The notes below the pieces were generated by a model that did no database searches, was not told the DNA's origin, and saw only the letters and a program-made list of their open reading frames with translations. A DNA stretch of 64,000 bases from Cladocopium goreaui (lineage: Eukaryota > Sar > Dinophyceae > Suessiales > Symbiodiniaceae), in the NCBI GenBank assembly GCA_947184155.2, contig CAMXCT020001558.1, positions 565,778 through 629,777 of the forward strand, read 5' to 3'. Both the position numbers and the translations under genes were made by a program. Below are positions 1 to 64,000 of the stretch, in pieces. Each line of letters starts with the position of its first letter. Within the stretch, counting starts at the first letter, position 1.

Positions 1-131
1 GTGCATGTATATGTATATATATATATATATACATAAATATATATATATCTATATAGAGCAACAAAGATAACGATGTGTATTTTCTGACCCTTTCTATAGA
101 CACAGGTATGTAAGTATATATATATATACAC

Positions 132-162
<31 letters not shown>

Positions 163-388
163 ATGACTATATGGGGTTTGCTTGAAAAATAAAACAGGAT
201 ACTCCAAAACCCAATGGACTATCATAATTTTCCCTATTAAAGTAACTATTGATTGTTGATGGGGATTCCCATTTTTAGACCCAACCATATCAATGTGTAT
301 ATATATATATATGTATAGGTGTGTATATATAAATGTAGGTATAAATATAAATATACATATATATGATATATATATATGTATATATATG

Positions 389-421
<33 letters not shown>

Positions 422-800
422 TGATATATAAATATATGTATATATATGATATATATATGTATATATATATGATATATATAAATATATGTATATATATGAT
501 ATATATATATATGTATATATATATGATATATATATATATGTATATATATATATGATATATATATATATACATATGCATCAAATACATATATATATATATA
601 TATGTGTGTACACATATATACATATATGTATTTTATATATAATATACGTATACATAAACATATACATATACGTGTTCACATGTACACATGTACACATATA
701 CACATGTACATATACAATCATATACATATACATATACATACTCACATTCAATATGTATATACATAATTACACATATACATGTACATCAATTTCGAATATT
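1..800. repeat. AT-rich dinucleotide and tetranucleotide microsatellite
   Basis: The stretch is almost entirely (TA)n mixed with TATG, TATC and TACA steps, including many short self-complementary TATATGATATATATA-like blocks between 360 and 560. Long isoleucine/tyrosine open frames exist on both strands only because the repeat lacks stop codons. The piece at about 165-300 is less repetitive, but I see no gene in it. Confidence 0.9.
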
Positions 801-836
801 GAGATTACATATTTTATATTCCTGTGAGGTTTCAAT

Positions 837-985
837 ATGCATTGCGTCTTCAATCGGCGTCTCCTGTGCCTGTTGAGCTCCAAGTCCTTTAAGGCCCATC
901 TGGCAGCCTCAAGGTCCTGCGAAGCGTTTGGTGCTAACCCCTGGCAGTTCGCTGACGACAAACAGCTCTGCAGATCTCAGATGGA
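837..985. other. Short stretch open on both strands, unresolved
   Basis: This GC-balanced island between the microsatellite and a small inverted-repeat element is open on the plus strand (contains NPWQFADDKQLC) and on the minus strand (contains DLEAARWALKDLEL after a possible acceptor CTTCGCAG). One of them may be an exon. Neither has a matching donor that I can recognise and no family is recognised, so the strand is left open. Confidence 0.15.
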
Positions 986-986
986 A

Positions 987-1074
987 CTGGTTGGTGGTAT
1001 ACCTACCCCTCTGAAAAATGATGGAGTTCGTCAGTTGGGATGATGACATCCCCAACTGAATGGACTACAACCAG
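987..1074. repeat. Small inverted-repeat element, family B, copy 1
   Basis: It starts with CTGGTTGGTGG, contains the family signature ACCCCTCTGAAAAAT and a CAGTTGGGATGATGA / CCCAACTGA inverted pair, and ends in a degenerate ACAACCAG. Related copies lie near 2.2, 3.2 and 48.6 kb. Length below 140 bp with inverted ends and no coding capacity suits a MITE. I saw no copy inside the palindrome. Confidence 0.6.
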
Positions 1075-1739
1075 GGAACCATTCCAAGACTTTCCCATTC
1101 CAAACCGCCCAGCCGCAGCAGCTCATCCATTTTCCCAGCTCTACTTTGGCACGGGCTGTAGGGTTTCCGCCGGTGCCGGCGATGTACTGATGTCACGTTC
1201 AAAAATCAATAAAAGCTCTGTGTCAGAGCCTAACCTGGCCATTTGTTTGCTTAAGATGGACCCCCCGCAAAAAAAAACACACATGCCATTAGTCCCTATA
1301 GTTGTGGTCATTGTGGCGGATTCACCCCTGAGTCTTGCAACATCAAAATACAACATCAAAATAGCCATATCAATACTCACATTATCAAGTAGTCATCTTT
1401 GGGACCCTGATTTTGGAGTTTCATTGTTGAATTTGCCAAATGTCACCAATTGAAAAATAAATAAACAATGATCTTCAGCAAATCAATTCCAAGTAACATC
1501 GTGTTGGACTTGAACTGAGACACAAGGTCGTCCACCGTGTTGATGTACGATGCATCCATAATGGTCCTGAGACACTGGAGTCTATGTTGATACAAAATGT
1601 GACTTTATCTCAAAAATCTGCAAATAAGGTGGGTACCCCCATGTAGCCTGTAGTCTAATATCATTGTCCCATTAAAATCATCATAAATCCACTGTCATTC
1701 ACCCATTCTCGGACAAATCCGTCCTGGTTTCACCTGAAA
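1075..1739. other. Intergenic, nothing recognised
   Basis: The sequence is single-copy within the window. The open frames here are short, are not bounded by convincing splice sites and match no family that I recognise. Confidence 0.5.
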
Positions 1740-1849
1740 TACCCTCTGGTAATTTAACATAGCTATTGATAATGACCATAGAAATAGTGGATTTTCCCAT
1801 TAAAAATGATGGATCTTTCCATAGTTATGTAACAAATTACCAGAGGGTA
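1740..1849. repeat. Small inverted-repeat element, family A, copy 1
   Basis: The ends are inverted repeats: TACCCTCTGGTAATTTAACA at the left, and TTACCAGAGGGTA after ATAGTTATGTAACAAA at the right. Two relatives lie at 1,958-2,062 and 50,657-50,733. The fold spans nearly the whole element, as in MITEs. Flanking TA is compatible with a TA target duplication, but this is inference. Confidence 0.75.
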
Positions 1850-1957
1850 CATAAGACTGAGAGATTAGAAAGATCCATTGATTCGAAACCATCCATCAGC
1901 ATCCATTGTTGATCGGATTTTATGTTTTTTTTTTGCGAGATTAACCTAAACTATAGT

Positions 1958-2062
1958 TACCATCTGCTTATTTAACATAGCCATGGAAAATCACCATTTT
2001 GAATAAGTAAACCATCTATAAATGGGCAATTTTCCATGGCTATGTTAAATAACCAGAGGGTA
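1958..2062. repeat. Small inverted-repeat element, family A, copy 2
   Basis: The element runs from TACCATCTGCTTATTTAACA to TATGTTAAATAACCAGAGGG. The inner part also pairs (CATGGAAAATCACCATTT against AAATGGGCAATTTTCCATG), so the whole unit can fold into one long hairpin. Copy 1 lies about 110 bp upstream. Confidence 0.75.
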
Positions 2063-2221
2063 CCCCCCCAAAAAAAACAAACAGATCAAGTATCCTCCTT
2101 AGAATTTTGCCCTCACTGGACTCCTGACCGTTGATCTGTCATGTCAGACCTCTACGATGGGTTTTAGTTGCTCCATCTTTTTCGTTTAAGTCTTCATAAA
2201 ATGCCAATTATATCTACCAAT

Positions 2222-2359
2222 CTGGTTGGTGGTTTCAACCCCTCTGAAAAATATGAAAATCAGTTGGGATTATTATTCATGGAAATATTCATAGTCAGTT
2301 ATGATTTTTCAACCCCAACCACCAATGGACAAATAAAACATGTTCCAAACCACCAATGG
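2222..2359. repeat. Small inverted-repeat element, family B, copy 2
   Basis: It begins CTGGTTGGTGGTTTCAACCC and ends with CCAAACCACCAATGG, with the family signature CCCCTCTGAAAAATATGA inside. It lies directly before the exon-like island that follows. Confidence 0.6.
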
Positions 2360-2626
2360 CAGCAATGCCGCAGTCCCAAAAACTGCCGTTGTGCGACACC
2401 AAAGCCCAGCACCCGGGTGTTGTCATTGTATCCAAGTAAGGGAACTAAAAAGGGGATAAAAGGGGATGGAACGGTAATCTATCAAGATCTTAGTAGGACC
2501 TTGAGTTCCTATCTTTTTTGCAGGTTCCCGATTGTGTTCAATTCACCGAGCATCTGTCTCCAACGCCCCAAGCCACCCACGACACTGGACACAAAGTCCT
2601 GATCCCAGGAACTTCCGACCATGGTG
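2360..2626 (+). CDS. Candidate two-exon gene fragment, function unknown
   Basis: The support is a clean intron rather than a family match. Sequence up to 2,435 is followed by the donor GTAAGGG. After 88 bases the acceptor TATCTTTTTTGCAG gives a second exon from 2,524. Two frames run across the junction. One joins PAPGCCHCIQ to VPDCVQFTEHL and stays open to a possible donor near 2,626 (GGTG before GTAGCA). The other joins AQHPGVVIVS to FPIVFNSPS and stops at TKS. No conserved domain is recognised in either. The upstream limit is unknown because a small repeat element abuts the first exon. The opposite strand is also open, but its splice signals are weaker. Confidence 0.35.
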
Positions 2627-3036
2627 GTAGCATGATAAACATTATCCCCAACTATGTATACCCAATATGATTTTGTTGATGATAACATTATCTGTGAAAC
2701 CAATCACATATGTTTGAAAAATAAAAGGAATATAATGGAATATCAATGGAATATCGTGGAATATCATATCCAATTTCAACACACTATAAACCCTCATTAG
2801 GGATCATTCGGGATGGTTGGGCACGTTGGGCACAAGTTGGACCATCTACCCATGGCATCTGGCATAGAGCCTGGTCATTCATGCATCCATGGACCTGATC
2901 TCACGTGGTTCATGCGATCGTTTTTCTCTTATAAACATTGGGTTGCTTTCCAACCCTCTCGAAATAGGATTCTGTCTCGCAATCCAAAAATCGGAATCTA
3001 TCTCATCTCTCAATCCATCTTTGCTTCTATCTAAAG
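2627..3036. other. Intergenic or intronic, nothing recognised
   Basis: It contains a short run of GGAATATC repeats near 2,728-2,770. No exon is supported. Confidence 0.4.
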
Positions 3037-3139
3037 CTCTCTAAATCGATATCCTGTGATTCTGTCATACCGCACCCCATCCCAACATGTCCTCCGTTTT
3101 GATGCCAAGATTCGCCCTGAGCACAGAATCTCAGGGCAG
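3037..3139 (+). CDS. Candidate exon, unknown protein
   Basis: The acceptor TTTGCTTCTATCTAAAG has a pyrimidine tract and opens a frame containing VLRFDAKIRPEHRISGQ. No GT donor follows directly. A GC donor (TTTG before GCTCAC) near 3,152 is possible. The minus strand is also open here, so strand assignment is tentative. It may belong to the same transcript as the island at 2.4-2.6 kb, but no frame continuity can be shown. Confidence 0.25.
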
Positions 3140-3160
3140 CCCCCATTTGGCTCACAATCC

Positions 3161-3280
3161 CAATTGACTGCTTGGCGATATACCTACCCCTCTGAAAAAT
3201 ATGAGTCAGTTGGGATGATGAAATTCCCAACTGAATGGGAAAATAAAATTCATGTTCCAAACCACCAACCAGTTGAATGA
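3161..3280. repeat. Small inverted-repeat element, family B, copy 3
   Basis: Outer ends CAATTGACTGCTTGG and CCAACCAGTTGAATG form an imperfect inverted pair. The inner CCCCTCTGAAAAATATGA and CAGTTGGGATGATGA signatures match the other family B copies. Confidence 0.65.
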
Positions 3281-3614
3281 TTGTCTTTTCATTTGCACCT
3301 GATTTTGTTGGGGAACCCAATTGTTATCTGCAGGCAAAAATCACCATTACGTTGCTATTTTGCAGGCAAAAGCTCAGAATTCAGTTGTCATTTTTTTGCA
3401 AAGCGAAAACAACACTTAAAAAACACAGTACGCCGCTTTAATCATCAGGTACGATAATGTGAATTTCAAAATTGGGGGTTAAGCCATTTTTTTTAATGGC
3501 AACAATGATGTTCAACTATGGCTTTGAGACTAACGTCACGTATCCCATCCCATTGCACTGGTCCGTAAATATGGTATCCCTATAAATTGACAGAAAAAAA
3601 ACAATTTAAGCCAG
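3281..3614. other. Intergenic, nothing recognised
   Basis: Two short TTTGCAGGCAAAA direct repeats are visible near 3,330-3,370. There is no coding signal. Confidence 0.4.
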
Positions 3615-3725
3615 TTCATGAGGTAAATCCAATCATAAACCATCCAGTAACCAATATGCCCAATAGAAATAAACCTCTGTTAGGGATAGTTGTACTGTCG
3701 GTTTTACCTCATGAATTTTGGGATG
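3615..3725. repeat. Inverted-repeat element just outside the palindrome
   Basis: Perfect 13 bp inverted ends (TTCATGAGGTAAA and TTTACCTCATGAA) enclose about 85 bp. The element lies 50 bp outside the left end of the giant palindrome. It could be a MITE or a fragile-site hairpin. Confidence 0.6.
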
Positions 3726-3784
3726 ATATATGTAGGGATGATTTAATACTATTCTGACCCCCGATATCCACCATAATCCGCCGA

Positions 3785-3808
3785 CCCCGGCCTTCGCCAA
3801 GGCCGGGG
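3785..3808. repeat. GC hairpin at outer end of left arm
   Basis: CCCCGGCCTT, a four-base loop, then AAGGCCGGGG form a perfect 10 bp stem nine bases inside the palindrome boundary. Confidence 0.85.
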
Positions 3809-3839
3809 CGGCGCCTGGGACCACCGCAGGTGTGGAACT

Positions 3840-4760
3840 TTTCCGCGCGGGCTTTAAGTGTGCGCGGCAGCTTCCACCAAGCCTGGCTGCAGCCTTTGCC
3901 GGTCCAGGGTTGCAGCCTGGCCCTTTGCCTGCACATCCCTCGCGGCAGCTTCCACCAAGCTCCTGGCCGTCAGCGTTCCAGCATTGCAGCCTGCCCTTTG
4001 CCTGCACATAGCCCTCTCTTGTTAGGGCATTCGAGCCTACCGTTTGCCAGGCTTCAAACCCATAAAATGCCTCAAACCCTCCTTTGCCTGCACATAGCCC
4101 TCTCTCGTTAGGGCATTCGAGCCTGCCGTTTGCCAGCCTTCAAACCCTTAAAACCCCTCAAACCCTCCGCGGCAGCTTCCACCAAGGTTGCAGCCTGCCC
4201 TTTGCCTGCACATCCCTCGCGGCAGCTTCTACCAAGCTCCTTGGCGGTCAGCGTTCCAGCATTGCAGCCTGCCCTTTGCCTGCACTTAGCCCTCTCTTGT
4301 TCGGCATTCGAGCCTGCCGTTTGCCAGCTTCTACCAAGCTCCTGGCCGTCAGCGTTCCAGCATTGCAGCCTGCCCTTTGCCTGCACATAGCCCTCTCTTG
4401 TTAAGGCATTCGAGCCTGCCGTTTGCCAGGCTTCAAACGCTTAAAACCCTTAAAACCCTCCTTTGCCTGCACATAGCCTTCTCTCGTTAGGGCATTCGAG
4501 CCTGCCGTTTGCCAGGCTTCAAACGCTTAAAACCCTTAAAACCCTCCTTTGCCTGCACATAGCCCTCTCTCGTTAGGGCATTCGAGCCTGCCGTTTACCG
4601 GCTTCAAACCCATAAAATGCTTCAAACCCTCCTTTGCCTGCACATAGCCCTCTCTCATTAGGGCATTCGAGGCAGCTGCCACCACGCCCTCTGGCCGGCA
4701 GCCTTTGCTGTTCCAGGGTTGCAGCCTGCCCTTTGCCTGCACATCCCTCGCGGCAGCTGC
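3840..4760. repeat. 85-95 bp tandem repeat block (left arm)
   Basis: Units contain CCTTTGCCTGCACATAGCCC, TCTCTCGTTAGGGCATTCGA and GCCTGCCGTTTGCCAGGCTT, with AAACCCTTAAAACCCTCC linkers. A second unit type built on TCAGCGTTCCAGCATTGCAG is interspersed. About ten units are seen. The open frames crossing it are by-products. Confidence 0.85.
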
Positions 4761-6985
4761 CACCAAGCCCTCTGGCCGTCAGCGTTCCAGCATTGCAGCC
4801 TGCCCTTTGCCTGCACTGAGCCCTCTCTTGTTCCCCAACAAGCCCAACACGCGCCACTGCCGCACGCAAAAGCCACCACAAGGCCACAGCAATGGCTCAA
4901 GGGCAGTCCGGCCAGCTCCGCAAGGAAAAGGTACCCCAACAAGCCCAACACGCGCCACTCCCGCACGCAAAAGCCACCACAAGGCCACAGCAATGGCTCA
5001 AGAGCACCTCTGGCCGTCAGCGTTGGCTCAAGAGCACCTCTGGCCGTCAGCGTTCCAGCATTGCAGCCTGCCCTTTGCCTGCACTGAGCCCTCTCTTGTT
5101 CCCCAACAAGCCCAACACGCGCCACTGCCGCACGCAAAAGCCACCACAAGGCCACAGCAATGGCTCAAGGGCACCCCACGGCCGCAGCAATGGCTTCTTA
5201 TACGCGTTCAAGGCTGCCGTTTTGCCAGGCCTCAAACGCTCCAAAACTCTCCAAAACCCTCCAAACCCTCCAAAAGTCCGGCCAGCTCCGCAGGGAAAAG
5301 GTACCCCAACAAGCCCAACACGCGCCACTGCCGCACGCAAAAGCCACCACAAGGCCACAGCAATGGCTCAAGGGCACCCCACGGCCGCAGCAATGGCTTC
5401 TTATACGCGTTCAAGGCTGCCGTTTGCCAGGCCTCAAACGCTCCAAAACCCTCCGAAACCCTCCAAACCCTCCAAACCCTCCAAACCCTCCAAAAGTCCG
5501 GCCAGCTCCGCAGGGAAAAGGTACCCCAACAAGTCCAACACGCGCCACTGCCGCACGCAAAAGTCACCACAAGGCCACAGCAATGGCTCAAGGGCACCCC
5601 ACGGCCGCAGCAATGGCTTCTTATACGCGTTCAAGGCTGCCGTTTGCCAGGCCTCAAACGCTCCAAAACCATCCAAACCCTCCAAAAGTCCGGCCAGCTC
5701 CGCAGGGACCCCAACAAGCCCAACACGCGCCACTCCCGCACGCAAAAGCCACCAAGGCCACAGCAATGGCTCAAGAGCACCCCACGGCCGCAGCAATGGC
5801 TTCTTTTATACGCGTTCAAGGCTGCCGTTTGCCAGGCCTCAAACCCTCCAAAACCCTCCAAACCCTCCAAAAGTCCGGCCAGCTCCGCAGGGAAAAGGTA
5901 CCCCAACAAGCCCAACACGCGCCACTCTCGCACGCAAAAGCCACCACAAGGCCACAGCAATGGCTCAAGAGCACCCCACGGCCGCAGCAATGGCTTCTTT
6001 TATACGCGTTCAAGGCTGCCGTTTGCCAGGCCTCAAACCCTCCAAAACCCTCCAAACCCGCCAAAAGTCCGGCCAGCGTCCGCATGGAACAGGTACCTCC
6101 CACAAGCCCAACACGCGCCACTCTCGACTGCCGCACGCAAAAGCCACCACAAGGCCACAGCAATGGCTCAAGGGCACCCCACGGCCGCAGCAATGGCTTC
6201 TTATACGCGTTCAAGGCTGCCGTTTGCCAGGCCTCAAACGCTCCAAAACCCTCCAAACCCTCCAAAAGTCCGGCCAGCTCCGCAAGGAAAAGGTACCCCA
6301 CCAAGCCCAACACGCGCCACTCCCGCACGCAAAAGCCACCACAAGGCCACAGCAATGGCTCAAGAGCACCTCTGGCCGTCAGCGTTCCAGCATTGCAGCC
6401 TGCCCTTTGCCTGCACTGAGCCCTCTCTTGTTCCCCAACAAGCCCAACACGCGCCACTGCCGCACGCAAAAGCCACCACAAGGCCACAGCAATGGCTCAA
6501 GGGCACCCCACGGCCGCAGCAATGGCTTCTTATACGCGTTCAAGGCTGCCGTTTGCCAGGCCTCAAACGCTCCAAAACCCTCCAAACCCTCCAAAAGTCC
6601 GGCCAGCTCCGCAAGGAAAGGTACCCCAACAAGCCCAACACGCGCCACTCCCGCACGCAAAAGCCACCACAAGGCCACAGCAATGGCTCAAGAGCACCCC
6701 ACGGCCGCAGCAATGGCTTCTTTTATACGCGTTCAAGGCTGCCGTTTGCCAGGCCTCAAACCCTCCAAAACCCTCCAAACTCCTCCAAAAGTCCGGCCAG
6801 CTCCGCAGGGAAAAGGTACCCCAACAAGCCCAACACGCGCCACTCCCGCACGCAAAAGCCACCACAAGGCCACAGCAATGGCTCAAGGGCACCCCACGGC
6901 CGCAGCAATGGCTTCTTATACGCGTTCAAGGCTGCCGTTTGCCAGGCCTCAAACGCTCCAAAACCCTCCAAACCCTCCAAAAGTA
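4761..6985. repeat. 190-220 bp GC-rich satellite, open in all plus frames
   Basis: About ten units share CCCAACACGCGCCACT, AAAGCCACCACAAGGCCACA, CACGGCCGCAGCAATGGCTT, ACGCGTTCAAGGCTGCCGTT and a variable number of CCAAACCCT steps. Unit length is not a multiple of three, yet all three plus frames stay open for long distances (one for 2.5 kb, starting near 4,705), because the unit has almost no stop in any frame. The minus strand is also largely open. The shifting frame between units argues against a translated product. The array ends at AAAAGTAAGCC, which resembles a 5' splice site. Confidence 0.85.
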
Positions 6986-7463
6986 AGCCATTATCATGCC
7001 AAATGGTGTTTTCAAATCTTGTTGGTGTTTTCACATTGGTTTATATTTTAAAAAACCTTGTCCCATATACATCATACTTGTGTATACTACATTCCCACCA
7101 TACTTCATCCTGCCTTGTGATGTCCAACTCTACCTGCCACAAATCATCCCCTCCTGCGCTTACTTTCCCTACCATACTTCATCATATCATCATACTGGGC
7201 CTGGTATTTTGTATGTTTTTGAAGGAACATCAAAGCCAGTATTATTTTGTATCTACAAATCATTATTAACACACATACCGTTTATGGATGCATGTTTTGC
7301 CAAATTCAATCGTAAAATTCAAAGAAAAAACTATGATTGTGGTAGTGGGTCAATGCAACGTGTCTACTCAGGCACCAGGGGGGGAGGGGAGGGGGGCAGG
7401 GCATCCCCCAAAAAACACCAAAAACAAACAGAATGGTAATGCAAGAATCCAGGAGCTTCTCAA
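6986..7463. other. Single-copy link with a diverged 790 bp-type piece
   Basis: It holds CATACTTCATC and CACCTGCCACAAAT-like phrases that are recognisable in the following tandem units, so it looks like a decayed unit. A G-run (GGGGGGAGGGGAGGGGGGCA) lies near 7,380. No gene is supported. Confidence 0.5.
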
Positions 7464-8486
7464 ACCTGTTTCAGTCATGGAAAATTGTCATACTTGACTC
7501 ATTTAATTTTATGTTTTTATCCTGGAATCCAGGAGTTTCCACACTGTAGTCATATTGTATGTAGTTAAGGTATGACTATTTTCCATGGCTGAAACAGGAT
7601 CGAAATATTTTCAAATATGAATTTTGCACCCGTGTGCTTGCTCAGCTGAAGGAGTTTGGACCTCAGCTGTCAGCTGGAAGGATGCAGTGCATTCAAGTTT
7701 TAAGAATCGATTGTGATAAAAATTGCCCTGGTCCATTTGATTAGAGTATTTGTCCTGGAATCCAGTATGTGTGAACATTTGATGATATAGTATAAATGTT
7801 TGGATTACCAAAAAAAGTATAATTAAATTTGGAAGGTTTGAGGCAGTTGGCACGATTCCCCAAAAAGCAAGGTTAAGGTCAAGTTTTGTCTCAACATCTT
7901 TGAGTTCTGGTATGTAATCATAGCTTGCCCCTGTGCTTGCCCATCCCACAGGAGTCTGATCCTCAGCTGTCCAGGGGTGGCTAAGCTAGGAAAAAGACAT
8001 TTGAATTATTTATTTTAAAAAAAATGAATCCATTCCAAGTCCATTCCATTTCAAGATCAAGTGTGCTGGATTCTGGAACTCCTTTTTTTTTTCAGGTTGC
8101 AAACTGTCAGATACCTTGTGATGCCCACCTCCACCTGCCACAAATAGGCCCTTCTGTCTTCCTACCCTCACTTTCCCCCATCATACTTCATCATACCTTT
8201 TGATGTCCAAACTTTGATGATATAAAGATTGACATGACTCATTTAATTTTCAAGTGTTGGTCCTGAAATCCACGAGCTTTATGAACCTGTTTCAGTCATG
8301 GAAAATTATCATACTTGACTCATTTAATTTTATGTTTTTATCCTGGAATCCAGGAGCTTCCACACTGTAGTCATCTTGTATGTAGTTAAGCTATGGCAAG
8401 TTTCCATGGCTGAAACAGGTTCGATATATTTTCAAACATGATATTGGCATCATTTTTTTGAAAATATATATATTTTTCTCTTCCAG

Positions 8487-8638
8487 CAGCCTGAACCTGT
8501 GCTTGCTCAGCTGAAGGAGTTTGGACCTCAGCCGAAAGCTGGAAGGATGCAGTGCATTCAAATTTGTTCAAGAATCCAGTATGCGTTGACATATGATGAT
8601 ATAGTATATATGTTTGGATTACCACAAAAACCTCAGAG
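8487..8638 (+). CDS. Repeated exon-like island, copy in unit 2
   Basis: The island is bounded by the acceptor TTTTTCTCTTCCAG and the donor AGAG before GTATGC. Its 50 codons are open (start QPEPVLAQLKEFGPQPKAG, end YMFGLPQKPQ) and end in phase 2, so a skipped or included copy would shift frame. It recurs unchanged in the next unit and with one V to A change in the right arm. No domain is recognised. Against coding: parts of the island resemble non-coding phrases elsewhere in the same unit, which suggests it may have grown from internal repeats. The direction, toward the palindrome centre, is the same as that of the gene at 18.4-20 kb, so it could be an upstream exon of that gene. Confidence 0.35.
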
Positions 8639-9271
8639 GTATGCTTAAACTTGGAAGGTTTGAGGCTCTTGGCACGGTTCCACAAAAAACATGGTCAAGT
8701 TTTATGTTCTTGTATGTAATCATAGCTTGCCCCTGTGCTTGCCCATTCTGCAGGAGTCTGATCCTCAGCTGTCCGGGGTGTGGCTAAGCTAGGAAAAAGA
8801 CATTTGAAATATATATATTTTTTAAAAACTGAATCTATTCCAAGTCCATTCCATTTCAAGATCAAGTGTGCTGGATTCTGGAACTCCTTTTTTTTTCAGG
8901 TTGCAAACTGTCAGATACCTTGTGCACAAATAGGCCCTTCTGTCTTCCTACCCTCACTTTCCCCCCATCATACTTCATCATACCTTTTGATGTCCAAACT
9001 TTGATGATATAAAGATTGACATAACTCATTTAATTTTCAAGTGTTGGTCCTGAAATGCACGAGCTTTATGAACCTGTTTCAGTCATGGAAAATTATCATA
9101 CTTGACTCATTTAATTTTATGTTTTTATCCTGGAATCCAGGAGCTTCCACACTGTAGTCATCTTGTATGTAGTTAAGGTATGACAAGTTTCCATGGCTGA
9201 AACAGGTTCGATATATTTTCGAACATGATATTGGCATCATTTTTTTGAAAATATATTTTTTTCTCTTCCAG

Positions 9272-9423
9272 CAGCCTGAACCTGTGCTTGCTCAGCTGAA
9301 GGAGTTTGGACCTCAGCCGAAAGCTGGAAGGATGCAGTGCATTCAAATTTGTTCAAGAATCCAGTATGCGTTGACATATGATGATATAGTATATATGTTT
9401 GGATTACCACAAAAACCTCAGAG
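9272..9423 (+). CDS. Repeated exon-like island, copy in unit 3
   Basis: It has the same length (152), the same acceptor and donor and the same reading as the copy about 785 bases upstream. A truncated fourth start of the island follows at 10,054 and breaks off near 10,104, where single-copy sequence takes over. Confidence 0.35.
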
Positions 9424-10112
9424 GTATGCTTAAACTTGGAAGGTTTGAGGCTCTTGGCACGGTTCCACAAAAAACATGGTCAAGTTTTATGTTCTTGTAT
9501 GTAATCATAGCTTGCCCCTGTGCTTGCCCATTCTGCAGGAGTCTGATCCTCAGCTGTCCGGGGTGTGGCTAAGCTAGGAAAAAGACATTTGAAATATATT
9601 TATTTTTTAAAAAATGAATCCATTCCAAGCCCATTCCATTTCAAGATCAAGTGTGCTGGATTCTGGAACTCCTTTTTTTTCAGGTTGCAAACTGTCAGGT
9701 GCCTTGTGCGCGAATAGGCCCTTCTGTCTTCCTACCCTCACACTTTCCCCCCATCATACTTCATCATACCTTTTGATGTCCAAACTTTGATGATATAAAT
9801 GACATAACTCATTTAATTTTCAAGTGTTGGTCCTGAAATCGACGAGCTTTCTGAACCTGTTTCAGTCATGGAAAATTATCATACTTGACTCATTTAATTT
9901 TATGTTTTTATCCTGGAATCCAGGAGCTTCCACACTGTAGTCATCTTGTATGTAGTTAAGGTATGACAAGTTTCCATGCCTGAAACAGGTTCGTATATTT
10001 TCAAACATGATATTGGCATCATTTTTTTGAAAATATATATTTTTCTCTTCCAGCAGCCTGAACCTGTGCTTGCTCAGCTGAAAGAGTTTGGACCTCAGCC
10101 GACAATTTGAAG

Positions 10113-10422
10113 AGCTGACTATGAAGCATCAAAAAACAAGCACAGCACAGAGATTTAGATTAATGTCATGTTATGCAAAGTGAACAAATACCAGATAGGA
10201 CAACCTTGCAGCTTATAGCAGGTTCCACCTCCAGAATCTGCCCAGGGTAATCCAAACAGACCTCATGGCAGTCCCAACCTCAAAGCAATGTCAATTGAGC
10301 AAACCTAAAGTGTAACTATGGTTCTCAGATTTTGTTTGCATCAGTAATTGATACAGCAAATTTGTAAGAAATGATGCAGAAAGTCTTTCATTTTACTGGT
10401 GTCTTTACAGCTGTGATGGCAC
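10113..10422. other. Single-copy segment of the arm
   Basis: There is no repeat and no convincing exon. The sequence ends at TGTGATGGCACCACATA, where the TACA tract begins. It is present three times overall (here, 34,150-34,455 and 40,700-41,005). Confidence 0.4.
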
Positions 10423-10659
10423 CACATACATACATACATACATACATACATTACATTACATTTACATCACATACATCACATCACGTCGCATTACATTACA
10501 TTACATAACAAAACATAACATTACATACATACATACATACATACATCCATGCATACATACGTACGTACGTACGTACATACATACATACATACATTTTCAT
10601 GCATACATACATACATACATACATTACATACATTACATACATTACATGCATTACATACA

Positions 10660-10690
<31 letters not shown>

Positions 10691-10850
10691 CATACTTACA
10701 TTACATTACATTACATTACATTACAGTACAGTACATTACATTACATTACATTACATACATACATACATACATATGAGCACAAACATATATACATACATAT
10801 GTATACATACATACGTGCACATGCGTACATATCCATAACTATAGTCCACC
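10423..10850. repeat. (TACA)n / (TTACA)n microsatellite
   Basis: Long CATA and ATTAC runs with a few TACG and TGCA steps. Its length differs strongly between the three copies of this segment (about 430 here, 540 and 490 in the right arm), so it mutates quickly. Confidence 0.95.
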
Positions 10851-10854
10851 ATAT

Positions 10855-11845
10855 ATGCGTACTTACCAGGACTTATGTCCTTGGATTTTATGTATACTTA
10901 CCAGGACTTATGTCCTTGGAACTTATGTATTTGTACCAGGACGTATGTCCTTGGAATTTACATATACTTACCAGGACTTATGTCCTTGGAATTTATGTAT
11001 GTATATACCAGGACGTATGTCCTTGGAATGTACGTATACTTACCAGGACTTATGTCCTTGGAATTTATGTATATATATACCAGGACTTCTGTCCTTGGAA
11101 TTTATGTAGATATACCAGGACTTCTGTCCTTGGAATTTATGTATACTTACCAGGACTTATGTCCTTGGAATTTATGTATGTATATACCAGGACGTATGTC
11201 CTTGGAATGTATGCATACTTACCAGGACTTATGTCCTTGGAATTTATGTATACTTACCAGGACTTCTGTCCTTGGAATTTATGTATATGTACCAGGACGT
11301 ATGTCCTTGGAATGTATGTATACTTACCAGGACTTATGTCCTTGGAATTTATGTATACTTACCAGGACTTATGTCCTTGGAATTTATGTATATATACCAG
11401 GACTTATGTCCTTGGAATTTATGTATGTATATACCAGGACGTATGTCCTTGGAATGTATGTATACTTACCAGGACTTATGTCCTGGGAATTTATGTATAT
11501 ATACCAGGACTTCTGTCCTTGGAATTTTTGTATACTTACCAGGACTTATGTCCTTGGAATTTATGTATGTATATACCATGACGTATGTCCTTGGAATGTA
11601 TGTATACTTGCCAGGACTTATGTCCTGGGAATTTATGTATATATACCAGGACTTCTGTCCTTGGAATTTTTGTATACTTACCAGGACTTATGTCCTTGGA
11701 ATTTATGTATACTTACCAGGACTTATGTCCTTGGAATTTATGTATACTTACCGTATGTCCTTGGAATTTATGTATACTTACCAGGACTTCTGTCCTTGGA
11801 ATTTATGTATACTTACCAGGACTTCTGTCCTTGGAATTTATGTGT
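10855..11845. repeat. 35 bp minisatellite with hairpin and splice-site-like motif
   Basis: About 29 units of the type ACCAGGACTTATGTCCTTGG followed by AATTTATGTATACTT. Each unit has a near-perfect inverted repeat (CCAGGAC / GTCCTTGG). On the minus strand each unit reads CCTG before GTAAGTAT or GTATATAT, which are good 5' splice-site sequences. Three plus frames stay open for 200-350 codons through lack of stops, and the peptides are just the repeat. Confidence 0.95.
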
Positions 11846-12819
11846 ATATATATATAGACATATATATTTATATATAGACATTTACGTATATAATACATAT
11901 ATATATATATACACTTATACATGAATTAATATTAAGATTCCTATACATGGCAGCACGTACACATGTACACACTAAGGACCACTAAGGACCACTAAGGAAC
12001 CACTCAGGAATCTGCACGCAACAAAAAACAGTAACTAGTCTGCCGAACAGGCAGTGTCTCGAACAGAGACATTTTTTTCCCAAGCTGATTCGCAACATTG
12101 TCACAATCTCAGTACAGGACCTCAGCTACTACCTCACTAGCCTCAGTACATGTGTGTTTTTTGTTACATTTGGGTCTTGTTGTCATGATAGTTTTATGTT
12201 CTTCCTGTCAATCATTGTCATTCATGGTTACCAGGACAACTATGTTTTGTTGTTGTTGTTGTCATTACTGCAGTAGTAAAAGATGAAGAAGAAGTAGTAG
12301 TAGTAGTAGTCGTGGTGGTGCTGGTGGTGGTAGTTTTATGGTTGAAAATTTGAAAGAATGTGGCATTTCTTGAGGAAGTTGTGGCATGCCTCTATGCAAC
12401 ATTCTTCTATAGAGGGAGCAACATTCCTTTGAGAAAGTGTAAAGCAAGACCCTGAGATGTGCATAGCATTCCTTTAGAACAAGTGCGTTCTGTCTTCCAT
12501 ATATTTTAATGAACATATGTAATTCCTTCCACAGAGGCAGTAGTCCTTTTAGAGAAGGGTAGCATTTCCTTAGATAAAATATGCATATACATTAGTGTTT
12601 TTCAGAAAAGCGGCATGCCTTTCAGACAGGACTTGACGGTTTCATGAAAATATTATTCATTTGGAAAATACAATATAATTTTCAAATAACATAATTCACT
12701 GTATGATATTATTAACTATACATATATATATACAGTTACACACAATATTCCTTTCAAAAGTATGCAGCATCTCTTTGAGAAGTAGCCTTCCAGACACACA
12801 GCAGTCCTAGTGAAAGACT
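11846..12819. other. Single-copy segment with short trinucleotide runs
   Basis: It starts with a TATA-rich 80 bases, then three ACTAAGGACC steps, a TGTTG run near 12,246 and a GTAGTAGTAG run near 12,290. Several CCTTT/AGAAG phrases recur irregularly. No exon is supported. Confidence 0.4.
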
Positions 12820-12871
12820 ATGGCTGAGTATGGAAGGAGAGACCGGCAGCAATGGAGAAAACATTTTCAAG
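12820..12871 (+). CDS. Candidate first exon (left arm)
   Basis: An ATG opens the short, basic peptide MAEYGRRDRQQWRKHFQ and is followed by the donor CAAG before GTAAAAC. The exon ends one base into a codon. An identical ATG and donor are kept in both right-arm copies. Downstream, toward the centre and on the same strand, lie the acidic tracts and the exon islands at 16.5 and 18.4-20 kb, so this may be the 5' end of a long gene with satellite-filled introns. No frame continuity can be shown. Confidence 0.3.
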
Positions 12872-13408
12872 GTAAAACCACCCCTATAGACAGGCGGTAC
12901 AATAAGCAAAACCACCAAAAAAACACAAACACCGAAAAAAACAAAAAAACAAAAAACAAAAAAAAACAAAGATCCAGCAACTATGAGCCCCCCAACCTTT
13001 CTCTGGAATCTTTGGTTTTTTTTGTTTTTGTTTTTTTTCTGTTTTCAGTTATGGAGTCTAATTTTGTGTAGGGAATTTTGTTCTTGGGGTGTGCCTGTGG
13101 GAGATGCAATGTTGAAGTGACAAGTGCAGCCATATTTTTTTCTGGATGGGTAGATTCATGAGCAAACTGACAGGATCCAGGTCATTTTTATCAATGTTTA
13201 AAGTGTCAAGTCCGGTCAAAACGAAACATCTATTTAAAATATATTTAAATCCTATCAGAATGAAGAACATCCTAAAATTGGTGTGTTAATTTTTGTTATG
13301 GTTTGTTCATAAGGTCCATATGAGGTCCAAGTATGTTCCATTTCCATCCAGGCATTTCCATCCAGGTAAGGGTTGTTTTACATGTAGGCCAAAAACGGAT
13401 GGGCAATA

Positions 13409-13660
13409 ATGGGTGATGAAAATGTTAATGATGACGGTTATGAAAGTGATGACAACGATTACAACGATAACAGTGATGACAGTGACGACAACGATGACAG
13501 TGATGACAACGATGACAGTGATGACAACGATGACAGTGATGACAACGATGACAGTGATGACAACGATGACAATGATAACGATGACAGTGATGACAACGAT
13601 GACAGTGATGACAACGATGACAGTGATGACAACGATGACAGTGATGACAACGATGTTTTG
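13409..13660. repeat. 18 bp GATGACAGTGATGACAAC tract, shorter block
   Basis: About 13 units. The plus frame reads an Asp/Ser/Asn-rich peptide opened by MGDENVNDDGYESDDND and followed by about 40 ordinary residues (VLKLCACSVKHK onward) to a stop at 13,801. The minus frames are also open, so coding is possible but not shown. The unit is a multiple of three, so copy-number change keeps frame. Confidence 0.9.
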
Positions 13661-13926
13661 AAACTCTGCGCGTGCAGCGTAAAACATAAATCACCGCAGG
13701 TTCAGATCAAGGAACTTGAAATGAAAAAAATTCCGGAGATGATAAAATCAGATCACACTCACAGAAAATATGTGGTTCAAAATAGAAGTTCCCCAAAATA
13801 AACAGAAACCATAGCGTCATGAAATAAATTAAATGAGTTCGATCTCCTTTCAGAAGGATTCTCACAGTGCAAAACCAAATGTCAAATCACCAAGAGGTAT
13901 GCACAAAAAAAAACACAGCAGAAAAT

Positions 13927-13959
13927 AATACAGACGATAAGAATCTTATCGTCTGTATT
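13927..13959. repeat. Perfect 33 nt palindrome between the two acidic tracts
   Basis: AATACAGACGATAAGA, one central base, then its exact complement. It is perfectly kept in the two right-arm copies. It could form a strong RNA hairpin or a DNA cruciform. The role is unknown. Confidence 0.9.
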
Positions 13960-14159
13960 TGTTTTTCATATCAAGGAAGGTTCAAAAATTAAAAACACGA
14001 TTTCGCTGTGTTCACAGTTGGGTCACACAGTTACCATCTGGCATATCTTCCAGACAATTAAGTTGAGTGGACGCTTGCGCGTGGTCGCTCTTAAATAATC
14101 ACGAGACGCAGCACGCGTGCGTTACGCAGGCTTCACCAGAGTCCTAAAAACAACGGGAT

Positions 14160-14945
14160 CTGCAAGCAGAACCCTTACGACAATGATAACAGTGATGACA
14201 GTGATGACAACAATGACAGTGATGACAACGATGACAGTGATGACAACGAGTGATGACAACGATGACAGTGATGACAACGATGACAGTGATGACAACGATG
14301 ACAGTGATGACAACGATGACAGTGATGACAACGATGACAGTGATGACAACGATGACAGTGATGACAACGATGACAGTGATGACAACGATGGCAATGATAA
14401 CAGTGATGACAACGATGACAGTGATGACAACGGTGACAATGATAACAGTGATGACAGTGATGACAACGATGACAGTGATACCAAGGATGACAACCATGAC
14501 AATGATGTCAACGATGACAATGATGACACTGATGACAGTGATGCCAGTGATGGCAGTGATGACAACGATGACAATGATGTCAACGATGACAATGATGCCA
14601 GTGATGGCAGTGACGACAGTTATGTCAATGATGACAACGATGACAAGGATGACAACGATGACAATGATGGCAGTGATGACAGTGATGACAGTGATGACAA
14701 TGATGACAGTGATGCCAGTGATGACAACAATGACAAGGTTGACAATGATGACAGCGATGACAATGATAAGAGTGATGCCAGTGATGGCAACGATGACAAG
14801 GATGACAGTGATGACAGCGATGACAGGGATGACAATGCTAAAAGTGATGCCAGTAATGACAATGATGAGAGTGATGCCACTGATGACAGCAATGCCACTG
14901 ATGACAGCGATGCCACTGATGACAGTGATGCCACTGATGACTGGG
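14160..14945. repeat. GAT/GAC/AGT trinucleotide tract, longer block
   Basis: It begins as the regular 18 bp unit and becomes degenerate (GATGCC, GATGGC, GATAAG) toward the inner end. The copy here has a two-base disturbance near 14,249 (ACGAGTGATG) that breaks the otherwise continuous phase, which the right-arm copies lack. All six frames are nearly stop-free. The T-rich TTTTTGATTTTT sequence after it (to about 15,160) shows no gene. Confidence 0.9.
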
Positions 14946-15164
14946 AAGTTGAAAATTTGATTTTTGGTTTGCATTTTCTCAGTTTTCAACAGTTTTTGAT
15001 TTTTTTGGTTTGCATTTTCTCAGTTGACTGTTTTAACAACTATGTTTTTGACTTTTTGTTTGATTTTGTTTGACTTTGTTTTTGGATTTGTCTCTTTTAA
15101 CAACTATGTTTTTGATTGTGTTTTGATTTTTTTTGACCTTTTCTTTTTTTTGCAATATCAACTC

Positions 15165-16290
15165 TGTGTGGAAGTGGCGGTGTCATAGTAGTAGTAATAA
15201 TAGTAGTAGTAGTAGTTGTTGTTGTTGTTCCTATTAATGACTTGTGTGTTTTTGTTGCTGTTGCTATTGTCATTGTCCTTGGCACTGTTGTGGTTGTTGT
15301 TGCTGCTATTGTTTATTATTATTATTATTCTTGTTGTTGTTGTTGTCGTCGTCGTCGTCGTCGTCATCGTCGTTGTTGTTGTGTTCTTGTTGGTCTTGTT
15401 GATGATATTGTCCTGGCACCCAGGAAAGCTTGTTGTTGTTGTTGATGATGAGCATGATATTGTTGTTCATCCTAGCATCCAGGAAAGCTTGTTTTGATGT
15501 TGTTGTTGTTGATGATGATATTGTTGTTCATCCTGGCATCCAGGAAAGCTTGTTTTGTTGTTGTTGTTGATGATGATATTGTTGTTTATCCTGGCATCCA
15601 GGAAAGTTTGTTTTGTTCTTGTTGTTGTTGTTGTTGATGATGATATTGTTGTTCATCCGGGCATCCAGGAAAGCTTGTTTTTCGTTGTTGTTGATGATGA
15701 TATTGTTGTTCATCCTGGCATCCAGGAAAGCTTGTTTTGTTCTTGTTGCTGTTGTTGTTGTTGATGTTGTTGATGATATTGTTGTTCATCCTGGCATCCA
15801 GGAAAGTTTGTTTTGTTGTTGTTGTTGTTGTTGACGATGATATTGTTGTTTATCCTGGCATCCAGGAAAGCTTGTTTTGTTGTTGTTGTTGTTGATGATG
15901 ATAGTGTTGTACATCCTGGCATCCAGGAAAGCTTGTTTTGTTGTTGTTGTTGATGATGATATTGTTGTTCATCCTGGCTTCCAGGAAAGTGTGGTTTGTT
16001 CTTGTTGTTGTTGATGATTATGATATTGTTGTTCGTCCTGGCATCCAGGAAAGTTTGTTGTTGTTGTTGTTGTTGTTGTTGATTATGATATTGTTGTTCG
16101 TCCTGGCATCCAGGAAAGCTTGTTTTGTTGTTGTTGATGATGATATTGTTGTTCACCCTGGCATCCAGGAAAGCTTGTCTTGTTGTTGTTGATGATGATA
16201 TTGTTGTTCATCCTGGCTTCCAGGAAAGTTTGTTTTGTTGTTGTTGCTGATGATGATATTGTTGTTCATCCTGGCATCCAGGAAAGCTTG
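15165..16290. repeat. TTG-rich minisatellite, unit about 60 bp
   Basis: About 15 units, each with a TCCTGGCATCCAGGA hairpin, GAAAGCTTGTTT and a (TTG)n / GATGATGATATTGTTGTT linker of variable length (54-76). The first 230 bases are plain (GTA)n, (TTG)n and (GTC)n. Reverse-strand frames give Asn/Gln-rich peptides that are repeat by-products. Confidence 0.93.
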
Positions 16291-16440
16291 TTTGTTGTTG
16301 TCATTACTGTTGCTGTTGGCTGTTGGCTGTTGCTGTTGCTGTTGCTGCTGTTGTTGTTCTCCTTGTTGTCCTCTTGTTCTGCTCGGGGTTGTTGCTGCTG
16401 TCCTTGTTGTTGCTGTTGCTGTTGCTTTGGTAGGTGTGAC
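16291..16440. repeat. CTG/TTG-rich tract
   Basis: Runs of TGCTGT, TGGCTGT and TTGTTG. It could encode poly-Gln or poly-Leu depending on strand, and nothing indicates translation. Confidence 0.7.
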
Positions 16441-16457
16441 CTCTCTGACTCTCCCAG

Positions 16458-16496
16458 GCTCAAAGCTCCTGATGCAGATGAAGCTGCAACAATGAG
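16458..16496 (+). CDS. Candidate 39-base exon
   Basis: A tight acceptor (CTCTGACTCTCCCAG) and donor (AATGAG before GTACGT) enclose 39 bases with the frame LKAPDADEAATM. The splice signals are among the best in the arm. Mirror copy at 27,952-27,990. It has the same direction as the gene at 18.4 kb. Phase does not join directly to the exon at 18,424, so another exon would lie between. Confidence 0.35.
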
Positions 16497-17089
16497 GTAC
16501 GTTTCCCTGGGGGTCCATCAGAATTGTTCATTAGTCAGCACTGGATGTATTGTTCAATCAGCTTATCCTTTGCTGGTCAATGGGTAGCCAGTAGGACTGA
16601 TTGGGGCTGTTGTGGCACCAACACGTCCAGCAGCGCGCTGTCTCTTGTACACACAGGGACTTACGCAGTGTGAAGAAATGCTATGGCATGTGACTGCCGT
16701 TTGACGTTGGCAAGCCAAGCCATGACATGAGTGTTTCACATTAAAATTGCCCAATGTCTGTCTAGCCGTTCGTTCCTGCATCATGAAGTCCCAGTCTTGA
16801 AGCCAGTGCACCAGGTAGTGCATGATGTTTGGCTTCCTGCCTGGGAAAGAGTGTGATCCTCAATCTCTGGGTCACTTGGAATCAGGAACAGCAGGCCTGC
16901 ACAGGTTGCACAGGTCCTCCATCTCCGGGTCAGGTCATTCGGATCAGGGAGCGGGCTTATATGGATATTATATAGATATATGGGTATCGGTATATGATAT
17001 TAGTAGATGTATAGATCCCACACCCATCACAAAAGGTTTTCCACACAAGGTGTTACAGTGACAGCAAAACCCTAGGCGCGTAGAAAAGG
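16497..17089. other. Single-copy segment, possible exon on the minus strand
   Basis: On the minus strand an acceptor TCTTTCCCAG leads to a frame containing MHYLVHWLQDWDFMMQ (about 16,840 down to 16,730). No donor was found. It is equally present on the plus strand of the right arm near 27,620-27,720. Weak evidence only. Confidence 0.2.
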
Positions 17090-17109
17090 AGCGCGCCGGG
17101 AAGAGGAAA

Positions 17110-17370
17110 AGTAGTCTCCGTAAAGAGGAAAAGTCTCCATAGAGAAGAGTCCCCGGGAAGTCTCCGTAAAGAGGAAAAGTCTCCATAGAGAAGAGTCCCC
17201 AGGAAGTCTCCGTAAAGAGGAAAAGTCTCCATAGAGAAGAGTCCCCGGGAAGTCTCCGTAAAGAGGAAAAGTCTCTGTAGAGAAGAGTCCCCGGGAAGTC
17301 TCCGTAAAGAGGAAAAGTCTCCATAGAGAAGAGTCCCCTGTAAAGTCCCTGGGAAGTCTCCGTAAAGACA
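17110..17370. repeat. 46 bp minisatellite (left arm)
   Basis: Five to six units at exactly 46-base spacing, each with AGTCCCCGGGAAGTCTCCG and TAAAGAGGAAAAGTCTCC. Frames in all phases are open by lack of stops. Confidence 0.92.
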
Positions 17371-18117
17371 CAAGGTGTTACAGTGACAGCAAAACCAGCC
17401 CAGGCGCGCACAACACGTGCGCGCCCAGCCTAGGCGCGTAGAAAAGGAGCGCGCCCACCCCGGGCGCGCAAGAGAAGCGCGCGCCTGTAGGAAATTGCTT
17501 TTTGTGTACAAAATAAACATCCAGTCAAGCAATGCCACAATGAAGACCCTAGCATATGATTGACAGTAATTGAATGCTTGCCAAGCAGGGAAAGCGCCCG
17601 ATAACTCGCAGTATGCACGCATATATCGCAATATCGCAGGAAAGAAGCGCGCGCCCGTGGGAAATTGACCTGTGTACTCAAGATCCCTGTGAAGATCTGT
17701 CAAGCAATGCCAGAATATGCCACAATGAAAACGCCAGAAGAGAATCGGATATATATTTGGATCTTGCCAAAGGAAAGTGCGCCCCAATATTCACAGCATG
17801 CACGTCATAGGCATTTAGCGGTTTGACAGCCAGGAAAGCACCCCAGGCCCATCACAACATATTATAACAAGTCATCCACACCATTCCACACCAGGTAGTG
17901 TTACAGATTGTTACAGTGACATACAGGGGCACAACAGTAGGAAATCCTGTCAAGCAATGCCATGAGGAAGATGCTATTGTTGGATACATGCCAATCAGGG
18001 CTAAGGGACAATATGAGCCCCAGGATGGATGGCATGGTTTCCAAGATTTTCGAAGCCTACTAGTTTCCATAGTGATCCCCTAGAAGTTGGATACAAGCAG
18101 ATGTCACGGTGAGGATC
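17371..18117. repeat. GC-rich degenerate repeats with GCGCGCC blocks
   Basis: Several diverged copies of TGTCAAGCAATGCC, GGAAATTGC and AAGCGCGCGCC phrases recur at 17.46-17.56, 17.64-17.73 and 17.78-17.96 kb, and a TGTTACAGTGACAG phrase recurs at 17.05, 17.37 and 17.90 kb. No gene is recognised. Confidence 0.6.
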
Positions 18118-18423
18118 ACTCTCTCTCTCTCTCTCTCTCGCTCGCTTTTTTGGGTTTTATTCTATGTTTCTATTGCATTGTGTCATCTTGTGTTGGATGA
18201 CGCTGCCAGAGCTGGGGCTCTCAAGTTGAAGGAAGATCCTTTCAATATTTGGGTCATGGTCAACTCATCCACATGACCACACTAGACGGGTATAACTACA
18301 TACAGCATAGCAATATAACATCAGATAGCATCCGCACATGTAGATCCATGAGCTATCATGACCTGCTTTGTGGGACCCTGATATATTACCTGATTGAATG
18401 ACCCAGCACTTTATTTTTCACAG
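18118..18423. other. (CT)n run and intron-like sequence
   Basis: A CTCTCTCT run of about 24 bases opens the segment. The rest is single-copy and leads into the pyrimidine tract and acceptor of the following exon. Confidence 0.5.
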
Positions 18424-20040
18424 AGTCAATACCTTCTCCTGTGCCGGGAATGTCGCGGCTGTACCTGGAGCGGGAGCAACTGGCCCAGATCATCAAGGCA
18501 GAGCTTCATCACCATCATTCACATTGCCGATCCATCGCCCAATCCACAGAGCGCATTGTTGAAAAGATTTACGAGACGGCCGAGAAAAAACCATCCAAAA
18601 AGAGGAAGTCAGGGAAGTCTGGCTGGGATGCTTGGAAGAAGAAAAAAGCTGAGGACACAGCAGTCTCTTGTCTCAATTTGTGCTATGTTGTGCTGGGATC
18701 CATGGCCGTGTTTAGGTCACGTTCGTATTGTCAACCAATCTGGGGCGGGTTGAAATAACATTGGGGTGGGTAGAAATCACAAAGAAGGCAACCATGGCAT
18801 ACCATGGCAGAATATTAGTCTTTGCTTTTATTGGGATCTTGGGACCAGCTGGCAAGCTGGAGGAAATTCTTCATGGACCAGAGCCGTCCGAACATCGAGA
18901 GGGCTTGATTGCAGCCAAGAAGGAGACCGCTTTGTGGGCAGTGTAGTGGTATCTACCAGTAATAGACACAGAAAAAACGTATTGAGCAGAATTGAGCAGT
19001 TGAATATTGCGGGAAGGGCAATGAAAGTCCAATGGAAGTTCAATGGAAGCCTCAGGACATTTTCAACATTTTTGTGTGGAAATACCTGCTTCATGATACG
19101 TTAGGAGCAACTTTTTGATTTTTGCCATTGAATTTTGTTTGTTGATTGGGGCGCGTGGCCGTTCCAGGAATTGGATGGATCGAGCTGTGGTCCGAGTATG
19201 GTCACAAAGGAGGTCTCATTCTGGGAGTTCGCCAAGTCAAGATAGATACTAATATGTTGAGTTATGTTCTGTAACCTCAGCAAACAGTATTGTCTAGTGG
19301 GTTGACAGATTTTACATGGGTTTTCTCGGGGTCATTCTATGCAGGAAGTGGCTTGTGAGACCAATGCGGTGAAGGTGAAGAAGGCACTGTTCATCTTGTG
19401 TTGCCATGTCAAGACTGGAAGCCTTTTAAAAAAGCACTGGTGATTTGCTTGCAACAAATTATGACAAATTGGAGTGGGCCAAAGCACGACGAAGAGCCTT
19501 TATGTCGAACCCTTGCTTCTGTGAATGCTAGATTGGCGGCCTGCTGTGGTTCAGGAGCCTGCTGGACAGCCATCCGATGCCTCTTCATCTTGGAGCAAGG
19601 TGAAGAAGGCAGTGCCAGTGCTTTGTTTTGGTGACCAAGGGCTGGACCAGTTGCTTGTCAATGCCGGCACAGCTCAACGACCTGAGTTCCCATGTTGTCT
19701 AGGAGTGCATGGCTGCATGTGTGAATACTAGATTGGCGGCCTGCTGTGCTTCAGGAGCCAGATGCTGGACAGCCATCCGATGCCTCTTCCTCTTGGAGCA
19801 AGGTGAAGAAGGCAGGGCCAGTGTTTTGTTTTGGTGACCAAGAGCTGGACCAGTTGCTTGTCAATTCCGGCACAGCTAAATGACCTGAGTTCCCATCTTG
19901 TATCATCTTGTGTAGGAGTTCCTGGCTGCTGGCATTTGGCCTCCCAAGAAGTGCGAGACCTGACTGAAGGGAATACGGTCGAAGTGGATGAAGATTCCTC
20001 CAAACTTTCCGGACAAGTCCAAAGTGCTAGCTTAACTTGA
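18424..20040 (+). CDS. Candidate multi-exon gene, left-arm copy
   Basis: Islands that fit together: 18,424-18,653 (acceptor TTTATTTTTCACAG; 76 open codons with MSRLYLEREQLAQIIKAE, then a Lys-rich KKPSKKRKSGKSGWDAWKKK; phase 0 end before GA); 18,849-18,902 (LASWRKFFMDQSRPNIER, with a one-base frame problem before AKKETALWAV); 19,168-19,235 (IGWIELWSEYGHKGG, ending before GTCAAG); from 19,345 (EVACETNAVKVKKAL); the twin exons 19,555-19,630 and 19,755-19,833 (EPAGQPSDASSSWSKVKKA and EPDAGQPSDASSSWSKVKKA); and a last exon 19,916-20,040 (EVRDLTEGNTVEVDEDSS, stop TGA). The basic stretch suggests a nuclear or nucleic-acid-binding protein (inference). No known domain is seen. The 5' part is unknown. 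Splicing is unproven and the frame problem may mean a decayed gene. Confidence 0.4.
19520..19930 (+). repeat. Tandem duplication of an exon with its flanks
   Basis: Two copies of about 205 bases, each starting GTGAATNCTAGATTGGCGGC and containing the acceptor (GTTCAG or CTTCAG), the exon, GTGACCAAG and TTGCTTGTCAAT. They differ by a three-base in-frame insertion (GAT) in the exon and some substitutions. The piece from 19,345 shares GGTGAAGAAGGCA and may be an older relative. Confidence 0.85.
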
Positions 20041-20463
20041 TCATTTGAACACGATAAAAAGTTGAATGGGGTCATAAGAATTTGGCGGAACTGTAGCGGA
20101 ACTGGAATGTGTCACTTGACAGTCAAAGGAGTAATGACGACACAGGCATTAATCATCATCAATCACGTGTGTCCATCCTCTGATTTTGAACTCGGTGCAT
20201 GCAATTTATTGCAGCAATATATGCATTGCTGACCCTAGAAATGTCTAGATCCACAGTCTCATGACGGAGGCACAGATGCACAGACCGAACAATCTTAGCC
20301 TAATCATTAACAAGGTTCCTGGGCAATCAAGACCTTGATCTAACAGGTCCCAAGGGTCGGGAAACTGAAGACTGGAAAAGGGTGAAAACCACACCCAGTA
20401 AAACAGGGTCATAGCAAAGTCAAACGAGGTCAGAATCACCGACATCAAATGAACAAGTTTACC
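20041..20463. other. Single-copy sequence after the candidate gene
   Basis: A minus-strand open frame (VILTSFDFAMTLFYWVWF) is present identically in both arms, but without splice or start context. Nothing firm. Confidence 0.35.
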
Positions 20464-20970
20464 AGTAGCACCGCACAAGGCGGCGGCGGAAGTTTCAAAA
20501 ATAGGAAACCTATAGGAGAAGTTGGTTGTTGTGAATCAGGGATGGCAGAGTGAAGCCACTGATGGATCGAAAGATGATTGATCTCTCACACTCTTTCTCT
20601 GACAATCTACCTATCTACCTATCTACCTACCTACCTATCTATCTATCTATCGATCTATCTATATATATCTCTCTCTCTTTCATCTAATTACCTATCTATC
20701 TATCTATCTATCTATCCATCCGTCCATCCATCCATCCATCCATCCATCTATCTATCTGTCTATCTCTCTACCTGTCTACTATCTGTGGTGCAGTGTCATG
20801 CAGTGTACTGTAGTGAAGTGTAATGCAGTGTAGTGAAGTGTGGTGGAGTGTAGTGGAATGTAGTGTAGCGTAGTGTGATGTGGTGTAGAGTAGTGTAATT
20901 TTGTGTAGGGGAGTGTAGCGGAGTGTTGTGTAGTGTGATGTAGTGTAGCGTAGTGTAATTTAATTTAGTG
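20464..20970 (+). mobile_element. Terminal repeat of foldback-like element, left central copy
   Basis: It begins AGTAGCACCGCACAAGGCGG followed by CGGAAGTTTCAAA and a conserved stretch to about 20,580 (GATGGCAGAGTGAAGCCACT). Then come (CTAT)n/(CATC)n at 20,600-20,770 and GTAGTG-type repeats. The same order of end sequence, then microsatellite, recurs at 52,360 (plus) and at 23,984 and 63,000 (minus). Its inner edge is where arm symmetry stops. Confidence 0.7.
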
Positions 20971-20975
20971 AAGCC

Positions 20976-21002
20976 GGACCACTTTTGGAGGCTCAGATGT
21001 CC
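20976..21002 (+). repeat. Edge motif of spacer, left copy
   Basis: A 27-base motif beginning GGACCACTTTTGGAGGCTCA. An exact copy in the same orientation lies at 23,413-23,439. A related motif (GGACCACTTTTGGAAGTTGA) occurs in the repeat arm at 60.77 kb. Relative to the element end nearest to it, this left copy is inverted. Confidence 0.85.
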
Positions 21003-21136
21003 ACTTTTGTAATTAATAAACAAGCTCCCATACGTGAACTCTTTCTGTCAACAACTATGCTTTCAATGATTGCAAATTTGGCACATGGATGTAATCTTGC
21101 AACTGGTTTCAGCATTATTTGATGAGGGCATCCCAG

Positions 21137-21852
21137 CTACTGTGAATTTATTACGGTTGGCCCTTGGGAACAAGGTGCTGCTGGAACATCTGTTGATACC
21201 CCAGACTGCTCCAACTCAGTGTTGCATCCTGCCATGAGTCGCTCAAAGGCAGCCGCCAAATCTGCACCCCTCTGGGCTCTCTGAGCAACATCAGATGTGT
21301 CCAGCAGCTCTCCCACATCGCATCCAGCCTCCGGCTTTACATCTCTTTTTTTTCAGTGAATCAGTGAAAAAAAAGAGAATATCTGAATTAATTTGGATGC
21401 TTGCATAGGAAAAACGATGATACTGAAATTACACAAAAAACACTCACAAAAATGAGCTGATTAACATGCAGACAATTCACAGGATACAGATACAAAGCGG
21501 TCAAAGACACCCATTGCAACGTTGATAATGGCTGAACCATTGTGCCGCGGATGTTTTGCTTGACTGCTGCTGCAATCAGAGACTGCTCATGCGACTGGCT
21601 GGAAAAGCCTTGGATTCTGACACATGAATACTGTCAACACCAATGACACACCATGAAAAACATCAACTGAACCATCAACCAGTGAGAAAAGACTTCAAAC
21701 ATCGCACATATGTCTGCCTTTGAGGACAATTTACAGCCTAGACACATGTTGGGATATCAAGCAAAGACTCGATGATTTGCGAGAGCTTTGGGTCGGCTAA
21801 AACTTCGGCAGATGCTGTGCTCAGGAGATCCATGATCATATGCCACCTTGGG
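21137..21852 (-). CDS. Candidate gene fragment in the spacer, minus strand
   Basis: Three islands in minus order. 21,852-21,738 follows the acceptor AACATTGTCTTGCAG and reads MDLLSTASAEVLADPKLSQ, ending PTCV at a TAG or at a donor just before it. 21,630-21,494 follows TTGGTGTTGACAG and is open with SLIAAAVKQNIRGTMVQ. About 21,340-21,137 reads VGELLDTSDVAQRAQRGADL and RLMAGCNTELEQSG to a TAG, with a GTAATA donor option before it. The composition (acidic, Ala/Leu-rich, amphipathic) is that of a soluble helical protein. No family is recognised. A decayed second copy of the first island lies near 22,100-22,140 (same MDLLST, then a stop). The frame across the islands is not proven, and the plus strand has a 50-codon frame at 21,085-21,237 antisense to the last island. 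Confidence 0.35.
21343..21377. repeat. Hairpin with 13 bp perfect stem
   Basis: CTCTTTTTTTTCA and TGAAAAAAAAGAG enclose nine bases. It sits between two of the minus-strand exon islands and could be an intronic hairpin. Confidence 0.8.
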
Positions 21853-22380
21853 CTGCAAGACAATGTTAACAAACACATGGGATAAATTCACTCTTAATGC
21901 CCTGTCTGCTTGGCAAATTAGAGTTGCCAAGTGATATAGGTATGGGGTATGCCCCTTGAAGTTGCTACTGGTGCCTGGAACCACCCCCAGCCAGTGCCTA
22001 ACATGCCTAAGGTTCTTGGCAACTCGAAGTTGCCAAGTGAATGATTTGTATTGGCCCAACCATGAACATGTGCTTGGCTACTGCTAGTACTGACTCAAGT
22101 GCTTAAGAGATCCATGATCAAATGCGAACTAAGGCTGCGTGACAATGCTAACCGAGCAAATGAGGAACATTCACTCTTACTGCTCTGTCTGCTTGGCAAC
22201 TCAGAGTTGCCAAGCGATATAGGTATGTCCCTTGAAGTTGCTACTGTTACCTGGAACCACCCCCAGCCAGAGCCCAACATGCCCCATGTGCTTGGCAACT
22301 CTCAGTTGCCAAGCGAATGGTGAGTATTGGCCTAGACATGCCCATTTGCTTGGCTACTGTTGTTACTGGCTCATGACTAC
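21815..22380. repeat. Two tandem units of about 285 bp with 10 bp hairpins
   Basis: Both units contain TCACTCTTA, a CTTGGCAACT-type hairpin, GATATAGGTATG, CCTTGAAGTTGCTACTG, GGAACCACCCCCAGCCAG, a second hairpin, and GCTTGGCTACTG. Four hairpins (near 21,913, 22,017, 22,194 and 22,291) have 9-10 bp stems of CTTGGCAACT / AGTTGCCAAG with three-base loops. Confidence 0.85.
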
Positions 22381-22406
22381 TGGAACCAAGGCTTCCGAAC
22401 TGGACG

Positions 22407-23020
22407 TGCAGAACAATTGAGAGGGGGCTTGCCGAACACCAAGGGTTGGATTTCAGGCTCATTTGTCTGGCAACTCTCAGTTGCCGGACGGTTCAGGGGG
22501 TAGGGTTGCCGAGCACATGTTTGTCTGGCAACTCTCAGGTGCCGAACAGTTGAGGCAGGGATGCGCCGAACAGTGGAGGGGGGGCTTGCCGAACACCAAG
22601 GGTTGGATTTCTGGCTCATTTGTCTGGCAACTCTCAGTTGCCGGACGGTTCAGGGGGTAGGGTTGCCGAGCACATGTTTGTCTGGCAACTCTCAGTTGCC
22701 GAACAGTTGAGGCAGGGATGCGCCGAACAGTGGAGGGGGGGCTTGCCGAACACCAAGGGTTGGATTTCTGGCTCATTTGTCTGGCAACTCTCAGTTGCCG
22801 AACGGTTCAGGGGGTAGGGTTGCCGAGCACATGTTTGTCTGGCAACTCTCAGTTGCCGAACAGTTGAGGCAGGGATTGGCCGAACAGTGGAGGGGGGGCT
22901 TGCCGAACACCAAGGGTTGGATTTCAGGCTCATTTGTCTGGCAACTCTCAGTTGCCGAACGGTTCAGGGGAGGTTGCCGAACACATAAGCTTTGCTTGGC
23001 AACTTGGTTGCCGAACGATT
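22407..23020. repeat. 157 bp satellite, four units
   Basis: Identical phrases recur at 22,463, 22,620, 22,777 and 22,934, exactly 157 bases apart. Each unit contains two hairpins GGCAACT-CTC-AGTTGCC and the phrases GAACACCAAGGGTTGGATTT and GGTTGCCGAGCACATG. The hairpin is a shortened form of the one in the preceding tandem duplication, so the satellite probably grew from it. Confidence 0.95.
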
Positions 23021-23412
23021 GAGGCAGGGCCCAAAGAGGAGATGAGAGGGTTCCCAACAGAAAAAAATCCTGACAAGTCGCTGAACGTTAGAGGGAAGGT
23101 TGCCCAACACAGAAGCTTTGCTTTGGCAGCTCAGTTGCCAAATGGTTACTGGAAGGGTTGCTGAAAAAATCATTCATCAACCAATATACAATGAAACGTA
23201 TTTTGTTGAACACTCTGAGCATTACAAGCTGAACAACTGATCAATCATCATCAATGCTTATCAGCATGACCATGCATCAGTGGCTAAGAATGCTATTGCA
23301 TTATCTTGGATTCACAGCTTGAGTCCCAGGGTCGCCAACCGACAGGCTAATCCTCGCTTCTGTCCATCTGCGAACCGCAAACCGGCTTCACATCGTTCCA
23401 AATCACGAGTGA

Positions 23413-23439
23413 GGACCACTTTTGGAGGCTCAGATGTCC
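23413..23439 (+). repeat. Edge motif of spacer, right copy
   Basis: An exact same-orientation copy of the 27-base motif at 20,976. Here its orientation relative to the neighbouring element end agrees with that in the larger inverted-repeat structure at 52-63 kb. Confidence 0.85.
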
Positions 23440-23489
23440 AAAAAGTGCACACTACATTACACTACACAACACTCCACTACACTCCACTA

Positions 23490-23984
23490 CACTAAATTAA
23501 ATTACACTACGCTACACTACATCACACTACACAACACTCCGCTACACTCCCCTACACAAAATTACACTACACTACACCACATCACTCTACGCTACACTAC
23601 ATTCCACTACACTCCACCACACTTCACTACACTGCATTACACTTCACTACAGTACACTGCATGACACTGCACCACAGATAGTAGACAGGTAGAGAGATAG
23701 ACAGATAGATAGATGGATGGATGGACGGATGGATGGATAGATAGATAGATAGATAGATAGGTAATTAGATGAAAGAGAGAGAGAGAGATATAGATAGATC
23801 GATAGATAGATAGATAGGTAGGTAGGTAGGTAGATAGGTAGATTGTCAGAGAAAGAGTGTGAGAGATCAATCATCTTTCGATCCATCAGTGGCTTCACTC
23901 TGCCATCCCTGATTCACAACAACCAACTTCTCCTATAGGTTTCCTATTTTTGAAACTTCCGCCACCGCCTTGTGCGGTGCTACT
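23490..23984 (-). mobile_element. Terminal repeat of foldback-like element, right central copy
   Basis: It mirrors the left central copy. The end sequence differs by one base in the GGCGG run (GCCACC against GCCGCC). With its partner it brackets 3.52 kb around the palindrome centre. Confidence 0.7.
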
Positions 23985-24407
23985 GGTAAACTTGTTCATT
24001 TGATGTCGGTGATTCTGACCTCGTTTGACTTTGCTATGACCCTGTTTTACTGGGTGTGGTTTTCACCCTTTTCCAGTCTTCAGTTTCCCGACCCTTGGGA
24101 CCTGTTAGATCAAGGTCTTGATTGCCCAGGAACCTTGTTAATGATTAGGCTAAGATTGTTCGGTCTGTGCACCTGTGCCTCCGTCATGAGACTGTGGATC
24201 TAGACATTTCTAGGGTCAGCAATGCATATATTGCTGCAATAAATTGCATGCACCGAGTTCAAAATCAGAGGATGGACACACGTGATTGATGATGATTAAT
24301 GCCTGTGTCGTCATTACTCCTTTGACTGTCAAGTGACACATTCCAGTTCCGCTACAGTTCCGCCAAATTCTTATGACCCCATTCAACTTTTTATCGTGTT
24401 CAAATGA

Positions 24408-26023
24408 TCAAGTTAAGCTAGCACTTTGGACTTGTCCGGAAAGTTTGGAGGAATCTTCATCCACTTCGACCGTATTCCCTTCAGTCAGGTCTCGCACTTC
24501 TTGGGAGGCCAAATGCCAGCAGCCAGGAACTCCTACACAAGATGATACAAGATGGGAACTCAGGTCATTTAGCTGTGCCGGAATTGACAAGCAACTGGTC
24601 CAGCTCTTGGTCACCAAAACAAAACACTGGCCCTGCCTTCTTCACCTTGCTCCAAGAGGAAGAGGCATCGGATGGCTGTCCAGCATCTGGCTCCTGAAGC
24701 ACAGCAGGCCGCCAATCTAGTATTCACACATGCAGCCATGCACTCCTAGACAACATGGGAACTCAGGTCGTTGAGCTGTGCCGGCATTGACAAGCAACTG
24801 GTCCAGCCCTTGGTCACCAAAACAAAGCACTGGCACTGCCTTCTTCACCTTGCTCCAAGATGAAGAGGCATCGGATGGCTGTCCAGCAGGCTCCTGAACC
24901 ACAGCAGGCCGCCAATCTAGTATTCACAGAAGCAAGGGTTCGACATAAAGGCTCTTCGTCGTGCTTTGGCCCACTCCAATTTGTCATAATTTGTTGCAAG
25001 CAAATCACCAGTGCTTTTTTAAAAGGCTTCCAGTCTTGACATGGCAACACAAGATGAACAGTGCCTTCTTCACCTTCACCGCATTGGTCTCACAAGCCAC
25101 TTCCTGCATAGAATGACCCCGAGAAAACCCATGTAAAATCTTTCAATCCACTAGACAATACTGTTTGCTGAGGTTACAGAACATAACTCAACATATTAGT
25201 ATCTATCTTGACTTGGCGAACTCCCAGAATGAGACCTCCTTTGTGACCATACTCGGACCACAGCTCGATCCATCCAATTCCTGGAACGGCCACGCGCCCC
25301 AATCAACAAACAAAATTCAATGGCAAAAATCAAAAAGTTGCTCCTAACGTATCATGAAGCAGGTATTTCCACACAAAAATGTTGAAAATGTCCTGAGGCT
25401 TCCATTGAACTTCCATTGGACTTTCATTGCCCTTCCCGCAATATTCAACTGCTCAATTCTGCTCAATACGTTTTTTCTGTGTCTATTACTGGTAGATACC
25501 ACTACACTGCCCACAAAGCGGTCTCCTTCTTGGCTGCAATCAAGCCCTCTCGATGTTCGGACGGCTCTGGTCCATGAAGAATTTCCTCCAGCTTGCCAGC
25601 TGGTCCCAAGATCCCAATAAAAGCAAAGACTAATATTCTGCCATGGTATGCCATGGTTGCCTTCTTTGTGATTTCTACCCACCCCAATGTTATTTCAACC
25701 CGCCCCAGATTGGTTGACAATACGAACGTGACCTAAACACGGCCATGGATCCCAGCACAACATAGCACAAATTGAGACAAGAGACTGCTGTTCCTCAGCT
25801 TTTTTCTTCTTCCAAGCATCCCAGCCAGACTTCCCTGACTTCCTCTTTTTGGATGGTTTTTTCTCGGCCGTCTCGTAAATCTTTTCAACAATGCGCTCTG
25901 TGGATTGGGCGATGGATCGGCAATGTGAATGATGGTGATGAAGCTCTGCCTTGATGATCTGGGCCAGTTGCTCCCGCTCCAGGTACAGCCGCGACATTCC
26001 CGGCACAGGAGAAGGTATTGACT
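24408..26023 (-). CDS. Candidate multi-exon gene, right-arm copy
   Basis: Mirror of the candidate gene at 18.4-20 kb, transcribed toward the same centre, so the two copies converge. The first large island (26,023-25,794) reads identically. Directly after it the sequence is GAGGAACAGCAG, where the left copy has GAGGACACAGCAG, a one-base indel. That fits an intron beginning with GA after the GAG but would break any read-through frame. The twin exons (near 24,893-24,818 and 24,694-24,616) and the last exon (24,532-24,408) are kept. Transcripts from the two arms could pair as double-stranded RNA. Confidence 0.4.
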
Positions 26024-27084
26024 CTGTGAAAAAATAAAGTGCTGGGTCATTCAATCAGGTAATATATCAGGGTCCCACAAAGCAGGTCATGATAGCTCAT
26101 GGATCTACATGTGCGGATGCTATCTGATGTTATCTTGCTATGCTGTATGTAGTTATACCCGTCTAGTGTGGTCATGTGGATGAGTTGACCATGACCCAAA
26201 TATTGAAAGGATCTTCCTTCAACTTGAGAGCCCCAGCTCTGGCAGCGTCATCCAACACAAGATGACACAATGCAATAGAAACATAGAATAAAACCCAAAA
26301 AAGCGAGAGAGAGAGAGAGAGAGAGAGAGTGATCCTCACCGTGACATCTGCTTGTATCCAACTTCTAGGGGAACACTATGGAAACTAGTAGGCTTCGAAA
26401 ATCTTGGAAACCATGCCATCCATCCTGGGGCTCATATTGTCCCTTAGCCCTGATTGGCATGTATCCAACAATAGCATCTTCCTCATGGCATTGCTTGACA
26501 GGATTTCCTACTGTTGTGCCCCTGTATGTCACTGTAACAATCTGTAACACTACCTGGTGTGGAATGGTGTGGATGACTTGTTATAATATGTTGTGATGGG
26601 CCTGGGGTGCTTTCCTGGCTGTCAAACCGCTAAATGCCTATGACGTGCATGCTGTGAATATTGGGGCGCACTTTCCTTTGGCAAGATCCAAATATATATC
26701 CGATTCTCTTCTGGCGTTTTCATTGTGGCATATTCTGGCATTGCTTGACAGATCTTCACAGGGATCTTGAGTACACAGGTCAATTTCCCACGGGCGCGCG
26801 CTTCTTTCCTGCGATATTGCGATATATGCGTGCATACTGCGAGTTATCGGGCGCTTTCCCTGCTTGGCAAGCATTCAATTACTGTCAATCATATGCTAGG
26901 GTCTTCATTGTGGCATTGCTTGACTGGATGTTTATTTTGTACACAAAAAGCAATTTCCTACAGGCGCGCGCTTCTCTTGCGCGCCCGGGGTGGGCGCGCT
27001 CCTTTTCTACGCGCCTAGGCTGGGCGCGCACGTGTTGTGCGCGCCTGGGCTGGTTTTGCTGTCACTGTAACACCTTGTGTCTTT

Positions 27085-27350
27085 ACGGAGACTTCCCAGG
27101 GACTTTACAGGGGACTCTTCTCTATGGAGACTTTTCCTCTTTACGGAGACTTCCCGGGGACTCTTCTCTACAGAGACTTTTCCTCTTTACGGAGACTTCC
27201 CGGGGACTCTTCTCTATGGAGACTTTTCCTCTTTACGGAGACTTCCTGGGGACTCTTCTCTATGGAGACTTTTCCTCTTTACGGAGACTTCCCGGGGACT
27301 CTTCTCTATGGAGACTTTTCCTCTTTACGGAGACTACTTTTCCTCTTCCC
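27085..27350. repeat. 46 bp minisatellite (right arm)
   Basis: Mirror of the block near 17.1-17.4 kb with the same unit count, so this array is stable between the arms. Confidence 0.9.
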
Positions 27351-27951
27351 GGCGCGCTCCTTTTCTACGCGCCTAGGGTTTTGCTGTCACTGTAACACCT
27401 TGTGTGGAAAACCTTTTGTGATGGGTGTGGGATCTATATATCTACTAATATCATATACCGATACCCATATATCTATATAATATCCATATAAGCCCGCTCC
27501 CTGATCCGAATGACCTGACCCGGAGATGGAGGACCTGTGCAACCTGTGCAGGCCTGCTGTTCCTGATTCCAAGTGACCCAGAGATTGAGGATCACACTCT
27601 TTCCCAGGCAGGAAGCCAAACATCATGCACTACCTGGTGCACTGGCTTCAAGACTGGGACTTCATGATGCAGGAACGAACGGCTAGACAGACATTGGGCA
27701 ATTTTAATGTGAAACACTCATGTCATGGCTTGGCTTGCCAACGTCAAACGGCAGTCACATGCCATAGCATTTCTTCACACTGCGTAAGTCCCTGTGTGTA
27801 CAAGAGACAGCGCGCTGCTGGACGTGTTGGTGCCACAACAGCCCCAATCAGTCCTACTGGCTACCCATTGACCAGCAAAGGATAAGCTGATTGAACAATA
27901 CATCCAGTGCTGACTAATGAACAATTCTGATGGACCCCCAGGGAAACGTAC

Positions 27952-27990
27952 CTCATTGTTGCAGCTTCATCTGCATCAGGAGCTTTGAGC
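27952..27990 (-). CDS. Mirror copy of the 39-base candidate exon
   Basis: Identical exon, acceptor and donor to the left-arm island at 16,458-16,496. Confidence 0.3.
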
Positions 27991-28159
27991 CTGGGAGAGT
28001 CAGAGAGGTCACACCTACCAAAGCAACAGCAACAGCAACAACAAGGACAGCAGCAACAACCCCGAGCAGAACAAGAGGACAACAAGGAGAACAACAACAG
28101 CAGCAACAGCAACAGCAACAGCCAACAGCCAACAGCAACAGTAATGACAACAACAAACA

Positions 28160-29105
28160 AGCTTTCCTGGATGCCAGGATGAACAACAATATCATCATCA
28201 GCAACAACAACAAAACAAACTTTCCTGGAAGCCAGGATGAACAACAATATCATCATCAACAACAACAAGACAAGCTTTCCTGGATGCCAGGGTGAACAAC
28301 AATATCATCATCAACAACAACAAAACAAGCTTTCCTGGATGCCAGGACGAACAACAATATCATAATCAACAACAACAACAACAACAACAACAAACTTTCC
28401 TGGATGCCAGGACGAACAACAATATCATAATCATCAACAACAACAAGAACAAACCACACTTTCCTGGAAGCCAGGATGAACAACAATATCATCATCAACA
28501 ACAACAACAAAACAAGCTTTCCTGGATGCCAGGATGTACAACACTATCATCATCAACAACAACAACAACAAAACAAGCTTTCCTGGATGCCAGGATAAAC
28601 AACAATATCATCGTCAACAACAACAACAACAACAAAACAAACTTTCCTGGATGCCAGGATGAACAACAATATCATCAACAACATCAACAACAACAACAGC
28701 AACAAGAACAAAACAAGCTTTCCTGGATGCCAGGATGAACAACAATATCATCATCAACAACAACGAAAAACAAGCTTTCCTGGATGCCCGGATGAACAAC
28801 AATATCATCATCAACAACAACAACAACAAGAACAAAACAAACTTTCCTGGATGCCAGGATAAACAACAATATCATCATCAACAACAACAACAAAACAAGC
28901 TTTCCTGGATGCCAGGATGAACAACAATATCATCATCAACAACAACAACATCAAAACAAGCTTTCCTGGATGCTAGGATGAACAACAATACCATGCTCAT
29001 CATCAACAACAACAACAAGCTTTCCTGGGTGCCAGGACAATATCATCAACAAGACCAACAAGAACACAACAACAACGACGATGACGACGACGACGACGAC
29101 GACAA
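28160..29105. repeat. About 60 bp AAC-rich minisatellite (right arm)
   Basis: Mirror of the left-arm block, about 15 units. It is not part of the 6.3 kb duplication: its outer edge, in the ACAACAACAAG run, is one breakpoint of that duplication. Confidence 0.92.
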
Positions 29106-29512
29106 CAACAACAACAAGAATAATAATAATAATAAACAATAGCAGCAACAACAACCACAACAGTGCCAAGGACAATGACAATAGCAACAGCAACAAAAAC
29201 ACACAAGTCATTAATAGGAACAACAACAACAACAACTACTACTACTACTACTATTATTACTACTACTATGACACCGCCACTTCCACACAGAGTTGATATT
29301 GCAAAAAAAAGAAAAGGTCAAAAAAAATCAAAACACAATCAAAAACATAGTTGTTAAAAGAGACAAATCCAAAAACAAAGTCAAACAAAATCAAACAAAA
29401 AGTCAAAAACATAGTTGTTAAAACAGTCAACTGAGAAAATGCAAACCAAAAAAATCAAAAAACTGTTGAAAACTGAGAAAATGCAAACCCAAAATCAAAT
29501 TTTCAACTTCCC

Positions 29513-30308
29513 AGTCATCAGTGGCATCACTGTCATCAGTGGCATCGCTGTCATCAGTGGCATTGCTGTCATCAGTGGCATCACTCTCATCATTGTCATT
29601 ACTGGCATCACTTTTAGCATTGTCATCCCTGTCATCGCTGTCATCACTGTCATCGTTGTCATCGTTGCCATCACTGGCATCACTCTTATCATTGTCATCG
29701 CTGTCATCATTGTCAACCTTGTCATTGTTGTCATCACTGGCATCACTGTCATCATTGTCATCACTGTCATCACTGTCATCACTGCCATCATTGTCATCGT
29801 TGTCATCCTTGTCATCGTTGTCATCATTGCCATAACTGTCGTCACTGCCATCACTGGCATCATTGTCATCGTTGACATCATTGTCATCGTTGTCATCACT
29901 GCCATCACTGGCATCACTGTCATCAGTGTCATCATTGTCATCGTTGACATCATTGTCATGGTTGTCATCCTTGGTATCACTGTCATCGTTGTCATCACTG
30001 TCATCACTGTTATCATTGTCACCGTTGTCATCACTGTCATCGTTGTCATCACTGTTATCATTGCCATCGTTGTCATCACTGTCATCGTTGTCATCACTGT
30101 CATCGTTGTCATCACTGTCATCGTTGTCATCACTGTCATCGTTGTCATCACTGTCATCGTTGTCATCACTGTCATCACTGTTATCATTGTCACCGTTGTC
30201 ATCACTGTCATCGTTGTCATCACTGTTATCATTGCCATCGTTGTCATCACTGTCATCGTTGTCATCACTGTCATCGTTGTCATCACTGTCATCACTGTTA
30301 TCATTGTC
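29513..30308. repeat. GTC/ATC tract, longer block, unit A
   Basis: Counterpart of 14,160-14,945 with an extra internal duplication of a CATCACTGTTATCATTG-containing piece near 30,170-30,230. Confidence 0.88.
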
Positions 30309-30527
30309 GTAAGGGTTCTGCTTGCAGATCCCGCTGTTTTTAGGACTCTGGTGAAGCCTGCGTAACGCACGCGTGCTGCGTCTCGTGATTATTTAAGAGC
30401 GACCACGCGCAAGCGTCCACTCAACTTAATTGTCTGGAAGATATGCCAGATGGTAACTGTGTGACCCAACTGTGAACACAGCGAAATCGTGTTTTTAATT
30501 TTTGAACCTTCCTTGATATGAAAAACA

Positions 30528-30560
30528 AATACAGACGATAAGATTCTTATCGTCTGTATT
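30528..30560. repeat. 33 nt palindrome, unit A copy
   Basis: Exact match to the left-arm palindrome, again midway between the two trinucleotide tracts. Confidence 0.88.
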
Positions 30561-30825
30561 ATTTTCTGCTGTGTTTTTTTTGTGCATACCTCTTGGTGAT
30601 TTGACATTTGGTTTTGCACTGTGAGAATCCTTCTGAAAGGAGATCGAACTCATTTAATTTATTTCATGACGCTATGGTTTCTGTTTATTTTGGGGAACTT
30701 CTATTTTGAACCACATATTTTCTGTGAGTGTGATCTGATTTTATCATCTCCGGATTTTTTTCATTTCAAGTTCCTTGATCTGAACCTGCGGTGATTTATG
30801 TTTTACGCTGCACGCGCAGAGTTTC

Positions 30826-31061
30826 AAAACATCGTTGTCATCACTGTCATCGTTGTCATCACTGTCATCGTTGTCATCACTGTCATCACTGTTATCATTG
30901 TCATCGTTGTCATCACTGTCATCGTTGTCATCACTGTCATCGTTGTCATCACTGTCATCGTTGTCATCACTGTCATCGTTGTCGTCACTGTCATCACTGT
31001 TATCGTTGTAATCGTTGTCATCACTTTCATAACCGTCATCATTAACATTTTCATCACCCAT
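30826..31061. repeat. 18 bp tract, shorter block, unit A
   Basis: One fewer 18 bp unit than the left arm and an ACTGTTATC variant inside. The minus frame again opens MGDENVNDDGYESDDND. Confidence 0.88.
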
Positions 31062-31600
31062 TATTGCCCATCCGTTTTTGGCCTACATGTAAAACAACCC
31101 TTACCTGGATGGAAATGCCTGGATGGAAATGGAACATACTTGGACCTCATATGGACCTTATGAACAAACCATAACAAAAATTAACACACCAATTTTAGGA
31201 TGTTCTTCATTCTGATAGGATTTAAATATATTTTAAATAGATGTTTCGTTTTGACCGGACTTGACACTTTAAACATTGTGATAAAAATGACCTGGATCCT
31301 GTCAGTTTGCTCATGAATCTACCCATCCAGAAAAAAATATGGCTGCACTTGTCACTTCAACATTGCATCTCCCACAGGCACACCCCAAGAACAAAATTCC
31401 CTACACAAAATTAGACTCCATAACTGAAAACAGAAAAAAAACAAAAACAAAAAAAACCAAAGATTCCAGAGAAAGGTTGGGGGGCTCATAGTTGCTGGAT
31501 CTTTGTTTTTTTTTGTTTTTTGTTTTTTTGGTTTTTTCGGTGTTTGTGTTTTTTTGGTGGTTTTGCTTATTGTACCGCCTGTCTATAGGGGTGGTTTTAC

Positions 31601-31652
31601 CTTGAAAATGTTTTCTCCATTGCTGCCGGTCTCTCCTTCCATACTCAGCCAT
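31601..31652 (-). CDS. Candidate first exon, unit A copy
   Basis: Same ATG, peptide MAEYGRRDRQQWRKHFQ and GTAAAAC donor as in the left arm. Confidence 0.28.
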
Positions 31653-32651
31653 AGTCTTTCACTAGGACTGCTGTGTGTCTGGAAGGCTACTTCTCAAAGA
31701 GATGCTGCATACTTTTGAAAGGAATATTGTGTGTAACTGTATATATATATATATATATGTATAGTTAATAATATCATACAGTGAATTATGTTATTTGAAA
31801 ATTATATTGTATTTTCCGAATGAATAATATTTTCATGAAACCGTCAAGTCCTGTCTGAAAGGCATGCCGCTTTTCTGAAAAACACTAATGTATATGCATA
31901 TTTTATCTAAGGAAATGCTACCCTTCTCTAAAAGGACTACTGCCTCTGTGGAAGGAATTACATATGTTCATTAAAATATATGGAAGACAGAACGCACTTG
32001 TTCTAAAGGAATGCTATGCACATCTCAGGGTCTTGCTTTACACTTTCTCAAAGGAATGTTGCTCCCTCTATAGAAGAATGTTGCATAGAGGCATGCCACA
32101 ACTTCCTCAAGAAATGCCACATTCTTTCAAATTCTCAACCATAAAACTACCACCACCAGCACCACCACGACTACTACTACTACTACTACTTCTTCTTCTT
32201 CACCTTTTACTACTGCAGTAATGACAACAACAACAACAAAACATAGTTGTCCTGGTAACCATGAATGACAATGATTGACAGGAAGAACATAAAACTATCA
32301 TGACAACAAGACCCAAATGTAACAAAAAACACACATGTACTGAGGCTAGTGAGGTAGTAGCTGAGGTCCTGTACTGAGATTGTGACAATGTTGCGAATCA
32401 GCTTGGGAAAAAAAATGTCTCTGTTCGAGACACTGCCTGTTCGGCAGACTAGTTACTGTTTTTTGTTGCGTGCAGATTCCTGAGTGGTTCCTTAGTGGTC
32501 CTTAGTGGTCCTTAGTGGTCCTTAGTGTGTACATGTGTACGTGCTGCCATGTATAGGAATCTTAATATTAATTCATGTATAAGTGTATATATATATATGT
32601 ATTATATACGTAAATGTCTATATATAAATATATATGTCTATATATATATAT

Positions 32652-33606
32652 ACACATAAATTCCAAGGACAGAAGTCCTGGTAAGTATACATAAATTCCA
32701 AGGACAGAAGTCCTGGTAAGTATACATAAATTCCAAGGACATAAGCCCTGGTAAGTATACATAAATTCCAAGGACATAAGTCCTGGTAAGTATACATAAA
32801 TTCCAAGGACATAAGTCCTGGTAAGTATACAAAAATTCCAAGGACATACGTCCTGGTAAGTATACATAAATTCCAAGGACATAAGTCTTGGTAAGTATGC
32901 ATACATTCCAAGGACATAAGTCCTGGTAAGTATACAAAAATTCCAAGGACATAAGCCCTGGTAAGTATACATAAATTCCCAGGACATACGTCCTGGCAAG
33001 TATACATACATTCCAAGGACATACGTCATGGTATATACATACATAAATTCCAAGGACATAAGTCCTGGTATATATACATAAATTCCAAGGACATAAGTCC
33101 TGGTAAGTATACATAAATCCAAGGACATAAGTCCTGGTAAGTATACATACATTCCAAGGACATACGTCCTGGTATATATACATAAATTCCAAGGACAGAA
33201 GTCCTGGTAAGTATACATAAATTCCAAGGACATAAGTCCTGGTAAGTATGCATACATTCCAAGGACATACGTCCTGGTATATACATACATAAAATCCAAG
33301 GACATAAGCCCTGGTAAGTATACATAAATTCCAAGGACATACGTCCTGGTATATCTACATAAATTCCAAGGACAGAAGTCCTGGTATATATATACATAAA
33401 TTCCAAGGACATAAGTCCTGGTAAGTATACGTACATTCCAAGGACATACGTCCTGGTAAGTATACATAAATTCCAAGGACATAAGCCCTGGTAAGTATAC
33501 ATAAATTCCAAGGACATACGTCCTGGTACATATACATAAGTTCCAAGGACATAAGTCCTGGTAAGTATACATAAAATCCAAGGACATAAGTCCTGGTAAG
33601 TACGCA
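32652..33606. repeat. 35 bp minisatellite, unit A copy
   Basis: About 28 units. In this orientation the plus strand carries CCTG before GTAAGTATAC in most units and GTATATATAC in the others. Confidence 0.93.
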
Positions 33607-33611
33607 TATAT

Positions 33612-33687
33612 GGTGGACTATAGTTATGGATATGTACGCATGTGCACGTATGTATGTATACATATGTATGTATATATGTTTGTGCTC

Positions 33688-33718
<31 letters not shown>

Positions 33719-33819
33719 TGTATGTATGTATGTATGTATGTATGTATGTATGTATGTATGTATGTATGTAGTATGTATGTATGTATGTATGTATGTATGT
33801 ATGTATGTATGTATGTATG

Positions 33820-33850
<31 letters not shown>

Positions 33851-34150
33851 TGTATGTAATGTATGTAATGTATGTTATGTATGTATGTATGTATGCATGC
33901 ATGCATGTATGTATGTATGTAATGTATGTAATGTATGTAATGTATGTTATGTTATGTATGTATGTATGTATGTATGTATGTATGCATGTATGTATGTATG
34001 TATGTACGTACGTACGTATGTAGGTATGCATGGATGTATGTATGTATGTATGTATGTAATGTTATGTTTTGTTATGTAATGTAATGTAATGCGACGTGAT
34101 GTGATGTGATGTGATGTAATGTAATGTAATGTATGTATGTATGTATGTGG
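33612..34150. repeat. (TATG)n microsatellite, unit A copy
   Basis: The longest and most uniform of the three copies of this tract, with one phase slip (GTAGTATG) near 33,770. Confidence 0.93.
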
Positions 34151-34459
34151 TGCCATCACAGCTGTAAGGACACCAGCAAAATGAAAGACTTCCTGCATCA
34201 TGTCTTACAAATTTGCTGTATCAATTACTGATGCAAACAAAATCTGAGAACCATAGTTACACTTTAGGTTTGCTCAATTGACATTGCTTTGAGGTTGGGA
34301 CTGCCATGAGGTCTGTTTGGATTACCCTGGGCAGATTCTGGAGGTGGAACCTGCTATAAGCTGCAAGGTTGTCCTATCTGGTATTTGTTCACTTTGCATA
34401 ACATGACATTAATCTAAATCTCTGTGCTGTGCTTGTTTTTTGATGCATCATAATCAGCT

Positions 34460-35370
34460 CTTCAAATTGTCGGCTGAGGTCCAAACTCTTTCAGCTGAGC
34501 AAGCACAGGTTCAGGCTGCTGGAAGAGAAATATATATTTTTTTTCAAAAAAATGATGCCAATATCATGTTTGAAAATATATCGAACCTGTTTCAGGCATG
34601 GAAACTTGTCATACCTTAACTACATACAAGATGACTACAGTGTGGAAGCTCCTGGATTCCAGGATAAAAACATAAAATTAAATGAGTCAAGTATGATAAT
34701 TTTCCATGACTGAAACAGGTTCAGAAAGCTCGTCGATTTCAGGACCAACACTTGAAAATTAAATGAGTTATGTCAATCTTTATATCATCAAAGTTTGGAC
34801 ATCAAAAGGTATGATGAAGTATGATGGGGGGGAAGTGTGAGGGTAGGAAGACAGAAGGGCCTATTCGCGCACAAGGCACCTGACAGTTTGCAACCTGAAA
34901 AAAAAAGGAGTTCCAGAATCCAGCACACTTGATCTTGAAATGGAATGGACTTGGAATGGATTCATTTTTTTAAAAATAAATAATTCAAATGTCTTTTTCC
35001 TAGCTTAGCCACCCCTGGACAGCTGAGGATCAGACTCCTGTGGGATGGGCAAGCACAGGGGCAAGCTATGATTACATACAAGAACATAAAACTTGACCAT
35101 GTTTTTTGTGGAACCGTGCCAAGAGCCTCAAACCTTCCAAGTTTAAGCATACCTCTGAGGTTTTTGTGGTAATCCAAACATATATGCTATATCATCATAT
35201 GTCAACGCATACTGGATTCTTGAACAAATTTGAATGCACTGCATCCTTCCAGCTTTCGGCTGAGGTCCAAACTCCTTCAGCTGAGCAAGCACAGGTTCAG
35301 GCTGCTGGAAGAGAAAAATATATATTTTCAAAAAAATGATGCCAATATCATGTTCGAAAATATATCGAAC
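34460..35370. repeat. Partial 790 bp units, unit A end
   Basis: One truncated and one nearly complete unit, cut at the duplication junction. Confidence 0.85.
35153..35304 (-). CDS. Repeated exon-like island, unit A copy
   Basis: 152 bases with both splice motifs intact. It reads YDDIAYMFGL where the left-arm copies read YDDIVYMFGL. Confidence 0.3.
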
Positions 35371-35773
35371 CAACAACAACAAGAATAATAATAATAAACA
35401 ATAGCAGCAACAACAACCACAACAGTGCCAAGGACAATGACAATAGCAACAGCAACAAAAACACACAAGTCATTAATAGGAACAACAACAACAACAACAA
35501 CAACTACTACTACTATTATTACTACTACTATGACACCGCCACTTCCACACAGAGTTGATATTGCAAAAAAAAGAAAAGGTCAAAAAAAATCAAAACACAA
35601 TCAAAAACATAGTTGTTAAAAGAGACAAATCCAAAAACAAAGTCAAACAAAATCAAACAAAAAGTCAAAAACATAGTTGTTAAAACAGTCAACTGAGAAA
35701 ATGCAAACCAAAAAAATCAAAAACGGTTGAAAACTGAGAAAATGCAAACCAAAAATCAAATTTTCAACTTCCC

Positions 35774-36534
35774 AGTCATCAGTGGCATCACTGTCATCAG
35801 TGGCATCGCTGTCATCAGTGGCATTGCTGTCATCAGTGGCATCACTCTCATCATTGTCATTACTGGCATCACTTTTAGCATTGTCATCCCTGTCATCGCT
35901 GTCATCACTGTCATCGTTGTCATCGTTGCCATCACTGGCATCACTCTTATCATTGTCATCGCTGTCATCATTGTCAACCTTGTCATTGTTGTCATCACTG
36001 GCATCACTGTCATCATTGTCATCACTGTCATCACTGTCATCACTGCCATCATTGTCATCGTTGTCATCCTTGTCATCGTTGTCATCATTGACATAACTGT
36101 CGTCACTGCCATCACTGGCATCATTGTCATCGTTGACATCATTGTCATCGTTGTCATCACTGCCATCACTGGCATCACTGTCATCAGTGTCATCATTGTC
36201 ATCGTTGACATCATTGTCATGGTTGTCATCCTTGGTATCACTGTCATCGTTGTCATCACTGTCATCACTGTTATCATTGTCACCGTTGTCATCACTGTCA
36301 TCGTTGTCATCACTGTTATCATTGCCATCGTTGTCATCACTGTCATCGTTGTCATCACTGTCATCGTTGTCATCACTGTCATCGTTGTCATCACTGTCAT
36401 CGTTGTCATCACTGTCATCGTTGTCATCACTGTCATCGTTGCCATCACTGTTATCATTGCCATCGTTGTCATCACTGTCATCGTTGTCATCACTGTCATT
36501 GTTGTCATCACTGTCATCACTGTTATCATTGTCG
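35774..36534. repeat. GTC/ATC tract, longer block, unit B
   Basis: Close to the left-arm version without its two-base disturbance. Confidence 0.88.
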
Positions 36535-36752
36535 TAAGGGTTCTGCTTGCAGATCCCGCTGTTTTTAGGACTCTGGTGAAGCCTGCGTAACGCACGCGTG
36601 CTGCGTCTCGTGATTATTTAAGAGCGACCACGCGCAAGCGTCCACTCAACTTAATTGTCTGGAAGATATGCCAGATGGTAACTGTGTGACCCAACTGTGA
36701 ACACAGCGAAATCGTGTTTTTAATTTTTGAACCTTCCTTGATATGAAAAACA

Positions 36753-36785
36753 AATACAGACGATAAGATTCTTATCGTCTGTATT
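36753..36785. repeat. 33 nt palindrome, unit B copy
   Basis: Perfectly kept third copy. Confidence 0.88.
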
Positions 36786-37051
36786 ATTTTCTGCTGTGTT
36801 TTTTTTGTGCATACCTCTTGGTGATTTGACATTTGGTTTTGCACTGTGAGAATCCTTCTGAAAGGAGATCGAACTCATTTAATTTATTTCATGACGCTAT
36901 GATTTCTGTTTATTTTGGGGAAGTTCTATTTTGAACCACATATTTTCTGTGAGTGTGATCTGATTTTATCATCTCCGGAAAATTTTTCATTTCAAGTTCC
37001 TTGATCTGAACCTGCGGTGATTTATGTTTTACGCTGCACGCGCAGAGTTTT

Positions 37052-37305
37052 AAAACATCGTTGTCATCACTGTCATCGTTGTCATCACTGTCATCGTTGT
37101 CATCACTGTCGTCGTTGTCATCACTGTCATCACTGTTATCATTGTCATCGGTGTCATCACTGTCATCGTTGTCATCACTGTCATCGTTGTCATCACTGTC
37201 ATCGTTGTCATCACTGTCATCGTTGTCGTCACTGTCATCACTGTTATCGTTGTAATCGTTGTCATCACTTTCATAACCGTCATCATTAACATTTTCATCA
37301 CCCAT
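37052..37305. repeat. 18 bp tract, shorter block, unit B
   Basis: It contains a GTCGTCGTTG variant and a TCGGTGTC variant. Its flanks match the other two copies. Confidence 0.88.
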
Positions 37306-37839
37306 TATTGCCCATCCGTTTTTGGCCTACATGTAAAACAACCCTTACCTGGATGGAAATGCCTGGATGGAAATGGAACATACTTGGACCTCATATGGAC
37401 CTTATGAACAAACCATAACAAAAATTAACACACCAATTTTAGGATGTTCTTCATTCTGATAGGATTTAAATATATTTTAAATAGATGTTTCGTTTTGACC
37501 GGACTTGACACTTTAAACATTGTGATAAAAATGACCTGGATCCTGTCAGTTTGCTCATGAATCTACCCATCCAGAAAAAAAATATGGCTGCACTTGTCAC
37601 TTCAACATTGCATCTCCCACAGGCACACCCCAAGAACAAAATTCCCTACACAAAATTAGACTCCATAACTGAAAACAGAAAAAAAAACAAAAAAAACCAA
37701 AGATTCCAGAGAAAGGTTGGGGGGCTCATAGTTGCTGGATCTTTGTTTTTTTTTTTTGTTGTTTTTTTGGTTTTTTCGGTGTTTGTGTTTTTTTGGTGGT
37801 TTTGCTTATTGTACCGCCTGTCTATAGGGGTGGTTTTAC

Positions 37840-37891
37840 CTTGAAAATGTTTTCTCCATTGCTGCCGGTCTCTCCTTCCATACTCAGCCAT
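37840..37891 (-). CDS. Candidate first exon, unit B copy
   Basis: Identical to the other two copies, while the poly-T/poly-A intron start behind it differs in length. Confidence 0.28.
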
Positions 37892-38865
37892 AGTCTTTCA
37901 CTAGGACTGCTGTGTGTCTGGAAGGCTACTTCTCAAAGAGATGCTGCATACTTTTGAAAGGAATATTGTGTGTAACTGTATATATATATGTATAGTTAAT
38001 AATATCATACAGTGAATTATGTTATTTGAAAATTATATTGTATTTTCCAAATGAATAATATTTTCATGAAACCGTCAAGTCCTGTCTGAAAGGCATGCCG
38101 CTTTTCTGAAAAACACTAATGTATATGCATATTTTATCTAAGGAAATGCTACCCTTCTCTAAAAGGACTACTGCCTCTGTGGAAGGAATTACATATGTTC
38201 ATTAAAATATATGGAAGACAGAACGCACTTGTTCTAAAGGAATGCTATGCACATCTCAGGGTCTTGCTTTACACTTTCTCAAAGGAATGTTGCTCCCTGT
38301 ATAGAAGAATGTTGCATAGAGGCATGCCACAACTTCCTCAAGAAATGCCACATTCTTTCAAATTTTCAACCATAAAACTACCACCACCAGCACCACCACG
38401 ACTACTACTACTACTACTTCTTCTTCATCTTTTACTACTGCAGTAATGACAACAACAACAACAAAACATAGTTGTCCTGGTAACCATGAATGACAATGAT
38501 TGACAGGAAGAACATAAAACTATCATGACAACAAGACACAAATGTAACAAAAAACACACATGTACTGAGGCTAGTGAGGTAGTAGCTGAGGTCCTGTACT
38601 GAGATTGTGACAATGTTGCGAATCAGCTTGGGAAAAAAAATGTCTCTGTTCGAGACACTGCCTGTTCGGCAGACTAGTTACTGTTTTTTGTTGCGTGCAG
38701 ATTCCTGAGTGGCTCCTTAGTGGTCCTTAGTGGTCCTTAGTGTGTACATGTGTACGTGCTGCCATGTATAGGAATCTTAATATTAATTCATGTATAAGTG
38801 TATATATATATGTATTATATACGTAAATGTCTATATATAAATATATATGTCTATATATATATATA

Positions 38866-40206
38866 CACATAAATTCCAAGGACAGAAGTCCTGGTAAGTA
38901 TACATAAATTCCAAGGACAGAAGTCCTGGTAAGTATACATAAATTCCAAGGACATACGTCCTGGTAAGTATACATAAATTCCAAGGACATAAGCCCTGGT
39001 AAGTATACATAAATTCCAAGGACATAAGTCCTGGTAAGTATACAAAAATTCCAAGGACATACGTCCTGGTAAGTATACATAAATTCCAAGGACATAAGCC
39101 CTGGTAAGTATACATAAATTCCAAGGACATAAGTCCTGGTAAGTATACAAAAATTCCAAGGACAGAAGTCCTGGTATATATACATAAATTCCCAGGACAT
39201 AAGTCCTGGCAAGTATACATACATTCCAAGGACATACGTCATGGTATATACATACATAAATTCCAAGGACATAAGTCCTGGTATATATACATAAATTCCA
39301 AGGACATAAGTCCTGGTAAGTATACATAAATTCCAAGGACATAAGTCCTGGTAAGTATACATACATTCCAAGGACATACGTCCTGGTATATATACATAAA
39401 TTCCAAGGACAGAAGTCCTGGTAAGTATACATAAATTCCAAGGACATAAGTCCTGTTAAGTATGCATACATTCCAAGGACATACGTCCTGGTATATACAT
39501 ACATAAAATCCAAGGACATAAGCCCTGGTAAGTATACATAAATTCCAAGGACATACGTCCTGGTATATCTACATAAATTCCAAGGACAGAAGTCCTGGTA
39601 TATATGTACATAAATTCCAAGGACATAAGTCCTGGTAAGTATACAAAAATTCCAAGGACATACGTCCTGGTATATATACATAAATTCCAAGGACATAAGT
39701 CCTGGTAAGTATACATACATTCCAAGGACATAAGTCCTGGTAAGTATACATACATTCCAAGGACATACGTCCTGGTATATATACATAAATTCCAAGGACA
39801 GAAGTCCTGGTAAGTATACATAAATTCCAAGGACATAAGTCCTGTTAAGTATGCATACATTCCAAGGACATACGTCCTGGTATATACATACATAAAATCC
39901 AAGGACATAAGCCCTGGTAAGTATACATAAATTCCAAGGACATACGTCCTGGTATATCTACATAAATTCCAAGGACAGAAGTCCTGGTATATATATACAT
40001 AAATTCCAAGGACATAAGTCCTGGTAAGTATACGTACATTCCAAGGACATACGTCCTGGTAAGTATACATAAATTCCAAGGACATAAGCCCTGGTAAGTA
40101 TACATAAATTCCAAGGACATACGTCCTGGTACATATACATAAGTTCCAAGGACATAAGTCCTGGTAAGTATACATAAAATCCAAGGACATAAGTCCTGGT
40201 AAGTAC
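38866..40206. repeat. 35 bp minisatellite, unit B copy
   Basis: About 38 units, the longest of the three arrays. An internal block of about 400 bases near 39,430-39,900 is repeated (the phrase GTCCTGTTAAGTATGCATAC occurs twice), showing expansion by multi-unit duplication. Confidence 0.93.
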
Positions 40207-40211
40207 GCATA

Positions 40212-40351
40212 TATGGTGGACTATAGTTATGGATATGTACGCATGTGCACGTATGTATGTATACATATGTGTGTATATATGTTTGTGCTCATATGTATGT
40301 ATGTATGTATGTGTGTATGTATGTATGTATGTATGTATGTATGTATGTATG

Positions 40352-40382
<31 letters not shown>

Positions 40383-40700
40383 TGTATGTATGTATGTAAT
40401 GTAATGTAATGTAATGTAATGTAATGTAATGTAATGTACTGTAATGTAATGTAATGTATGTATGTATGTATGTATGTAATGTATGTAATGTATGTAATGT
40501 ATGTAATGTATGTAATGTATGTAATGTATGTATGTATGTAATGTATGTATGTACGTACGTACGTACGTATGTATGTATGCATGGATGTATGTATGTATGT
40601 AATGTTATGTTTTGTTATGTAATGTAATGTAATGCGACGTGATGTGATGTGATGTGATGTAATGTAATGTAATGTATGTATGTATGTATGTATGTATGTG
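40212..40700. repeat. (TATG)n / (TAATG)n microsatellite, unit B copy
   Basis: Mixed TATG and TAATG runs, closer to the left-arm version than unit A is. Confidence 0.92.
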
Positions 40701-41701
40701 GTGCCATCACAGCTGTAAAGACACCAGCAAAATGAAAGACTTTCTGCATCATTTCTTACAAATTTGCTGTATCAATTACTGATGCAAACAAAATCTGAGA
40801 ACCATAGTTACACTTTAGGTTTGCTCAATTGACATTGCTTTGAGGTTGGGACTGCCATGAGGTCTGTTTGGATTACCCTGGGCAGATTCTGGAGGTGGAA
40901 CCTGCTATAAGCTGCAAGGTTGTCCTATCTGGTATTTGTTCACTTTGCATAACATGACATTAATCTAAATCTCTGTGCTGTGCTTGTTTTTTGATGCATC
41001 ATAATCAGCTCTTCAAATTGTCGGCTGAGGTCCAAACTCTTTCAGCTGAGCAAGCACAGGTTCAGGCTGCTGGAAGAGAAAAATATATATTTTCAAAAAA
41101 ATGATGCCAATATCATGTTTGAAAATATATCGAACCTGTTTCAGGCATGGAAACTTGTCATACCTTAACTACATACAAGATGACTACAGTGTGGAAGCTC
41201 CTGGATTCCAGGATAAAAACATAAAATTAAATGAGTCAAGTATGATAATTTTCCATGACTGAAACAGGTTCAGAAAGCTCGTCGATTTCAGGACCAACAC
41301 TTGAAAATTAAATGAGTTATGTCAATCTTTATATCATCAAAGTTTGGACATCAAAAGGTATGATGAAGTATGATGGGGGGAAAGTGTGAGGGTAGGAAGA
41401 CAGAAGGGCCTATTCGCGCACAAGGCACCTGACAGTTTGCAACCTGAAAAAAAAAGGAGTTCCAGAATCCAGCACACTTGATCTTGAAATGGAATGGACT
41501 TGGAATGGATTCATTTTTTAAAAAATAAATAATTCAAATGTCTTTTTCCTAGCTTAGCCACCCCTGGACAGCTGAGGATCAGACTCCTGTGGGATGGGCA
41601 AGCACAGGGGCAAGCTATGATTACATACAAGAACATAAAACTTGACCATGTTTTTTGTGGAACCGTGCCAAGAGCCTCAAACCTTCCAAGTTTAAGCATA
41701 C

Positions 41702-41853
41702 CTCTGAGGTTTTTGTGGTAATCCAAACATATATGCTATATCATCATATGTCAACGCATACTGGATTCTTGAACAAATTTGAATGCACTGCATCCTTCCA
41801 GCTTTCGGCTGAGGTCCAAACTCCTTCAGCTGAGCAAGCACAGGTTCAGGCTG
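41702..41853 (-). CDS. Repeated exon-like island, right arm copy 1
   Basis: Same length and splice motifs. It carries the V to A change shared with the unit A copy, which fits unit A having been copied from unit B or the reverse. Confidence 0.3.
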
Positions 41854-42484
41854 CTGGAAGAGAAAAATATATATTTTCAAAAAAATGATGCCAATATCAT
41901 GTTCGAAAATATATCGAACCTGTTTCAGCCATGGAAACTTGTCATACCTTAACTACATACAAGATGACTACAGTGTGGAAGCTCCTGGATTCCAGGATAA
42001 AAACATAAAATTAAATGAGTCAAGTATGATAATTGTCCATGACTGAAACAGGTTCATAAAGCTCGTGGATTTCAGGACCAACACTTGAAAATTAAATGAG
42101 TCATGTCAATCTTTATATCATCAAAGTTTGGACATCAAAAGGTATGATGAAGTATGATGGGGGGAAAGTGAGGGTAGGAAGACAGAAGGGCCTATTTGTG
42201 CACAAGGTATCTGACAGTTTGCAACCTGAAAAAAAAAGGAGTTCCAGAATCCAGCACACTTGATCTTGAAATGGAATGGACTTGGAATAGATTCAGTTTT
42301 TAAAAAATATATATTTCAAATGTCTTTTTCCTAGCTTAGCCACACCCCGGACAGCTGAGGATCAGACTCCTGCAGAATGGGCAAGCACAGGGGCAAGCTA
42401 TGATTACATACAAGAACATAAAACTTGACCATGTTTTTTGTGGAACCGTGCCAAGAGCCTCAAACCTTCCAAGTTTAAGCATAC

Positions 42485-42636
42485 CTCTGAGGTTTTTGTG
42501 GTAATCCAAACATATATACTATATCATCATATGTCAACGCATACTGGATTCTTGAACAAATTTGAATGCACTGCATCCTTCCAGCTTTCGGCTGAGGTCC
42601 AAACTCCTTCAGCTGAGCAAGCACAGGTTCAGGCTG
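42485..42636 (-). CDS. Repeated exon-like island, right arm copy 2
   Basis: Reads like the left-arm islands (YDDIVYMFGL). Both splice motifs are intact. Confidence 0.3.
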
Positions 42637-43660
42637 CTGGAAGAGAAAAATATATATTTTCAAAAAAATGATGCCAATATCATGTTTGAAAATATATCGA
42701 ACCTGTTTCAGCCATGGAAACTTGCCATAGCTTAACTACATACAAGATGACTACAGTGTGGAAGCTCCTGGATTCCAGGATAAAAACATAAAATTAAATG
42801 AGTCAAGTATGATAATTTTCCATGACTGAAACAGGTTCATAAAGCTCGTGGATTTCAGGACCAACACTTGAAAATTAAATGAGTCATGTCAATCTTTATA
42901 TCATCAAAGTTTGGACATCAAAAGGTATGATGAAGTATGATGGGGGAAAGTGAGGGTAGGAAGACAGAAGGGCCTATTTGTGGCAGGTGGAGGTGGGCAT
43001 CACAAGGTATCTGACAGTTTGCAACCTGAAAAAAAAAGGAGTTCCAGAATCCAGCACACTTGATCTTGAAATGGAATGGACTTGGAATGGATACATTTTT
43101 TTTAAAATAAATAATTCAAATGTCTTTTTCCTAGCTTAGCCACCCCTGGACAGCTGAGGATCAGACTCCTGTGGGATGGGCAAGCACAGGGGCAAGCTAT
43201 GATTACATACCAGAACTCAAAGATGTTGAGACAAAACTTGACCTTAACCTTGCTTTTTGGGGAACCGTGCCAAGAGCCTCAAACCTTCCAAATTTAATCA
43301 TACTTTTTTTTGGTAATCCAAACATTTATACTATATCATCAAATGTTCACACATACTGGATTCCAGGACAAATACTCTAATCAAATGGACCAGGGCAATT
43401 TTTATCACAATCGATTCTTAAAACTTGAATGCACTGCATCCTTCCAGCTGACAGCTGAGGTCCAAACTCCTTCAGCTGAGCAAGCACACGGGTGCAAAAT
43501 TCATATTTGAAAATATTTCGATCCTGTTTCAGCCATGGAAATAGTCATACCTTAACTACATACAATATGACTACAGTGTGGAAACTCCTGGATTCCAGGA
43601 TAAAAACATAAAATTAAATGAGTCAAGTATGACAATTTTCCATGACTGAAACAGGTTTGA

Positions 43661-44136
43661 GAAGCTCCTGGATTCTTGCATTACCATTCTGTTTGTTTTT
43701 GGCGTTTTTTTGGGGATGCCCTGCCCCCCTCCCCTCCCCCCCTGGTGCCTGAGTAGACACGTTGCATTGACCCACTACCACAATCATAGTTTTTTCTTTG
43801 AATTTTACGATTGAATTTGGCAAAACATGCATCCATAAACGGTATGTGTGTTAATAATGATTTGTAGATACAAAATAATACTGGCTTTGATGTTCCTTCA
43901 AAAACATACAAAATACCAGGCCCAGTATGATGATATGATGAAGTATGGTAGGGAAAGTAAGCGCAGGAGGGGATGATTTGTGGCAGGTAGAGTTGGACAT
44001 CACAAGGCAGGATGAAGTATGGTGGGAATGTAGTATACACAAGTATGATGTATATGGGACAAGGTTTTTTAAAATATAAACCAATGTGAAAACACCAACA
44101 AGATTTGAAAACACCATTTGGCATGATAATGGCTTA
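43661..44136. other. Single-copy link (right arm)
   Basis: Mirror of the segment at 6,986-7,463. It has a C-run near 43,720-43,743 and no gene. Confidence 0.45.
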
Positions 44137-46330
44137 CTTTTGGAGGGTTTGGAGGGTTTTGGAGCGTTTGAGGCCTGGCAAACGGCAGCCTTGAACGCGT
44201 ATAAGAAGCCATTGCTGCGGCCGTGGGGTGCCCTTGAGCCATTGCTGTGGCCTTGTGGTGGCTTTTGCGTGCGGGAGTGGCGCGTGTTGGGCTTGTTGGG
44301 GTACCTTTTCCCTGCGGAACTGGCCGGACTTTTGGAGGGTTTGGAGGGTTTTGGAGGGTATGGAGAGTTTGAGGCCTGGCAAACGGCAGCCTTGAACGCG
44401 TATAAAAGAAGCCATTGCTGCGGCCGTGGGGTGCTCTTGAGCCATTGCTGTGGCCTTGTGGTGGCTTTTGCGTGCGAGAGTGGCGCGCGTTGGGCTTGTT
44501 GGGGTACCTGTTCCCTGCGGAGCTGGCCGGACTTTTGGAGGGTTTGGAGGGTTTGGAAGGTTTTGGAGGGTTTGAGGCCTGGCAAACGGCAGCCTTGAAC
44601 GCGTATAAGAAGCCATTGCTGCGGCCGTGGGGTGCCCTTGAGCCATTGCTGTGGCATTGTGGTGGCTTTTGCGTGCGGCAGTGGCGCGTGTTGGGCTTGT
44701 TGGGGAACAAGAGAGGGCTCAGTGCAGGCAAAGGGCAGGCTGCAATGCTGGAACGCTGACGGCCAGAGGTGCTCTTGAGCCATTGCTGTGGCCTTGTGGT
44801 GGCTTTTGCGTGCGGGAGTGGCGCGTGTTGGGCTTGGTGGGGTACCTTTTCCTTGCGGAGCTGGCCGGACTTTTGGAGGGTTTGGAGGGTTTTGGAGCGT
44901 TTGAGGCCTGGCAAACGGCAGCCTTGAACGCGTATAAGAAGCCATTGCTGCGGCCGTGGGGTGCTCTTGAGCCATTGCTGTGGCCTTGTGGTGGCTTTGG
45001 CGTGCGGCCGTGGCGCGTGTTGGGCTTGTTGGGGTACCTTTGCCCTGCGGACCTGGCCGGACTTTTGGAGGGTTTGGAGGGTTTTGGAGGGTTTTGGAGG
45101 GTTTTGGAGCGTTTGAGGCCTGGCAAACGGCAGCCTTGAACGCGTATAAGAAGCCATTGCTGCGGCCGTGGGGTGCTCTTGAGCCATTGCTGTGGCCTTG
45201 TGGTGGCTTTTGCGTGCGGGAGTGGCGCGTGTTGGGCTTGTTGGGGTACCTTTTCCCTGCGGAGCTGGCCGGACTTTTGGCGGGTTTGGAGGGTCTTGGA
45301 GGGTTTGAGGCCTGGCAAACGGCAGCCTTGAACGCGTATAAAAGAAGCCATTGCTGCGGCCGTGGGGTGCTCTTGAGCCATTGCTGTGGCCTTGTGGTGG
45401 CTTTTGCGTGCGGCAGTCGAGAGTGGCGCGTGTTGGGCTTGTTGGGGTACCTGTTCCCTGCGGAGCTGGCCGGACTTTTGGAGGGTTTGGAGGGTTTTGG
45501 AGGGTTTGAGGCCTGGCAAACGGCAGCCTTGAACGCGTATAAGAAGCCATTGCTGCGGCCTTGGGGTGCCCTTGAGCCATTGCTGTGGCCTTGTGGTGGC
45601 TTTTGCGTGCGGGAGTGGCGCGTGTTGGGCTTGTTGGGGTACCTTTTCCCTGCGGAGCTGGCCGGACTTTTGGAGGGTTTGGAGGGTTTTGGAAGGTTTG
45701 AGGCCTGGCAAACGGCAGCCTTGAAGCCATTGCTGCGGCCGTGGGGTGCTCTTGAGCCATTGTTGTGGCCTTGTGGTGGCTTTTGCGTGCGAGAGTGGCG
45801 CGTGTTGGGCTTGTTGGGGTACCTGTTCCCTGCGGAGCTGGCCGGACTTTTGGAGGGTTTGGAGGGTTTTGGAGCGTTTGAGGCCTGGCAAACGGCAGCC
45901 TTGAACGCGTATAAGAAGCCATTGGTGCGGCCGTGGGGTGCCCTTGAGCCATTGCTGTGGCCTTGTGGTGGCTTTTGCGTGCGGCAGTGGCGCGTGTTGG
46001 GCTTGTTGGGGAACAAGAGAGGGCTCAGTGCAGGCAAAGGGCAGGCTGCAATGCTGGAACGCTGACGGCCAGAGGTGCTCTTGAGCCATTGCTGTGGCCT
46101 TGTGGTGGCTTTTGCGTGCGGGAGTGGCGCGTGTTTTGGGCTTGTTGGGTGAACTTTTTCCTTGCGGAGCTGGCCGCTGGCCCTTGAGCCATTGCTGTGG
46201 CCTTGTGGTGGCTTTTGCGTGCGGCAGTGGCGCGTGTTGGGCTTGTTGGGGAACAAGAGAGGGCTCAGTGCAGGCAAAGGGCAGGCTGCAATGCTGGAAC
46301 GCTGACGGCCAGAGGGCTTGGTGGCAGCTG
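44137..46330. repeat. 190-220 bp GC-rich satellite (right arm)
   Basis: Same unit as the left arm with a different order of unit variants, so unequal exchange has acted since the arms separated. The long open frames are on the minus strand here, and the plus strand is also open for up to 361 codons. Confidence 0.85.
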
Positions 46331-47250
46331 CCGCGAGGTGGCAGCTGCCGCGAGGGATGTGCAGGCAAAGGGCAGGCTGCAACCCTGGAACAGCAAAGGC
46401 TGCCGGCCAGAGGGCGTGGTGGCAGCTGCCTCGAATGCCCTAACGAGAGAGGGCTATGTGCAGGCAAAGGAGGGTTTGAAGCATTTTATGGGTTTGAAGC
46501 CGGTAAACGGCAGGCTCGAATGCCCTAACGAGAGAGGGCTATGTGCAGGCAAAGGAGGGGGTTTTAAGCGTTTGAAGCCTGGCAAACGGCAGGCTCGAAT
46601 GCCCTAACGAGAGAAGGCTATGTGCAGGCAAAGGAGGGTTTTAAGGGTTTTAAGCGTTTGAAGCCTGGCAAACGGCAGGCTCGAATGCCTTAACAAGAGA
46701 GGGCTATGTGCAGGCAAAGGGCAGGCTGCAATGCTGGAACGCTGACGGCCAGGAGCTTGGTAGAAGCTGGCAAACGGCAGGCTCGAATGCCGAACAAGAG
46801 AGGGCTAAGTGCAGGCAAAGGGCAGGCTGCAATGCTGGAACGCTGACCGCCAAGGAGCTTGGTAGAAGCTGCCGCGAGGGATGTGCAGGCAAAGGGCAGG
46901 CTGCAACCTTGGTGGAAGCTGCCGCGGAGGGTTTGAGGGGTTTTAGGGGTTTGAAGGCTGGCAAACGGCAGGCTCGAATGCCCTAACGAGAGAGGGCTAT
47001 GTGCAGGCAAAGGAGGGTTTGAGGCATTTTATGGGTTTGAAGCCTGGCAAACGGTAGGCTCGAATGCCCTAACAAGAGAGGGCTATGTGCAGGCAAAGGG
47101 CAGGCTGCAATGCTGGAACGCTGACGGCCAGGAGCTTGGTGGAAGCTGCCGCGAGGGATGTGCAGGCAAAGGGCCAGGCTGCAACCCTGGAGCAGCAAAG
47201 GCTGACGGCCAGGCTTGGTGGAAGCTGCCGCGCACACTTAAAGCCCGCGC
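46331..47250. repeat. 85-95 bp tandem repeat block (right arm)
   Basis: Mirror of the left outer block with similar unit order. Confidence 0.85.
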
Positions 47251-47286
47251 GGAAAAGTTCCACACCTGCGGTGGTCCCAGGCGCCG

Positions 47287-47310
47287 CCCCGGCCTTGGCG
47301 AAGGCCGGGG
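47287..47310. repeat. GC hairpin at outer end of right arm
   Basis: Same 10 bp stem as in the left arm, nine bases from the boundary at 47,319. Confidence 0.85.
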
Positions 47311-47319
47311 TCGGCGGAT

Positions 47320-48010
47320 ACATTAGGCTAGACTAGATTGGCCCCATTTGCCCTTGTTAAACTGAATTTAACATATGCCCTTCGAGTAGACTCGATTAGA
47401 TTTAGATTTAGAATGATTTAGGTTAGGTTAGATTAGACTAGACTAGATTAGACTAAGTTTTGCTCTTCCCCATTTGCCTTTTCAGATAAGATTTGGCTCA
47501 TCTCTACTAAGACAGCTGCATGCAACCCACTTTCAGGTTTTCCCACTTGCCCTTCGAGCAGATTGCGCTAGGCTAGACTAGATTAGACCAAATTCGATTG
47601 TGTTTCAAGTGTTTGCCCTTATTAGATTATATGGATTACTTGCCCTTGGAGTAGATTGGATTAGAATAGGTCCCCATCTGCCCTTCTTAGATAAGATTAG
47701 GCTCGTCTCTACTGAGACAACTGCACTCAAGCCAACGTTTTGGAAACGAAAGTGACTGGTTCTTTCAGGTTTTCCCATTTGCCTTTCGAGAAGGTTGCGT
47801 TAAGATAGATTAGATTAGGCTAGACTTTTGTTTTCCTTTCAAGTTGTTGTTCTTGTTAGATTAGATTCTTTGCCCTTGGAGTTAGATTAGATTAGCGTAG
47901 GCCAGTCCGGCTAGACTAGACTAAACCAAATAATATGCCCTTCGGGGAGATTAGATTAGATTAAGTAGGCAGTCTGGCTAGACTAGAGATTATTGGACTG
48001 TTAGAGTATT
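47320..48010. repeat. Degenerate TAGATTAG repeats with 240 bp higher-order unit
   Basis: TAGACTAGATTAGA-like steps alternate with recurring phrases CCCATTTGCCCTT, GATAAGATTNGGCTC and CTCTACTNAGACA, spaced about 240 bases. It begins exactly where palindrome symmetry ends. Confidence 0.8.
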
Positions 48011-48145
48011 GGATTATCACTATTAGATATTTAGATCACAAAATTCTTAACGTAGACTAGATGCAGAATTACACAAATTAGATAGATCAAGCGTTTTCTA
48101 TGACATTCCTGTGTTTTTTGTGGGGCCTAAGCTCGCTGACCTTTT

Positions 48146-48306
48146 TTTTTTGTGGGGCCCGAAAACGCGCCCTGCTTCATTTACCCACTAACGCTCCTCT
48201 GCTGTAGGGCCATTTGCAACAAAAATGATCTCAATTCTTACGCTATTTGCGTACGAAACCCTGCGGCAAGGGGGCCTAACGAACACATTTTCGGGCCCCA
48301 CAAAAA
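48146..48306. repeat. 161 bp inverted-repeat element
   Basis: Perfect 19 bp inverted ends, TTTTTGTGGGGCCCGAAAA and its complement. The interior is non-coding. A MITE or a decayed element of its own family; a partial TTTTTTGTGGGGCCTAAG copy precedes it at 48,114. Confidence 0.75.
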
Positions 48307-48587
48307 TGGCCCCCTTCCTCCTGCAAATCTGATTTCCATTTTCACACACTCTTTAATCCCCCCCTCACCCTCCCGTCCTATAGCTTCGCTTCAACAACTC
48401 CCTGCGCTGTTCCAGCGCTTTCCGTCATCCCATGAACTGAACATCCTCACCATTTGTTGCTCAAATCCCATGAGATCCCATTGGAAAACCTCCATCGAGG
48501 ATTTTCCCATTGAACACCTCCATTGATCGAAGATTTTCCCATCAAGATTTCGCTGAAATCCCCATGAACATCTCAAAAAAACACCAT
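48307..48587. other. Intergenic or intronic, nothing recognised
   Basis: Short CCATTGG/TCCCATTG phrases only. The upstream exons expected for the ZIP gene are not found here. Confidence 0.4.
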
Positions 48588-48682
48588 CTGGTTGGTGGTT
48601 TGGATCATGTTTTATTCTTCCATATATTGGGAATGTCATCATCCCAACTGACCAAGAGAGGGGTAGGTCAACCACCAACCAG
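48588..48682. repeat. Small inverted-repeat element, family B, copy 4
   Basis: The best-preserved copy: CTGGTTGGTGGTTTGGATCA at one end and AACCACCAACCAG at the other, opposite in orientation to the copies near 1-3 kb. It ends 20 bases before the first ZIP exon. Confidence 0.75.
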
Positions 48683-48702
48683 CTATCTTTGGTCGCTCGA
48701 AG

Positions 48703-51700
48703 CTCCGAGCGTCTCAAGGACTCTACGGTTTCCTCCTGGCGACGCTCTCGGGCCTGGCTGAGCCGCTGGGTGCCCTGATCGCCTGGGCTATGGTGGCGGC
48801 GACCGCTGAGGACATGCCGCTGGGCGAAAGGTGCTATCGATGGGGACTGCATCATACGGTGGATGGAAGAAATCCTGCACCAGTTGATAGGTGGTAAACA
48901 TCCCATTATTTTGTTTGGGCTTCAACCATCCCAGGTGGTGCAGGATTTCTTGCATCCACAGAATCCACAGTATGAGTAACCGACAAAAGTATTGTAATAC
49001 TAATTTAGTTTTGCTTCGCCTTGGCCTTGAAGTTGCACAAAAAACTTCATAACCGATAGGGGGCGATCCTAATTTGTGCACGGCATTAAATTTAACATAT
49101 ATGTTTATCCGTTATTCATATATTAATATTAAATTATATTAAATAATATCAATATAGATACATAGTATTATATATATATATTAGATGTTGTATATTACAT
49201 ATATATATATATGTATTGTAGTATTTTTTGTAGGAGATGATTTTATTATTTGTGGATATTTATGATTGTTTATGTACATGTGTAATGATATGATATGTAG
49301 TACTCATCCAAGGATACGTTTCTGTATTTTTATTCAAGGTATCTCAGAGTAGCCATGTTGATACAGGGTTGAAAAAGTGCTTGGAAATAGCTTTGAGTGG
49401 CGGAAGTGGTGGCTGAAGCCCCAGAAATGTTTGTAGGAGGTGCATGCTATACAGCAAGCAAGAAATGGAGCAGAGGAATGATACGAGCATCAGCTTACAT
49501 AGAAGTAGATTTTTTTGGGACCTTTTAAAGGGCAATAGTCTAGATTTCATGACCAACAAAGTTGAATGTCTAACCAGTGATGGGGATGGAGTGATTGGTT
49601 CCAGCGACGCTCTTTCCCGTTGCTGACAGGTATGGAACGATTTATGGCGTACTCTTTGGTGTGGTGGCAGGAGTCCTGGTGTGGGGCCCGAAGGAATCAT
49701 ACATTTCTATCCCCACAAAATGATTGGTGCTACCTATATATATTATATATATACAAATGTTGTACGTATTACCCATAATGCCAAATACAACCAAATGGTG
49801 AGATTCATCAAGATAGATCCCCATTCTTCATTGGTTATAAATCTCCAATGTATTGGTTAGCTCCAAATTCTTATTGGTAAAACCACCACTTTTCTGAGTA
49901 ACTAAAAGCAGCATTTTTGTCGGTGAAACATGGCTATTCCATAGATGTCCTTTCCCATTGGTTGATCAATAGAGGGTTCTCACCATGCAACCACCTTTAT
50001 AGGTATATGATTTGACAGATAATATCCAGATATATCCAGTAACCGGCCCCGATGTCATTTTTCCTGCAAGGACAGTGTTGGTAGCCATTGATCCATTATA
50101 GAATCCCATTAGAGTCCCATTATAAAATTATAATTCCATTACACTCCCATACAATCTATTTCGAACATTAGTATCTCATTATAATCCTGTTAGAATACCA
50201 TTGCAATCCCATCATAGTCCTATTGTAATCCCATATTACATCCTACATCCCATTGTAACCCCTTCATAATCCCATGATACTCCCATTATGACCCCGTTAA
50301 AATCCCATTCATTTCCATTATAACCTCATTATAATCTCAACAGAATCCAATGGAAAAGTCCCATTTTACAGCCAATAATAATCCGATTAGAATCCCATGC
50401 TCCAATTCTATTGTAAACCCATTATACAGACCATTGGAATCCCGTTAGAATCCCATTGCGCTCCCATTCATTTCCACTATAATCTCAATAGAATCCCATG
50501 AAAAAGTCCCATGATACATCTCCATGACTCCCATGATATAATCCAATCGTCATCCCGTTATGCCACTAAATCCCCACCAAAATGAGCATGGGATTGGATT
50601 ATCATGGGATCCATTACACAGAATTATGGCATAAGTTGTTTGTTATGTAATGTATATACCCTCGGGTAAACCAACATAACTATGGAAAATCACCATTTTT
50701 AATGGGTGCTATGTAATAAATTACCAGAGGGTAAGTATCATACAAACTATGCCACAGTGTAATATCTTCATTTTTCTGCGCAGGAATTATGACCATCCTC
50801 GTTCTCATGGAGCTGATCCCCACGGCACATCGCTATGATCCCGACGACTTAGTGGTGACGTCCAGCCCCTGGGACTTTGTGACGAAATTTGGATGAAAAA
50901 TGGGGAGTAAGGCCATGGTAAACAAAGCGATTTCATAGGGATACAGCCCGAGAGTTGGTTAAGAATCCGAAAGCTTGAGGCCCAGGGTCCTCAAATTCTT
51001 ATTTTTAAATGCAGGCAAATTTCCACCACAATAGGCCGAGGGTCCCTCAAATTCTTAGAGCATTCTTAGTTATGTATTGTATGCATCTGCGCAATTTGGA
51101 GCGAGCTAAAGCGAGGTAACGAGGTGGAGTTGGCAGATTTGACAAGAAACATATGAAAAAACAATTTTTTAAAGCCTGACATTTTTTTTTTGCAAAGCCG
51201 GACTTGTCTGAGTTTCACAAGAGCAGTGCCGGAAAAACAATTTTTTAGAGCCTGAAAAATTGTTTTTGTTTGCAAAGCCGGGCTTGTCTGAGTTTCACAA
51301 GAGCCGTGCCGAAAAATCAATTTTTTAGAGTTTGTTTTTTTTGCAAAGCCGGACTTGTCTGAGCCTGAAAAAATGTTTTTTTGCAAAGCCGGGCTTGTCT
51401 GAATTTCACAAGAGCATGTGCCGAAAACAAAAAATAGAGCCTGAAGAATTGTTTTTTCGCAGCCGCAACCCAGGCTAACCCCAGCCCTTTGCAGCCAGGG
51501 CAAAGAGAGAGAATCAGAAGGCAAAATTATCTGAAGGCCAGGGTCCTTTAGCACAATGGTCAGTGGGGATCAAGTGGGATGCTTGATAAATGGGATTGTG
51601 TTTTTTTTGTTTATCCTATCTAAGCACTCAGGTGGCTCAACGAAGCTATGGGTGATTTTGAGACCATCAATGGGTTTTAACAGCAAACGGGATATGGTTG

Positions 51701-54700
51701 AGGAACGATATGTGAACATGGGGGTGTAAAACCACCATTTTATAGGGATGCAATGGGGATGTATTGGTAAGTACAGCTAGACTAGCATAAATCACTGGCC
51801 GACGTCACCAGACGACGTCACCAGCCGAGGTCACCAGCCGATGACACGATAGATTATGGTTGGGATGAGGGCCATTCCTAAAATGACCCAACATTTTAGG
51901 TTGTTGAACTCCTATTATATATGTTTTGAATGTTTTCTTTTTTTAAAGATTGTCTTGTTAGTACTAGCTGAATGTTTTTGAATATTGGAGGGTAGCAGAC
52001 GCTGGAAGCCCTCAATGTACCGATCATCTTCCAGAGATGTTTACATGAGGGATGTTTTGGAAAAAAGTGGGGGGGCGCTAAAACTCCCCCAAAAACACAC
52101 GTTTAATGCATATATACACAACTCTTATTCAATGTCCAAAAGAATCGGATAAACCCCCCTATTTTCGCCGCCAGGGCCTTGGGTGGTTTCGGCCAGGAGA
52201 AAGGCCTTAATGGAGCAACTGACCATATTTTGCCGTGGATCATCCCATGGATTGCAAGTGATTTCTGTTTGGGCTTATATATCGGATAAGCCACTTCTAT
52301 ATGATTAAATTACATATGGGATAACATGATTTATATAGTGGATCATCCCATAATTTACTAGTAGTACCGCACAAGGCGGTGGCGGAAGTTTCAAAGAAAG
52401 ACAACTATACTATAGGAGAGCTGAGTTGTTGTGATGCATGGATGGCAGAGCGAATCCACTGATGGACGGAAAGGTGGTTCGAGTTGTGTTTTTTGCAGTG
52501 GCTGCAATGGCTGCAGTGGTCACCTCACCCACAACTGCTGCATGTAGTGTGGTGTAGTGCAGTTGTAGTTCTAGTTGTAGTTGTAGTGCAGTGTAGTGTT
52601 GCGGAGTTGTAGTTGTAGTGTAGTGTAAGTAGTGTAGTGTAGTTGTAGTTGCAGTTGCAGTTGTAGATGTGGTGTGGTGTAATTAGTGTAGTGTAATGTA
52701 GTGTAGTGTAGTGTAGTGTACTGTCTTGTTGTGAACTGTAGTGTAGTATAGTGTAGTGTAGTCTAGTGTAGCGTAGTGTAAAGTAGTGCAGTTGGAGTTG
52801 TAGCTGTCGTCGTAGTCGTAGTAGTCGTCGTAGTAGTAGTAGTAGTTGTAGTAGTAGTAGTAGTAGCAGTGGTAGTAGTAGTAGTTGTTGTTGTAGTAGT
52901 TGTAGTTGTAGTGTAATTAGAGTAGTGTAGTGTAATGAAGTGTAGTTGCAGTTGAAGTTGTAGGTGTAGTTGTTGTAGTAGTAGTAGTAGTAGCAGTAGT
53001 AGTAGTAGTTGTTGTTGTAGTAGTTGTAGTTGTAGTTGTAGTTGTAGTTGTAGTTGTAGTTGTAGTGTAACTAGTGTAGTGTACTGTAATTAGTGTAGTG
53101 TAGTGTAATTAGTGTATATAGTGTAATGTACTTAGTGTAGTGTAATGTAGCGTCGTATATACGCACATGTATTTGTAATTGTAGTTTTAGCTGTAGTAGT
53201 AGTGTAGTGTAGTTGTAGTTGCAGTTGTCTATTTAACTATCTGTGTATTTATTCTGCGAGACTTCCTCCATTTTTGAACTTGGCAACATCAAAAACGCAG
53301 CCATTCTGCGAGACTTCCTCAATTTTCGAAGTTGACAACATCCAGAGCAAAGCAATTCCGCGAGACTTCCTCAATTTTCGAAGTTGACAACATCAAAAAC
53401 GAAGCAATTCTGCGAGATTTCCTTCAAAAATGGAAAGATGAACGCAGAGCTGACGGCCTCGTGCCAACGCGTTTTGCGATTTTTCCACTCCACCTGTCTA
53501 AACTACTGCGCCTGCCACGAAAAAGTGGTACCGGGTCATACGAAGTGCTGCACCTGTCACGCAAAATCATCTCAGCAAACCTGAAGATCTGATGCTCCAA
53601 ATGCAACCCCTTTCAGGAAATCAGCACCCTGACCTCCTACATGTCTCTTATACTGCGCCCACGCGAAATGCATCTTTGCAGATCCTCTTCAAATGTCCCA
53701 CGCCTGCCATCGTTTTTGGAAATGCTACAAAACCCTCACTATTTGCTCACTTTTGACAAGGTGCAGGATCCCTTGCGCCTGCCACGCGAAACGACATCTG
53801 AACGTCCAAAAGTGGTCCGAGTGTGTGGTGTTTTTTTTTAACATTGTGACTTCGAAATGGAAATGTGCTTCGCGCCACAACGGCGTGCACTTTTCCAACA
53901 TCTCAACTTCCAAAAGTGCTCCGACATAGTGTTTTCTACATTTTGACTTCGACATGTGCTTCCCGCCACAACGGCGTGCACTTTTTCATCATCTTAACTT
54001 CCAAACGTGCTCCGGCGTTGATGTGCTTTGCACATTTTTACTTCGAAATGTGCTTCGCGCCACAACGGCGTGCACTTTTTCAACATCTCAACTTCCAAAG
54101 TGCTCCGATGTTGAGGTGCTTTTGGCATTTTGACTTCCAAATGTGCTTCGCGCCACAACGGCGTGCAATTGTCATCTCTCATCTGCCCAGCTGGCTCTGC
54201 ACCCGCCGCTTTTGCGAGCCTACTTTTCGACTCTCCTGGGCCCCAAGCGACTTTTCTACCTTTTCGTCTGCATCTTCTTTCTTCTGACTCTTTCTCTTCT
54301 GTGATCTTCTTTCTTCTCTTCTCTTCTCTTCTCTTCTCGGACTTTTCCCGGCTCTGTGTTTTCATCGATCATCTGTCCATATTGTCGGAAGTTTGACTTC
54401 AAAACTTCCTTCGATAAATATACAGCCCGTATTATATATGGGATGAGCCACGAAATGGGAACTTAGAATCACACCCCCGGGTTACGCAAACATTTTCGAG
54501 CTGCGGGACGATCCGCCAAGCACGATGGCATTTTATCCTTGACCCTCCCCAATTGTATATTCGCGTATGGCATATCCTATTGGCACTGGCTGTATGACGT
54601 CATGGTGGGACAAATCGACACTTTTGAACATCAAGGTAGGTAAGAAAAACCACACACATAGGTGTTTGGCCATCAGGGCATTTGTTCATTATCCTTTTGA

Positions 54701-54947
54701 GTTGAGTTGACTTGATACATGTATATATATATATTATATTTTATTATAATATGTATATATATATATATATCCGTATCTAGCGATATTCCATTAATGTAGT
54801 TGGGTAATGATATGGTTAGCGGTTAGCATCAATTTTTCGTTCGATGTCTCCCACCAAAATTGTGAAACAAAATGCGTCGGCGGATCCCAAGGCGTAGCTT
54901 CAGGCATGTTGGTGATGGCGATTTCCCTGATCCTCTTCATGGTGTAG
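48703..54947 (+). CDS. ZIP family zinc transporter, 3' part (four exons)
   Basis: Exons 48,703-48,830, 49,630-49,670, 50,784-50,891 and 54,892-54,947 join in one frame of 110 codons plus TAG. Exon 1 carries LATLSGLAEPLGALIAW, exon 2 YGVLFGVVAG, exon 3 IMTILVLMELIPTAHRYDPD, exon 4 VASGMLVMAISLILFMV. Order and spacing fit the C-terminal half of ZIP (SLC39/ZupT-like) transporters: the SGLAEPLG segment, the AGIM..xELxPxA helix and the closing GMxVMAxSLxL helix. The product would be a membrane carrier of zinc or related divalent metals. Donors are GT after exon 1 but GA after exons 2 and 3 (GGCAG before GAGTCC; TTTG before GATGAA), a dinoflagellate trait. The 5' half, with the HNxPEG metal-site helix, is not seen. 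The last intron is 4.0 kb and contains a 2 kb repeat arm. Loss or displacement of the 5' part by the palindrome is possible. Confidence 0.82.
49080..49300. repeat. AT-rich microsatellite in ZIP intron 1
   Basis: (TA)n and ATTATATTAAA steps. No further exon. Confidence 0.6.
50040..50560. repeat. Degenerate AATCCCATTATAATCCCATT repeats in ZIP intron 2
   Basis: About 25 irregular steps of CCCATTATAATC or CCCATTAGAATC. A similar phrase style recurs near 63.5-63.6 kb. Confidence 0.75.
50657..50733. repeat. Small inverted-repeat element, family A, copy 3
   Basis: TACCCTCGGGTAAACCAACA to AAATTACCAGAGGGTA, shorter than the left-flank copies. It lies in ZIP intron 2, 50 bases before the acceptor of exon 3. 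Confidence 0.7.
51155..51470. repeat. About 75 bp tandem units in ZIP intron 3
   Basis: Four to five units with TTTGCAAAGCCGGACTTGTC, TGAGTTTCACAAGAGC, GTGCCG and AATTTTTTAGAGCCTGA. A minus-strand frame of 162 codons crosses them and is a repeat by-product. Confidence 0.85.
51471..52359. other. Remainder of ZIP intron 3 before the repeat arm
   Basis: It includes three GACGTCACCAG steps near 51,800-51,830 and a stretch open on both strands at about 52,120-52,306. No exon is supported. Confidence 0.4.
52540..53240. repeat. GTAGTG / GTAGTT microsatellite
   Basis: Mixed GTAGT pentamers, GTAGTT hexamers and GTA triplets, interrupted by GTAATTAGT phrases. Confidence 0.93.
53830..54165. repeat. 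About 85 bp tandem units
   Basis: Units with TGACTTCGAAATGTGCTTCG, CGCCACAACGGCGTGCACTT and CATCTCAACTTCCAAA. The core GTGCTTCGCGCCACAACGGC contains short inverted pairs. Confidence 0.85.
54416..54891. other. Last part of ZIP intron 3
   Basis: A plus-strand frame ending GISYWHWLYDVMVGQ before AAGGTAGGTAAG at 54,635 looks exon-like, but the ZIP reading frame joins without it. An AT microsatellite follows at 54,718-54,780. Confidence 0.3.
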
Positions 54948-55560
54948 CGCCAGAGATTGGAGATCTTGAAGCCACCTTGAGGAAGTGGAAGTGCACCCAT
55001 TGTTTTGAAGGAAAATTCTGGAACATATCTTGATAAACAGTGATCAACACCGCTATTTCATTGAAACACTAGGGCTGTTGTTTCGGGCTGAGCATTTTTA
55101 ACTTTGGCGGATTTGCATCCCGAAATGGCCGGGCCGAGCCTCCGTCGCGGAGAATCGGTGTGGGATTTGCCAAAGCCTTGAGCCCCAATTTGTAGCAAAT
55201 TGTAGTGATGTAGTCATGAGTCAAATTTCTGGCAATCCGATAGGGGATGCTGAAGCTTCAGGTCATAGCGCGCTTGACCACGAACCAATTTTCGGATCCT
55301 TAAAGGTTTGGATATTTTTGACCCAAAACTGCGTCTAAATCTGGATAACCTGGCTGATGGTTTGAAGTCTTCACTTTACGTGCTCCTTTGGGTTGAGAGT
55401 GGTTGATGAATCCACATTGGACTTGAGATGTATATATATATATATATATTTAATAAAAGAGAGAGAATTTTGTATATATATATAATGTGTGTATCTATTG
55501 TCCACTTTCTAAACCAGCAACCAGGAAACCCTGGCATCGAGTTGTAAGTCCTGATGTATT
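54948..55560. other. Sequence after the ZIP stop, nothing recognised
   Basis: It should hold the 3' untranslated region. No AATAAA-like signal is convincing. A TATATA run lies at 55,430-55,490. Confidence 0.35.
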
Positions 55561-56185
55561 TTTTGTGCATCGGACGATGCCACCTGCATGGTGCGCGGCC
55601 GCAAGCGCCGTCAAGTTTTCCCGACAGTTTTGTTGGGCCTGAATTTTTGCCCACGGTCTCCCCGTTGTCGAGCGCAAGAGGGGAATGGGTCTGGTAAGCT
55701 GAGTTGTGGCGGCAATCGTTGATAAAACACTTGGCACTAGTTATGAGATGATGATGTCCCAATGACGATCATTTTCAGGATCCAGGAAATTAATGCCACT
55801 AGATGGGCCATGGCGTGCCATGGCTAGTAGTGGTTAGGAGCGGGCAAAAATCGCTGGACGAGGAGCTAATATATTTATATACATATCATTGCATATATAT
55901 ATATATACATATATCATCATGTAATATCACATATCTATACATGAGCTAGTTTTATCATGTTTGATCCATAATTTGCAGGTTGGTTCAAATAATTACAGTC
56001 TGGTTTTATCTGAAAACGGCAGGATAGAGGCTCAAAATTATTTGCAAGCTAGTGAGGATCATTGTTGCGGTACAAGAGACTGGATGTCTGTGAAGTGTTT
56101 TGTTTCAAGCATCATTTCAGCCGCTTCCCAGATACTCCGCAAAATCGAATCATTGCTTTCAGATAGACAGAAGCGGCCGGAATGA
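55561..56185 (+). CDS. Candidate two-exon fragment, unknown protein
   Basis: A first island ends at 55,693 with the strong donor GTCTG before GTAAGCTGAG and reads SSFPDSFVGPEFLPTVSPLS. A second starts at 55,979 after CCATAATTTGCAG and is open for 68 codons (SLVLSENGRIEAQNYLQASE, CCGTRDWMS, then SAASQILRKIESLLSDRQK) to TGA at 56,185. The frame of the first island does not pass into the long frame of the second. It would give WLVQIITVWFYLKTAG and stop, so either one frame is wrong or they are not neighbours. No family is assigned; a faint likeness of NNYSLVLSENGRI to RCC1-type repeats is not enough. Confidence 0.3.
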
Positions 56186-56890
56186 AAACAACAACGTGTT
56201 TTTTTTCCACCTTCCCAAATTAACAAACACTTGCAAGAGGTTACTGTGCCCAGGTCTGTTAGTAGGCGACAATTCTTTTGTAATCATATTCCTGTCCTAT
56301 TGGACAGCATGGTTCAACCTCGGCCCTTTTTTGGCATGTTCATCACGATACCCATTGTGACCCATCGTGACCGTTGACCACAAGAGAACAGTGCTCATTG
56401 GACTGCATGAACATGGTCGAAGTATGCGGAAATCACCTTCCCCTAAGAATATGCACATGTTGACTTGTACTTGTACTACTATAGCGTATAGCGCGGACGG
56501 TTGTGTGGCAGCACGGCACTGCTGCAGCAGTGCCGATGGTGCCGAATTGTTCCAGGTGTGAGCTGGTGGGTGCGGGCCGACCTGCAGCCAAACAGTCTGC
56601 TTTGTAGACATATCACGGGGTGCTGTGGGAGTTCGCCGCCAGCCACCTGCCGTGGATGCTTCACAAGCTGCTGACAAACATTAACTGATTGCGTGGTCCA
56701 CAGTCTAGTGAGCAGTCCAAAAGAAATTGGATGGCACGATTCTTGGACATTCTTGGTTGATTTCGTGCCAGGTTCGCTGGTTGGTGCCCTCGCTTGTTCT
56801 CGATTTTGCTTATCTTTATATCTTGGATTGACGAATATGGCCTGCTTGAAAATGGGGGATACCTTCAAATACTAGATGATATGTTATGAT
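56186..56890. other. Stretch open in several frames, unresolved
   Basis: Both strands carry 60-130 codon open frames. CAG before GTGTGAG at about 56,557 and the frame SSPKEIGWHDSWTFLVDF near 56,705 are the best plus-strand hints. No decision is possible. Confidence 0.2.
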
Positions 56891-56894
56891 ATAT

Positions 56895-57071
56895 TAGAGG
56901 AGTTGGATTGCTTGAAATCAAAGCCAAAAAGGACGGCGGTATCAGACCATTCCTGATGATGTTGGGGCCCTCATTGCGCCGCCACTGTCCCTATGTGGCA
57001 AGTGGCTCAGCGGCCGGGATACCAGTGGAGGTTGCATACCAGAAATTCACCGTAAAGCTATCCTTGACCTG
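56895..57071 (+). CDS. Candidate exon, unknown protein
   Basis: Open from a possible acceptor ATGATATATTAG, reading GVGLLEIKAKKDGGIRPFL and IPVEVAYQKFTVKLSLT to a TGA. There is no ATG. The minus strand is open in the same place (MNVSTATLRLSSRLQVKD). Composition is protein-like on both, so confidence stays low. Confidence 0.22.
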
Positions 57072-57707
57072 AAGCCTGGATGAGAGACGGAGTGTGGCCG
57101 TTGAGACGTTCATGGACTCATCTGTGAAGCAAGAGTCCTAGGGCCTAGGGTCTGTAACTTCAAACTTGTGAAATGATGTGAGCAGTGGGCAAACCCCGTG
57201 CCGATTGAGGTTCGAAATTATGTGGGGATGGATCGAAACCATTCGAAACCTACGGGCGGGATAAAAACCCCTTTGCCAGCTATTTTGGTACTTACTAGGG
57301 TATGAGGGTTTTAAAACAGTTTTATTGAAATCATTCTGCTGAGTCATAGGAATTTTGTTCTCAACCCGCATGGTACCACTTTTTTAAATTGTTGTCCCTG
57401 CATCCTTCCTCCTTCCGTCCCTCAGCACTCTCTGCGCAGTGATGTAGGAACTGTTGTTCCATCTCACCAGTGTTCCATCCTCTATCAAACTTTGCTTTGA
57501 AACTAATCTCGCTCTCTCTCTCTCTCTCTCTTTTCCTCTTTACCTTTCTCAAACTCATCTGTATCAAACGTATTTCGAACAAACTTCCCTCTGCCAGACG
57601 TACCTCTTTTAAATTTCTCGCTGCCTTTCACTCAGTGAAATCTGACAAACATGGGCTCTGAAAACATGACCCATCATCTCTATCAAACAATTTAGCTCTG
57701 TCCTCAG

Positions 57708-57879
57708 CACGCGACCCGGTCACTTTGGCCGAGCTCGTTTGCAAAATGGTCTCCTCGGATCTGAGAAATGCATGAACATCTGGAAACACCTGGAAGAAAC
57801 CTCTTTCAAATCTACCATTGTCTATTTTACACAACTTCGAACTTTCCGCAACTTCTCTTCACTGACTTCACTGACTTGA
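57708..57879 (+). CDS. Candidate terminal exon, unknown protein
   Basis: Acceptor TTTAGCTCTGTCCTCAG, then 57 open codons (GHFGRARLQNGLLGSEKC, NIWKHLEETSFKSTIVYF) to TGA. An opposite-strand frame is also open over most of it. A (TC)n run lies just upstream at 57,510-57,530. Confidence 0.22.
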
Positions 57880-58478
57880 TCCTCGTCTCCTTGCGATTTG
57901 AAAAACAATTGGTTCAGCGTCCTTGTAGGACTTCTTGTGGTAGGACAACTCTTCGTCTTTTGATGTTTGGCGAACCTATAAGAAAACAAAATATTAGTTG
58001 AAGCGATCTCGTCCATCTTTTTTCTCAAGGTTGGCGCAGACCCCAACACACACACACGAACCAGATACTATGGATTCAATGGATGTACATGCTATATACG
58101 CAAATATATCCCAATGATAGTTTTGATATTCCACCCTTCTAGCCCTATCATCCCCTTTGCCAGGAACCACTTGTGTTGGTTTATACAGGAAGGGGCGCCG
58201 AAACGATTGGTTTCTATTGGTTTCCGACATATAGCATTTATGGTGGATATGATGTACTGAACTAGTTGGATGGGGAAACTTTGCATCCTTATTCTATCCC
58301 CTTCTATCATATTCACTCATGTCCTTTGGTGATATTCCACGCGCAAACATGGTTTTCAAAATATCGTTTTTCCTGTTGATTTCTGCGTCCAATTGCTTTG
58401 ATGATACATCCTTTACTAAATTGAGCTACTAGTTCGCCTGCATCTTTACTTCTTTGCCAATTGACTGAAGTTGCTCAG

Positions 58479-58607
58479 GACATTGCCAGTCTTGCTGGTA
58501 TACAGCCTCATCCTGTCTCCGTCAATGTTAATCTCGGATTTGTAAACCTGGTTGATTCAAAACACGGTCCCCCAAACAGTGCTAATTATTTATTCTTGGG
58601 TCCTTAA
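58479..58607 (+). CDS. Candidate terminal exon, unknown protein
   Basis: After CTGAAGTTGCTCAG the frame reads DIASLAGIQPHPVSVNVNLG and FVNLVDSKHGPPNSANYLF to TAA, 42 codons. The minus strand across 58,540-58,294 is open apart from TAG codons. No family is recognised. Confidence 0.22.
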   Translation, partial: DIASLAGIQPHPVSVNVNLGFVNLVDSKHGPPNSANYLFLGP

Positions 58608-58874
58608 ATTCATCTTTTTCCAACGATCAGCAGCTCCAGGGCTAACATTCGGTCATTGGCCACCTCCAGACATCCATCTGGCGATGGCGGAGGTAGCACA
58701 TCAAAGTTAGCTGGGATCCGGGTAGATGTGTAGCAATCATATGGGGTTTCCATAAAAGGGGAATCCCCAAAATGGTTGGATTATAATGGAAAATCCAACT
58801 AAAATGGATGAGAACTGGGGGTACCCCTATTTTAGGAAACCTTCAAATTTATATGTCTTCCTGTTTCCTCTTAC

Positions 58875-59013
58875 CTTCGAAATTTATAGAGCCTCGATCC
58901 CATGACTTCCGCATATCCTGGGTTATCTGAGCGGCGATTTCGGCCGCCCGGCCAAGAAGTGCCGGTGGGTAACCATCTCGGGGCAAAAAATGGGTTGGGT
59001 CAGTGGAGTAGAA
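58875..59013 (-). CDS. Candidate exon, unknown protein
   Basis: The minus reading DGYPPALLGRAAEIAAQITQ and DMRKSWDRGSINFEG ends at an excellent donor (CGAAG before GTAAGAGG) and starts after TTCTCGGAAG. The plus strand offers a competing island (SLDPMTSAYPGLSERRF) after CGAAATTTATAG. The donor quality favours minus. Confidence 0.28.
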
Positions 59014-59540
59014 CTTCCGAGAAAATTTGGGGTGCAAAAATCAGGGTCACATGGGATAACCTCAACATATCTCAAAATTGCCATTTGTATGTGGAATATG
59101 ATGCTCAACCATGCAATTTTGGGGTGCATTATTTTCAGACGAGCTGCGTGATTAAACATATTTGCATTCCCACAAGCCATTTCTGGGACACATGAGTTAG
59201 TTCAAAACATGGAGGATATCTCAAACCGGCAATCTTGATGGAGAAGTGATTTTATCAAATTTCCCAGAGTTTCCCAGATCATTGTTTATAAACTCAGATA
59301 AATGATTGATTTCCCAAATCTTGTCTCAACCATTGCCCTTTATCAGAATTTCCCAAATTTTCAGACAAACTGATGTCCTGGAGGATCAGAACTTCAGGTG
59401 TCTTGGCTTCCAGAAGATCTCGTCTTTTTTTTTTCAACAGATGACTTTAGTAAAATCCAATCTTGACATGTAGTTAGGGTCAGTTTGCCTCATGTATAAA
59501 TTGATTTTTTAGGATACAATATATCTATAAATATATAGAT
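59014..59540. other. Single-copy, nothing recognised
   Basis: TTTCCCAGA/TTTCCCAAAT phrases recur near 59,260-59,360. No exon is supported. Confidence 0.4.
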
Positions 59541-60035
59541 ATACTACTACTACTACTACTACTACTCCTGCTACTACTACTACTACTACTACTAACTACT
59601 AACTACTAACTACTAACTACTAACTACTAACTACTAACTACTAACTACGAACTACGAACTACGAACTACGAACTACGAACTACGAACTACGAACTACGAA
59701 CTACCAACTACCAACTACCAACTACCAACTACGAACTACGAACTACAACTACGAACTACGAACTACGAACTACGAACTACCAACTACGAACTACGAACTA
59801 CGAACTACGAACTACTAACTACGAACTACGAACTACGAACTACGAACTACGAACTACGAACTACGAACTACGAACTACGAACTACGAACTACGAACTACG
59901 AACTACTAACTACTAACTACTAACTACTAACTACTAACTACTAACTACTAACTACTAACTACGAACTACGAACTACGAACTACTAACTACGAACTAACTA
60001 ACTACTAACTACTACTACTACTACTACTACTACTA

Positions 60036-60078
<43 letters not shown>

Positions 60079-60260
60079 GCTACTACTACTAGCTACTAGC
60101 TACTAGCTACTAGCTACTAGCTACTAGCTACTAGCTACTAGCTACTAGCTACTAGCTACTAGCTACTAGCTACTAGCTACTAGCTACTAACTACTAACTA
60201 CTAACTACTAACTACTAACTACTAACTACTACTACTACTACTACTACTAATAATAATAAT
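59541..60260. repeat. Heptamer and triplet CTA-type microsatellite
   Basis: Over 90 heptamers in blocks: TACTAAC, ACGAACT, ACCAACT and CTAGCTA types, with (CTA)n in between. Blocks of one variant are homogeneous, showing recent local expansion. It is followed by (AAT)n-like sequence to 60,400. Confidence 0.95.
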
Positions 60261-60699
60261 AATAAAAATCGATAATTGATAATAATAATAAATACTAATA
60301 TTAATATTGACAAATAATAACAATTGATAATAATACAGCAAATAACAATTGATAATAATACAGTAAATAATGATATTATTAACAATTAATAATAATATAT
60401 TTGACTGTATATATATATACACACATATATATATATGTTTCTTGATTGATCGAAGGAAGTTTAGAAGTCAAACTTCCGACAATATGGGCAGATGAAAAGC
60501 AGAGATGGGAAGAGTCAGCGAAGAGAAGAGAAGAAGAAAGAAGATCAAAAATGAGAAAGTCTCAGAAGAAAGAAGATCCAGGTGCGCGAAAAGGTAGGGA
60601 AGTCGCGAAACACTGCGTTTTTCCAATGATTTGTGGCTCCGGAGGGTCGAAAAGTAGGCTCGCTAAAGCGGCGGGTGCGGAGCCCGCTGGGCAGATGAG

Positions 60700-60990
60700 A
60701 GATGAAAATTTGCACGCGGTTGTGGCGCGAAGCACATTTCGAAGTCAAAATGTACAAAGCACACCAGGTCCGGACCACTTTTGGAAGTTGAGATGTCGAA
60801 AAAGTGCACGCCGTTGCGGCGCGAAGCACATTTCGAAGTCAAAAGTGTAAAAAACTGATGGGTTCAGAACACTTTTGGAAGGTGAGATGTCGAAAAAGTG
60901 CTCGCCGTTGTGGCGCGAAGCATATTTCGAAGTCAAAATGTGAAAAGCACCACATGCTCGGACCACTTTTGGACGTTCAGATGTCGTTTC
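60700..60990. repeat. About 85 bp tandem units, right arm
   Basis: Three units with GCGAAGCACATTTCGAAGTC and GGACCACTTTTGGAAGTTGA. The latter is kin to the edge motif of the palindrome spacer. Confidence 0.85.
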
Positions 60991-61479
60991 GCGTTGGACG
61001 TTCAGATGTTGGACGTTCAGATGTCGTTTCGCGTGGCAGGCGCACGAATTGTGCACCTTGTCAAAAGTGAGCAAAACGTGAGGGTTTTGTAGCATTTCCA
61101 AAAACGATGGCAGGCGTTGGGAAATTTGAAGAGGATCTGCAAAGATGCATTTTCCGCAGCAGACGCAGTACAAGAGACATGTTCATCAGAGCTGCTAGGA
61201 GGTCCAGGCGCTGATTTCCTGAGAGGGGTTGCATTTTGGAGCATCAGATCTTCAGGTTTGCTGAGATGATTTTGCGTGGCAGGCGCAGTAGTTTAGACAG
61301 GTGGAGTGGAAAAATCGCAAAACGCATTGGTACGAGGCCGTCAGCTCTGCACTCAACTTTCCATTTTTGAAGGAATTCTCGCTGAATTAATTCGTTTTTG
61401 ATGTTGTCAAGTTCAAAAACTGAGGAGGTCTCACAGAATAGCTTCTTTTCAAGCTTGCAGGTACACAGATAGATAGATA

Positions 61480-62640
61480 GACAACTACAACTGCAACTAC
61501 AACTACAAGTACCACTACACTACACACTACTACAACTACAAGTACAAATATACGACGCTACATTACACAACACTAATTACACTACACTACACTAATTACA
61601 TCTAATTACGCTACACTACACTAATTACACTACAGCTACTACAACAGCCACTACTACTACTACTGCTGCTGCTACTACTATTACTATTACTACTCCTGCT
61701 ACTAGTATTGCACCACTACTACTACTACTACTCCTCCTACTACTACTACTACTACTACTAGTACTGCTGCTACTGCTACTGCTACTGCTACTGCTACTGC
61801 TACTACTACTGCTACTGCTACTCCTACTACTACTACTACTACTAGTACTGCTGCTACTGCTACTGCTACTGCTACTGCTGCTACTACTACTACTACTGCT
61901 ACTACTACTACTCCTGCTACTACTACTACTACTACTCCTACTGCTACTGCTACTGCTACTGTTACTGCTAGTGCTAGTGCTAGTGCTACTGCTAGTGCTA
62001 GTGCTAGTGCTAGTGCTACTGCTACTGCTACTGCTACTACTACTACTACTACTACTGCTACTCCTACCACTACCACTACTGCTACTACTACTACTGCTAC
62101 TGCTACTGCTGCTACTGCTACTACTACTACTACTACTTCTACTTCTACTTCTACTTCTACTTCTACTACTACGAGCACCACCACCACCACCACCACCACT
62201 ACCACCACCACCACTACCACCACCACAGCTACAACAACAATGACAGCTACATTACATTACGCAACAATACACTATTTAAATTGCAGTAAGTTACAGCTAC
62301 AAGTACAAATACAACTGGAACTACACTACATTACACAACAGTACGCTACACTAACTACATTACATTACACTACAACTGCAACTACCACTACATTGCACTA
62401 GACGGCACTACACTACAACTACAACTACACTAGTTTACACTACAATACACTAGACCACACTACACTATACCACACTGTAGTACACAACACTACAGTACAC
62501 TATAATACACTACATTAATTACACCACACCACAACTACAACTGCAACTACACTACACTAACTACACTACATTACAACTACAACTTACAACTACAACTCCA
62601 CTACAACTACAACTACAACTACAACTACAACTACTGCGCT
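61480..62640. repeat. ACTAC / CTACTG / CTAGTG microsatellite
   Basis: Interleaved CTA, CTG, CCA and CTT triplets between 61,630 and 62,230, flanked by ACTACA-type repeats. Stop-free valine or leucine frames are by-products. Confidence 0.94.
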
Positions 62641-63000
62641 ACACCATTACTACAATTACTACAATTAAGACAATTACAACTTCAACTACACTACAGCTAC
62701 GACTACAACTACAACCACAACTGCAACATTCCAACTTCAACAACATCACCGCTACAACCACAACTACAACGACAACTGCAACTCCAACTGCAACTGCAAC
62801 TACTGCGCATACCACACTACATCCCGGAGTTGTGAGTGAGGTGACCGCTGCAACCATTGCAACCACTCCAAAAAGCACAACTCCAACGACCTTTCGGCCC
62901 ATCAGTGGATTCGCTCTGCCATCCGTGAGTCACAGCAACCAACCCTTCCTATAGGTTTCCTATTTTTGAAACTTCCGCCGCCGCCTTGTGCGGTACTACT

Positions 63001-63290
63001 TGTAGTATATATAAGAATATGTATAATAAAATATTTTATAATATATACAATAGTGTATATAAGAAAATATAAAATAAACTATTTCATAACATATATATAA
63101 AATAGTGTATATGATAATATAAAATGAAATATAATAATGTTATATAATATATATTTAAAATAAAGTATATAATTATATACAATATATATATATAAATCTA
63201 TCTGTGTATATATATATATACACCTATCTATATATATATATATTGGAATAATCATTTATCAGATCATCTAGAAACAACATTATTGAACAT
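63001..63290. repeat. AT-rich microsatellite next to the right arm end
   Basis: ATATAAAATA and (TA)n steps starting directly at the element end. Confidence 0.8.
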
Positions 63291-63674
63291 TGCCTTGCAT
63301 ATCCTGATGCACTTCGGATGCTCAATTTTCTTAAATACCAAGTCCCCAAGTCCCAGGCTTGCCCCAAGTCATTATAGGGAAATCATCGCCACTTCTGGTG
63401 CGTTTTTTTGGTCATTTTACCTCTGGCCCAACAAGCTCCAACTCATGGTTTTTCATGATAGCAAACCCATTGAGTCGGTACAGTTTTGATGTTTTTAAAC
63501 AACCCCTATAATAGGACTACTAAATGGGATGACTAATGGGATTATGAATGGATCAGTGATGATTATACCCATTCATAATTTACCCAATAATCCCATATGA
63601 TTAGTGGGACTTATTATTATATGGGTCATAGTTTGCGATTTTACTGGGACTTTACCCAATTGACATACCAACAG
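63291..63674. other. Single-copy with weak open stretch
   Basis: A plus frame (ATSGAFFWSFYLWPNK) ends at a TGA at 63,489. Then come GGGATGACTAATGGGATTAT-type repeats. Not enough for a gene call. Confidence 0.25.
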
Positions 63675-63812
63675 CGGCTGAGCCGTCGGGACCATCATGG
63701 TGACGCGTCAGGGGAGCAGTTGCATCGTCAAAAACTCAAGCGCAGTCGCGACTTCATGCGTGCGAGCCTAAGGGCGATCCCCGGCTGGGGCTGTTGTGTG
63801 ATAAGGAAATAA
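63675..63812 (+). CDS. Candidate terminal exon, basic C-terminus
   Basis: After GACATACCAACAG the frame is open for 45 codons to TAA and strongly basic: RLSRRDHHGDASGEQLHRQ, KLKRSRDFMRASLRAIPGW. GC content rises compared with its flanks. No family is recognised and upstream exons are not identified. Confidence 0.3.
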   Translation, partial: RLSRRDHHGDASGEQLHRQKLKRSRDFMRASLRAIPGWGCCVIRK

Positions 63813-64000
63813 ATATGTAATACATTGGAAACTTACAAGCATGCTGGGTTCATGGGATTTGTTTTGTGGGATTATAATGGTTTATTTAATTTGACTATTC
63901 ATTTCTTGCCCCTACATTTAACACTCTATACAGAAACTATGGTTTAGTACGGGATTTGCACATATTTGAAACCATTTATTTAGGGGAATGTTTAATATTA
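63813..64000. other. Window end, nothing recognised
   Basis: AT-rich single-copy sequence without a clear signal. Confidence 0.4.

Follow-up and report, generated by a model that had tools for sequence, protein, structure and literature searches.

The segment between positions 6985 and 44135 of the window, i.e. the whole analysed stretch of 64,000 nucleotides from Cladocopium goreaui, most likely represents a giant dinoflagellate transposon with terminal inverted repeats (TIRs), in a non-autonomous form from which internal DNA has been deleted. Perfect palindromes of great length are generally regarded as unstable, yet a palindromic unit of ~30–37 kb occupies about five or more sites in this one genome, with ~0.24% divergence between arms of different copies.

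Layout of the palindrome

The unit 6985–44135 consists of two inverted arms flanking a spacer of 2.5 kb, and the tip AAGCCATTATCATGCC forms its start at both ends. The left arm (6985..20973, + strand) begins with the tip AAGCCATTATCATGCCAAATGGTGTTTTC, while the right arm (23487..44135, − strand) ends with the inverted tip at 44135. The spacer between them (20974..23486) is a remnant of the core of a larger element, and its positions 21009–23407 match C2924:560636–558244 with 99.4% identity. Inverted alignments were obtained for 9205–20973 with 35371–23487 (96.9% identity) and for 3776–11846 with 47319–39214 (95.0%).

The sequence-only reading had described a palindrome from 3776 to 47319. Its inverted arms are present, but the unit ends at 6985 and 44135; since this terminus is shared with other copies, a boundary at 3776/47319 was rejected. 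The proposed spacer of ~2.5 kb, the unequal satellite arrays and the near-identity of the arms in their single-copy parts were borne out, the last with 17 substitutions over 5,759 aligned positions (0.30% when gaps are ignored). Likewise, the gain ascribed to one arm is real in the assembly: the right arm is lengthened by a tandem duplication (first copy 29109..35370, − strand; second copy from 35371), whose junction was common only to the window and C1190 among the fetched copies searched.

Within the left arm, sub-terminal tandem duplications of ~0.8 kb (7748..10102, +; mirrored at 41021–43373) are followed by a tandem-array stretch (10424..16301, +) of ACAT, 35-bp, 9/18-bp GATGACAAC and 58-bp TTG-rich repeats, and these arrays differ in length from arm to arm. 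The outer and inner arm modules meet at the joint 16634/16635 (16615..16655, +), which is mirrored in the right arm near 27813/27814 and was present in 9 of 9 derivative arms found. At this position, contig C2924 carries extra DNA with GCAGC on either side. The left (20962..21012, +) and right (23400..23450, +) deletion joints of the spacer both contain the 27-base stretch GGACCACTTTTGGAGGCTCAGATGTCC, which at the left joint runs in the opposite orientation to its counterpart at the inner end of the arm in C2924. The letters were identical in all derivative contigs reaching the left (4/4) and the right joint (5/5).

Copies in the genome and their divergence

Copies of the palindrome also lie elsewhere. 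A search of the 1.17 Gb dinoflagellate genome listed 11 full tips over 9 contigs, seven of which carry only one full tip, and the DNA outside the tips is unrelated in most copies. The spacer was detected in six contigs, although C3935 carries only part of it. The core of arm, spacer and arm recurs with identical joints in C1190, C4737 and C376 and partly in C3935.

For the divergence counts, segment matches covering <93% of the segment were dropped from the arm comparison, pairs with <1,500 aligned bases were left out, and the spacer segment was counted separately. Arms of the same copy differed at 63 of 23,214 bases (0.27%; six comparisons, three of them in the window), and arms of different copies at 476 of 199,232 bases (0.24%; 53 comparisons). 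The spacer showed 0–2 differences per ~1,390 bases among four derivatives. Because arms of different copies are as alike as arms of the same copy, the suggestion that gene conversion keeps the arms alike at this locus is unsupported. At the family level, some mirroring between arms must have taken place, as the joint 16634/16635 in all 9 derivative arms found and the extra DNA there in both arms of C2924 indicate.

Target-site duplications

Fixed inverted ends and target-site duplications of constant length (4 bp), two of the features by which a TIR DNA transposon can be recognized, were both found. Among nine flanks, four disjoint pairs of 4-bp duplications (AAGT, ATGT, GTCC and TCTT) were detected, which pair only across contigs. 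Four pairs were reached in 11 of 200,000 random draws; lengths of 3 and 5 gave one and no pair, respectively, and 899 shifted positions gave at most two. The count omitted the C2924 flank, which is identical to the left flank of C376, and the right flank of the window, whose repeat and four bases are the same as on the left. The C1190 flank had no partner. Together with the shared tips, these cross-contig pairs argue for a transposon-like element with TIRs of ~14 kb. The earlier description as a young amplification unit holds insofar as the unit is young and multi-copy; its sharp ends and 4-bp duplications mark it as mobile.

If one AAGT is removed, the left flank of the window and the C3935 flank form an uninterrupted satellite (300 bp, 98.7%, one gap). 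This empty target belongs to the repeat family rather than to the insertion locus itself, and it matches the left and right flanks of the window equally. Over 1,000 bp, the left flank of C376 is identical to that of C2924, but the elements behind it are unlike.

A larger form of the element and its coding content

Contig C2924 carries a larger version. It begins with the left tip known from the window, both of its arms contain extra DNA, and its core measures 34.5 kb; the right end lies past the end of the contig, and the arms are predicted to reach ~58 kb. The extra DNA is mirrored from arm to arm, and a reading in which it is unlike between the arms was rejected on this ground. A 135-base match (91%) between two C2924 samples lies ~0.6 kb off the mirror axis and was assigned to a dispersed repeat. 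The copy in the window derives from such an element by deletion: it is without the extra arm DNA and keeps 2.4 kb of the core, and the derivative joints are identical in each fetched copy reaching them. A tested core stretch of 1.9 kb occurs once, C236 alone giving two further, partial matches, and for this reason the larger form may be unique in the genome.

The core contains exons similar to a DNA methylase, DUF7869 and an integrase. Pfam scans covered 140 of its 166 open reading frames (ORFs; sets of 10 and 136, six in both) and yielded DNA_methylase (25.0 bits, cut-off 22) and DUF7869 (54.2 bits, cut-off 26), while the Phage_integrase match, located in the core and not at the tip, was weak (16.3 bits, under the cut-off of 27.1). 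Against PHROGs, an integrase (E 2.6e-9) and a DNA methyltransferase (E 2.9e-5) were obtained. The only remaining core matches at E 0.02, FAM70 (1.9e-4) and CHD1-like_C (0.0069), are uninformative on transposition. In the left arm and spacer, 61 ORFs (60 of the 72 listed and one more) gave a best Pfam E value of 0.016. A transposase of a known superfamily was found neither in these ORFs nor in the 140 scanned core ORFs, and the DUF7869 ORF is at present a candidate transposase only. With this ORF, a PDB search retrieved four TAL-effector chains (best E 3e-5), which were read as chance matches because no stretch passes alone; the integrase ORF as query gave no PDB match at E 1. Rfam at the gathering threshold showed no family in the window.

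Outer flanks and alternative explanations

The left outer flank (3776..6984, +; starting with ATCCGCCGACCCCGG and ending in the target AAGT) is a piece of another dispersed repeat, one that bears satellite sequence and hosts the element, and 44136..47319 (−) is an inverted copy of the same repeat. The two align with 3,099 matches, 81 mismatches and 189 gap columns, the aligned span taking in ~75 unrelated outside bases. This repeat was rejected as part of the element because it is widespread, e.g. in contig C2894 (82,991 bases), which is absent from the listed tip matches.

It is rather probable that the mirrored outer flanks and the crossing of the window from flank to flank are products of the assembler, given a repeat whose copies are ~99.7% identical. 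A 100% match to the right outer flank is present in C2894, adjoining the repeat, where the satellite runs on uninterrupted in a 300-base sample at the place the element would occupy. Moreover, matching duplications on their own two sides were absent in both tip-to-tip contigs of the derivative (the window and C376), and the predominance of contigs with a single full tip points in the same direction. The left outer flank showed no second near-full match but a dispersed stretch of ~105 bases (40 of 2,211 candidates scored). Two observations speak against a purely assembler-made structure: the core recurs with unchanged joints in several other contigs, and the arms differ in substitutions and array lengths, unlike a simple fold-back; filled and empty versions could also result from an insertion that is polymorphic in the culture. 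For the core, the former view that the palindrome is no fold-back artefact probably holds, but the joining of the outer flanks is doubtful, given the unmatched duplications and the right flank in C2894, a contig not among the tip matches, and is probably an assembly error. This suggests that contigs crossing such copies need checking against target duplications. An error of this kind concerns the flanks and is compatible with the transposon explanation.

Two further explanations concern the unit itself. It is unlikely that the window holds a defective form of a linear replicon or virus-like element that bears long inverted terminal repeats and has become integrated. Genomes of this type habitually undergo mirrored terminal deletions, and the very long inverted repeats, the integrase-like ORF and the identical rearrangement in both arms would fit; yet the Pfam scan, which was confined to 140 ORFs of the core, gave no viral hallmark gene, and ~41 kb of each larger-form arm was read in samples only. 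It is very unlikely that a host palindrome spread by breakage and rejoining without any transposase. Such segmental amplification would agree with the lack of a transposase among the scanned arm, spacer and core ORFs and with the internal tandem duplication and mirrored deletions, which are typical of unstable palindromes, but base-exact ends at 11 tips and 4-bp target duplications would be unexpected.

For the preferred explanation of a deleted TIR transposon, a DDE-type transposase from the larger element or a relative would cut at the tips and insert with a 4-bp stagger. The derivative may have lost its coding core through interrupted gap repair, as the joints with their filler and short stretches of shared sequence suggest, and would have kept its tips and then spread. 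A change in one arm may later have been copied to the other, so that the element stays palindromic. More tentatively, and with the balance of probability rather against it, the family could represent a novel type of giant transposon in eukaryotes. Such an element would measure ~150 kb, consist largely of palindrome (arms of ~58 kb), make 4-bp target duplications and use an unrecognised transposase; deletions or insertions would be copied from arm to arm, perhaps in an excised or hairpin intermediate, so that the arms stay mirror-identical, and stripped, self-mirrored derivatives would then spread.

Comparison with known giant elements

Galileo/Foldback elements are much shorter than the giant element described here. 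According to PMC4168063, these Drosophila transposons likewise possess long inverted ends, and their copies recombine together; Galileo has a P-superfamily transposase, whereas none was among our matches. In Ectocarpus, PMC12477816 describes giant cut-and-paste DNA transposons (KDZ, EnSpm and Sola-1) of >10 kb, some of >30 kb, which resemble the present family as large algal DNA transposons with extra genes and nested insertions. They differ in that here the inverted ends alone comprise ~14 kb, with ~58 kb predicted for the larger form, and that the scanned ORFs showed no named transposase family. Teratorn is a giant element (41–182 kb in PMC6431247) that also bears transposon ends (see also PMC10175614). 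It resembles piggyBac, has TIRs of 18 bp, inserts at TTAA and contains herpesvirus genes, whereas the targets found here are not TTAA, and the Pfam matches of the 140 scanned core ORFs contained no herpesvirus gene. Should the larger form be borne out, it would have longer inverted ends than any TIR length given in the excerpts of PMC12477816, PMC10175614 and PMC6431247. It would then provide a system for testing the survival of palindromes in dinoflagellate chromosomes and a test of how the non-coding derivative of a giant element gets mobilised.

The core ORFs scanned gave no match to a protein-primed polymerase B or to capsid genes, by which Polintons/Mavericks and large DNA viruses are characterized (~41 kb of each larger-form arm was read in samples only). 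The Starships of fungi are giant cargo-bearing elements moved by a tyrosine recombinase, the captain (DUF3435), which is located at one end of the element; to our knowledge, they are not palindromes with inverted arms of 14 kb. DUF3435 was not among the Pfam matches of the arm, spacer and core ORFs, a scan that included a minor part of the larger form's arms. A likeness to Starships lies in the integrase-like ORF in the C2924 core, although any role of it in moving this element would be hypothetical.

Copies of the palindromic element in the genome

The sequence-only reading had described inverted arms around a spacer of approximately 2.5 kb, and both are present in the window sequence. The extra length of the right arm is also present and is a tandem duplication (w29109–35370, second copy from w35371; w denotes window positions). 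The element itself covers w6985–44135, and the outer 3.2 kb on each side (w3776–6984 and w44136–47319) are inverted copies of a separate dispersed repeat.

The genome is that of a dinoflagellate: DVNP, a family of dinoflagellate nuclear proteins, yielded 34 matches in it, every one above the curated cut-off, and matches in 0 of 14 control genomes. The palindromic unit is not unique in this genome. When the assembly was searched (1,165,616,438 bases, 6,202 contigs; contigs are given as C-numbers), the spacer was found in six contigs; C3935 contains a partial spacer only. Stretches of C1190, C4737, C376, C2924 and C3935 could be aligned to the window, and the match ended no more than 2 bases from w6984/6985 or w44135/44136 in C1190, C4737, C3935 and C376 (both sides). 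The sequence AAGCCATTATCATGCC was located at the end of the match in C1190, C4737, C376 (both sides) and C3935, and likewise at the ends of C2924, C4333 and C2870; the tip (outer arm end) of C1816 reads AAGAC instead of AAGCC. When the outermost 1,016 bases of the arm were searched against the whole genome (17 of 17 candidates scored), 11 full tips were detected across nine contigs, two each in C376 and in C1558, of which the window occupies 565778–629777, and one each in C4737, C3935, C2924, C1190, C4333, C2870 and C1816. C566 showed a partial arm in this search. Among the papers listed by searches of the literature outside subscription journals and preprints, none was seen to describe such an element in dinoflagellates.

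A distant relative of the tip (86% over its first 49 bases) was observed at C1868:650815, which is base 1001 of the stretch L038 (C1868:649815–651814). Short stretches that look by eye like the 35-bp and TGTAG arrays of the arms come after it; together these possibly represent an older related family. One piece of the arm (w12338–13172) is itself a dispersed repeat (~86–94%) and occurred in more than 20 other contigs among the best 40 of 448 candidates.

Larger form in C2924 and its derivatives

In C2924 the left tip lies at 484496, and ~41 kb separate the outer arm module, which ends at w16634, from the inner one. Beyond the inner module (to w20970) lie, in order, 17.7 kb of new sequence, the window spacer (558244–560636, inverted), a further 18.0 kb and the inverted inner module (from 578610), and the inverted repeat extends inward to 542297/576840 (99.2%). 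The extra arm DNA was sampled with ten 500-base stretches (six left, four right), nine of which had no match to the window and one of which matched an array at ~70%. Because the two arms agree base for base over 291 bp next to the inner module, and because a 500-base sample at 590001 matched the genome at a single further place (528642–529141, opposite strand, same mirror axis), arms of ~58 kb are predicted, with a core of 34.5 kb and a total length of ~150 kb; the right end lies beyond the contig and the mirrored stretch was seen in parts only.

The outer and inner modules of the window arms meet at one GCAGC, and in C2924 a GCAGC stands on either side of the extra DNA. This joint is identical in all nine arms of the window type that were found (two each in the window, C1190, C4737 and C376, one in C3935), as are the spacer joints in those contigs that reach them (four left, five right). 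The joint of the tandem duplication in the right arm is common to the window and C1190 and was absent from the other fetched copies searched (those besides C4333, C2870 and C1816). The window copy appears to be a deletion derivative of the larger form. Alternatively, the extra DNA of C2924 may be an insertion accompanied by duplication of GCAGC. Whether deletion or insertion, the same change is found in both arms, and therefore one arm must at some time have been copied into the other, unless each palindrome arose anew.

Flanks and target-site duplication

The last four flank bases before the tip form four disjoint pairs with the reverse complement of a partner flank, namely AAGT (window and C3935), ATGT (C376-left and C2924 with C2870), GTCC (C376-right and C4737) and TCTT (C4333 and C1816); the flank of C1190 (ATCT) is without a partner. 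For nine flanks, with C2924 and the right flank of the window omitted as repeats of others, one pair occurred at length 3 and none at length 5, 899 shifted positions gave a mean of 0.18 pairs (maximum 2), and random 4-mers drawn from the same flanks yielded four pairs in 11 of 200,000 draws. These pairs indicate that insertion of the element generates a 4-bp target duplication, a length more in keeping with a DDE enzyme than with a tyrosine recombinase. If the left flank of the window is joined to that of C3935 minus one AAGT, the resulting sequence matches uninterrupted satellite (300 bp, 98.7%, 1 gap), this empty target being another unit of the same dispersed repeat and not the insertion locus itself. 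Retention of the duplication required 5 gap bases at the same place, and the right flank of the window gave the same empty-target result.

Flanks were compared over up to 6 kb (1 kb for C2924, C2870 and C1816; 1.6 kb for C4333), and more than 250 bases in common occurred in two groups only. The two flanks of the window copy and the C3935 flank have one repeat in common, and C376-left and C2924 are identical over the 1,000 bases outside the tip. C376 and C2924 thus have the same left flank, yet different elements behind it; this is either a single locus assembled twice or two versions within the culture.

The region w3776–4800 is part of a dispersed repeat with at least 244 matches (best 40 of 1,178 candidates); since the query itself began at w3776, the search is silent on the true start of the repeat. 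This satellite-bearing repeat was also observed at C2894:5101, in C2668, C2163, C811 and others, and opens with the hairpin-like ATCCGCCGACCCCGGCCTTCGCCAAGGCCGGGG in its two mirrored copies in the window. The left outer DNA (w2600–3775) had no second near-full match among the best 40 of 2,211 candidates, and matches elsewhere were confined to a dispersed stretch of ~105 bases. The right outer DNA (w47330–48800) is matched at 100% in C2894 (best 40 of 1,549 candidates), 10 bases ahead of a copy of the dispersed repeat. A 300-base sample of C2894 (82,991 bases), taken roughly at the expected position of the element, consists of uninterrupted satellite, and this contig gave no match in the whole-genome tip search. 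Together with the missing duplication in the window copy, these findings are most simply explained if the assembler attached the right outer flank to the window element. Alternatively, this flank may stem from a genuine second insertion that is polymorphic within the culture, or it may be a copy of the left flank. C376 is likewise mismatched across its element (ATGT left, GTCC right). The right flank of the window additionally contains older inverted pairs (w53350–54096 and w60690–61444, 77%; w52356–53219 and w62198–63004, 71%).

Arm identity

Gene conversion at this site, which had been proposed to keep the arms alike, is not borne out by the divergence of eight single-copy segments (gaps not counted). 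The arms within one copy showed 63 differences in 23,214 bases (six comparisons, three of them in the window owing to the duplicated stretch), compared with 476 in 199,232 bases for arms of different copies (53 comparisons). On account of these values, the likeness of the window arms is best explained by a recent shared origin of the family and not by repair at this site. The spacers of four derivatives differ from each other at 0–2 positions per ~1,390 bases and from that of C2924 at 4–6.

Open reading frames in the core of the larger form

Among the 140 of 166 core ORFs scanned, matches were obtained to DUF7869 (54.2 bits, cut-off 26), to DNA_methylase (25.0 bits, cut-off 22; PHROGs methyltransferase, E 2.9e-5) and, weakly, to Phage_integrase (16.3 bits, cut-off 27.1; PHROGs integrase, E 2.6e-9). 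The DNA-methylase-like ORFs are located at C2924:554435–556081 (fetched stretch L028); PCQ, the usual catalytic motif of a DNA methylase, was not evident by eye in those read. The remaining matches at E 0.02 were FAM70 (1.9e-4) and CHD1-like_C (0.0069). A 1.9 kb stretch of the core is single copy, save that C236 matches it in part at two places (263 bp, 76%; 140 bp, 86%).
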